Part shown: positions 1 to 37,866 of the stretch, piece by piece | How positions within the stretch are numbered: the stretch's first letter is position 1 | Layout: each line of letters begins with the position of its first letter | Assembly: GCA_026993525.1 (NCBI GenBank) | Contig: JALWSS010000200.1 | Span: 1 to 37,866, forward strand | Reading direction: 5' to 3' | Length of the DNA: 37,866 bases | Origin: Saprospiraceae bacterium | GTDB lineage: Bacteria > Bacteroidota > Bacteroidia > Chitinophagales > Saprospiraceae | Notes under the pieces: generated by a model | What the model was told of the DNA's origin: nothing | The model's input: only the letters and a program-made list of their open reading frames with translations | Database searches by the model: none | Program-made: the position numbers and the translations under genes

Positions 1-46
1 GGCTATCGGCGCTTTCCTCTTCGGCAATTGTCCTATCTTGTGCGCT

Positions 47-66
47 GCCGGGTTCCCGGCTTTTTT
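47..66 (+). terminator. GC-rich hairpin with T-run upstream of the M1 peptidase
   Basis: GCCGGG (47-52) pairs with CCCGGC (55-60) and is followed by six T. This has the form of an intrinsic terminator, although the fully paired form leaves only a 2-nt loop, or a 4-nt loop with five pairs. It probably ends a gene lying left of the window. A weak -7-like TATCTTG at 34-40 would place the hairpin inside the leader of the next gene, so attenuation cannot be excluded. Confidence 0.45.
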
Positions 67-92
67 CAGGCATTTCACCAAAAGCAGAGGAC

Positions 93-2576
93 ATGGTTTT
101 TCTTTACAGGTTGTCGTTTTTTATCGTCGCAATGGCAGCGCTGGGCCAGACATTGGCGCAGCCGATGGACTATTTGAGGATGAAAGGCTGCCGCTATGCC
201 ATGAACGCCGTGGCACAACCCCAACTGACAGACGAAGAACGCCTGCTGGTATGCGGCAGCAATGCCCGCAGCGACAGCATTGACATTCTGAATTACGACG
301 TGACCCTGGACCTGACCAACTTTGCCGGCCAGACCCTCAGGGCCTCGTGTGAGCTGACCCTGACCCCGAAACAGGCCAGCATTGCCGCCCTTCCGCTGGA
401 CCTGCTGGCGCTGGAAATTGACTCGGTGGTGATGGGCGGAGATACCCTGAGCTACGATTACGACGACCTGTTGCTGAACGTGCACTTCCCCACCCCATTG
501 CCGCAAGGCGACACCGCTCAGGTTACGGTGTATTACCACGGCCACCCAACGGTGGACCCTTCCGGTTTCGGCGGTTTTGTCTTTGACCAGAACATCGGCT
601 ACAACCTGGGCATCGGGCTGGCTTCCAATCCTTACAATTTTGGCCGCAGCTGGCACCCCTGCTTCGACAATTTCGTGGAGCGGGCCACTTACGACATCAC
701 CCTCATCTCCAACGGTGGCCGCAAGGGCTACGCCACCGGCGAGCTGGTGGACAGCCAGAACCTGGGCGGCGACACGCTGATGCGCCGTTACCGCATGAGC
801 CTGCCACTGCCCACTTACCTGGTGGGCTCGGCCACTTCCAATTACATTGAGCACCACGACACCCACAGCGGTGCCTATGGTGACTATCCGGTACTGCTGG
901 TGGGCAAGCCGGCCGACAGCCTGGACATGGTAGAGGCCTTCAGCTACCTGGATGATGCCGTGGATGTGCTGGAAGCCTGGTACGGACCCTACATCTGGGG
1001 GCAGGTGGGCTATGTGATGACCACCCGTGGCGCCATGGAACACGCCTCGCTGATCGCATTCCCGGTGTTCAGCATTGCCAGCGGTCCGGAGATGCCCATG
1101 AACCGCCTGATGTCGCACGAGCTGGCACACCACTGGTGGGGCAACATCACCACCCTGAGCTGCCCTGACAACATGTGGATCAAAGAAGGCAATGCCGAGT
1201 ACGGCGCCCACCTTTTTACGGAGTTCGCCTTCGGTAAAGAGGAGTTCATTAAACAGGTGAAAAACAACCACTACAACGTTTTGCAGAATGCCCACAAAGA
1301 CGACGGCGGCAACTTCCTGCCGCTCTCGGGCATTCCCTACGAATATACTTATGGCACGCACACCTACAACAAAGGTGCTTCCGTAATGCACAACCTCAGG
1401 GGCTACCTGGGCGACTCGCTCTTTCAGCAGGGCATGCGCTCCATTCTGGATACCTACGGACTGGAGGCGGTGGATGCGGAGCAGTTCCGGGATCAGCTCA
1501 CCGCCAACACCGGGGTGGACATGACCAGCTTTTTCGACGACTGGATTTATGCACCCGGATTTGCAGCTTACGAGCTGGATTCCGTCATTGTGGAACCGGC
1601 CGACATTCCCGAAGAGTTTGAGGCCACCCTTTACGTGCAACAGAAGCTGCGGGCAGCACCCCACTTCCACACCAACGTGCCGCTGGAAGTGACCTTCTAC
1701 GACGAGGACTGGAATGCCTGGCACAGCACCATCATGGTTTCCGGTGAGTTTTCTTCGGCAACGGTGAATGTGCCCTTCAACCCCGTGTGGACGGTGCTGA
1801 ACGACCGCAACCAACTCAACCTGGCAAGCACCCAAAACAAAACCACCGTTTACGAAGAAGGAGATATCAATTTGCAGTTCAGCGAGCTGGTGACCTTCGA
1901 CGCCATCACGGTGCCGGACTCAGCCCTGATCAACATCATCCATTACTGGGTAGGGGCCGACCCCATAGAGCCCAATCCGACCGGAGCGCAGATCAGCAAT
2001 ACCCACTACTGGCGCTTCGACGGCATCATTCCGGCCGGGTTCAAGGCCAAAGCCACCATGCAGTACAAAGGCGCCAACCCACTGGATTTCGACTATGAAC
2101 TGACCAACGGCAACGAGGACAGCCTCATCCTGGTCTGGCGACCCCGGCCGGGCATCGCCTGGAAGGAGTACCCCTGGTACAAAAAACTGACCCTGGGTGG
2201 CAACACCGACGGCAACGGCTTCATACGCATTGACAGCATGATACCCGGCGACTATGCCTTCGCCAACGGCCACCTGGAAGTGGCCACCTCCACCCTTGAG
2301 TCCACCCAATACGACGATGTGCTGGTGTATCCCAACCCCAACAATGGCACCTTCAACATCGAGGCCCGTTTGCCGAAGGAAACAAAAAAGGTGACAGCCA
2401 CCCTGTACAGCCTGACCGGTGCTCCCATGTGGGAGGATGAATACTGGGTGTCAGGCGGGCAGCTATCAAGGCTGGTTTCGGTTCCGCAATTGGCACCGGG
2501 ACTGTATTTTCTGAAGATTGGAAATGCCAGAGGCAAGATGCTCTATGCGGGCAAGGTGCTGTTGCGGCAGCGATGA
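93..2576 (+). CDS. Secreted M1-family zinc metallopeptidase with T9SS sorting domain
   Basis: An 827-residue protein with an N-terminal signal peptide (hydrophobic residues about 3-20, ending near LAQP). The M1 zinc site is complete: HELAH at residues 342-346 and the third ligand Glu in KEG near 365, the expected 18 residues further on. The upstream exopeptidase motif reads GAMEH instead of the usual GAMEN. A conserved Tyr region (YGTHTYNKGA) follows. The last ~80 residues (VLVYPNPNNGTFNIE to the end) are a T9SS type A sorting domain, so the enzyme is probably exported through the outer membrane and anchored or released. Likely role: trimming N-terminal residues from extracellular peptides; this is family knowledge, not shown here. 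The ATG at 93 directly precedes the signal peptide. It converges on the next gene. Confidence 0.9.
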   Translation: MVFLYRLSFFIVAMAALGQTLAQPMDYLRMKGCRYAMNAVAQPQLTDEERLLVCGSNARSDSIDILNYDVTLDLTNFAGQTLRASCELTLTPKQASIAALPLDLLALEIDSVVMGGDTLSYDYDDLLLNVHFPTPLPQGDTAQVTVYYHGHPTVDPSGFGGFVFDQNIGYNLGIGLASNPYNFGRSWHPCFDNFVERATYDITLISNGGRKGYATGELVDSQNLGGDTLMRRYRMSLPLPTYLVGSATSNYIEHHDTHSGAYGDYPVLLVGKPADSLDMVEAFSYLDDAVDVLEAWYGPYIWGQVGYVMTTRGAMEHASLIAFPVFSIASGPEMPMNRLMSHELAHHWWGNITTLSCPDNMWIKEGNAEYGAHLFTEFAFGKEEFIKQVKNNHYNVLQNAHKDDGGNFLPLSGIPYEYTYGTHTYNKGASVMHNLRGYLGDSLFQQGMRSILDTYGLEAVDAEQFRDQLTANTGVDMTSFFDDWIYAPGFAAYELDSVIVEPADIPEEFEATLYVQQKLRAAPHFHTNVPLEVTFYDEDWNAWHSTIMVSGEFSSATVNVPFNPVWTVLNDRNQLNLASTQNKTTVYEEGDINLQFSELVTFDAITVPDSALINIIHYWVGADPIEPNPTGAQISNTHYWRFDGIIPAGFKAKATMQYKGANPLDFDYELTNGNEDSLILVWRPRPGIAWKEYPWYKKLTLGGNTDGNGFIRIDSMIPGDYAFANGHLEVATSTLESTQYDDVLVYPNPNNGTFNIEARLPKETKKVTATLYSLTGAPMWEDEYWVSGGQLSRLVSVPQLAPGLYFLKIGNARGKMLYAGKVLLRQR

Positions 2577-2610
2577 CAGGGCGCCGGAGTATGGCGGCCC
2601 CTCATCCCTC

Positions 2611-2697
2611 CCCCGATGCCGATCCCGAAGAATTTCGGGATGGCACGGGGCATCCCTCATCCCCCGTCTGTTCAGCCGGGCAAGCTCATCCCTTCAT
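2611..2697. repeat. Composite intergenic repeat with nested hairpin
   Basis: This fills most of the gap between two convergent genes. ATCCCGAA (2622-2629) and TTCGGGAT (2634-2641) form an 8-bp stem with loop GAAT, enclosed by TGCC/GGCA with one bulged base. CATCCCT units follow, then a 42-bp block (2651-2692) that recurs exactly at 20344-20385. A related composite lies in inverted orientation at 36518-36575. Confidence 0.75.
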
Positions 2698-2732
2698 CCG
2701 TGAGAACCTGCGATGCTGACAATACGGGCAGC

Positions 2733-3824
2733 TTATTGAATCACGAGTTTCCGGCCGGTGTAAAGGTCATATTCTGAAATATAGAACAAGGCGGTGTAAA
2801 TGCCGGGGGGCAGGGCTGACACGTCCAGTGTGGTCTGGTTGTTTATTTCGCTTCGCAACATTTCTTTTCCGAGGTTGTCGAAGATGCTAAGCTGACCGGA
2901 AAGTGGTTTGCCGAAGGAAATAGTGACAGCGCTGTGGGCCGGATTGGGGAAAATGTCAATGTCAATTCCCTGGCCTGCGACCTCTTTGGAAGCGAAAACC
3001 ATACAGGGATTTTCCCGCAATATCTGGCGCACCGTTTTGCAGCCTTTGCCTTCGATAAAGTTGAGCCAGTTGAAAAAATAGCTCGGGTTGGCGTTGAAAT
3101 CGAAAACGTGGGTGACCACTCCCACTACTGAATAATCGTTGGAAAATCCGTTGTCGAGGTACAGGTTCTTGACGGCATTCACTTTGCCGATGTTATCTAT
3201 AAAAAAGTAGTTGATCTGGCAGGTTAGGTAAGGGCCGTACGTCTGGCCGGCCATTTCTGTGGGTCCATGCACCACGGGATACGGATTGGAAAAAGCCTGT
3301 GCCGGATCGGTGCGGCCACCATCCGTGCGATAAGGCACATCGGGGTACATATCAACGGCCGGGTTGTTGTCGCTGGAGCCCCAGGTGAGCAGGAGGGAAT
3401 CGCCGCAGAGTACATCCAGGCTGTCCCAGAATGGTTGCATGTTGCTGATGAGTACGCCGCTGTCGCATGCCGGCGCTTGTGGCTGGTAGAGCATGATGGA
3501 ATCGGCCACATAATTGGTCAGGCTGTCCCAGAAGCAATGAAAAATGCTGTGATGATGTGCGGCAATCTCATGTCCCCATTCCTGCCATTCCCGCACTTGC
3601 TGAAGTTTGGCATCGTCTTCCAGAATGCTGTACACCCATTGGGGCGACAATTCCAGGGTGAGGGGTACGTTGTGTACCGTTGCACTGTCCACCATTTGCC
3701 TGAGCTTGGGGAACAGGTGGGAAAAACCCGGATCACAGTGAATGACGAAAAAGGAATTCTCAGGCTGGGACCAAAGAGAAAGAGAAAAAGCAATGGAAAT
3801 CAACAAAAGTGAGATGTGTTTCAT
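2733..3824 (-). CDS. Secreted polysaccharide-deacetylase-like protein with T9SS sorting domain
   Basis: A 363-residue protein with a signal peptide (MKHISLLLISIAFSLSLWSQ). The mature N-terminus resembles a NodB-type deacetylase: FVIHCDPG could replace the usual catalytic DDG motif, and HEIAAHHHSIFH carries a His-x3-His pair like the metal-binding motif 2. Later NodB motifs are not clear, so the enzymatic call is an inference. The C-terminus from about residue 285 (IDIFPNPAHSAVTISFGKPL onward) is a T9SS type A sorting domain. A likely role is modification of surface or extracellular polysaccharide. It is a single gene, convergent with the M1 peptidase and divergent from a lipoprotein gene about 500 nt away. 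Start ATG at 3824. Confidence 0.65.
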   Translation of the reverse strand: MKHISLLLISIAFSLSLWSQPENSFFVIHCDPGFSHLFPKLRQMVDSATVHNVPLTLELSPQWVYSILEDDAKLQQVREWQEWGHEIAAHHHSIFHCFWDSLTNYVADSIMLYQPQAPACDSGVLISNMQPFWDSLDVLCGDSLLLTWGSSDNNPAVDMYPDVPYRTDGGRTDPAQAFSNPYPVVHGPTEMAGQTYGPYLTCQINYFFIDNIGKVNAVKNLYLDNGFSNDYSVVGVVTHVFDFNANPSYFFNWLNFIEGKGCKTVRQILRENPCMVFASKEVAGQGIDIDIFPNPAHSAVTISFGKPLSGQLSIFDNLGKEMLRSEINNQTTLDVSALPPGIYTALFYISEYDLYTGRKLVIQ

Positions 3825-4330
3825 GGAGCAAAAGGTTTAATTTGTGAAAAACGGCTCCTGAGACCGCGAAGCTGCCAAATGGTTTATTGAGCCATAAGTA
3901 TGCCTGTTTGGCTGGGCTGAAGGGGCACCCGACATCCCGGATCGCCAGAGCGCGGGTTACCAATCGCCGGGGAATGAGCTTGCCCGGCCCGCCCGACGAA
4001 CAGGGTGACCCAGGGTCATCACCTCACTTTCCAATTTTTGTTTACACCCGACACGTAGTGGTTTGCTAAAATCCGTAATCATCATCCGATGTGGAGGGGG
4101 AGTTTGGGTTCCGGAGCCCAAACCACTTCGTTTTGCGTGTATTCCAACAAAACTTGCCGGGGAAAGCAATCTGCACCGGAACCGTGTGATACAGGTTGTT
4201 TTCTTTACCAAATATTTGATTTTCAGTCCAATATACCTTATATTGCAGCACTTTACACTCCTGTCAACAAGTGCCCCACCTCCGCATTGGTAACCCATCC
4301 TGATTTCTACTCATCCATAAATGATTTGTT
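3825..4330. other. 506-nt intergenic region, no convincing gene
   Basis: This lies between divergent genes. Short open frames exist but lack credible protein features. A segment at about 3974-4002 (ATGAGCTTGCCCGG...GAACAG) is a degenerate inverted relative of the dispersed block at 2661-2690 and 20354-20383. TGACCCAGGGTCA at 4006-4018 is a perfect odd palindrome that could be an operator, but this is unsupported. The right half is AT-rich and presumably holds the promoter of the lipoprotein gene; no clear TAnnTTTG box was found. Confidence 0.4.
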
Positions 4331-4876
4331 ATGAGAAACCTACTCTACCTGTTATTCATAGGATTATTCATTGCCGGTTGTAATCTCATCAAAAGCGAGG
4401 ATGATCCTTGTGGACCTCAACACGACGAATTTTTCAGATTTAACAACGGAGGCACCTTGTTTGGAATTGACTTTCCAACTAACACCTATGTAGAAAGCAA
4501 CAACCGGGTATTTCAATGGTCCACCCCACTGTTTGAAAATGTATGTCCAAAGAAACACGTTGGGGTATCAGCTACCTTTCAGTTGGATATCAATCAACAA
4601 CTCCCTGTGAACACAAGAGTTTTTTCAGCATTTGCTTTCTTTTTCGAGCAAAGCATACCATTCCAGGATTTGAACCAAGTTGGCGAATCTGAATTCAGGG
4701 ATTACAACGGAGATTTTGGTTTGAAACAAGCCTTTGATCCGGATCCGGGATGGTTCAATGTATATGTAGAAATTGAATTCCCAACTACCGGAGTTTACAG
4801 CCAGGATTCTTTGTACCTGCTCACCGTATGGAAGAATGTTGATTTATTTGTATCCTACAAAGAGTTCAAAGAGTAA
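4331..4876 (+). CDS. Small hypothetical lipoprotein
   Basis: A 181-residue protein whose N-terminus, MRNLLYLLFIGLFIAGC, is a type II signal peptide with the lipobox Cys at residue 17, followed by acidic SEDD. The rest is a soluble domain rich in Phe and short beta-prone stretches, and I do not recognise the family. Base composition is visibly more AT-rich than the flanking genes, which may point to later acquisition. It stands alone between two minus-strand genes. Start ATG at 4331; an out-of-frame ATG lies 10 nt upstream. Confidence 0.65.
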   Translation: MRNLLYLLFIGLFIAGCNLIKSEDDPCGPQHDEFFRFNNGGTLFGIDFPTNTYVESNNRVFQWSTPLFENVCPKKHVGVSATFQLDINQQLPVNTRVFSAFAFFFEQSIPFQDLNQVGESEFRDYNGDFGLKQAFDPDPGWFNVYVEIEFPTTGVYSQDSLYLLTVWKNVDLFVSYKEFKE

Positions 4877-5022
4877 GGGCCAATGCAAACCACCTCGCCC
4901 CCGATCAGGACATACTCAACAGGGTATGTACCAGGTGGATGTCCTGCATTCCTCATTCTTTGTCCGTAATGGCCAAAGGAATTGATCCTAATTCTGCTTG
5001 CAACCGGCAATGCAACCCGGCA

Positions 5023-5883
5023 TCAATCCACCTCCACACCAAAAATGGCTTTTACTGCTGAGCCGATTCCGAAGGAAATTACTGCTACGCTGAGCGAGAT
5101 GATGGCCATTTCCAGAAAGCGGCGCCTGAAAGAAAGGTCTTTGGCCACCGAGATGTAATAGGTGTAAGCGGCAATGATGAGCACCGTAACCACCAGCATG
5201 ATGGCCAGGGCCAGTTTGGCGTTTGCGAAGAGAAAATAAGGAAAGACCAGGAAGAATACGGTGGCGATATAGGCCACACCGGTGTATATGGCGGAAGTGG
5301 TAGGGTTGACATCAGCCTGGTCTTCTTCACGGGAAGCCAGGTAACCCGATGCGGCCATGGAAAGTGCCGCAGCTACACCCATCACCAGGCCTGTTGTTGC
5401 GACGATCAAACTGTTATTGAATGCGAAGGTGAGCCCGGCGAGGGTGCCGGTAAATTCCACCAGCGCATCATTCAGGCCAAGTACGATGGCGCCGGCATAG
5501 TTGAGGCGCTGATCATCCAGCAAGCCGATGAGCTTTTGCTCGTGTTCTTCTTCTTCGGCTTTCAGTTTGAGGGCTTCGGGGTATTCTTCAGCTGCGGCAT
5601 CGTAAAAAGCGGAGGCCTCCTGTTCGTTCTTTTCCAGGTGCCGCAGGGCAAAGGCCAGCCCGAAAAGGCGTGCCAGCCAGATGTACTTGCGAACTTTTCC
5701 TTTTTCAGCTTTGAATTGCTTGCCACTGACCTTTTTCCAGAAGTTGTAGTGCCCGAGCTCTTGCTTTGCAATTTCCTTTAAAATCCTGGCATTTTCGGGC
5801 TCTTCGGCCATGTCTGCCAGTCTGGAGTATATTTCATGTTCCGTGATTTCGTTTTGCTGTTGTTGAAAAATACTGTGCTTCAT
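5023..5883 (-). CDS. Ferritin-like domain fused to VIT1/CCC1 iron or manganese transporter
   Basis: A 286-residue fusion. Residues 1-122 form a rubrerythrin/ferritin-like helical domain with candidate di-iron ligands (Glu-rich EITEHEIYSRL, QELGH at 41-45, EEEEHE at 110-115). From about residue 126 (YAGAIVLGLNDALVEFTGTLAGL) follows a VIT1/CCC1 membrane domain with about five hydrophobic segments. Family members such as the rhizobial MbfA and erythrin-VIT fusions export iron or manganese, with the ferritin-like domain as metal sensor or supplier, and act in the inner membrane. The gene starts 14 nt after the sucA stop codon on the same strand, so the two are probably co-transcribed, which would link metal export to TCA-cycle expression. 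The substrate cannot be decided from the sequence. Confidence 0.85.
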   Translation of the reverse strand: MKHSIFQQQQNEITEHEIYSRLADMAEEPENARILKEIAKQELGHYNFWKKVSGKQFKAEKGKVRKYIWLARLFGLAFALRHLEKNEQEASAFYDAAAEEYPEALKLKAEEEEHEQKLIGLLDDQRLNYAGAIVLGLNDALVEFTGTLAGLTFAFNNSLIVATTGLVMGVAAALSMAASGYLASREEDQADVNPTTSAIYTGVAYIATVFFLVFPYFLFANAKLALAIMLVVTVLIIAAYTYYISVAKDLSFRRRFLEMAIISLSVAVISFGIGSAVKAIFGVEVD

Positions 5884-5897
5884 GGCATTGTTGTTTT

Positions 5898-8642
5898 CTA
5901 TGAAAAAGCTCCCTCGAGCAAGGCTGCCTGTTGTTCGTCGTGCTTTTTCTTGTAGCCGGTGGCAGGGTTTGAGTTTGCCGGGCGGGCCACCACCTCCATG
6001 TTGTAGGTGCGCCAGAAGTGAAACAGTATGTGCGGCCAGGCGCCCATGTTGGCGGGTTCTTCCTGCACCCAGCGCATTTTGGCCTTATTGTATTTCTTCG
6101 CAATGACGGCCAGTTGCTTTTCCGGGAGCGGATACAGTTGTTCCAGACGAACGATGGCCACGTCTTCCCGCTTGTCTTCCAGTTGTTTGGCCCTGAGCTC
6201 GTAGTACAATTTTCCGTTGCAGAGCAAGAGGTGTTTCACCCTGGCCGGATCGGCCGTGGGGTCGTCGAGGATTTCCTGAAAGCGGGTGCCGGGGCCCAGC
6301 TCTCTGACATCGCTGATGAAATTCGGATTTCGCAATCCGCTCTTCGGCGTGAAGAGGATCAGGGGTTTGCGGAAGTCCCGCACCATTTGCCTGCGGAGCA
6401 GGTGAAAGAGGTTGGCCGGGGTGGTCACATTGGCAACGGTCATGTTGTTGTGGGCACAAAGCTGCAGGAAGCGCTCCATGCGGGCACTCGAGTGTTCGGG
6501 GCCCTGGCCTTCAAAACCGTGCGGCAGAAACATGCACAACCCGCTCATGCGCTGCCATTTGCGCTCGGCAGCGGCGATGAACTGGTCTATGACCACCTGG
6601 GCGCCGTTCACGAAATCACCGAATTGCGCCTCCCAGACCACCAGGGCATCGGGCCGTGCCAGGGAGTAACCGTACTCAAATCCGAGCACCCCGTATTCCG
6701 ACAAGAGGGAGTTGTAAATACGGAACTGGCCCTGGCCATCTTTCATGCCGTGCAGGCGGTTGTGTTCCTGTTCATTTTTTTCGTCAAAAAGGATGGCGTG
6801 GCGGTGGCTGAAGGTGCCGCGCTGCACATCCTGGCCGCTCATGCGCACGTCGTTGCCGTCCAGCAGGATGGTGCCGTAGGCCAGCAACTCGGCCAGGGCC
6901 CAGTCGAGCTTGCCGGCATCCACCAGCTTTTGGGAGGACTTGAGCACCCGCTTGATCTTGCTGACGGGGTTGAAGCCCCCGGGTATGGTGTGGATGTGCT
7001 TCAGAATGGCCTGGAGGGTCTTCACCTCCACGCCGGTTTTCGGGGAACTCTCAAAGTCCTTGTCCGTGGTCTGTTTGCGCAGCGAGCGCCAGGCCTGCTC
7101 GCTCTCCTGGTACTCGTAGGGCAATTTCTTTTGCTTCACCTCGTCCAGCCGGGCCTGTAGTTCGTTCCAGAACTCTTTTTCCATGTCTTCGGCCAGCTTG
7201 CGTTCCACATCGCCCCTTTCCACGAGGGTTTTCACATACACCTCACGGGGGTCGGCGTGCTTGCTGATGAGGTCGTAAAGGATGGGCTGGGTGAATTTGG
7301 GATCGTCGCCTTCGTTGTGGCCGTGTTTGCGGTAGCAGACCATGTCAATGAACACGTCGTTGTTGAATTTTTGCCGGTAGGCGACGGCCAGTTTTGAGAC
7401 AAAAGCCACTGCTTCGGGGTCGTCGCCATTGACGTGGAATACGGGAGCCTGCACCACACTCGCAACACCGGTGCTGTAAGTGGACGACCGCGCATCGCCC
7501 CAGTCGGTGGTGAATCCGATCTGGTTGTTGATGACGAAATGGATGGTTCCGCCGGTGTAGTAGCCATCCAGCTGGCTCATCTGCACCACTTCGTACACCA
7601 CGCCCTGCCCTGCCACTGCGGCATCACCGTGGATGAGGATGGGCAGGATCTTATCGTAGTCGCTGCCGTAAAGGGTATCGGCTTTTGCCCGGGCGAATCC
7701 TTCCACCACCGGGTCAACGGCCTCGAGGTGGCTGGGGTTGGGCACCATTTTCAGGTACACGGTTTTGCCTTCGGCATTTTTCACCATGGAAGAGAAGCCA
7801 AGGTGGTATTTCACATCGCCGTCGCCCCAGGCGGCATCTTCGGGCATGTCACCCTCAAATTCTGAGAATATCTGCTCGTAGGTTTTGCCCATGATGTTGG
7901 CCAGCACGTTGAGGCGGCCGCGGTGGGCCATCCCGATGACCACTTCGTCCACCCCGTCTTTGGTGGCCTTGTTGATGATGGTGTCCAGGGCCGGGATGGT
8001 GGTTTCGCCCCCTTCCAAGGAAAAGCGCTTCTGACCGATGAACTTCGTGTGCAGGAAGCGCTCAAAAACAGTGGCACCGTTGAGTTTTTGCAGAATGCGT
8101 TTTTTCTCATCCAGGGTCAGGCCGTACTGGGTTTCGGGGGTCAGTTGTTCGATGAGGTTGCGAAGCCAACGGCGCCTTTCACGGTCGTTGATGTGATGGA
8201 ACTCAAAACCGATGTTTCCGCAGTAGATGGTGCGCACCCGCTGGAAAATTTCCCGGAGGGTGGCATTCTCCATTCCGATCTCGATGCCGGCAACGAAGCG
8301 GGTGTCGAGGTCGGCCTCAGACAAGCCAAAGTCTTCCACTTCCAGAAAGGGCATGCGGTTTTTCCGGGGCTTCAGCGGGTTGGTGGTGGAAAGGAGGTGC
8401 CCCCTGTTGCGGTGGGCAATGATGAGCCAGTGCACCCGCAGTTCTTTGCGCATGTGCGCTATGCCCATGCCCGTGGCGCTGCCGTTGGCGGCGGCCGCAC
8501 CGTTCACCTTCATGTTGAAGTCGAAACCTTTGAAGAAAAGGCGCCAGCTCTCCTCCACGGAGTCGGGGTCTTTCAGGTATTGCTCATACAGCGATTCGAT
8601 GTAGCCCGGATGAGCATTGGCGATGAACGAGAAATCAGTCAT
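5898..8642 (-). CDS. sucA: 2-oxoglutarate dehydrogenase E1 component
   Basis: A 914-residue thiamin-diphosphate-dependent decarboxylase, the usual length for E1o. It decarboxylates 2-oxoglutarate and passes the succinyl group to E2 (SucB) in the TCA cycle. Visible landmarks are the N-terminal E2-interaction segment (FIANAHPGYIESLYEQYL), GMAHRGRLNVLANIMGK, the ThDP/Mg region HGDAAVAGQG with VINNQIGFTT, and the C-terminal transketolase-like domain (FLPHGFEGQGPEHSSARMERFLQL). The frame also opens at TTG 8654, but ATG 8642 (MTDFSFIANAH) matches family N-termini and is chosen. No sucB is adjacent; the iron transporter fusion follows directly. A terminator at 8717-8738 separates it from the upstream kinase gene, so it should have its own promoter, which I could not locate. 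Confidence 0.95.
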   Translation of the reverse strand: MTDFSFIANAHPGYIESLYEQYLKDPDSVEESWRLFFKGFDFNMKVNGAAAANGSATGMGIAHMRKELRVHWLIIAHRNRGHLLSTTNPLKPRKNRMPFLEVEDFGLSEADLDTRFVAGIEIGMENATLREIFQRVRTIYCGNIGFEFHHINDRERRRWLRNLIEQLTPETQYGLTLDEKKRILQKLNGATVFERFLHTKFIGQKRFSLEGGETTIPALDTIINKATKDGVDEVVIGMAHRGRLNVLANIMGKTYEQIFSEFEGDMPEDAAWGDGDVKYHLGFSSMVKNAEGKTVYLKMVPNPSHLEAVDPVVEGFARAKADTLYGSDYDKILPILIHGDAAVAGQGVVYEVVQMSQLDGYYTGGTIHFVINNQIGFTTDWGDARSSTYSTGVASVVQAPVFHVNGDDPEAVAFVSKLAVAYRQKFNNDVFIDMVCYRKHGHNEGDDPKFTQPILYDLISKHADPREVYVKTLVERGDVERKLAEDMEKEFWNELQARLDEVKQKKLPYEYQESEQAWRSLRKQTTDKDFESSPKTGVEVKTLQAILKHIHTIPGGFNPVSKIKRVLKSSQKLVDAGKLDWALAELLAYGTILLDGNDVRMSGQDVQRGTFSHRHAILFDEKNEQEHNRLHGMKDGQGQFRIYNSLLSEYGVLGFEYGYSLARPDALVVWEAQFGDFVNGAQVVIDQFIAAAERKWQRMSGLCMFLPHGFEGQGPEHSSARMERFLQLCAHNNMTVANVTTPANLFHLLRRQMVRDFRKPLILFTPKSGLRNPNFISDVRELGPGTRFQEILDDPTADPARVKHLLLCNGKLYYELRAKQLEDKREDVAIVRLEQLYPLPEKQLAVIAKKYNKAKMRWVQEEPANMGAWPHILFHFWRTYNMEVVARPANSNPATGYKKKHDEQQAALLEGAFS

Positions 8643-8716
8643 GGTTTTTTTCAAGCTTTACCCGGGGGTGCCGGATACCGGTAACAACCCCGGGATTTTG
8701 ATGGTTTTGACCATAG

Positions 8717-8738
8717 AGAAAAAGCCCTGTAAAAGGGC
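8717..8738 (-). terminator. Intrinsic terminator of the sensor kinase gene
   Basis: Read on the minus strand, GCCCT-TTTAC-AGGGC is followed by five T and TCTC. It lies about 90 nt past the kinase stop and 75 nt before the sucA start. Confidence 0.7.
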
Positions 8739-8828
8739 CTTCTTTCCGTGCGCGGCAAATATCGGAATATCTCCATGCCCCGGCAGTTTTTTCATCGAAA
8801 CTGTACGCCCGGCAAGCGCTTTTGATCC

Positions 8829-10124
8829 CTACGCCAGCGGCCACCAGCTTGTTACGCTGGTGCCTTTGCCGGGTTGACTTTCCAACAATACTCTTCCGCC
8901 GTGTGCCTGGACGATCTGCCGGACGTAGCTGAGGCCCAGCCCGAAGCCCTTCACCTTGTGGCCGCCGGATTGCGGAACCCGGTAAAATTTATCGAAGACA
9001 GCCTTTTGATGGGCCGGGGGGATGCCGGGGCCGTTGTCCCTGACGATCAGTTTCGCAAAGCGCTTGTCCTGCCGTGCCCCGATGTGTATTTCCACGCTCC
9101 CCCCTCCGTATTTGATGGCGTTGTCGAGCAGGTTGCGCAGCGCGTTTTTGAAATGCGCTTCGTCAACATCCATTTTCAGGGTTTCGTCAAGTTGTGTTTT
9201 GAATGTTGCCTTCGGAAAACCCGAATGGTACTCGGCCACCACCTCTGCAAGGCATTTGCCCAGGTCCACCACAGACTTGTTTAGCTGGTATTTGCCGCTT
9301 TGCAGGCTGGCCAGTTCCAGCACCTTCTCCACCTGCACTTTCATTTTCTCATTTTCCTGTTGGATGAGCTGAAGGTATTTTTTTGCCTGCTCCACATTGC
9401 CGGAACCTGTCCCGACATCTCGGGAGGCGAGTTGCTCCAGAGCCATTTTTGATGAAAGAGAAATGGAAAATGCCGGCGTTTTGAGTTCATGCGTGAGGTT
9501 GTTGATGAACTCGTTTTTGATTTCATTCAGTCGCTCCTCACGTCGCAATGTGCTGATGAGCAGGAACAAACCCAGCAGGATGACCAGCAGACAGGCCACC
9601 GACGGCCACAGCAGGTAATCCAGTTCGCCCAGCAAATAGGAGAACAGGGAGGGCACATCCAGGTGCAGGGCCCTGTTGCAACTGAGCTCCGGTTGCAGGG
9701 CTGCCTGGCTGCACTGCTCCACCACCGCCGGCCCCAGCCGCATGGTGTAACGGCCGAAATTGAAGGCCTCCCGTTCAAAACCGGGGCTGCTGAGGTACAC
9801 CCTCCGGGCAAAGTAATCGGTGATTGCAAAGGTCACTTTCGCACTGATGCCCTCGTTTTTCAGCGCTGCGGCAATGGTGGTGTCAATGTCAGCCACAAGC
9901 GTGGCAGGTGCATCGGCGCTGCCGGTGGCCAGCCAGTGGCCAAGTTCTCCGGCCAGCACCCCATCTTCGTCAATGGCCAGTACCGCTTTCTGCAAAGCAC
10001 TCTCGATGCGGTGGTCAAAGCGCTGCTTTTCCAGCCGTACCCCCACCATCAGCAACCTGAACTGGATAAAGATCAGTCCGCCCAGTGCCAGCAGGATCAG
10101 TATTGCAAGGATGCTTCTTTTCAT
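8829..10124 (-). CDS. Orphan membrane sensor histidine kinase
   Basis: A 431-residue kinase. Transmembrane segment 1 is at residues 5-25, a periplasmic sensor region of about 140 residues follows with no recognised fold, and transmembrane segment 2 is at about 171-193. The HisKA helix carries phospho-acceptor His212 (NNLTHELKTP). The HATPase domain shows the N box (NLLDNAIKY, 331-339), G1 box DNGPG (363-367) and G2 box GFGLGL (393-398). It should autophosphorylate and pass phosphate to a response regulator, but none is encoded nearby, so partner and signal are unknown. The periplasmic region has two Cys (about 137 and 149) that could form a disulfide. It ends with its own terminator, so it is probably monocistronic. 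Confidence 0.9.
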   Translation of the reverse strand: MKRSILAILILLALGGLIFIQFRLLMVGVRLEKQRFDHRIESALQKAVLAIDEDGVLAGELGHWLATGSADAPATLVADIDTTIAAALKNEGISAKVTFAITDYFARRVYLSSPGFEREAFNFGRYTMRLGPAVVEQCSQAALQPELSCNRALHLDVPSLFSYLLGELDYLLWPSVACLLVILLGLFLLISTLRREERLNEIKNEFINNLTHELKTPAFSISLSSKMALEQLASRDVGTGSGNVEQAKKYLQLIQQENEKMKVQVEKVLELASLQSGKYQLNKSVVDLGKCLAEVVAEYHSGFPKATFKTQLDETLKMDVDEAHFKNALRNLLDNAIKYGGGSVEIHIGARQDKRFAKLIVRDNGPGIPPAHQKAVFDKFYRVPQSGGHKVKGFGLGLSYVRQIVQAHGGRVLLESQPGKGTSVTSWWPLA

Positions 10125-10260
10125 AAAGCCCGAAAGTAGGGATTTGGGGCCATAGCAAACACTTATTGGCCATCACCTGATCAACCTAACTTGCGCGTCG
10201 TTACGCCTTGACCCAACCCCTTTCTTATCTTTCTCGTCTGAAACGGTAAAATGATCCAAC

Positions 10261-10599
10261 ATGAAAAATATTCTTCTCTTCGCCCTTTTCCTATTGATCA
10301 GCATCGCAGCTTGCAAAAAAGAAACAGACTGCTGTGCAGGACCTGAAGACCTTCCGGTTTGCATTCAGGAAATGATTGCTGACACCAGCATCACCAACCA
10401 CCTCTTGAGCATCCGAAGAACCACCGTCGGCAACGAGCAGCACTTCTGGCTCAACTCCGGCGCTTCTATGTTTGACGGCGCCGAATTTATCGTGAACGAG
10501 CAGTGCGACACCGTATGCTACTGGCTGTGTTTCTGCTTTCCTCCTGCCTGCGCAGATGATTATGACATGAATGATTTTGAAGTGGTGTGGGAGAATTGA
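10261..10599 (+). CDS. Small Cys-rich hypothetical lipoprotein
   Basis: A 112-residue product. MKNILLFALFLLISIAAC is a lipoprotein signal with lipobox Cys at residue 18, followed by KKE, typical of Bacteroidota surface lipoproteins. The mature part has several Cys (DCC, CI, CDTVCYWLCFCFPPAC), suggesting disulfides or metal binding. Short secreted proteins of this style (with motifs like GAxMFDGAEFIVNEQCDTVC) occur in Bacteroidota, but I cannot name a function. A weak promoter is possible: TTG at 10208 and TATCTTTC at 10226, with a spacer shorter than usual. The 3' end runs straight into a heptamer repeat array. Confidence 0.7.
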   Translation: MKNILLFALFLLISIAACKKETDCCAGPEDLPVCIQEMIADTSITNHLLSIRRTTVGNEQHFWLNSGASMFDGAEFIVNEQCDTVCYWLCFCFPPACADDYDMNDFEVVWEN

Positions 10600-10623
10600 G
10601 GTTGGGAGGGTTATGGGGGTTGT

Positions 10624-10731
10624 CGGTTATCAGTTGGCAGTTGGCAGTTGGCAGTTATCAGTTGGCAGTTATCAGTTGGCAGTTGGCAGTTGGCAGTTAT
10701 CAGTTGGCAGTTATCAGTTGGCAGTTGGCAG
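10624..10731. repeat. Tandem heptamer array AGTTGGC/AGTTATC
   Basis: About fifteen consecutive 7-bp units alternate irregularly between AGTTGGC and AGTTATC. The array sits about 25 nt past the stop of the small lipoprotein gene. Because 7 is not a multiple of 3, it opens false reading frames in all phases. Confidence 0.9.
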
Positions 10732-10753
10732 CCACAGCCCGCCCCGATGCCGA

Positions 10754-10771
10754 TCCCGAAAAATTTCGGGA
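10754..10771. repeat. Palindrome TCCCGAA-AAAT-TTCGGGA
   Basis: A perfect 7-bp stem with a 4-nt loop. It lies between two different heptamer arrays and belongs to the CCCGAN-GAAT-N'TCGGG family described in the findings. The flank GATGCCGA before it also precedes the copy at 2622. Confidence 0.8.
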
Positions 10772-10781
10772 AAGTCAGGGA

Positions 10782-10870
10782 GTCACGTGTCACCCGTCAC
10801 GAGTCACGAGTCACCCGCCACGTGTCACGTGTCACGTGTCACGAGTCACGCATCACGCATCACGAGTCAC
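10782..10870. repeat. Tandem heptamer array GTCACGA
   Basis: About twelve 7-bp units, GTCACGA with variants GTCACGT, GTCACCC and ATCACGC. It overlaps the 3' end of the helix-hairpin-helix gene by 18 bp, so the last codons and stop of that gene lie within the array. Confidence 0.9.
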
Positions 10871-11848
10871 CGTCTTCTTCTCTTCAAAGAGCCGGGTAGC
10901 CTGGCCTACCCAGTCGTCGCGATGGATGCGGTTTTTGAAGCTACCCAGCGCCACGGAAATCCGTTCGATGTCTTCTTCGTCAAAATGGCTGATTTGCTCA
11001 TAATTGTAAATGCCGAGGGCGTTCAGCTTCTCTTCGATGCCGGGGCCAATGCCTTTGATTCTGGTCAGGTCGTCTTTTTCGGGGGTTTTTGGTTGGGCTG
11101 ATTTTTTCTGAGTCTTTCCTTTTCCTTCCACTGCTTTTTGCACGGCTGCGCCCATCACCTCGCTGAGCGATTCGCTGACGGGCCTTTTTTCTTCCTTCGG
11201 CAAATCCATGCCCTTTGCTTGGGCCAGTTCTTTGCGAAGGGCCTCGTTTTCTTCCATCAGGGCGGAGAAGCGCTTTTCGAGGGCTGCCAGCCGCATCCGG
11301 GTTTCTCTGAATTCGGCCGGATTGGGTGCTCCTTTCAGGCTGCTGTTTTCGGCCAGCAGGCGTGTGATCTTTTCTTCCAGGGCTGCCAGCCTGGCTGCGG
11401 TAGAATCGGTGCCGCCGTTTACGGGGGCGGCATTGCCCATGCGGGTTTTCAGGCCCAGGAGCTGGTTGTTGAGGTCTTCGATGGTACTGGCATAAGAGCG
11501 GGCGTCTTCCTCTGCCTGTGCTGCCCGGTGCTGTGCCTGTTTCAGTTCCTGTTGCCATTGGCTGCGCTCTTCTTCCAGTTTTCGGATGTAGGCAGCCAGT
11601 TCTTCCGACTCCCGCTCCAGGCGTACCAGATCGGCTTTGCCCAGATCGGCTTCTTCCCGAAGTTGATCCCGCTCTGCTGTGGCCTGCCCGAGGTCGGTTT
11701 TGGCAGCCTTCAGTTTCTTTTTCAGCCTGGAGGCACGGGAGCCGTAAAGGATCCAGGCAGTGACATAACCGATGAGAAAAGCAACGAAAACAGAGATCAG
11801 AAAAGCGATGCTGTCTTCGTGGGTCAGGGAGGCAAAGAGATTATTCAT
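10853..11848 (-). CDS. Membrane-anchored coiled-coil protein with C-terminal helix-hairpin-helix domain
   Basis: A 331-residue protein. One transmembrane helix (about residues 14-36) is followed by a basic stop-transfer segment (RASRLKKKLKAAK). A long charged coiled coil covers roughly 40-235, and a Lys-rich linker leads to a compact domain (DDLTRIKGIGPGIEEKLNALG ... RIHRDDWVGQATRLF). That domain is the helix-hairpin-helix form seen appended to many bacterial proteins, including some L21 and NADH dehydrogenase subunits; DNA or protein binding is possible. The likely topology is inner-membrane anchored with the coil in the cytoplasm. It starts 24 nt after the OmpA-type gene, so the two form an operon. 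Its last residues (VTRDA) are encoded by the adjoining heptamer repeat. Confidence 0.8.
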   Translation of the reverse strand: MNNLFASLTHEDSIAFLISVFVAFLIGYVTAWILYGSRASRLKKKLKAAKTDLGQATAERDQLREEADLGKADLVRLERESEELAAYIRKLEEERSQWQQELKQAQHRAAQAEEDARSYASTIEDLNNQLLGLKTRMGNAAPVNGGTDSTAARLAALEEKITRLLAENSSLKGAPNPAEFRETRMRLAALEKRFSALMEENEALRKELAQAKGMDLPKEEKRPVSESLSEVMGAAVQKAVEGKGKTQKKSAQPKTPEKDDLTRIKGIGPGIEEKLNALGIYNYEQISHFDEEDIERISVALGSFKNRIHRDDWVGQATRLFEEKKTVTRDA

Positions 11849-11872
11849 GGTTGCATGTTTTGGGTTGGCGGA

Positions 11873-12766
11873 TCAGCCGCCTTCTTTTTTCAGGATTTTA
11901 AAATTCACCCGCCGGTTTTTCTGGCGGCCGGCCGGGTTGTCGCTACCGTCCGGTTTGGAGTTGGGGGCCATCGGGGCAACTTCCCCCTTTGAGGCCACAG
12001 AGATGGTGGATTTTACTCCCAATTTCCGGAAATACTCAGCCGCTTTCTTCGCCCGGCGCAGGCCCAGTTCGTAATTGTAGGACTCAGCGCCGATACTGTC
12101 GGTGTGTCCTATGATCTCCAGCATCATATCCGGGTGCTGGTCCAGGTAGCTCTTCACCGAATCGGCATACAACCTGCACTGCTCACCGGGGTTGAATTCA
12201 TCGGAGTTGTATTCAAAATTGGCATCCGAAAAAGTGTTGTCTTCAAAACTGAATTGCAGCTTCTCAAGGCTGCCCGATTCTTCCGTTTGAGGTGTGTACA
12301 AGGTAAAAGAAACCGGTTCCGTCAGCGTTCCCCCGTCCACCATCTCGTAGTCAATGGTGATGCGGTCGGCATCCACGCCGGCTTTGATCAGCAGGTTTTC
12401 CACCGCCGAAGCCCTGGCAATGCCGAGGTTCTCAAAAATGCCGCTGCGGGCATTGGCCTCGGTGTCGAGGAACCTGCCGGTGAGGGTGATGTTCTTGCCG
12501 GGATTTTGCCGTAGCCATCCGGCGGTTTTTTCGATGAATTCGGAATTGGATGCCGAAAGGGAAGGACGGAAGGAGCGGTAGGAAAAACTGAACTGCTCAA
12601 AGCCCTGAAGGATGGGGTTTTCACCGTCGTACAAACTCAGCGTTTGAGAATTCACCGCCACCGCAGGCTTTTCTTCACAACGGTGGCGCAGTTCACAAAC
12701 GAAATACCACCTTGCAAAGACGGTGAAGATGAGAAAGACCGAAAAACCTGTCAGAAATATCCTCAT
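11873..12766 (-). CDS. OmpA-family protein with two OmpA-like halves
   Basis: A 297-residue protein starting MRIFLTGFSVFLIFTVFARW, a hydrophobic N-terminus that acts as signal or membrane anchor. The frame is open 21 codons further upstream, but ATG 12766 gives the proper hydrophobic start. The C-terminal half is a standard OmpA/MotB peptidoglycan-binding domain (EFNPGEQCRLYADSVKSYL ... IIGHTDSIGAESYNYELGLRRAKKAAEYF ... NRRVNF). The first half (FIEKTAGWLRQNPGKNITLTG ... GIARASAVENLLIKAGVDADRI) reads as a second, degenerate copy of the same fold. Binding to peptidoglycan in the periplasm is expected. It is first gene of a two-gene operon with the coiled-coil helix-hairpin-helix protein. Upstream lies a long repeat-filled divergent region. 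Confidence 0.85.
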   Translation of the reverse strand: MRIFLTGFSVFLIFTVFARWYFVCELRHRCEEKPAVAVNSQTLSLYDGENPILQGFEQFSFSYRSFRPSLSASNSEFIEKTAGWLRQNPGKNITLTGRFLDTEANARSGIFENLGIARASAVENLLIKAGVDADRITIDYEMVDGGTLTEPVSFTLYTPQTEESGSLEKLQFSFEDNTFSDANFEYNSDEFNPGEQCRLYADSVKSYLDQHPDMMLEIIGHTDSIGAESYNYELGLRRAKKAAEYFRKLGVKSTISVASKGEVAPMAPNSKPDGSDNPAGRQKNRRVNFKILKKEGG

Positions 12767-12911
12767 GGTTCGTGTTCCGAAGTTTCCCGAAGGAAATCCC
12801 GATGGTGTTTGTTCGTTGGGCAATGGCAAAGATAACCAGCATTCGTGCTTCGATTCCCCTGCCTTTTGCCCCTTCGTTCAAAAGTATGGAATTCAGCTTA
12901 TTGGCCAAAAT

Positions 12912-13245
12912 GCGTGAGGCGTGACGGGTGACTCGTGACGCGTAACTCGTGACGCGTGACTCGTGACGGGTTGACTCCCCGAGGGATCGGGGCAGGCTGT
13001 GGATCGTAGTTGATCATGCTAAATATTTACCACAGAGTTAAACAGAGTATTTACACAGAGTTTAGCAGAGTGTTCCTGCTAACCGGCAACCGACCTTCAT
13101 AATCCTTTATAAACCACAGAGTAAACAGAGTGGAGAACAGAGTTGAACAGTGTATTCCTGCGTCAACTTACAACCTACAACCACCTTAAACTTCATAATC
13201 CTTCATAATCCTTCATAATCCCCATAATCCTCATAATCCCCGCTG
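12912..13245. repeat. Mixed repeat region between divergent genes
   Basis: The 640-nt gap between the OmpA-type gene and porZ holds several arrays: GTGACGG/GTGACTC heptamers (12912-12975); palindrome CCCCGA-GGGA-TCGGGG (12977-12992); two irregular blocks of ACAGAGT-type units (about 13032-13075 and 13114-13151); and CATAATCCTT-type decamers (about 13189-13240). No coding sequence is credible here. The remaining stretch up to 13406 should hold the porZ promoter. Confidence 0.8.
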
Positions 13246-13406
13246 GCACCCTTCCGGAAATTATTCAGGATGCCCGGAAAACCGGCGCAGCAAAATCTTC
13301 CCCCCCTGACAGTTTTGCTGTTAGGAGCTGCCGGAAGTACAATAATTCCCCCGGGCCTTTGTTCTTTTGTCGCTGCCAAAACCCCGCATACAGAATAATT
13401 CAGGAT

Positions 13407-15725
13407 ATGCTCAATAAATACCTTACCCTCACTTGCCTTTTTTGCTTTTCATTTTTCTTTTCCTTCGGTCAAAACAAGCTCGTCATCGGGCAATGGAAGG
13501 AGCATCTGCCCTTCAAGAGCGGCATCAGTGTGACCCAGAGCGACACGAAGGTGTATTACGGAACGCCGTATGCCCTGCTCATCATTGACAAGGCAGATCA
13601 CAGCATTCAGAAAGTCACCAAAGTGGAAGGCCTCAGCCAGGTGGGTGTCAGCCTGGTAAAATACAACCGGCAGAGCAAGGTACTGGTCATCGTTTATGAA
13701 AACAGTGTGATTGACCTGGTTAAGGAAGACGGCATATTTACGCTCCTCAATTTGCCGGAAAGCAACATCATCCTGGGCGAAAAAAAGGTGTACGACGTTT
13801 ACATGGCCAACGACAGTATAGCCTACCTGGCGGCCAACTACGGCATCAGCACCCTCAACCTGAATTCCGGCCTCTTTCCCAATACCACCAAGACCCCGGT
13901 GGAGGTACACAGCATCCACATTTACGACGGGACAGTATATGCCGCCACCGACGAAGGGCTTTACACTTTTGATTTGAACAGCGGCCTGAACATTGACGAT
14001 TTCAGCAACTGGGAACTGCTGGTGGGCGAACAGGGTTTCCCGTTCGATTATTCCGCCAGAGGACTGGCCACCTACAACGGCAAACTGTACGTGGGCGTCA
14101 GCGACAGCATCTACGTTTACGACGGAAATGAGGCACAATACGTGACCCACATGGACGGGCTGGTGCTGAGCTACCTCTCTGCCGGAGGCTCCCACCTGTT
14201 GGCCGGATACGATTGCACCGACGAGGGGTGCAGCAACGGCCGTTCGCTCATCATTGACGAAGCACACAATGTCCAGACCATCGGCGGGCTGTGCACCAAC
14301 CGCCCCCGCTACGCCATCGAGGACGAAAGCGGCGTGATCTGGTATGCCGACCAATTCAATGGTTACCGCTGGTTGCCGGCAGGCGAGTCAAATTGCCAGA
14401 TCATCACGGTGAACAGCCCCCGGACCCACCACGTAAGGGAAATGGACGTACACAACGGCCAGCTCTGGGTGGCCACCGGCGGCCTCAACGTGCAATACAG
14501 CGCCCTGTTCCGAACCGACGGGTTCCTCTCACTCATTGACGGTCAATGGAATGAATACAACATCTGGAACAAGCCCGCCCTGGCCGAAGACCCCATCAGC
14601 GATTTTCTGGACATCATCGTGCACCCCGAAACGGGCAAGATCTACGCTGCCGCTTTTTACGACGCCCTGGTGGTTTACGACCCGGCTACCGACCAGTTTG
14701 AAATTTACCGGGAAAACAACTCCACCCTCCAGCTTGCCGAAGGCGACCCCACCAGAAGCCGGGTTTCCTCCATCGCCTTCGATGCTGACGGCAACCTCTG
14801 GGTGGCCAACAACAATGCCCCCCGGCCGCTCTCCGTCCTCAAAACCGACGGCACCTGGCAGAGCTTCGACCTGCCCTGCACCCCCGAAGACGGCGTGCTG
14901 AACCTGGCCATTGACGACTTTGGCTACAAATGGCTGACCACCACCAACAGCAGCCTGGGCCTCATCGTTTTTGACGAAGGGGAATTTGACGAAGACAGCG
15001 ACGACCGCTGCACGGTGATCAACACCTCCAACAGCGTGCTGCCCACCAACGAGGTGAACACCGTTGAAAAAGACCTTGACGGCGCCATGTGGGTGGGCAC
15101 CAAACTGGGCGCTGTGGTGTTCCAGTGCAACCCGCTGGACAGCGAGTGCCCCGGCACCCAGCCCTTTGTGGAAGTGGACGGGTTCGGCGCCAACCTGCTG
15201 GAAGATCAGGATGTGCGCACCATCGGGGTGGATGGCGGCAACAGAAAGTGGTTCGGCACCGGTACGGGGCTTTTCCTCATGTCGCCTGCCGGCAATGAGC
15301 AGATCGCCAAATACACTGTTGACAACAGCCCCCTCTTTGACAACAACATCACCGACGTGGCCTTTGACCATGAAAGCGGCGAAGTTTACATCGGCACCCA
15401 ACAGGGACTCATCTCGTTGCGTGGCGAAGCCACCGAAGGAGAAGCCTTCCATCAAAACAAGGTACTGGTGTTCCCCAACCCCGTCCGGCCCGGTTACGAA
15501 GGCCCCATCGCCATCAAAGGCCTGGCAAAAGACTCCACCGTAAAGATCACCGACATCAACGGCCAATTGGTTTACGAAACCGAAGCCCTCGGCGGCCAGG
15601 CCATCTGGAACGGCCGTGACTACAACGACCGCAAAGTCACTTCCGGCGTGTACCTCGTCTATGCCACCAACCGCAACATCGCCAACCCCAGCGTGACCGT
15701 TGCGAAGATCATGATTGTACGGTGA
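13407..15725 (+). CDS. porZ: T9SS component PorZ-like protein, beta-propeller with sorting domain
   Basis: A 772-residue secreted protein. The frame opens at a TTG at 13359, but ATG 13407 gives a clean signal peptide (MLNKYLTLTCLFCFSFFFSFGQ) and is chosen. The mature N-terminus (IGQWKEHLPFKSGISV ... YYGTPYALLIIDKADHSI ... KVEGLSQVGVSLVKYN) matches PorZ, with repeated two-component-regulator-type propeller blades (for example GNLWVANNN, GAMWVGTKLG, RKWFGTGTGLF). It ends with a sorting-type domain (VLVFPNPVRPGYEGPIAIKG onward). In Porphyromonas, PorZ is part of the surface attachment complex of the T9SS and helps supply anionic LPS to the sortase PorU. This fits the T9SS cargo proteins at 93, 2733 and 29905. 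No other por or spr gene is adjacent. Confidence 0.85.
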   Translation: MLNKYLTLTCLFCFSFFFSFGQNKLVIGQWKEHLPFKSGISVTQSDTKVYYGTPYALLIIDKADHSIQKVTKVEGLSQVGVSLVKYNRQSKVLVIVYENSVIDLVKEDGIFTLLNLPESNIILGEKKVYDVYMANDSIAYLAANYGISTLNLNSGLFPNTTKTPVEVHSIHIYDGTVYAATDEGLYTFDLNSGLNIDDFSNWELLVGEQGFPFDYSARGLATYNGKLYVGVSDSIYVYDGNEAQYVTHMDGLVLSYLSAGGSHLLAGYDCTDEGCSNGRSLIIDEAHNVQTIGGLCTNRPRYAIEDESGVIWYADQFNGYRWLPAGESNCQIITVNSPRTHHVREMDVHNGQLWVATGGLNVQYSALFRTDGFLSLIDGQWNEYNIWNKPALAEDPISDFLDIIVHPETGKIYAAAFYDALVVYDPATDQFEIYRENNSTLQLAEGDPTRSRVSSIAFDADGNLWVANNNAPRPLSVLKTDGTWQSFDLPCTPEDGVLNLAIDDFGYKWLTTTNSSLGLIVFDEGEFDEDSDDRCTVINTSNSVLPTNEVNTVEKDLDGAMWVGTKLGAVVFQCNPLDSECPGTQPFVEVDGFGANLLEDQDVRTIGVDGGNRKWFGTGTGLFLMSPAGNEQIAKYTVDNSPLFDNNITDVAFDHESGEVYIGTQQGLISLRGEATEGEAFHQNKVLVFPNPVRPGYEGPIAIKGLAKDSTVKITDINGQLVYETEALGGQAIWNGRDYNDRKVTSGVYLVYATNRNIANPSVTVAKIMIVR

Positions 15726-15731
15726 GAGTAG

Positions 15732-15752
15732 AGACGTTGCACCGCAACGTCT
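15732..15752 (+). repeat. Hairpin AGACGTTGC-ACC-GCAACGTCT after porZ
   Basis: A perfect 9-bp stem with a 3-nt loop, beginning 7 nt after the porZ stop. Only TT follows, so it is a poor intrinsic terminator, but it could protect the 3' end of the mRNA. Confidence 0.7.
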
Positions 15753-15767
15753 TAACCGGTAGGGTGT

Positions 15768-16060
15768 AGCCTGTCCGGCTGGCGCCAGGCCAGACGGGGG
15801 TGTAGAGTGTAGGGTGTAGAGTTTAGGGAGTAGGGTTTGGAGGAGCTAGCCCCTTTCATCCCTCATCCCTCTCCCGACGAATGTCGGGATCATCCCTCAT
15901 CCCTCATCCCTCATCCCTCATCCCTCATCCCTCATCCCTCATCCCTCATCCCTCATCCCTCACCCCTCACCCCTCATCCCTCATCCCTGAGTAGGGTGTA
16001 GGGTTTGGAGTTCGTCACGCCTGTCACGAGTCACGAGTCACGAGTCACGTGTCACGAGTT
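15768..16060. repeat. Repeat block: CCAGACGGGG element, CATCCCT and GTCACGA heptamers
   Basis: This covers most of the porZ-brkB gap. A CTGGCGCCAG palindrome inside a segment ending CCAGACGGGGG (15768-15800) is related to the segment at 23631-23676. TAGGGTG-type units follow, then CATCCCT heptamers (15857-15992) interrupted by palindrome TCCCGAC-GAAT-GTCGGGA (15872-15889), and GTCACGA heptamers (about 16020-16060). The brkB promoter starts immediately after the last unit. Confidence 0.85.
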
Positions 16061-16068
16061 ACGAACCT

Positions 16069-16076
16069 TACCTTTG
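16069..16076 (+). promoter_or_regulatory. Bacteroidota -7 box TACCTTTG
   Basis: A perfect match to TAnnTTTG, 30 nt before ATG 16106. No clear -33 TTTG is visible; that position lies in the heptamer array. The box lies downstream of the alternative in-frame start at 16049, which supports the later start. Confidence 0.55.
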
Positions 16077-16105
16077 CCCGGCCGTACAACAAACCTGGTA
16101 ACCGG

Positions 16106-17086
16106 ATGGCACAACGATCTCCCAACAAATGGCAAAGGCTGGAACAACGGCTGCTCGACCTGCCGGTTGTGAAGCAGTTGTTGGACTGGTCGAAAACGCA
16201 CTCCCTGCCCGGCTTTTTTCAGGTGCCCATTTTTGACGTAGCGGTGTTTCTCTACAACGAGTCCCGGCGGGTCACCATCATCATGCGGGCCAATGCGGTG
16301 GCGTTCCGGTTTTTCCTGTCGCTCTTTCCGGCCATCATTGCCATTTTCACCTTGCTCACCATGCTTCCGGTGTACGACATTTTTCAGAATGAAATCAACA
16401 GCTACATTGATTACATCATGCCCAGCACGGCCGGAGAAGAATTGAAAATAACCATCCGGAACCTCGTAAAGCCTGACTCCAGGGTGCTTTCCCTCAGTTT
16501 TTTACTGGCGCTTTATTTCAGTTCCAATGGCATGCTGGCGTTGATGGCCGGATTTGAAAAGTCGCATTTGAAGTCTTTCAAAAAGCGGCCGGGCTGGGAG
16601 AAGCGCCTGCTGGCCATCGGGCTGACGCTCTTGCTGGCATTGCTGCTCCTGGTGTCGGTGGTGATGATCGTATTGGGAAAAATGATTTTGAATTACGCTG
16701 TTGAATACTTCCACCTCGATATAGAAACGAAAGTTTACATCAACATTTTTCGCTGGCTGGTCATTGTGGCGCTGTTTTACTTCGGCATTGCATTCATTTA
16801 TCGCTACGGGGTCGCCCTGAAACGCAAACTGCCCTGGCTGACCCCCGGGGCCACCCTGGCCACCATCCTCTCCATCATCAGCTCGCTGCTCTTTTCTTTT
16901 TACGTGAATGCCTTCAACACCTACAACCAGATTTACGGCTCCATCGGAACCATCATCGTGCTCATGTTGTGGATTCAGATCAACTGCATGGTACTCATGG
17001 TCGGCTTTGAACTCAACGCCAGCATCGCCGTGAACAGGGACCTAAAAATGGCGCGGGAAGATGAGGAGGAGGAGAATACTTGCTGA
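16106..17086 (+). CDS. YihY/BrkB-family inner-membrane protein
   Basis: A 326-residue membrane protein of the YihY/virulence factor BrkB family. Landmarks are YNESRRVTIIMRANAVAFRFFLSLFPAI, with the conserved amphipathic segment before transmembrane helix 1, and the C-terminal part YNQIYGSIGTIIVLMLWIQI with GFELNASIA. About six transmembrane segments are evident. The family is widespread, was once wrongly assigned as RNase BN, and its transport or lipid-related function is unsettled. The frame extends to 16049, but that start lies in the repeat array upstream of the promoter box, so MAQRSPNKW at 16106 is preferred. It is monocistronic; the acidic tail EDEEEENTC ends the protein. Confidence 0.85.
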   Translation: MAQRSPNKWQRLEQRLLDLPVVKQLLDWSKTHSLPGFFQVPIFDVAVFLYNESRRVTIIMRANAVAFRFFLSLFPAIIAIFTLLTMLPVYDIFQNEINSYIDYIMPSTAGEELKITIRNLVKPDSRVLSLSFLLALYFSSNGMLALMAGFEKSHLKSFKKRPGWEKRLLAIGLTLLLALLLLVSVVMIVLGKMILNYAVEYFHLDIETKVYINIFRWLVIVALFYFGIAFIYRYGVALKRKLPWLTPGATLATILSIISSLLFSFYVNAFNTYNQIYGSIGTIIVLMLWIQINCMVLMVGFELNASIAVNRDLKMAREDEEEENTC

Positions 17087-17194
17087 TGCTTTGCGAAGCG
17101 AAGAAGTGAATGAATTGGTTAGGTCGTCAATACCCGCTCGGGCTTCACCTATACCTGACCCAATGGTAATCAAACAATTACACCGCATTTAGTG

Positions 17195-17202
17195 TAATTT
17201 TG
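17195..17202 (+). promoter_or_regulatory. -7 box TAATTTTG before the toxin-antitoxin pair
   Basis: A match to TAnnTTTG. Transcription would begin near 17208, essentially on top of the ATG at 17209 but about 40 nt before the alternative ATG at 17249. This favours the second start, which needs a frameshift. No -33 element was recognised. Confidence 0.45.
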
Positions 17203-17208
17203 TGAGAA

Positions 17209-17502
17209 ATGCCCCGGTCCGGGTGTTTCTTAAACGCAATCAATTGCAATGAGCACTTCAGCATTAAAAAAATCATTCAAAATGGCATTCGTGACCTGCC
17301 CGAGGAAGGCTTGAAGATGGTGGCCGACTTTGTGCTGTTCATCCGTGTCCGGCTGGCTCATGAAAAAGACCTCGATGAGGAAAAAATGATGGAATTTCTT
17401 TCCAAAGAATTAGAGAATCTCAGTGCCTCTGAAACCGCGCATTTGGAAGAAGAATTTGAGAACTACGAAAAAGACTTTCCAATTGAGCAAATACGCAAGT
17501 GA
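17209..17502 (+). CDS. Putative antitoxin of a VapBC-like pair, N-terminus possibly frameshifted
   Basis: A 97-residue frame. The body (IIQNGIRDLPEEGLKMVADFVLFIRVRL ... LEEEFENYEKDFPIEQIRK) resembles small antitoxins that precede PIN toxins. The first ~20 residues (MPRSGCFLNAINCNEHFSI) do not look like the family. In the neighbouring frame, ATG 17249 encodes MSTSALKK, a much more typical start, and runs into a 7-A tract at 17266-17272; one extra A would join it exactly to IIQNGIRDLPEEG. So either the deposited sequence has lost an A, the gene carries a frameshift, or polymerase slippage at A7 makes the antitoxin. It overlaps the toxin by 20 nt. Base composition is lower in GC than the neighbours. 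Confidence 0.65.
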   Translation: MPRSGCFLNAINCNEHFSIKKIIQNGIRDLPEEGLKMVADFVLFIRVRLAHEKDLDEEKMMEFLSKELENLSASETAHLEEEFENYEKDFPIEQIRK

Positions 17503-17875
17503 TACAATGGCACTCGTCCTTTACCTGGAAGGTCGTCGAATGCCGTCCAGTGTAAGAAACTGTTTTACCTCGGCTGAGTCTGGAAAATCCAAGATAATTA
17601 TTCCAGCCATCGTTTTGGCTGAAATTGGTTACCTGGCTGAAAAGAGCAGAATTTCTGCCACTTTGGAGGATGTAAACAAGCTCATCGATGAAAAAGAGAA
17701 TTCTTCCGTCGTAAACCTCGACCTTGAAGTTATAAGACAAGCTTTCCAGATCAAAGACATTCCGGAACTCCACGACAGGCTGATTGCTGCAACCGCTGCC
17801 ATCCACGGCATTCCACTCCTATCCAATGATCCTGCGATAGAAAAGTCAGTATCCACTAAAACAATTTGGAAATAA
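17483..17875 (+). CDS. PIN-domain toxin, VapC-like RNase
   Basis: A PIN-domain protein of 130 residues if started at TTG 17483 (LSKYASDTMALVLYLEG). The conserved first acidic residue lies in SDTMALVLYLEG, so the ATG at 17509 would remove it and is unlikely; the ATG at 17423 would add an unrelated 20-residue leader. Other PIN landmarks are PAIVLAEIGYL (second acidic residue, Glu), IPELHDRLIAATAAIHGIPLLSNDPAI (third acidic residue in HDRLIAA, fourth in SNDPAI). Such proteins are Mg-dependent ribonucleases restrained by the upstream antitoxin. The 20-nt overlap with the antitoxin gene suggests translational coupling, which would fit a TTG start. Confidence 0.8.
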   Translation: MSKYASDTMALVLYLEGRRMPSSVRNCFTSAESGKSKIIIPAIVLAEIGYLAEKSRISATLEDVNKLIDEKENSSVVNLDLEVIRQAFQIKDIPELHDRLIAATAAIHGIPLLSNDPAIEKSVSTKTIWK

Positions 17876-17934
17876 TCTCGAATTGGCCGAAATAAGGCTA
17901 AAATAAGGGTTTTGCGAAGCGAGAAAATGAATGT

Positions 17935-18022
17935 ATTTGCGTGAATTTGTTAACTTGATTTAATGAATTTGCGTGAATTTGTTTAGTTTAGTGAACAAAT
18001 TAGCGTGAATTTGTTTACTTAC
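17935..18022. repeat. Three direct repeats at exact 32-bp spacing (iteron-like)
   Basis: GCGTGAATTTGTT or a close form recurs with core GTGAATTTG at 17941, 17973 and 18005, each 32 bp apart, or about three helical turns. The third copy ends about 20 nt before the ATPase gene start. The block fills the 169-nt gap between the PIN toxin and the AAA ATPase. Confidence 0.8.
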
Positions 18023-18044
18023 TCACTTCGCAATCCCTGGCAAA

Positions 18045-19205
18045 ATGGAATCATTTATTCCCCGAACGATTGAAAATGAGTTATTTAAAAGCCTGACCGG
18101 TCCTATCCGGAAGGTCAATATACTTTATGGCCCCCGGCAGGTGGGTAAAACTTCATTGTCAGAAAGAATTCTTGATCGACTTGACACCAGCAAGATCATA
18201 CGACTCAATGCGGATTCCGGTCCGGACAGTGCCCTGTTTTCATCACGAGACCCTGCCCAATTCCGCCTGCTGATTGGTAACAACAGATTTCTTTTCATCG
18301 ATGAAGCACAACGCATCCCCGATATTGGCATCAATCTTAAAATACTGCACGATCAATTTCCCAATCTGAGGATTCTGGTTACCGGCTCTTCCTCCCTCGA
18401 TCTGGCAAATAAAATCCTGGAGCCGCTGACAGGTCGCACCAGAACATGGTGGCTGTACCCAATGTCTGCGCAGGAGTTGAGTGCAGTTTTCGGAAACCTG
18501 AACTACCACCGGCGCCTGGAAGAGTGGCTGCTGTTTGGCACTTACCCTGAAGTGGTAACCACACCCGGGCGTGATGACAAGATTACCTATCTGACCGAGC
18601 TGACCAATTCCTACCTGTTCAAGGATATTCTGGAACTGGCAAACATCAGGAACAGTTCGGTATTGAGGCACCTTCTCAAAATGATTGCGCTTCAGATTGG
18701 TGGAGAAGTTTCCTACAACAAATTGGGAAGAAAACTCGGAATAGCGACCCTGACCGTTCAACGATATGTGGATTTGCTGGAGAAGGCTTTCGTGGTTAAA
18801 ACAATTGGGGGCTTCAGTAGAAATATGCGCAAAGAAATTACCAAAAGCAAAAAGATCTACTTTCTGGACCTGGGTATCCGCAATTCCCTCATAGACCGTT
18901 TTAACCCGTTGGCCCTTCGGGACGATACCGGTGCCCTCTGGGAAAACTTCCTATTTATCGAAAGGATGAAACTGTTCCGCAACAACCGACTCAGGGGCAA
19001 CCACTTTTTCTGGCGCCTTCACACGGGGGCGGAACTGGACATGGTAGAAGAAACCGAACAGGGAATAACCGGCTACGAATTCAAATTCAGCAATAAAAAA
19101 GCCAGGGCACCGGCCAGTTGGGTGCAGAATTACCCGGGAGCGGGTTTTCAATTGGTCAATGTTGACAACTATTTGCCATTTGTGCTGGAATTGCCCGGTG
19201 GCTGA
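18045..19205 (+). CDS. AAA ATPase with C-terminal DUF4143
   Basis: A 386-residue protein. Walker A is GPRQVGKTS at 29-37, Walker B is RFLFIDEAQ at 81-89, and the sensor-like segment LRILVTGSSSLDL follows. A winged-helix-like region (LGRKLGIATLTVQRYVDLLEKAFVV) and the DUF4143 C-terminus (LDLGIRNSLI ... GALWENFLFIER ... FWRLHTGAELDMVEE ... EFKFS) complete the family pattern; the C-terminus resembles a PD-(D/E)XK-like fold (ELD...EFK). These ATPases are common in accessory regions and have no settled function. The gene follows the toxin-antitoxin pair and the 32-bp repeats, and its GC content is lower than the core genes. Start ATG 18045. Confidence 0.85.
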   Translation: MESFIPRTIENELFKSLTGPIRKVNILYGPRQVGKTSLSERILDRLDTSKIIRLNADSGPDSALFSSRDPAQFRLLIGNNRFLFIDEAQRIPDIGINLKILHDQFPNLRILVTGSSSLDLANKILEPLTGRTRTWWLYPMSAQELSAVFGNLNYHRRLEEWLLFGTYPEVVTTPGRDDKITYLTELTNSYLFKDILELANIRNSSVLRHLLKMIALQIGGEVSYNKLGRKLGIATLTVQRYVDLLEKAFVVKTIGGFSRNMRKEITKSKKIYFLDLGIRNSLIDRFNPLALRDDTGALWENFLFIERMKLFRNNRLRGNHFFWRLHTGAELDMVEETEQGITGYEFKFSNKKARAPASWVQNYPGAGFQLVNVDNYLPFVLELPGG

Positions 19206-19214
19206 GGGTCCGGA

Positions 19215-20222
19215 TCAATTGACTCCCGCAAGTTTCTTCCGCAACACCTCCCGCACGATCACCTCCCCGTGGTGGCGGGTGTTTTCGATGAACAGCTTGC
19301 TGGTGTTGAGGCCGGCCTGCACCACCCCGGCCAGGTACACATTGGGCAGGTTCGACTCAAAGGTATCGGGGGTCATCACCGGGGTTCGTTCCTCGTCGTC
19401 GTTGATGGCGATGCCCATTTTCCGAAGGAAACCGTAGTTGGGCTGGTAGCCGGTCATGGCCAGCACAAAGTCGTTTGGCAGCTCTACTTCCCCATCGGGT
19501 GTGTTGAGCACCGCAGTGTCCGGTTTGATTTCCTTTACCGTGGTATTGAAATACGCCTTGATGCTTCCTTCGGCAATTCGGTTTTCGATGTTGGGTTTGA
19601 TCCAGTATTTCACTTTCTCATAAATGCCGTTTTCACGGATGGCCATGGTCACTTCGGCCCCTTTGTAATAGGTCTCCAGGGCCACATCGCAGGCGCTGTT
19701 GGCAGCGCCCACTACCAGCACCTTCTGCCCGATGTAGGGATGCGCCTCGTCGTAGAAATGTTTCACCTTCGGCAAATCCTCGCCCGGCACGCCCATCATC
19801 CGGGCGGTGTCGTAAAAACCGGTGGCAATGACCACAGTGCGGGTCTGGTACTCACTTTTGCCGGTTTTTACTTTGTATAGCCCTTCGGGCAATGCCTCCA
19901 GGCCCTGCACCGCCTCGTACAGGTGTATGGGCAGCTTCCAGAACTCCGCCACCCGGCGGTAATATTCCAAAGCCTCCCTGCGGGTGGGTTTGTCGCTGTG
20001 GGAAATAAAAGGGGTGTTGCCAATCTCCAGTTTCAACGAAGTGGAAAAAAAGGTCATGTTGGTGGGGAAATTAAAAATGGAATTGACCAATACACCCTTT
20101 TCCAGAATGAGGCAATTGAGCTTGTGCCTCCGGGCCTCGATGCCACACGCCAGCCCGGACGGACCCGCACCCACTATCAGCAAGTCGTAAATATTCCCAG
20201 CGTTTTTCCGATTCATGTTCAT
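19215..20222 (-). CDS. ypdA: YpdA-family FAD/NADPH-dependent thiol-disulfide reductase
   Basis: A 335-residue flavoprotein. The FAD-binding GAGPSG is at residues 18-23, VIATGFYD near 132-138, and the NADPH-binding VVGAANSACD near 171-180. The N-terminal signature (LNCLILEKGVLVNSIFNFP, then MTFFSTS) is typical of YpdA, proposed to reduce bacillithiol disulfide in Firmicutes. Whether this organism makes bacillithiol cannot be seen here, so another low-molecular-weight thiol is possible. It acts in the cytosol. Convergent with the ATPase gene (9-nt gap) and divergent from the DUF3667 gene across a CATCCCT repeat region. A second in-frame Met lies two codons after the first. Confidence 0.85.
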   Translation of the reverse strand: MNMNRKNAGNIYDLLIVGAGPSGLACGIEARRHKLNCLILEKGVLVNSIFNFPTNMTFFSTSLKLEIGNTPFISHSDKPTRREALEYYRRVAEFWKLPIHLYEAVQGLEALPEGLYKVKTGKSEYQTRTVVIATGFYDTARMMGVPGEDLPKVKHFYDEAHPYIGQKVLVVGAANSACDVALETYYKGAEVTMAIRENGIYEKVKYWIKPNIENRIAEGSIKAYFNTTVKEIKPDTAVLNTPDGEVELPNDFVLAMTGYQPNYGFLRKMGIAINDDEERTPVMTPDTFESNLPNVYLAGVVQAGLNTSKLFIENTRHHGEVIVREVLRKKLAGVN

Positions 20223-20290
20223 TGTTATCGCATTTCAAATCGCAGTAAACCTCTTCCTCTTTTCAAAACCCCAAACTACCCGCTTTCCTA

Positions 20291-20414
20291 CTCATCCCTC
20301 ATCCCTGAGTAGGGAGTAGAGAGTAGGAGGTAGTTAGCGCTTTCATCCCTCATCCCCCGTCTGTTCAGCCGGGCAAGCTCATCCCTCATCCCTCATCCCT
20401 CATCCCTCATCCCT
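20291..20414. repeat. CATCCCT heptamer block with 42-bp dispersed element
   Basis: This lies between divergent ypdA and the DUF3667 gene. CATCCCT units occur at both ends (20291-20306 and 20386-20414). Between them, TAGGGAG-type units precede a 42-bp block (20344-20385) identical to 2651-2692. A weak -7-like TATCTTG at about 20428 precedes the DUF3667 gene. Confidence 0.85.
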
Positions 20415-20455
20415 ACTCAAAATAATTATCTTGTGGCCCGCAAAAATAGGCCTTC

Positions 20456-21520
20456 ATGGAAAACCTGTCCAATTGCCTCAACTGTGGTCATCCGCTGCCT
20501 TCAGACGACCGTTTTTGCCCTTCATGCGGGCAGAAGAACAAATCCAGTTTCATTTCGGTTCGGGAGTTTCTGGGTGACTTTTTTGACCAGCTTTTCAACC
20601 TCGACAACCGCATCTTTCGCACCCTGGCAGCGCTGCTGGTGCCCGGCAAGCTGACCCTGGCATGGTTTGCCGGCAGGCGGAAACCCTTTTACCATCCCTT
20701 GCGGATTTTCATCGTGGCTGCTGCGGTGATGCTCACGGTAGCCACCTTGCTGCTCAGGAACTCAGACCTGGACGAAATGGATCGTTTTTGGGAGCGGCAA
20801 AAGATCACTTTTTTCGAAAAACGATCTTACGATCAAATCGACAGCCTGAGCCAATCCTTAAAAGAGGAATTCCCGCAAGCACCGGTAGCGGAAGCCCTCG
20901 ACAGCCTCAAAGCCCGGTTTGCCGTCGGCAAAAAAATCCACATCCCTGATAGCATAGACCTGACGACGAGTCTTATCATTGAAAAAACCAAAGTACTCAA
21001 TGGCAAACAAGCGGTTAAAGTGGCCGCAAAAGACGCCCTGGAAATGCGGGAAAAAGACCTGGCCGACAAATATGGCGTGACCGGCTTTTGGGAACGACTC
21101 ACCCTGATCCAAACTTTGCGCATCCTCAAAGCCGGTGACCAGATCGTTTATTACGCCCTCGGCAACGTCATCTGGATGATGCTGCTCATGATGCCCCTGC
21201 TGGCACTGGCCCTCAAATTCCTTTACATCCGCCGGGGGCATTACATGGTGGAACACCTGGTATTTGCCCTGCACACCCACTCCTTTACCTTCGTCCTTAT
21301 CACACTCGCCTTTCTGACCGGACGCTGGTGGGAACCCGGTACCGTTGCGCTCCTGGCCGTAGGAATCACTGCCCTGTACATCCTGCTGGCCATGAAGCGC
21401 TACTACCGGCAAGGCTGGATCAAAACCCTGATCAAATACGCCCTCGTCAATTTCATGTATTTCTTCCTCCTCTCAATAGCCATGCTGCTCACGACGGTGG
21501 TGAGCATGCTGTTGTTTTGA
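20456..21520 (+). CDS. DUF3667 zinc-ribbon membrane protein
   Basis: A 354-residue protein. An N-terminal zinc ribbon has Cys pairs at residues 7/10 and 21/24 (CLNC ... CPSCGQK), followed by the DUF3667 signature (FLGDFFDQLFNLDNRIFRTLAALLVPGKLTLAWFAGRRKPFYHPLRIF in segments). A transmembrane helix lies near residues 85-100, then a soluble region of about 130 residues and four further hydrophobic helices. The family is frequent in Bacteroidota and functionally uncharacterised. It is monocistronic; the stop codon is followed within 5 nt by the mini-hairpin array. Confidence 0.8.
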   Translation: MENLSNCLNCGHPLPSDDRFCPSCGQKNKSSFISVREFLGDFFDQLFNLDNRIFRTLAALLVPGKLTLAWFAGRRKPFYHPLRIFIVAAAVMLTVATLLLRNSDLDEMDRFWERQKITFFEKRSYDQIDSLSQSLKEEFPQAPVAEALDSLKARFAVGKKIHIPDSIDLTTSLIIEKTKVLNGKQAVKVAAKDALEMREKDLADKYGVTGFWERLTLIQTLRILKAGDQIVYYALGNVIWMMLLMMPLLALALKFLYIRRGHYMVEHLVFALHTHSFTFVLITLAFLTGRWWEPGTVALLAVGITALYILLAMKRYYRQGWIKTLIKYALVNFMYFFLLSIAMLLTTVVSMLLF

Positions 21521-21524
21521 TCAA

Positions 21525-21626
21525 GGCACCTTCGGTGCGTTTAGTCCGCCTGGAGGCGGAGTTTAGCCTCCTTCGTCGGGTTTATCCCGCCTGGCGCCGG
21601 AGTTTAGATGGCTTCGCCATGTTTAT
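21525..21626. repeat. Mini-hairpin array with GTTTAG spacers (inverted orientation)
   Basis: Five tandem units follow the DUF3667 stop: GCACC-TTC-GGTGC, CCGCC-TGGA-GGCGG, an imperfect CCTCC...CGG, CCGCC-TGGC-GCCGG and ATGGC-TTC-GCCAT, separated by GTTTAG or GTTTAT. Read on the minus strand, unit order matches the array at 36603-36686. Confidence 0.85.
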
Positions 21627-21638
21627 GGAGGGCTACCT

Positions 21639-21716
21639 CGATTCTTCGATTCCTCGATTCCTCGATTCCTCGATTCCTCTCCCGACGAATGTCGGGATCA
21701 ATTCCTCGATTCAGAC
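21639..21716. repeat. CGATTCCT octamer array with nested palindrome
   Basis: About seven CGATTCCT-like units, interrupted by the palindrome TCCCGAC-GAAT-GTCGGGA at 21680-21697 with ATCA following, after which the octamer resumes. Confidence 0.85.
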
Positions 21717-21735
21717 AATTACTGACCCCACCCCT

Positions 21736-21743
21736 TATTTTTG
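21736..21743 (+). promoter_or_regulatory. -7 box TATTTTTG before mtnA
   Basis: A match to TAnnTTTG, 17 nt before the ATG at 21761. This implies a very short leader. The -33 element is not evident. Confidence 0.5.
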
Positions 21744-21760
21744 CCTTTCAATTCTCCCTC

Positions 21761-22861
21761 ATGCGGATACAGGACCAACATTATCGGACCATTTGGGAAA
21801 AAGCCGGTTCAACCGGCACCGTGCAGGTCATTGACCAGCGGGTGTTGCCGTTTGAGCTGCGCATTGCCGAATGGAAGCAATTGGAAGACGCTGCCACCGG
21901 CATCCGGGACATGCAGGTGGGGGGGGCGCCGCTCATTGGCAGTGCGGCTGCCTACGGCATGTGGTTGGGCATCCGGGAGCTGAACCAGGCGTCCAACTGG
22001 CCAAAAGCCCTGGACGGGATCGCTAAAACGCTGCTCGGAACCAGGCCCACTGCGGTGAACCTCCGCCATGCCGTTGAAGCGGTGCTAAATGCCTGCTCCC
22101 GTCTTGCGACGAAAAAAGAATTGGCAACAGCAGCCTTGAATGTGGCCCGCCGTATCACAGAAGAAAGCGTGGAACATTGCCGGGCCATCGGCGAACACGG
22201 GCTTGAACGCATCTGCGACATTTACCGAAGGAAACAAAAACCTGTAAACATACTGACCCACTGCAATGCCGGCTGGCTGGCCTGCATAGACTTCGGCACG
22301 GCCACCGCACCCATGTACCTGGCCCACGACGAGGGCATCCCGGTTCACGTCTGGGTGGACGAAACCCGGCCGCGCAACCAGGGCGCCAGACTCACAGCCT
22401 TCGAGCTGGGGCAGCACGGCGTGCCGCACACCGTCATTGCCGACAACACGGGCGGACACCTGATGCAACTCGGAATGGTGGACCTGGTGCTGGTGGGAAG
22501 CGACCGCACCACCCGCAACGGCGATGTGGCCAACAAAACAGGCACCTACCTGAAAGCCCTGGCAGCACATGACAACGGGGTGCCATTCTATGTGGCATTG
22601 CCCTCCAGTTCCATTGACTGGTCGCTGCGCAATGGCGCCGATATTGAAATTGAACAGCGAAACCCGGACGAGGTGCAGTTCATCACCGGCCACGACGGAC
22701 AGGCCTTGCGCAAGGTTCGCCTGACCCCGGAAGCCAGCCCCGCCGCCAACTTCGCTTTTGATGTCACTCCCGCCAGGCTCGTCACCGGACTGATCACAGA
22801 ACGGGGCATCTGCGAGGCGTCGGAAAAGGCGTTGACAGGGCTGTTTCCGGAGTGGTCGTAG
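21761..22861 (+). CDS. mtnA: S-methyl-5-thioribose-1-phosphate isomerase family protein
   Basis: A 366-residue protein of the MtnA/eIF2B-alpha-like family, which converts methylthioribose-1-phosphate to methylthioribulose-1-phosphate. Catalytic residues are in place: Cys168 (THCNAGWLA) and Asp248 (VGSDRTTRNGDVANKTGTY). TRPTAVNL and DETRPRNQGARLTAFEL are also standard. Unusually, the substrate-binding VRGAP motif reads VGGAP at residues 53-57, so the Arg is replaced by Gly; this lies in a run of eight G. The open frame starts at 21608 inside repeats, but ATG 21761 after the promoter box is chosen. The adjacent class II aldolase supports a role in methylthioribose metabolism. The related 5-deoxyribose route is an alternative. 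Confidence 0.88.
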   Translation: MRIQDQHYRTIWEKAGSTGTVQVIDQRVLPFELRIAEWKQLEDAATGIRDMQVGGAPLIGSAAAYGMWLGIRELNQASNWPKALDGIAKTLLGTRPTAVNLRHAVEAVLNACSRLATKKELATAALNVARRITEESVEHCRAIGEHGLERICDIYRRKQKPVNILTHCNAGWLACIDFGTATAPMYLAHDEGIPVHVWVDETRPRNQGARLTAFELGQHGVPHTVIADNTGGHLMQLGMVDLVLVGSDRTTRNGDVANKTGTYLKALAAHDNGVPFYVALPSSSIDWSLRNGADIEIEQRNPDEVQFITGHDGQALRKVRLTPEASPAANFAFDVTPARLVTGLITERGICEASEKALTGLFPEWS

Positions 22862-22864
22862 ATT

Positions 22865-22959
22865 GTGGCTCCCCGAGGGATCGGGGCAGGCTGTGGCTCC
22901 CCGAGGGATCGGGGCAGGCTGTGGCTCCCCGAGGGATCGGGGCAGGCTGTGGCTCCCCG
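22865..22959. repeat. 28-bp direct repeat x3.4 between mtnA and the aldolase gene
   Basis: Units begin at 22865, 22893 and 22921, with a partial one at 22949. They are identical as read and have no spacers between them. Each contains the stem-loop CCCCGA-GGGA-TCGGGG followed by CAGGCT. Related single copies are at 12975-13003 and twice in 26653-26715. Contiguous units rule out a CRISPR. Confidence 0.9.
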
Positions 22960-23015
22960 TGCCGTCCCCGATTAAACCGATTAATCCGATTTCACCGATT
23001 TCACCACTCCCAACC

Positions 23016-23615
23016 ATGCCCGAAGGAATCATCAAATTCAAAGCTCACTGGCGGGAGACGGCCCTGCCCTATCCGGAGCTGTTGCCGGAACTCATCCATT
23101 GGCGGCAGGTGCTGTACCAGGCGGGATTGATCGGGGTCTGCCCCGACGGCATCGGGTACGGCAACATCAGCCGGCGGGTGCCGGGCACCGGCCAGTTTCT
23201 CATCACCGGTTCCGGAACGGGCGGCTTGCCCGAGCTGACCGAAACCCATTTTTCACTGGTAAAAAAGGTGATCACCGACAACAATGAACTCTGGTGCGAA
23301 GGCCCGGTCATCGCCTCCTCCGAGAGCATGAGCCACGCAGCAGTGTACGAAACCTGGCCGCAAGCCGGTGCCGTACTTCACATCCACCAGGCGGAGTGGT
23401 GGAAAAAATGGCTGCACAAACTACCCACCACCGACCCCTCAGCGGAATACGGCACCGTGGCCATGGCACACAGCATCGCCGGGCTGACCCGCACCATCGT
23501 TGCCCAACGGCAACAACCGAAGGTCATCATCATGGCCGGACACCCGGAAGGGATCATTGCCTTTGGTGAGAATCTTGAAAATGCAGTTGGGGAAACTGAG
23601 GAACTGAAGAATTGA
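23016..23615 (+). CDS. Class II aldolase/dehydratase, probable MtnB or DrdA-type
   Basis: A 199-residue zinc-dependent class II aldolase fold protein. Visible landmarks are GYGNIS, FLITGSGTGGLPEL, the catalytic Glu in ASSESMSH, zinc ligands HIH (VLHIHQAEWW) and the third His in MAGHPEGIIAFG. Downstream of mtnA it may dehydrate methylthioribulose-1-phosphate (MtnB) in methionine salvage. It could instead cleave it to dihydroxyacetone phosphate and an aldehyde, as in the DHAP shunt; the sequence alone does not decide. No mtnK, mtnC or mtnD is nearby. The frame opens at 22863 in the repeats, but ATG 23016 is the credible start. The last residues (EELKN) and the stop come from a GAGGAACTGAAGAATT-type repeat. 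Confidence 0.75.
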   Translation: MPEGIIKFKAHWRETALPYPELLPELIHWRQVLYQAGLIGVCPDGIGYGNISRRVPGTGQFLITGSGTGGLPELTETHFSLVKKVITDNNELWCEGPVIASSESMSHAAVYETWPQAGAVLHIHQAEWWKKWLHKLPTTDPSAEYGTVAMAHSIAGLTRTIVAQRQQPKVIIMAGHPEGIIAFGENLENAVGETEELKN

Positions 23616-23690
23616 GGAACTGAAGAATCGAGCCTGTCCAGCCTGTCTAGCCGACAGGCAGGCAGGCCAGACGGGGAACTGAGGAACTGA
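23597..23690. repeat. GAGGAACTGAAGAATT-type repeats and CCAGACGGGG element
   Basis: The first part overlaps the end of the aldolase gene. At 23631-23676 lies a segment containing the perfect hairpin GCCTGTC-TAGCC-GACAGGC and ending CCAGACGGGG, related to 15768-15800. GAGGAACTGA repeats resume after it. Confidence 0.75.
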
Positions 23691-23724
23691 ACGTTTACTA
23701 AACCTTTGGAGGTTTAGTAAACGT
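23691..23724. repeat. Perfect 15-bp stem-loop with TTGG loop
   Basis: ACGTTTACTAAACCT at 23691-23705 is the exact reverse complement of AGGTTTAGTAAACGT at 23710-23724, with a 4-nt loop. It contains two CTAAAC motifs facing each other, the same spacer found in the mini-hairpin arrays. There is no T-run, so an intrinsic terminator is unlikely. Confidence 0.85.
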
Positions 23725-23732
23725 GAGTTACT

Positions 23733-24035
23733 CTCGATTCCTCAAATCCTCGATTCCTCAAATCCTCAAATCCTGAGTCCACTGCAAAAAGTGGTATTTC
23801 CAATTACGACGGAAAGCTGATGAACAGTTGACTAATAATTAAATGTTTAACATTCTAAAGTTCAATCAACGACGCATCTCAAAAACCTCAAAAATCCATT
23901 CAATCCCGAAGGCTTTCGGGACCAAAAACATGGGTTCCTTCGAAAATGGGGGTTTTTGCAGTGCTCTCAATCCTCAAATCCTCAAATCCTCAAATCCTCA
24001 AATCCTCAAATCCTCAAATCCTCGATTCCTCAAAC
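23733..24035. repeat. CTCAAATC/CTCGATTC octamer arrays with palindrome
   Basis: Two octamer blocks (23733-23778 and 23965-24035) flank about 190 nt of AT-richer sequence with no gene seen. That stretch includes the palindrome TCCCGAA-GGCT-TTCGGGA at 23904-23921. The second block overlaps the 3' end of the DUF5691 gene. Confidence 0.85.
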
Positions 24036-25549
24036 CCCACCCTGATCGCCTTCCTGAACCGCAACACATCCTGCATATCGGCGATGGCGGCGGCGAGGTC
24101 AGCATTTCTGTATTCCACTTCGTCCCAATCTTCGTTGAGAACATTCTCCATGCCCGGAGGGGCGTGGCAGCCCATCAGCCGGAGCAGTTCGGGCAGGTGC
24201 GGGGCTTCCCAAAGCTGCCAGTTGCGACTGAGGGCAAACCGGCGGAAATTGCGAAGGAGCAGGTACACGAGGTCTTCCGGCCAGGTGCCCCTTACTGCCT
24301 GCAGGAGGGGCAAGATTTGGCGGGACGCCGAAAGAAAATCCCGTTTTTTTCCGAAGAGCGATGTTGCGAAGCGAAGCAAAAAATCCGGGCTGAGCAGTGG
24401 GGCCAGCTCTGCCAGGCCCTTTTCCCGGACGGGCGGGTCAGGGTACTCAGGCAATGCCAAAAGCAGGGCCTCCGCCCATGCCGTTGATTTGAACCTGACA
24501 GCGGCTTGTTTCAGGGCTTCGGCAAGGGTCTCCGCCCAATCGGAATCGAGGAACAGCTCCACCACCTCGCCAGCCGCCATGCCCAGGTGATGTGGCCAGT
24601 GCCCCGGCGGCACCCGTGAAACCACCTGCCCCAGCCAACCCGCCTTGCGCCCGCCGGGCCACTCCGGTGCGACGGGCCTGATGCCGTCTCTTCGGGCCTC
24701 TTTATCCACCTCTTCAGGGATGTGAACGATGAGCCGGCGGCCGTCGAAACCAAGGCTGTCCATGGCACGGCGGTACATGCGCTGGCCGAGCGCTGAGGTG
24801 GGCAATTGCGCCAGCAGACCGGATGCCACTTTTCGCACTTCTGCCCGTTTGTCATCCAGGCAGCGCTCCAGAAAGGGCTCATCTGCCAGGCTGAGGCCTT
24901 CGGAAAATGCAGCCAGAAAGGCAGCCCGGTCGGCCGGATTTTCTTGTGGCCAGGTGCCCTCCAAAAGGATTCTGGCCCGGTCCGGTTTTTCCCCTCGCAA
25001 CTGCCGCAGCAGGGCAAGGCGCTTCATGCTGCTGCCGGTCTCCCACAGTTGTCCGGTTTCTTTTCCTTCGGCAAACGGGGCGGCGGCCCATTGCTGACAG
25101 TCCGGGTTCTGACGCAAGAGCCATTGGCCGGAACGGCCGATGAATGGCTCAATCTGTGGCCATAGGGTTTTCAGGTCTTTGGCCTCCATGATCTGCGGTA
25201 TCAGCCGGGTGGGGATTCGTTGCTTTTTTTTCTGAAGCAGAGAGAGAAACTCCGGCAAAACATCGGCGTATCTGCCTTCCAGAATGAGCTGCAGGTGATG
25301 TGCGGAAACACGCGACAACGCAGGCAACTCGTCCTTCCCGATGGCTCCGGGCAGCACACCCTGAAATTCTTCAAAAGGTATTTTCGCCTTGCGCAACTGG
25401 CCAAAAGCCGCCGCCGCATTGGCCAGCACCTCAGCCGGATCGCCGCCGGTGCTGATGCCCAGCTTTTTCAGGGCCGCTATGGTCTGCTCGTCCAGCGGGT
25501 GTCGCCCGGTGCCCAAAAGGGCGGATTTGATGAGTTGTTGCCAATGCAT
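24014..25549 (-). CDS. DUF5691 domain protein
   Basis: A 511-residue cytosolic protein matching the DUF5691 family (MHWQQLIKSALLGTGRHPL ... WDEVEYRNADLAAAIADMQDVLRFRKAIRVGF). It appears mostly helical with HEAT-like stretches (FSEGLSLADEPFLERCLDDKRAEVRKVASGLLAQL). In many bacteria DUF5691 lies in a cluster with a SWIM zinc-finger protein, a MoxR ATPase and a VWA protein, of unknown role; those partners are absent here. The open frame reaches 25612, but Met 25549 is the family-like start. It follows the glycosyltransferase by 26 nt and is probably co-transcribed. The last residues (EESRI) and the stop are encoded by the octamer array. Confidence 0.8.
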   Translation of the reverse strand: MHWQQLIKSALLGTGRHPLDEQTIAALKKLGISTGGDPAEVLANAAAAFGQLRKAKIPFEEFQGVLPGAIGKDELPALSRVSAHHLQLILEGRYADVLPEFLSLLQKKKQRIPTRLIPQIMEAKDLKTLWPQIEPFIGRSGQWLLRQNPDCQQWAAAPFAEGKETGQLWETGSSMKRLALLRQLRGEKPDRARILLEGTWPQENPADRAAFLAAFSEGLSLADEPFLERCLDDKRAEVRKVASGLLAQLPTSALGQRMYRRAMDSLGFDGRRLIVHIPEEVDKEARRDGIRPVAPEWPGGRKAGWLGQVVSRVPPGHWPHHLGMAAGEVVELFLDSDWAETLAEALKQAAVRFKSTAWAEALLLALPEYPDPPVREKGLAELAPLLSPDFLLRFATSLFGKKRDFLSASRQILPLLQAVRGTWPEDLVYLLLRNFRRFALSRNWQLWEAPHLPELLRLMGCHAPPGMENVLNEDWDEVEYRNADLAAAIADMQDVLRFRKAIRVGFEESRI

Positions 25550-25575
25550 TCGGTGATGTATTTTACAAACCTGCC

Positions 25576-26592
25576 TCAGGCAAACCTGAAGAACTCCCTC
25601 CCTTCCTGCCATCCGTTTTGCCGAAGGAAAGAAAGAATACTGTTCTGGTCAGCGGGAGCGGCCACAGCGATGATGATCCGGGGCCTGGCCAGTTCCCCAA
25701 TTGCCGTTGTCGGCTCAAAAGTAACGCCATACATCCTGTGGCCCCATTTGGTCGGGGTGTTGCACACCCAACGGAAGGGGATGTTTACAGCGTTCAGCCG
25801 TCGGGCGATCTCTTTGCCTTTCTTTCCGGCACCCCAGATCACAAGCTGATTTTCCGGCCGGTAGTCGGTTTTGAGGAACCAATCCATCTTCAGGTCCAAG
25901 AAGCGGTTGTCCCGGTACAATTCGCTGTTGCGGGAAGTTCGCCGGGGGTGGTCACGCCATTGGTGCAGCGGCTCGGCGGTGCTCACCACTTGCAATCCAC
26001 CGTGGTACATTCTGAAGCAGAGGTCGTAATCTTCGGGATAGGTGTCAGTTTGAAAGGCCCCGATCCGGTTCAGGTCTTCCCGCTGTGCCATCCAACAGGG
26101 CGACGGGATGACACACTCCCTGTAAACCTCCCGGAAATGCCCGCCGGTGGCAGCCAGGCCGTTCAGCCAGTTGGCGTAGTGGCGGTAGCCGGCGCCCAGT
26201 TTTTTTCCTTCGGCAAAATAGCGGACACCGCCTGTGGCCACATACCCGGGGCCCTTTGCTTCCAGCAAACCTGCCAGCCTACCCAGTTTTGCAGGCAGCA
26301 TCATGTCGTCGGCATCCATGCGGGTGACGAATGGCCCGGTGCTGTTTTCAAATGCCAGCCGGAGTGCCGGGGCGATGCCTTTGTGTTCGTTGCGGAGCAC
26401 GGTGATGCGCCGGTCCGTTTTTGCGAAGCGAAGCAAAATGTCCAGACTGTCATCTTCGGAAAAATCATCCACGGCCAGCAGTTCCCAGTCCCGCCGGCTT
26501 TGCGACAGAATGCTCTCCAGGCAGGCCCCGAGGTAGGGCCCGGCGTTGAAGACGGGCATCAGGATGGCTATTTTTTTTGGCTCGTGGCTCAT
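25576..26592 (-). CDS. Family 2 glycosyltransferase with C-terminal Rossmann-like extension
   Basis: A 338-residue GT-A enzyme. The nucleotide-sugar binding start is IAILMPVFNAGPYLGACLESIL, then AVDDFSEDDS, and the metal-binding motif MDADD lies at residues 92-96. After the catalytic part, the last ~95 residues (LVIWGAGKKGKEIARRL ... PRIIIAVAAPADQ) form a Rossmann-like segment with GAGKKG, also seen in other Bacteroidota glycosyltransferases. It probably adds a sugar to a surface polysaccharide or glycoprotein; donor and acceptor are unknown. The frame opens 23 codons earlier, inside GTAGCTG-type repeats, but MSHEPKKIAIL at 26592 is the sensible start. Upstream gene of a two-gene unit with DUF5691. 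Confidence 0.85.
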   Translation of the reverse strand: MSHEPKKIAILMPVFNAGPYLGACLESILSQSRRDWELLAVDDFSEDDSLDILLRFAKTDRRITVLRNEHKGIAPALRLAFENSTGPFVTRMDADDMMLPAKLGRLAGLLEAKGPGYVATGGVRYFAEGKKLGAGYRHYANWLNGLAATGGHFREVYRECVIPSPCWMAQREDLNRIGAFQTDTYPEDYDLCFRMYHGGLQVVSTAEPLHQWRDHPRRTSRNSELYRDNRFLDLKMDWFLKTDYRPENQLVIWGAGKKGKEIARRLNAVNIPFRWVCNTPTKWGHRMYGVTFEPTTAIGELARPRIIIAVAAPADQNSILSFLRQNGWQEGREFFRFA

Positions 26593-26940
26593 GGTTTTGA
26601 TTTGCTCGTGGCTGGTAGCGCGTAGCTGGTGGCTGGTGGCTCGTAGCTGGTAGCTCCCCAAGGGATCGGGGCAGGCCGTGGCTGGTAGCTCCCCGAAGGA
26701 TCGGGGCAGGCTGGTAGCTCGTAGCCATTGGTCCCAATCGGGCCCCCTTCAACAATTTCAACAATTCAACAATTTCAACTCCCGAAAGCCGATAGCTATC
26801 GGCTTCGGGATCAACAATTCAACAATCCCGAAGGGTAACCAACAGTGGCATCACCCCCCTGTCCCCCCTCGAGGGGGATTTCGCCAGTCGCCCTCCACAT
26901 GGACCCTTTCAACAGTTCAACAATTCAACAATTTCAACAC
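26593..26940. repeat. Repeat region: GGTAGCT units, CCCCGA hairpins, CAACAATTT units, palindrome
   Basis: This lies between threonine aldolase and the glycosyltransferase. It contains GCTGGTAGCTCGTA-type units (26596-26728) with two CCCC[A/G]AxGGATCGGGGCAGG elements; CAACAATTT units (26748-26779); the 31-nt palindrome 26780-26810, which has a core AGCCGATAGCTATCGGCT; and again CAACAATT units to 26940. The last block overlaps the end of the aldolase gene. No gene is credible here. Confidence 0.85.
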
Positions 26941-27939
26941 CTCCACCGTCCTGTCCAGCATGTCGTCGTCGAAGTGGAGGTGGGTGACGAAGCGGATGGT
27001 GGCCGGGCCGAAGGGTGCAGCGAAGATGCCCTGCTTTTCCATTTCTTTGAGGAACTGATCGGCTTTCAGCGGCGGGGCCAGGTCGAAGATGACGATGTTG
27101 GTTTGCACGGGCCTGACGGCGGCCACCCAGGGCAGGGCCTCCAGGGTATTGCCCAGCACTTTGGCGCGGCGGTGGTCTTCTTTGAGCCGCTCAATGTGGT
27201 GGTCGAGGGCGTAGATGCCGGCGGCGGCCAGGTAACCGGCCTGCCGCATGCCGCCACCCATCACTTTGCGGATGCGACGGGCTTTGGCGATGAATTCCTG
27301 ATCGCCGATGAGCAGGGAGCCCACCGGTGCGCCCAGTCCTTTTGACAGGCAGATGGAGATGCTGTCGAATTGTTCGCCGACGGCTTTGGTGGTTTCCCCG
27401 GTTTCGATGAGGGCGTTGAAGATGCGGGCCCCGTCGAGGTGGAGTTTGAGGCCCCGTTGCCGGCAGAGCCGGCGAATGGGTTTGATTTCGTGGAGGGTAT
27501 AGATGCTGCCACCACCTTTGTTGGCGGTGTTTTCCAGAACCACCAGTCGGCTGAGGGGCAGCCAGTCGTGCACGGGTTTGATGGCTGCTTGCACCTGTTC
27601 TGCGGTGATCTTTCCGTTGGTTCCGTCAATGAGGTTCACCGCCACGCCGGAGTTAAAGGCATAACCCCCCGTTTCGTACTGATAGACGTGGCTGTCCTTG
27701 TCGCAGATCAGCTCATCCAGGGGTTGCGTGTGCACCTTGACGGCGATCTGGTTGGTCATGGTGCCGGAGGGGCAAAACAAGGCCGCTTCTTTGCCGAACA
27801 GAACGGCGGCTTTTTCCTGAAGGGCATTGACGGAGGGGTCCTGTCCGAACACATCGTCGCCCACCTCGGCGGTCAGCATGGCTTCCAGCATGGCGGGGGT
27901 GGGTTTGGTGATGGTGTCGGAGATCAGATTGATGGTCAT
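26917..27939 (-). CDS. ltaE: Low-specificity threonine aldolase (PLP-dependent)
   Basis: A 340-residue fold type I PLP enzyme that cleaves L-threonine or L-allo-threonine to glycine and acetaldehyde. The PLP lysine is Lys200 (SICLSKGLGAPVGS), the PLP-pairing Asp is Asp169 (LHLDGARIFNA), and the N-terminal ISDTITKPT plus GTMTNQIA are typical. The length agrees with the family. Start ATG 27939 is divergent from the haem peroxidase gene. The C-terminal residues KLLNC and the stop are encoded by CAACAATT repeats, so the native C-terminus may have been replaced. Confidence 0.93.
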   Translation of the reverse strand: MTINLISDTITKPTPAMLEAMLTAEVGDDVFGQDPSVNALQEKAAVLFGKEAALFCPSGTMTNQIAVKVHTQPLDELICDKDSHVYQYETGGYAFNSGVAVNLIDGTNGKITAEQVQAAIKPVHDWLPLSRLVVLENTANKGGGSIYTLHEIKPIRRLCRQRGLKLHLDGARIFNALIETGETTKAVGEQFDSISICLSKGLGAPVGSLLIGDQEFIAKARRIRKVMGGGMRQAGYLAAAGIYALDHHIERLKEDHRRAKVLGNTLEALPWVAAVRPVQTNIVIFDLAPPLKADQFLKEMEKQGIFAAPFGPATIRFVTHLHFDDDMLDRTVEVLKLLNC

Positions 27940-28156
27940 GTTGGCTTAACTTTTGACGAAGTGGAAAAATACCAGCGCTGCGAAGTTAGCGCTGTGCGTC
28001 AATTATCCCTGACAAACTTTTATCACAATTCTTCAGCACCTTTTCGTCTTTCCTTCGTACACCTCCCTCAGAGACGGAATTCTGACCTTATCAGTCGCAG
28101 TGAACATTTGGAATGCTTTGCCATTCCCCAATTCCGGAACAAAAAAACCACCTATT

Positions 28157-29506
28157 ATGAAGTTGAAATTTTTCGCAATTGGCATCGGAGCCGCACTCGC
28201 TTTCGGAGCCTGTAAAAAGGACGACAACAGCAGCAATGTCCGCATTGACCAGCAACTGCAGGAAGCCATTCTGGAAGCCTCCGGCGGAGTTGGGCCCACC
28301 TTTTACACGCTGCCTTTGAGCAACGACTACAACAAAATACCGCAGGACCCCCGCAATCCGCTGACGGCAGAGAAAGTGGAGTTGGGGGCTTTGTTGTATC
28401 ACGAAACCGGACTTGCATTGAACCCGAAGCAGCCCAGCCACATGGGAACTTACGTTTGTGCCACCTGCCACTTTGCAAGTGCGGGTTTTCAGGCTGGCCG
28501 GTGGCAGGCTATTTCTGACGGAGGCCTGGGTTTCGGGGTAAATGGCGAGGGCCGTATGCCCGACCCTGCCTATGACCCATCCGAACTGGATGTGCAACCC
28601 ATCCGCACACCCAGTGCCATGAACCTGGCCTACCAGGAAGCCACATTGTGGAACGGCCAGTTTGGAGCTACCGGGGTGAATGCCGGCACCGAAGCCCTTT
28701 GGACACCCGGCACGCCGAAAGAAACCAACAACCTGGGGTATGAAGGATTGGAAACCCAGGCCATTGCAGCACTGAATGTGCACCGGATGAAAATTGATGA
28801 AACGGTTTGCCAGTCGCTGAATTACGACATCCTCTTTGATGCCGCCTTCCCCAACGTTGACCCCAGTGTCCGGTACACCCGTGAGTACGCCGGCCTGGCC
28901 ATCGGGGCATACGAGCGCACCTTGCTGGCCAACCAGGCTCCTTTCCAGCTCTGGTTGCGTGGCAATGCCAACGCCATGAGCGAGCAGGAAAAGCGCGGTG
29001 CGGTTCTTTTCTTCGGAAAAGCCGGATGTACCTCCTGCCACAACGGCCCCTCGCTGGCCAACATGGAGTTTTACGCCCTCGGCATGAAAGACCTCTACGA
29101 GAACCCGAATCCGGTCTTCGGAGCTGATGCTTCTTCCGACGCCAACCTCGGCCGCTTCAGCTTTACAGGTAATGAGGAGGACAAGTACAAGTTCAAGGTG
29201 CCGCAACTGTACAACCTCGCCGATTCACCATTCTATGGCCACGGTGCCAGCTTCACCAGCATCCGGGAGGTCGTGGAGTACAAAAACAAAGCACAAAAGG
29301 AAAACGCCGCCGTGCCCGACAGCTACCTGGCAGAGGAATTCAAACCCCTCAACCTCAGCCAGGAGGAAATTGACGACCTCACCGCTTTCCTCACCAATGC
29401 ACTGCGAGACCCCAACCTGATGCGCTACCAACCCCTGTCGGTGCGCTCCGGCCATTGCATCCCCAACAACGACGAGCAATCGAAACTGGATTTGGGATGT
29501 AATTGA
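28157..29506 (+). CDS. Di-haem cytochrome c peroxidase-like lipoprotein (MauG family)
   Basis: A 449-residue protein. Lipoprotein signal MKLKFFAIGIGAALAFGAC has its lipobox Cys at residue 19. Two haem-binding motifs are present, CATCH at residues 101-105 and CTSCH at 291-295, separated as in bacterial di-haem peroxidases (CcpA/MauG). The C-terminus ends LTAFLTNALRDPNL, also typical. It should be anchored in the periplasm or outer membrane and either reduce hydrogen peroxide or oxidise a partner; MauG-like members modify proteins, so the substrate is open. The frame opens at 28100, but ATG 28157 gives the lipobox. It is monocistronic with a terminator 24 nt downstream. Confidence 0.9.
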   Translation: MKLKFFAIGIGAALAFGACKKDDNSSNVRIDQQLQEAILEASGGVGPTFYTLPLSNDYNKIPQDPRNPLTAEKVELGALLYHETGLALNPKQPSHMGTYVCATCHFASAGFQAGRWQAISDGGLGFGVNGEGRMPDPAYDPSELDVQPIRTPSAMNLAYQEATLWNGQFGATGVNAGTEALWTPGTPKETNNLGYEGLETQAIAALNVHRMKIDETVCQSLNYDILFDAAFPNVDPSVRYTREYAGLAIGAYERTLLANQAPFQLWLRGNANAMSEQEKRGAVLFFGKAGCTSCHNGPSLANMEFYALGMKDLYENPNPVFGADASSDANLGRFSFTGNEEDKYKFKVPQLYNLADSPFYGHGASFTSIREVVEYKNKAQKENAAVPDSYLAEEFKPLNLSQEEIDDLTAFLTNALRDPNLMRYQPLSVRSGHCIPNNDEQSKLDLGCN

Positions 29507-29529
29507 GGGTTGATCCCTCTGAACCTCAA

Positions 29530-29564
29530 AATCGGCTGCCCGCATGGGCAGCCGATTTTTTTTT
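29530..29564 (+). terminator. Intrinsic terminator of the di-haem peroxidase gene
   Basis: AATCGGCTGCCC (29530-29541) pairs with GGGCAGCCGATT (29546-29557) across the loop GCAT. A tract of nine T begins at 29556. It is the strongest terminator in the window. Confidence 0.93.
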
Positions 29565-29904
29565 GTGCCTTTTCGTCAGAACAGCAGGCTCAATTGAGAA
29601 GAAGATATAATTTAAAAGAAAAAAAATGTAAAAAATTTTTCACTCCGAAAGCACTTCACAGTATTTCCCAACAATACTTCTTCAAAACCGGAATTGGCAT
29701 TTTACGAAGAAAGAATACCCTGTCACAAACGGCCGGATTTTGAACCGGAATTCGTCTCGGGCGCAATAGTGACAAGTATTTTGGCAGTTTCTGGCACAAG
29801 CATTGCAACCTGAAGGGCATAACACATTCCCCCCTCTGACAAGATTCCACATTTACTGCGCTTGCCCCCCACGATCACGGTTCACCACTACAAACAAGCA
29901 AGCT
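29565..29904. other. 340-nt AT-rich intergenic stretch
   Basis: No credible gene. The first part is very AT-rich (29597-29640, runs of A and T) compared with the rest of the window and could carry promoter or curvature elements. A short hairpin CCGG-N8-CCGG lies near 29732-29747. No clear TAnnTTTG box was found before the next gene. Confidence 0.5.
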
Positions 29905-30933
29905 ATGAGCAAGCAAACAATCATCACACTCGGAATCATCCTGTCAGTTCAGTCTTTCATCTTCGGCGCCACCACTTTTGTTCTTCCGGAATGCACCTAC
30001 ACCGGCGGATCAGTTATCAACTTCCTCGTCAGCAAGACCGGAACTGCCGACAACGGTGCTCCCTACACCATCATCATCCCGGAAGATGTTGAGTTTGAAA
30101 TCAAGTGGGAAGCTTTTGACCTGACCACCTTGAGTGGCGATGTAACCGTGATCATCGAAGGCGACGATGAAGATGGCGGAGAAATGAAATTCGACAAGAA
30201 CGGAGCAAAGATCGTGATCAACACCGGTGACCAGATCATCGTTGATCCGGATAACGAGGAAGGACTCGAAAGCGAAAATGCCAACGGCCAGGTAAAAGTT
30301 GACACCGACGGCACCGACTACACCGGCCACGGACTCGATGACATCGTTGAAGCCGGCGGTGTACAGGGCGACGGCACACTGGGCGCTGCTCCTGCCAACC
30401 TGCCGGTAGAGTGGGTTCGCTTCAGCGCCATTGCCAACGGCGAAGAGGTGCTCATCAGCTGGACCACCGCCACCGAAGAAAACAACGATTTCTACCAGGT
30501 GGAGCACAGCACCGACGGTGTGAACTTCGAAGTAATCACCGAGATCACCGGTGCCGGCACTTCTGACACCGAGAACAGCTACCGCTACACCCACTACACC
30601 CCGGCAAACGGCATGAACTACTACCGCATCCGCCAGGTGGACTTCAACGGCAAATTCTCTTACACCAGCATCATGGCCGTTGAAATGAGCAACGATGAGC
30701 AGCAGGTGATCCACTTCAGCCCCGCCACTGCCCAACTGGACGTGGCTGTTTCAGAAGAAGAAACGGTTCAGGTACTTGTGTTCGACATGAATGGCCGGGT
30801 GGTAGCACAACAAAGCAACAATGGCCACAGCCTCGTTAGCATCAGCCTCAGCAATCTGCAAAGCGGCATCTACGTATGCAGCGCTAAGAATACAAAGGGT
30901 TTCGTTAGCACACAGAAATTCTTCCTGCCCTGA
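29905..30933 (+). CDS. Secreted T9SS cargo protein of unknown function
   Basis: A 342-residue protein with signal peptide MSKQTIITLGIILSVQSFIFG. Residues about 25-150 form an acidic beta-rich region (VIIEGDDEDGGEMKFDKNG ... VIVDPDNEEGLESENANG in pieces) with no recognised family. A fibronectin-type stretch common in T9SS cargo follows (LPVEWVRFSAIANG ... ISWTTATEENNDFYQVEHSTDG ... NYYRIRQVDFNGKFSYTSI). The C-terminus (VQVLVFDMNGRVV ... SISLSNLQSGIYVCSAKN ... TQKFFLP) is a T9SS sorting domain. Surface display is likely; adhesion or matrix roles are guesses. The frame opens at 29803, but ATG 29905 gives the signal peptide. Terminator downstream. Confidence 0.8.
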   Translation: MSKQTIITLGIILSVQSFIFGATTFVLPECTYTGGSVINFLVSKTGTADNGAPYTIIIPEDVEFEIKWEAFDLTTLSGDVTVIIEGDDEDGGEMKFDKNGAKIVINTGDQIIVDPDNEEGLESENANGQVKVDTDGTDYTGHGLDDIVEAGGVQGDGTLGAAPANLPVEWVRFSAIANGEEVLISWTTATEENNDFYQVEHSTDGVNFEVITEITGAGTSDTENSYRYTHYTPANGMNYYRIRQVDFNGKFSYTSIMAVEMSNDEQQVIHFSPATAQLDVAVSEEETVQVLVFDMNGRVVAQQSNNGHSLVSISLSNLQSGIYVCSAKNTKGFVSTQKFFLP

Positions 30934-30996
30934 TATCCACACAAAGAGAAGCGAACAAACACTGCTTTTTTTGATCATTCGTTTCTGACACAGAAA

Positions 30997-31036
30997 AGCC
31001 CGGACAATGAGCGATTCGTCCGGGCTCTTTCTTTTG
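30997..31036 (+). terminator. Intrinsic terminator of the T9SS cargo gene
   Basis: AGCCCGGAC (30997-31005) pairs with GTCCGGGCT (31018-31026), loop of 12 nt, followed by the T-rich CTTTCTTTT. A heptamer array starts directly after it. Confidence 0.85.
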
Positions 31037-31134
31037 GCGTGACGGGTGACTCGTGACGCGTGACTCGTGACTCGTGACGGGTGACTCGTGACTCGTGACT
31101 CGTGACGGGTGACTCGTGACTCGTGACGGGTGAC
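31037..31134. repeat. GTGACTC/GTGACGG heptamer array
   Basis: About fourteen 7-bp units. It is the reverse complement of the GTCACGA family at 10782-10870 and about 16020-16060. Confidence 0.9.
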
Positions 31135-31159
31135 AGAGTGAATCGTAACTATCAAGTAC

Positions 31160-31269
31160 CCATCCTAAACTCTATAATCCTTCATCCCCGATGAATATCG
31201 GGGTCATAATCCTTCATAATCCTTCATCCCCGATAACGAAGCCGATAGCTATCGGCTTCGTTATCGGGG
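31160..31269. repeat. CATAATCCTT units, GAAT palindrome and 42-bp perfect palindrome
   Basis: CATAATCCTT units are interrupted by CCCCGAT-GAAT-ATCGGGG (31186-31203). They end in a perfect 42-bp palindrome at 31228-31269, centred between 31248 and 31249, with the core AGCCGATAGCTATCGGCT. The core is shared with the palindrome at 26780-26810. Confidence 0.92.
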
Positions 31270-31270
31270 A

Positions 31271-31397
31271 CAACCGCCAACCGCCAACCGACAACCGCCA
31301 ACCGCCAACCGACAACCGACAACCGCCAACCGCCAACCGACAACCGACAACCGCCAACCGACAACCGCCAACCGCCAACCGACAACCGACAACCGCC
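31271..31397. repeat. CAACCGC/CAACCGA heptamer array
   Basis: About eighteen 7-bp units mixing CAACCGC and CAACCGA. The array directly abuts the thrS stop codon at 31398. Confidence 0.92.
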
Positions 31398-33335
31398 TCA
31401 CTCCTCAATCAACCCCTTAAACCACTCGATGAACTCATCAACGGGTTTGGCGCCGAGGTCGCCTTCACCTTGTTTGCGGATGCCCACCGTGCCGGCGCCG
31501 GCTTCTTTTTCACCGACGATGAGCATGTAGGGTATCTTTTTCAACTCTGCATCCCGGATTTTGCGTCCGATGCTTTCGGTGCGGTCGTCAATGGAGCCCC
31601 GGATGTCGTTGAGGGCCAGTTTCGACTGCACCTCATTGGCGTAGTCGAGGTATTTGTCACTGATGGGCAGCAGGATGTACTGCTCCGGTGTCAGCCACAG
31701 CGGAAACTTACCGGCGCAGTGCTCCGTCAGCACACCGATGAAGCGCTCCATGGAGCCAAAAGGTGCCCGGTGGATCATCACCGGTCGGTGCGGCTGGTTG
31801 TCGGAGCCGATGTATTCCAGCTCGAATCTTTCGGGCAGGTTGTAGTCCACCTGGATGGTGCCCAGCTGCCAGGAGCGGCCGAGGGCATCTTTGACCATGA
31901 AGTCCAGTTTCGGACCGTAAAATGCCGCCTCGCCCAGCTCGGTAACGGTTTCGAGGCCTGTCTCTTCGGTAGCTTCGATGATGGCTCTTTCGGCCTTTTC
32001 CCAGTTTTCTTCAGAACCGATGTATTTCTCTTTGTCCTCCGGATCCCGGAGGCTGATTTGCGCCGTATAATTGTCGAAGCCGAGTTTTCGAAGCACATAG
32101 CGGGTCAGGTCCAGCACCGAAAGAAACTCGTCTTTCAACTGGTCAGGGGTACAGAAGATGTGTGCATCGTCCTGGGTGAACCCGCGCACCCGGGTCAGGC
32201 CGTGCAGTTCTCCGCTTTGCTCGTAGCGATACACTGTGCCGAACTCGGCGATGCGCAGCGGCAGCTCGCGGTAAGAGCGGGGTTTGTGGCCGAAAATCTC
32301 GCAGTGGTGTGGGCAGTTCATCGGCTTCAGCAAAAACTCCTCGCCCTCTTTCGGCGTGTGGATGGGCTGGAAGCTGTCTTTGCCGTATTTCTCGTAGTGA
32401 CCGCTGGTCACATAGAGGTCCTTTTTGCCCAGGTGCGGCGTGATCACGGGTTGGTAGCCCCGTTTGATCTGCTCCTGTTTCAGGAACTCCTCCAGCCGGG
32501 TGCGCAGGGCCGTACCCTTCGGCAACCAGATGGGCAGGCCGGCGCCCACCTTGTCGGAGAACATGAAGAGTTCCAGTTCGGCGCCCAGCTTGCGGTGGTC
32601 GCGTTTTTTGGCTTCTTCGAGCAATTCCAGGTATTCGGTCAGCTCTTTTTGCTTCGGAAAAGTGATGCCGTAGATGCGGGTCAGTTGCTGGCGCTTTTCG
32701 TCGCCCCGCCAATAGGCACCGGCCACGGCCATCAGCTTGATGGCTTTGATCTTTCCGGTGTCGGGGATGTGGGGCCCACGGCACAGGTCGGTAAAATTGC
32801 CCTGGTTGTAAAAAGTGATGGTACCGTCTTCCAGTTCGGAGATCAGCTCCTGCTTGTACTCATCACCCTTTTCTTCGAAATACTTCAGGGCATCGGCCTT
32901 GCTCACTTCCTTGCGAATGTAGGGGTTACGCTGCTTCGCCAGTTCCTTCATCTTCTGCTCTATCTGTGGCAAGTCATCAATGGAGATCTGCCGTCCGCCC
33001 GGATCCACGTCGTAATAAAAGCCATTTTCGATGGGCGGTCCGATGCCGAATTTGATACCCGGATAGAGCGCCTCCAGTGCCTCTGCCATCAGGTGCGCCG
33101 AAGAGTGCCAGAACGTGCTCTTGCCTTCCTGGTCTCTCCAGGTAAGAAGCTGCACCGTAGCATCCTCGTTGATGGGCCGGGTGGCATCCCACACCTCGCC
33201 GTTGATCTTTGCAGAAAGCACGTTTCTCGCCAGCCCTTCGCTGATAGATTTGGCGATGTCCAGCGCCGTGCTCCCTTTCGGGTATTGCCTGACACTGCCA
33301 TCCGGCAGCGTGATGTTGATCATTTGAGATTCCAT
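31398..33335 (-). CDS. thrS: Threonyl-tRNA synthetase
   Basis: A 645-residue class II aminoacyl-tRNA synthetase of normal length that charges tRNA-Thr. The order is standard: TGS domain ([23 protein letters not shown]), editing domain with [11 protein letters not shown], catalytic core with zinc Cys in [13 protein letters not shown], motif 2 ([13 protein letters not shown]), motif 3 ([15 protein letters not shown]), and the anticodon-binding domain to the end ([27 protein letters not shown]). Start ATG 33335; a second Met four codons later is possible. No T-box or other leader was recognised. The 3' end runs directly into the heptamer array, with no intrinsic terminator seen. Confidence 0.97.
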
Positions 33336-33591
33336 TTTAGTATTCTTTTTCTTCGCCCTTCGGGCAACCTGACGGCAAATTTTACGAAGCAGGGCAGTTT
33401 TCGTTCATCCAACAGCCCTTTTTCAATAGCCGGCAAAAATACACTTTTGCCCCACAAGGCGGGTTGTGAATTCCCCGGCAAAAAACCGGTTGTTTCTGAT
33501 TGAGTCTGGTCACGCCCTGTTCCCCAAGAAATTCAACCCGTAGCCTTTGGCCGGGGCCCTTTCAACAATTCCAACAAATCAACAAATCAAC

Positions 33592-33703
33592 CTGCCGAAG
33601 GCAGCTAAACTTTGCCGCCAGGCAAACTAAACCCGCCAAAGGCGGCTAAACTCACCAAAGGTGACTAAACTCACCGAAGGTGACTAAACCCGCCGAAGGC
33701 GGC
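33592..33703. repeat. Array of six covarying mini-hairpins with CTAAAC spacers
   Basis: Six tandem units, mostly 19 nt: TGCC-GAA-GGCA, TTGCC-GCCA-GGCAA, CCGCC-AAA-GGCGG, TCACC-AAA-GGTGA, TCACC-GAA-GGTGA and CCGCC-GAA-GGCGG. The spacer is CTAAAC, sometimes with an extra A. Stem bases change on both sides together. The last unit runs into the -7 box of the TonB receptor gene. Confidence 0.92.
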
Positions 33704-33711
33704 TATCTTTG
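33704..33711 (+). promoter_or_regulatory. -7 box TATCTTTG of the TPP riboswitch transcript
   Basis: A perfect TAnnTTTG. Transcription would start about 33717, just before the riboswitch P1 stem at 33721. A clear -33 TTTG is missing; that position lies in the mini-hairpin array. Confidence 0.65.
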
Positions 33712-33720
33712 CCCCACGTC

Positions 33721-33801
33721 TCATTTGGGGTGCCCTGCCCGTTGGCGGGGCTGAGATCATACCCATCGAACCTGCCCGGGTAATTCCGGGAAGGGAAATG
33801 A
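33721..33801 (+). promoter_or_regulatory. TPP (THI-box) riboswitch
   Basis: The conserved aptamer parts are all visible: GGGGTGCC (33727-33734), a short P3 insertion, GCTGAGATCATACCC (33760s region), AACCTG, GGGTAATTCCGGGAAGGGA. P1 is TCATTT (33721-33726) with AAATGA (33796-33801). It binds thiamin diphosphate and should lower expression of the downstream receptor when the cofactor is plentiful. AAATGAGTG (33796-33804) can alternatively pair with CACTCATTT (33833-33841), which would compete with P1 and is a likely expression platform. Confidence 0.95.
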
Positions 33802-33915
33802 GTGCTCACCAATTATTGCAGCCACTCATTTAAGATAGGTAACCCATCGTGTTCCGTGCCTGACAGTCAGACCGGCGTCTGGCGGCACCCTATTTAACCA
33901 ACCAAATTTTACACG

Positions 33916-36384
33916 ATGAAAAAGTTACAACTGGCGGCATTGCTGCTCTTCCTGGCCGGACCCGGCCACGCTCAGATCAAAATCCTTGGCAACGTTACCG
34001 ACACCCGGGGAGTGCCGCTGCCCGGTGCTACCGTTCAGGTGCCGGGCACCACCCTCGGCGCCTCCAGCGACCTGGAAGGCACCTTTGAGCTGTACCTGAA
34101 AGAACCCGGAACCTACGACCTGCAAGCGAGCTACGTCGGCTACAAACCCGCCACTGCCAGGCTCGTCATTGCCGCAGGCGAGGAGGTGAAAGAGGTCACT
34201 TTGATATTGCAGGAAGAAGCCACCGTGCTGCAAACCCTGACCCTGAAAGCCACCCGGCTGGGCGCTTCAACACCGTTTACCACCCAGGTGATCACAAAAG
34301 AAGAATTGCAAAACAAAAACCTGGGGCAGGATGTGCCCTTCCTTTTGGAAGATGCCCCCTCGGTGGTGGTCACTTCCGACGCCGGCACCGGCATTGGCTA
34401 CACCGGCATCCGCATCCGGGGCACCGATGCCACCCGCATCAACGTGACCATCAACGGGGTGCCCCTCAACGATTCCGAATCGCAGGGGGTGTTCTGGGTT
34501 GACCTGCCGGACTTTGCCTCCTCCGCCGCCGATATTCAGATCGAACGGGGGGTGGGCTCCTCCACCAACGGCCCCGGCGCCTTCGGGGCCACCATCAACC
34601 TGAACACCAGCCTGCTGGAACCCGTCGAATACGCCGAAGCCAACCTCGGCACCGGGTCTTTCGGAACCAAAAAACGGAACTTCCGGTTCGGCAGCGGACT
34701 GATGCCCTGGAAGGGCAACCAGGATGTCGGCTTCACCCTTGACGGCCGCCTTTCCAACATCACTTCCGACGGCTACATTGACCGGGCCCGCGCCGACCTG
34801 GAGTCCTTCTTTGTGTCGGGTGCTTTCATCGGCAACAAGTCGGCCCTTCGGGTAAATGTCTTCTCCGGCCACGAAGAAACCTACCAGGCCTGGAACGGTG
34901 TGCCCGCCCAATGGGTTAACGACGAAAAATTGCGACGCTACAACTCCGCCGGCACCGAAAAACCGGGCCTGCCTTACGAAGACGAAGTGGACGACTACAC
35001 CCAAACCCACTACCAGCTCCATTTCGACCACAAGCTGAACGAGCGGATGGACCTGGGCCTCTCGACTTTTGCGACGACGGGAAAAGGCTTTTTTGAACAG
35101 TACAAAGCCGATGAGGAGCGCTCCCGCTACCTGCTCAATGACACCCTGCCCGACTGCTGTTACGACTTCGTGCGTCGCCGCTGGCTCGACAACACCTTTT
35201 TCGGAACCTTGTGGACCCTTAACTACCGCACTGACGACAACAGGCTCAACCTCACCCTGGGCGGCATCGTCAGCAAATACTCCGGCGACCACTTCGGGGA
35301 ACTGATCGACGGGGAACTGCTGTTGCCGGAGCAGTTCGGCCACCGCTACTATTTCTCCAACGGAGAAAAAAAAGACTTCACCACCTACCTGAAGTCCCGG
35401 TACGAACATTCCGACAAGCTGTCGCTATTTGCTGAGTTGCAATTGCGAAAAGTGGATTACCAGACCCAGGGCACCAACAACGACCTGCTGGGGTTTGCCG
35501 TCAGCGCCAACCACAGCTTCTTCAATCCCAAATTCGGCTTTGTTTACGAGCCCTTCCTCGACTGGGTCGTCAACGGCTCTTTTGCCGTGGGCCAGCGCGA
35601 GCCCAACCGCGACGACTACATCAACGCCCTGAACGGGCAACCGGTGCGCCCGGAAAAGGTGTACGATTTTGAACTGGGCCTGCGCCACGTCAGCCCGCAA
35701 CATTCCTATTCGCTGAACGCCTTTTACATGAATTACAAAGACCAACTGGTGCTCACCGGCAACATCAACGACGTGGGCGAGGCCATCCGCCAGAACGTGG
35801 ACAAAAGCTACCGCTACGGCGTGGAACTCAGCGCCAGCCTGGCCCCCACCAGCCGCCTCACCCTGGCGGGCAATGCCACCCTCAGCCAGAACAAGATCGA
35901 GGGCTTCACGGAGTACATTGACAACTGGGACACCGGCGAACAGGAGGTCGTCTTCCACGGCACCACCGACATCGCCTTCTCACCCAACTTCATTGCCTTC
36001 GGTAAAATCGGCTACAACCTCTTCGCCAGCCGCCGGGTGGACGCCAACCTGGCATTCACCCTGAAACACGTCGGCAAACAGTTCATTGACAACACCTCCA
36101 ATGAAAACACCACCCTGGACGCCTACACGACAGGCGGTCTGCAACTCCGGCTCGGCATCGTCACCTCCCGCTTCGACGAGGTGCTGCTCAACCTCAGGGT
36201 GAACAACCTCTTCGACACCCGCTACAGCGCCAACGCCTGGACCTACCGCTACATCTCCCCCTCCTACGACGCACGCCCCGACGACCCCTACGCCCGACTG
36301 GAATCCGGCAACACCTACAACCTGACGGGATTCTACCCCCAGGCCGGTCGCAACTTCCTCCTCGGCCTGACGATCAGGATCTGA
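33916..36384 (+). CDS. TonB-dependent outer-membrane receptor, probable thiamin uptake
   Basis: An 822-residue receptor. Signal peptide is MKKLQLAALLLFLAGPGHAQ. A carboxypeptidase-regulatory-like domain (about 21-100; ILGNVTDTRGVPLPGATVQVPG) is followed by the plug (about 115-230; IRIRGTDATRINVTINGVPLNDSESQGVFWVDLPD) and a 22-strand-type barrel ending in the aromatic-rich FYPQAGRNFLLGLTIRI. The gene lies 114 nt after a TPP riboswitch, so its substrate is probably thiamin, a phosphate ester or a precursor. Riboswitch-linked TonB receptors are known in Bacteroidota, often with a PnuT transporter and thiamin pyrophosphokinase; neither follows here, so the inner-membrane step must be elsewhere. 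sucA in this window uses the same cofactor. Confidence 0.92.
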   Translation: MKKLQLAALLLFLAGPGHAQIKILGNVTDTRGVPLPGATVQVPGTTLGASSDLEGTFELYLKEPGTYDLQASYVGYKPATARLVIAAGEEVKEVTLILQEEATVLQTLTLKATRLGASTPFTTQVITKEELQNKNLGQDVPFLLEDAPSVVVTSDAGTGIGYTGIRIRGTDATRINVTINGVPLNDSESQGVFWVDLPDFASSAADIQIERGVGSSTNGPGAFGATINLNTSLLEPVEYAEANLGTGSFGTKKRNFRFGSGLMPWKGNQDVGFTLDGRLSNITSDGYIDRARADLESFFVSGAFIGNKSALRVNVFSGHEETYQAWNGVPAQWVNDEKLRRYNSAGTEKPGLPYEDEVDDYTQTHYQLHFDHKLNERMDLGLSTFATTGKGFFEQYKADEERSRYLLNDTLPDCCYDFVRRRWLDNTFFGTLWTLNYRTDDNRLNLTLGGIVSKYSGDHFGELIDGELLLPEQFGHRYYFSNGEKKDFTTYLKSRYEHSDKLSLFAELQLRKVDYQTQGTNNDLLGFAVSANHSFFNPKFGFVYEPFLDWVVNGSFAVGQREPNRDDYINALNGQPVRPEKVYDFELGLRHVSPQHSYSLNAFYMNYKDQLVLTGNINDVGEAIRQNVDKSYRYGVELSASLAPTSRLTLAGNATLSQNKIEGFTEYIDNWDTGEQEVVFHGTTDIAFSPNFIAFGKIGYNLFASRRVDANLAFTLKHVGKQFIDNTSNENTTLDAYTTGGLQLRLGIVTSRFDEVLLNLRVNNLFDTRYSANAWTYRYISPSYDARPDDPYARLESGNTYNLTGFYPQAGRNFLLGLTIRI

Positions 36385-36390
36385 CCGTAA

Positions 36391-36468
36391 CGGCGAGCTC
36401 CAGATCGCCGAAAAAGTACCGGTGATCTCCAGATCGCCGAAAAAGTACCGGTGATCTCCAGATCGCCG
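36391..36468. repeat. Three 20-nt hairpins with AAAAAGTAC spacers
   Basis: The three units are at 36391-36410, 36420-36439 and 36449-36468. Each pairs CGG[C/T]GA[G/T]CT with AGATCGCCG around CC. The two 9-nt spacers are identical. The array begins 6 nt after the stop of the TonB receptor gene. Confidence 0.88.
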
Positions 36469-36517
36469 GCCTGGCATTGAAAAGGAGCAGCAGGAACTGG
36501 GGAATCAGGGATGAGGG

Positions 36518-36575
36518 ATGCCCCGTGCCGATACCGAATCCCGAAGAATTTCGGGACGGTACCGGCATCGGGGGA
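36518..36575. repeat. Composite nested hairpin, inverted relative of 2611-2660
   Basis: The inner palindrome TCCCGAA-GAAT-TTCGGGA (36539-36556) sits inside a longer imperfect stem, with GTGCCGATACCG pairing to CGGTACCGGCAT. The outer flanks match 2611-2660 in reverse orientation, but the inner loop reads GAAT on the plus strand at both loci. Confidence 0.75.
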
Positions 36576-36602
36576 AGAATTGAGGGGGTCGGGCTGGCCC
36601 GC

Positions 36603-36686
36603 CATAAACATGGCGAAGCCATCTAAACTCCGCCGCCAGGCGGACTAAACCCGACGAAGGAGGCTAAACTTCGCCGCCAGGCGGGG
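36603..36686. repeat. Mini-hairpin array with CTAAAC spacers
   Basis: The units are ATGGC-GAA-GCCAT, CCGCC-GCCA-GGCGG, an imperfect CCGACGAAGGAGG and CGCC-GCCA-GGCG, with CTAAAC spacers. The first four units of the inverted array at 21525-21626 appear here in the same order. Confidence 0.88.
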
Positions 36687-36713
36687 GACTGGCTGATGCA
36701 AATTTCCGCTCGT

Positions 36714-37043
36714 TTATACGATTCTTGCAACTATTGCTGAACCTACAATTATTAAAAACAAAAGAATGTTTAGAATTGCTCCGACCCATTTGAACCATGT
36801 TGACGGCTCTTTCTTTACAAAACTCAAAGCTGTAAGTATTATTCCGATCACACAGAGAATTTGAGTGGCAACTACAATGATTGCCGAGGGCTCTGGTATG
36901 CCTTCACCTGCCTTTATCGTTGTCGGAATTGTTGACAGGAGATAAAAAAACAATCCCATTGTAATCAACGATACTATCATTGAGAGTTTTGAAAACCTCT
37001 TTTGAGTGTTTTGCCTTTCGATTTTGTCCAGGATTTCTTCCAT
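36714..37043 (-). CDS. Small hypothetical membrane protein
   Basis: A 109-residue protein with three predicted membrane segments (about residues 20-41, 54-76, 86-107) after a charged N-terminus (MEEILDKIERQNTQKRFSKL). No family is recognised. It is distinctly AT-rich compared with the rest of the window, which suggests recent acquisition. It stands alone between repeat blocks, with no neighbour to suggest a role. Start ATG 37043. Confidence 0.65.
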   Translation of the reverse strand: MEEILDKIERQNTQKRFSKLSMIVSLITMGLFFYLLSTIPTTIKAGEGIPEPSAIIVVATQILCVIGIILTALSFVKKEPSTWFKWVGAILNILLFLIIVGSAIVARIV

Positions 37044-37089
37044 AGGTTGATGGTTTTTCTGATTGATGGAAACAGTTCATTGGAGGAAG

Positions 37090-37235
37090 ATTGCAAATGC
37101 CGCTTCGCTCAAGACTTGCGGGGACTGGGGGCTAAACTCCGTCGCCAAGCGGGGTAATTCAGGAGCTGACCGGAAGTCAGCGCCTGACCAGGGGATTGCA
37201 AATGCCGTTTCGCTCAAGACTTGCGGGGACTGGGG
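37090..37235. repeat. Two copies of a ~41-bp direct repeat
   Basis: The copies are at 37090-37130 and 37195-37235; they are nearly identical and both run GATTGCAAATGCCG ... CTCAAGACTTGCGGGGACTG. Between them are a degenerate mini-hairpin unit (37131-37160) and CTGAC-CGGAA-GTCAG. A third, more diverged copy is at 37751-37790. Confidence 0.85.
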
Positions 37236-37247
37236 CCCCACCAGGAC

Positions 37248-37658
37248 TCAAAATGGCTGAACGTCAGGCGCTACAAATCCTTTCCTGGCTTCTTCGGAAG
37301 AAAAAATATCAAAACTGTAATGGCTGCTGATCAGGGTCTTGAAATCATCCTTTAGCTTTGGATGCTCCCGGATAAACTCATCAAAACGCTGAGCGGATGA
37401 CTTCTGCATGAAGTGGTTCACCGCTTCGATTGCCGCCACGGTAAGTGTGGTGTGGTATTTATCCCTGGCTCCGGCATACTCAACAAATTTTTGCAATTGA
37501 GCCTGGATGTTTGCTTTGGCCTTTTCCAGCCCATACTTCCGAATGTGCACCCACGCCAGTCGCAAATGCGCTTCATGGTCAAATGCGGCTGGGTCTATTT
37601 TACACTCCCGAAATTGTTCGAGAAATTCTTCATCGGTCAGTTTGGTAAGTTCGCTCAT
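37248..37658 (-). CDS. Hypothetical small helical protein
   Basis: A 136-residue soluble protein from MSELTKLTDEEFLEQFRECK. It is helical and has conserved-looking polar patches: FDHEAHLRLAWVHIRKYG, KYHTTLTVAAIEAVNHFM and ISSHYSFDIFSSEEARKGFV. Similar proteins of unknown function occur in Bacteroidota and elsewhere; the His-rich pattern could bind a metal, but this is a guess. The frame extends to 37817, and Met codons at 37682, 37676 and 37673 are also possible. 37658 gives the most compact N-terminus. It lies between two copies of the 41-bp repeat. Confidence 0.65.
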   Translation of the reverse strand: MSELTKLTDEEFLEQFRECKIDPAAFDHEAHLRLAWVHIRKYGLEKAKANIQAQLQKFVEYAGARDKYHTTLTVAAIEAVNHFMQKSSAQRFDEFIREHPKLKDDFKTLISSHYSFDIFSSEEARKGFVAPDVQPF

Positions 37659-37750
37659 TGGACTTTTTTTCATCATACTCATTAAAACAGGCAGCAAAGT
37701 AAGTGAAACTGAGATTGATGGAGAAGGGAACTGGTTTTGGTTGGAGCTGA

Positions 37751-37790
37751 GATTGCAAATGCCACTCCCCTCAAGACTTGCAAGGACTGG
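37751..37790. repeat. Third, diverged copy of the ~41-bp repeat
   Basis: GATTGCAAATGCCACTCC ... CTCAAGACTTGCAAGGACTG. It differs from the copies at 37090 and 37195 by several substitutions. With them it flanks the hypothetical gene at 37248-37658. Confidence 0.8.
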
Positions 37791-37799
37791 TAAATCCTC

Positions 37800-37866
37800 C
37801 ATCCAAACATCCCTCATCCCTCACCCCTCATCCCTCACCCCTCACCCCTTCACCCCTCTCCTCACC
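37800..37866. repeat. CATCCCT/CACCCCT heptamer array running off the window
   Basis: Seven-base units CATCCCT and CACCCCT continue to the last base of the window, so the right end of the array is not seen. Confidence 0.85.

Follow-up and report, generated by a model that had tools for sequence, protein, structure and literature searches.

A dense family of short DNA words with lineage dialects and probable mini-hairpin form in Saprospiraceae

The genome of the Saprospiraceae bacterium studied here (G000, 5.16 Mb) carries a family of short DNA words that is almost certainly maintained at the level of DNA. In G000 the words are in great excess, occur independently of reading frame, lack polarity and are conserved at fourfold degenerate sites in a sister species (G004). 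Related genomes use lineage dialects of the words, with a switch in loop length and with complementary stems. This variation probably follows the logic of a mini-hairpin, a reading that we hold with less confidence for the dialect of G000. Our overall interpretation, a maintained hairpin-type word family that tags self DNA for uptake or recombination, is tentative and falls somewhat short of an even chance.

Materials and methods

The window is the whole analysed stretch of 37,866 nucleotides, and G000 is the genome to which it belongs. We ranked k-mers on a tandem-masked sample, because the raw ranking was swamped by tandem arrays (tandem DNA made up 8.7% of the sample). Genes were called with a custom ORF scorer; for G456 the longest ORFs were taken as genes. 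The orthologue search kept 521 of 533 proteins. Proteins shorter than 100 aa or containing a stop were excluded, as were matches below 45% identity or 60% coverage.

Results

Word copies in the window

An initial annotation of the window reported five perfect copies of a 14-mer, TTTGCCGAAGGAAA, and all five are present. With up to two mismatches the 14-mer matches 18 times, compared to a mean of 0.56 and a maximum of 3 in 100 dinucleotide shuffles. The core CCGAAGGAAA is in excess as claimed, but it occurs ten times and not nine (the copy at 19422 was overlooked), and its chance expectation had been set too low at 0.07 (dinucleotide-shuffle mean 0.20). The near copy placed at 11192 on the minus strand exists but begins at 11191; that at 19564 (minus) is likewise present, two mismatches away from the 14-mer. 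The word copies are as follows.

1228-1238, minus strand: TTTACCGAAGG
2369-2382, plus strand: perfect 14-mer TTTGCCGAAGGAAA in a Peptidase_M1 gene (Pfam)
2848-2858, minus strand: TTGCGAAGCGA
2907-2920, plus strand: perfect 14-mer TTTGCCGAAGGAAA, antisense in the ORF 2733-3824
7075-7085, plus strand: TTGCGCAGCGA
9209-9219, minus strand: TTTTCCGAAGG
11194-11204, minus strand: TTTGCCGAAGG, within the one-mismatch 14-mer at 11191-11204
12783-12793, plus strand: TTTCCCGAAGG
17091-17101, plus strand: TTGCGAAGCGA, outside called genes
17912-17922, plus strand: TTGCGAAGCGA, outside called genes
19418-19428, plus strand: TTTTCCGAAGG
19766-19776, minus strand: TTTGCCGAAGG
22221-22231, plus strand: TTTACCGAAGG in an IF-2B family gene (Pfam)
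22622-22632, minus strand: TTGCGCAGCGA
24364-24374, plus strand: TTGCGAAGCGA, antisense in a DUF5691 gene
24897-24907, minus strand: TTTTCCGAAGG in a DUF5691 gene
25062-25075, minus strand: perfect 14-mer TTTGCCGAAGGAAA in a DUF5691 gene (Pfam)
25617-25630, plus strand: perfect 14-mer TTTGCCGAAGGAAA, antisense in a glycosyltransferase gene (Pfam)
26204-26217, minus strand: perfect 14-mer TTTGCCGAAGGAAA in a glycosyltransferase gene (Pfam)
26421-26431, plus strand: TTGCGAAGCGA
35996-36006, minus strand: TTTACCGAAGG in a TonB-dependent receptor gene (Pfam)

The peptides attributed to the copies (LPKE, SFGK, FAEGK twice and FLRQ) are all found in the translated ORFs. Pfam supports the carrier genes Peptidase_M1, DUF5691 and Glycos_transf_2 (E up to 1e-5) but not the deacetylase, for which a Por secretion tail is the sole match.

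A word family across the genome

The proposed genome-wide count bears the signal out: G000 holds 111 perfect copies of the 14-mer and none of the reversed word. Yet the 14-mer is not the unit. It is a single variant within a family formed by TTTnCCGAAGG and TTGCGNAGCGA. TTTnCCGAAGG itself occurs 1160 times in G000 compared to 32 times for its reverse, far above chance as in DNA uptake sequences (DUS and USS), and the sister word TTGCGAAGCGA 480 times compared to 2. The mismatch spectrum of the words is sharp; in TTGCGAAGCGA the middle of the loop is the position that best tolerates a mismatch.

Protein sequence does not account for this excess. Across 688,833 nt of DNA predicted to be coding, TTTnCCGAAGG occurs 164 times, 14-fold above 20 synonymous-codon shuffles (mean 11.8, maximum 20). 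The copies were described as lying mostly inside genes and in several frames; genic copies do occupy all six frames, and the word is equally dense between genes (23.8 per 100 kb genic, 22.1 in tandem-masked intergenic DNA). Between the lowest and the highest quintile of GC3, word density climbs from 13.5 per 100 kb to about 60. Lineage-specific genes hold 2 copies in 11.8 kb compared to 55 in 132 kb, numbers too small to establish a depletion. Two side observations concern other elements of G000: TTGACGAAG is bound to a frame (s1 holds 65 of its 81 copies within genes), and a MITE-like element is present.

Spacing and strand bias, both suggested as checks, gave little structure. Counting three word forms, the mean spacing is 2.2 kb. 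Even spacing is rejected: the distances follow an almost exponential distribution (CV 1.03), and the copies are mildly clustered by stretch (variance/mean 1.57). Within G000 genes we found no bias in orientation (76 sense, 88 antisense) and no trend towards gene ends across deciles (22 to 37; Fisher p 0.62, genes cut at stretch ends excluded). Of the neighboring pairs on contig pieces, 62 of 130 point the same way for TTTnCCGAAGG, and 36 of 86 for TTGCGNAGCGA. By raw counts, stretches of positive GC skew carry 81 forward and 67 reverse words and negative stretches 65 and 78, so that polarity relative to skew or gene direction amounts to a slight leaning at most.

Conservation in related genomes

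Across 98 orthologues with 82.7% nucleotide identity, 25 of 32 copies of TTTnCCGAAGG in G000 are kept in G004, and 25 of 28 in the opposite direction, compared to 0.20 for matched windows. For TTGCGNAGCGA the fractions are 17/22 and 17/21. None of 103 word copies contains a gap in the gene alignments. Fourfold sites inside copies are conserved in 86 of 93 cases, where the context-matched expectation is 47.1 (z 8.2). Together, six frames, counts above synonymous shuffles and kept fourfold sites uphold the earlier claim of a signal at the DNA level and not the protein level. Conservation does not extend to every hairpin-like word, nor only to such words: GCGCAGC is kept between G000 and G004 no more often than its composition predicts (0.20, rank 76 of 108), and ATTGCGACG, which has no obvious mini-hairpin, is conserved in 10 of 10 cases.

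Word sites in more distant congeners are mostly non-homologous. In the few orthologues shared with G003, G001 and G008 (18, 12 and 15), 2 of 24 G000 copies are kept, as are 2 of 9 of their copies in G000; one of the 24 G000 copies coincides with a gap.

Likeness to stable DNA mini-hairpins

Extraordinarily stable DNA mini-hairpins are known as laboratory structures, formed in vitro. Their recipe calls for two or more G-C pairs and a loop of the form GNA or GNNA, and such hairpins have been reported to resist nucleases and to protect 3' ends (PMC4686876). The words of the family have this composition, with the loop closed by C-G, and thus resemble the mini-hairpins d(GCGAAGC) and d(GCGAAAGC). 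Both sequences recur here, GCGAAGC among the words of G000 and GCGAAAGC among those of G456. Among the literature matches listed, none reports genome-wide dispersal of stable DNA mini-hairpins.

Computed folds are less uniform. TTTGCCGAAGGAAA folds poorly (-0.1 kcal/mol, open centroid; reversed 14-mer 0), while TTTTCCGAAGGAAAA reaches -2.7, the words of relatives -3.3, -4.3 and -3.7, and TTTTGCGAAGCGAAAA -1.2. Compared to shuffles, z-scores are modest for all six words (-0.6 to -2.6).

Dialects, loops and stems

The hairpin logic appears to emerge only when relatives are compared, beyond the reach of a reader of the window. The lineage of the window (G000 and G004) uses TTTnCC-GAA-GG and TTGC-GNA-GCGA. 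The altered words of relatives fit the same scheme, a T-tract followed by G-C pairs that enclose a loop of the form GNA or GNNA. G000 prefers loops of three bases and G456 loops of four; in congeners both lengths are used. The share of G..A loops among TTGC-loop-GC sequences, for loops of 3, 4 and 5 nt, is 24, 8 and 3% in G000, 26, 20 and 5% in G003, G001 and G008 together, 11, 48 and 6% in G456, and 7, 5 and 6% in 63 of the 80 named Bacteroidota loci. For the CC-loop-GG stem of G456 the maximum falls at the same loop length (4, 43 and 2%).

Stems stay complementary. When GNAA loops with a T-tract are considered in G456, complementary stems make up four of the six most extreme among 256 combinations, with observed and expected counts of 62 and 1.8 for GC/GC, 36 and 1.5 for CC/GG, 17 and 2.3 for TC/GA, and 9 and 0.7 for CG/CG. 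Overall, complementary arms reach 4.08 times their expectation and the remainder 1.27. The T-tract before GCGNAAGC in G456 (64-91% T at four positions) lies outside the hairpin. Pairing does not continue beyond the stem in CCGAAGG, whose flanking bases avoid it (27 of 217 complementary, 48.7 expected).

How far does the trait reach? TTGCGNNAGCAA exceeds its control 5.9- to 31-fold in each of 12 congeners (G004 excepted), and elsewhere in the family several genera have high counts of it (for example 160 vs 2, 169 vs 3 and 187 vs 7). Genera bearing the words are g1, g186, g47 and g196, to which G269, from another family, can be added. In G009, TTTnCCGAAGG is nearly without excess (69 vs 58) and the pooled hairpin count shows none (46 vs 53 in the control), though TTGCGNNAGCAA is raised (69 vs 8). 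No clear excess of G..A loops is seen in 241 kb from 17 named loci that belong to Saprospiraceae or lie nearest to them (5/93, 14/147 and 5/103 for 3, 4 and 5 nt). Because of these loci, and because the G000 14-mer folds poorly, we regard the trait as patchy. Over all 80 named loci the pooled hairpin count lies close to its control (625 vs 561), with a pattern that may count one hairpin repeatedly. Unrelated Bacteroidota likewise show a mild enrichment of GC-GNNA-GC (473 vs 352). A general excess of any short hairpin is unsupported without T context: GNA hairpins lacking it, CC/GG and GC/GC excluded, are not enriched (1.03).

Lineages also differ in where the words lie. In G003, G001 and G008 hairpin words are sparser between genes than within them (18.0 vs 36.4 and 7.9 vs 23.0 per 100 kb), and the words of G456 are strand-biased relative to genes (60 antisense, 20 sense).

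Uptake machinery

A search for com genes had been proposed. It succeeded for the channel protein ComEC, which is found in 13 of 14 genomes of the genus, including G000 (missing in G011, 85% complete), but not for the pilus ATPase: in G000 no match to PF00437 exceeds the cut-off. Three of the 14 genomes have a match above it, namely G003 and, with partial matches, G004 and G008. We know of no word-binding protein or transformation phenotype in the organism of the window.

Discussion

Comparison with known systems

Resemblance to uptake sequences and to HIP-type oligomers had been noted at the outset. As a class this comparison stands, but identity with a known DUS or HIP is unsupported, because G000 has no pilus ATPase above the cut-off and the words are not duplex palindromes. 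Like the DUS of Neisseriaceae, the words are short, present in very many copies and split into lineage dialects (PMC3630211), and they lie in many genic frames and keep their positions in a close relative. They differ from DUS in belonging to another phylum, in their hairpin-type variation with a switch in loop length and in being known from sequence alone. A USS has a GC-containing core together with A/T tracts, and the words share this layout and the high density of the Pasteurellaceae USS. Uptake sequences have been reported to show gene-end and orientation biases (PMC2346458); G000 words have neither, whereas those of G456 are biased in orientation.

HIPs read as palindromes in duplex DNA and are linked to methyltransferases. 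Neither TTTnCCGAAGG nor TTGCGNAGCGA is self-complementary, and words of the G000 family vary like hairpins, but HIP1 and the alternate HIPs of cyanobacteria are likewise highly iterated, with one word replacing another depending on lineage (PMC4390886). REP and BIME elements, which go with RAYT transposases, are imperfect hairpins in many copies as well. They are intergenic and longer, while the words here measure 11-14 nt and are equally dense inside and outside G000 genes.

Alternative explanations

The strongest alternative, which we nevertheless consider unlikely, is a lineage-specific chromosome-organizing protein that binds duplex DNA made of a T-tract, a GC core and an A-tract. In coding DNA of G000, TTTT..AAAA peaks at a gap of 10 (103 vs 40 shuffled), and in G003 at gaps of 4-6 (118, 119 and 113 vs 27, 23 and 23); the lack of polarity and the near-random spacing in G000 would suit such a protein. 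However, other gaps and, among the values listed, AAAA..TTTT also exceed shuffles, often about two-fold (up to 69 vs 24 in G000), so that the peaks rise about two-fold or less above their surroundings. The sharp mismatch spectrum argues against a duplex binder, and so does the asymmetric G..A loop edge; a centre one base longer, tolerated or preferred by lineage, would be unexpected for a duplex reader.

It is similarly improbable that the words are a signal for recombination and end resection, Chi-like in effect, in which a nuclease-resistant hairpin stops exonucleases on single-stranded DNA and sets the start of recombination. The nuclease resistance and 3' protection of mini-hairpins would fit this role, as would the spacing of the three word forms. 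Known Chi sites are polar, but neighboring words in G000 are oriented at random and sense and antisense copies are balanced, which leaves the early Chi-like reading unsupported.

Less probable still is biased mutation or repair of the HIP1 type, with functionless words. Biased repair could yield the observed conservation as well as selection could, and lineage-dependent word replacement is a trait of HIPs. Against it, the words form no duplex palindrome, and the T-tract of G456 stands outside the hairpin.

A remnant of a mobile or inserted repeat is very improbable. The words are dispersed and multicopy and G000 has its MITE-like element, but flanks differ among the 60 TTGCGNAGCGA contexts listed out of 121, and the scarcity of gaps in the alignments to G004 and to the distant congeners speaks against insertion.

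A by-product of frequent tetrapeptides and codon use, as the frame-bound TTGACGAAG might suggest for some other words, is practically impossible for the two main words and is refuted for them by their six frames, intergenic copies, excess over synonymous shuffles and kept fourfold sites.

A possible self-DNA tag

In general form the word is probably a T-tract and then a short stem, whose closing C-G pair carries a loop of GNA or GNNA. We infer that a factor reads this word, probably on single-stranded, folded DNA. The weakest step of the proposal is the function itself, which sequence patterns suggest as a possibility: the words may tag self DNA in uptake or recombination, and biased import or recombination would uphold their density by molecular drive. 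Such a tag would do the work of a DUS, except that it would act as a hairpin and need no pilus.

No pilus homologues have been detected in the competent Riemerella, likewise a member of the Bacteroidota, and its DNA uptake was proposed to rely on a novel machine that lacks a pilus (PMC8459023). R. columbina, from the same phylum, takes up its own DNA in preference, and the authors could not settle which cue it follows (PMC7965970). One account names two families with preferred uptake of short sequences, Pasteurellaceae and Neisseriaceae (PMC1939737).

It is possible that the chromosomes of a number of Saprospiraceae carry a T-tract and an extraordinarily stable mini-hairpin roughly every 1-2 kb, that selection or drive maintains them, and that they are read as folded single-stranded DNA in transformation or recombination, with the loop (GNA, GNNA or GNAA) as lineage dialect. 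If true, this would be the first self-DNA tag described in Bacteroidota, the first based on DNA structure, and pilus-free. A dense, conserved word with dialects is a concrete candidate for a self-DNA cue in the phylum of Riemerella. The dialects amount to a mutational series made by nature, with loops that change between three and four bases while complementarity of the stems is preserved. If the words are read as hairpins, a laboratory mini-hairpin would gain a genome-wide role.

Dispersed words in the genome

The initial annotation singled out a highly iterated 14-mer in the window. Its five perfect copies and the near copies are indeed present, with small corrections. In the whole genome of this Saprospiraceae bacterium (G000; 5.16 Mb, 230 contigs), the genome-wide count proposed there yields 111 perfect copies (62 on the plus strand, 49 on the minus strand) and none of the reversed word. 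The family assignment agrees with the threonyl-tRNA synthetase encoded in the window, whose closest named relatives are mostly Saprospiraceae (85% identity at best). Among 60 relatives searched, only the sister species G004 has a similar number (118). The 12 other congeners carry 0–12 copies each and 46 genomes beyond the genus 0–3 each.

The 14-mer belongs to a larger unit. From a sample consisting of the window and a further 792 kb of G000, we masked tandem repeats (8.7%) and then searched for words. The dispersed excess includes one family: TTTnCCGAAGG, with A-rich bases on its 3' side, and a sister word, TTGCGNAGCGA. Across the whole genome TTTnCCGAAGG occurs 1160 times, against 32 for the reversed word, and TTGCGAAGCGA 480 times against a control of 2. 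The sister species is similar (1002 vs 36 and 405 vs 2). The remaining 12 congeners have 69–314 copies of TTTnCCGAAGG, with G009 near background (69 vs 58). Among the 46 genomes beyond the genus, the biggest excess is 98 vs 18 by count (G028) and 33 vs 5 by ratio (G056). TTTGCGNAGC, counted in a phylum-type draw of genomes with no other congener, is highest in G000 (507 vs 50); the runner-up by ratio is G251 (148 vs 25).

The window holds other repeats as well. Its tandem-repeat listing has 40 overlapping rows, and many arrays have 7-base units (TCATCCC, CGTGACT, CAACCGC and others). A MITE-like element with end repeat TATACTCAAAACGAAGTGGTTTGG has 25 matches in 830 kb of G000, 23 of them outside predicted genes.

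Other repeats in the window (further tandem arrays exist)
about 4118–4130, minus strand: MITE-like element
10619–10731: tandem array, outside gene calls
15890–15988: tandem array, outside gene calls
22864–22959: 28-base unit, 3.4 copies, 100% match, directly after an IF-2B family gene, where the following predicted ORF begins
31037–31134: tandem array, outside gene calls
31271–31397: tandem array, outside gene calls
37808–37866: tandem array, outside gene calls

Signal in coding DNA

To the 533 predicted genes of the G000 coding set (688,833 nt) we applied 20 synonymous shuffles that preserve each protein and its codon use. TTTnCCGAAGG occurs 164 times in these genes (shuffle mean 11.8, maximum 20) and fills all six frames (sense 33, 10, 33; antisense 30, 19, 39). 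Hence, protein conservation cannot explain the words, as first claimed. Genic density is 23.8 per 100 kb, against 22.1 in tandem-masked intergenic DNA. TTGCGAAGCGA has 63 genic copies vs 0.7 in shuffles, 36 of them in sense and 27 in antisense orientation, and a further 12 copies lie between genes in the sample.

Of 130 pairs of neighbouring TTTnCCGAAGG copies, 62 point the same way, as do 36 of 86 pairs of TTGCGNAGCGA. Spacing, another check proposed at the outset, is near random, though mildly clustered, and no clear preference for a position along G000 genes was found. With both words pooled, stretches of positive GC skew contain 81 forward and 67 reverse copies and stretches of negative skew 65 and 78, at most a slight leaning.

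Conservation and turnover

Alignments between G000 and G004 covered 98 orthologues (129 kb, 82.7% identical). TTTnCCGAAGG is retained in 25 of 32 cases from G000 to G004 and in 25 of 28 in reverse, while background retention for windows of that length is 0.20. TTGCGNAGCGA is retained in 17/22 and 17/21 cases, and none of the word copies in these alignments lies at a gap. Within copies, 86 of 93 fourfold degenerate sites are conserved, where same-neighbour sites elsewhere predict 47.1. Among words of equal composition, CCGAAGG ranks 2nd of 148 in conservation and GCGAAGC 7th of 148; GCGCAGC has no standing (76th of 108). ATTGCGACG is conserved in 10 of 10 cases.

Three distant congeners (G003, G001 and G008) are 64–68% identical to G000. 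They retain 2 of 24 G000 copies, with 1 of the 24 at a gap, and G000 retains 2 of 9 of theirs. The alignments fit turnover by substitution at differing places, not insertion.

Mini-hairpin words in relatives

DNA mini-hairpins with a GNA or GNNA loop and at least two G-C pairs are extraordinarily stable and nuclease-resistant, according to PMC4686876. The relatives' words match that description. Enriched words in G003, G001 and G008 include TTGC-GNA-GC and TTGC-GNNA-GC, at 6.9 and 4.6 times synonymous shuffles in their coding DNA. Longer G..A loops reach 1.3 (five bases) and 1.8 times (six bases), and seven other four-base loop edges 0.7–1.8 times. Both words are rarer between genes (18.0 vs 36.4 and 7.9 vs 23.0 per 100 kb genic) and even in sense and antisense (90/92 and 55/60).

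In whole genomes, TTGCGNNAGCAA is frequent in every congener but G004 (12 genomes, 69–284 vs controls of 7–26; ratios from 5.9 in G012 to 31 in G008). It is low in G004 (37 vs 11) and G000 (20 vs 14), which have largely abandoned it in favour of their own form. TTGCGGAGC reaches 638 vs 77 in G008 and 169 vs 38 in G000, and is weakest in G002 (84 vs 54). TTGCGAAGC is elevated in all 14 genus genomes, least so by ratio in G002 (138 vs 46) and G009 (84 vs 23).

The strongest test of the hairpin logic is G456, a relative from another genus, g186 (94 kb sampled, L233–L240, 11 kb of it intergenic; genes are longest ORFs). Its leading dispersed words include TTTGCGCAAG, TTGCGCAAGC, TTCCGAAAGG and TTGCGAAAGC: both G000 stems reappear, and the loop now has four bases. 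When the loop is GNAA and a T-tract is present, the top three of 256 stem combinations are all complementary (GC/GC 62 vs 1.8, CC/GG 36 vs 1.5, TC/GA 17 vs 2.3). Ranks four and five are non-complementary (GC/AA 27 vs 5.8, CG/AA 22 vs 5.1), and CG/CG is sixth (9 vs 0.7). Loop edges of the G..A type reach their highest share in three-base loops in G000, in four-base loops in G456 and in both of these lengths in congeners (GC stem); in 63 of 80 named loci the share is flat, at 5–8%. In G456, TTGCGNAAGC has 48 genic copies vs 2.9 in shuffles and TT(n)CCGAAAGG 32 vs 0.9, with 1 and 2 copies in the 11 kb of intergenic DNA.

We conclude that the word family is built around such mini-hairpins with a T-tract in front, within limits set by the G000/G004 dialect. 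There the hairpin is reduced to two G-C pairs followed by a mismatch or wobble (T.G in TTGCGNAGCGA), and n/n' pairing around CCGAAGG is avoided (27 complementary vs 48.7 expected). In silico, the plain 14-mer is nearly unfolded and fold z-scores are modest for all words tried. GNA hairpins with stems besides CC/GG and GC/GC show no enrichment without T context. TTGCGACGAA occurs 26 times vs 1.05 in shuffles of G000 coding DNA, yet forms no clear mini-hairpin.

Possibly, a protein with a flexible centre reads the words as duplex. A T-tract/A-tract pattern exists too, but it stands on an elevated background. In samples of G003 and G010 (L129–L138, L179–L188), TTTT followed by AAAA at 4–6 bases occurs at about five times synonymous shuffles, on a background of about two times; G010 has an extra peak near gap 20.

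Distribution in the family and phylum

Among 199 family genomes, TTGCGNNAGCAA is high in several further genera (g186 160 vs 2, g47 169 vs 3, g196 187 vs 7, g223 125 vs 8) and near control in many genomes. Among 296 phylum genomes, the top count beyond the family is 160 vs 14 (G269, another family); small elevated cases include G183 (40 vs 6), G251 (29 vs 2), G149 (21 vs 0) and G208 (20 vs 0). Across 241 kb from 17 named loci, of Saprospiraceae or nearest to them, G..A loops show no clear rise (5/93, 14/147 and 5/103 for loops of 3, 4 and 5 nt). Thus, the mini-hairpin word trait is patchy within the family. One named public contig, CAMZKG010000182.1 (uncultured Saprospiraceae), has 10 listed mini-hairpins with a T-rich flank in 6.2 kb and is usable for outside checks.

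Candidate functions

The initial annotation likened the 14-mer to uptake, HIP1-like or Chi-like sequences. With about 1000 conserved, frame-independent copies and lineage dialects, the pattern is closer to uptake sequences than to Chi, KOPS, HIP or REP. In G456, mini-hairpin words are unbalanced within genes (60 antisense, 20 sense), unlike the balanced words of G000 and its congeners. This split recalls the orientation bias of uptake sequences reported in PMC2346458.

The suggested search for com genes found ComEC in 13 of 14 genus genomes. A pilus ATPase scored above the cut-off in 3 of 14, G000 not among them. Riemerella, of the same phylum, is competent with pilus homologues undetected (PMC8459023), and R. 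columbina takes its own DNA by preference; two candidate 10-mers from that paper are A-rich (PMC7965970). Among the open-licence PMC matches listed, none describes such a dispersed word in Saprospiraceae or genome-wide GNA/GNNA DNA hairpins.

A tag for self-DNA ranks ahead of the other candidates: a site for a nucleoid protein, a signal for resection, and biased repair. We place this candidate tag first because of the uptake-like pattern, ComEC, pilus-free competence in Riemerella and the own-DNA preference of R. columbina. It is a tentative choice: the words may, possibly rather than probably, mark the DNA of these bacteria as their own.
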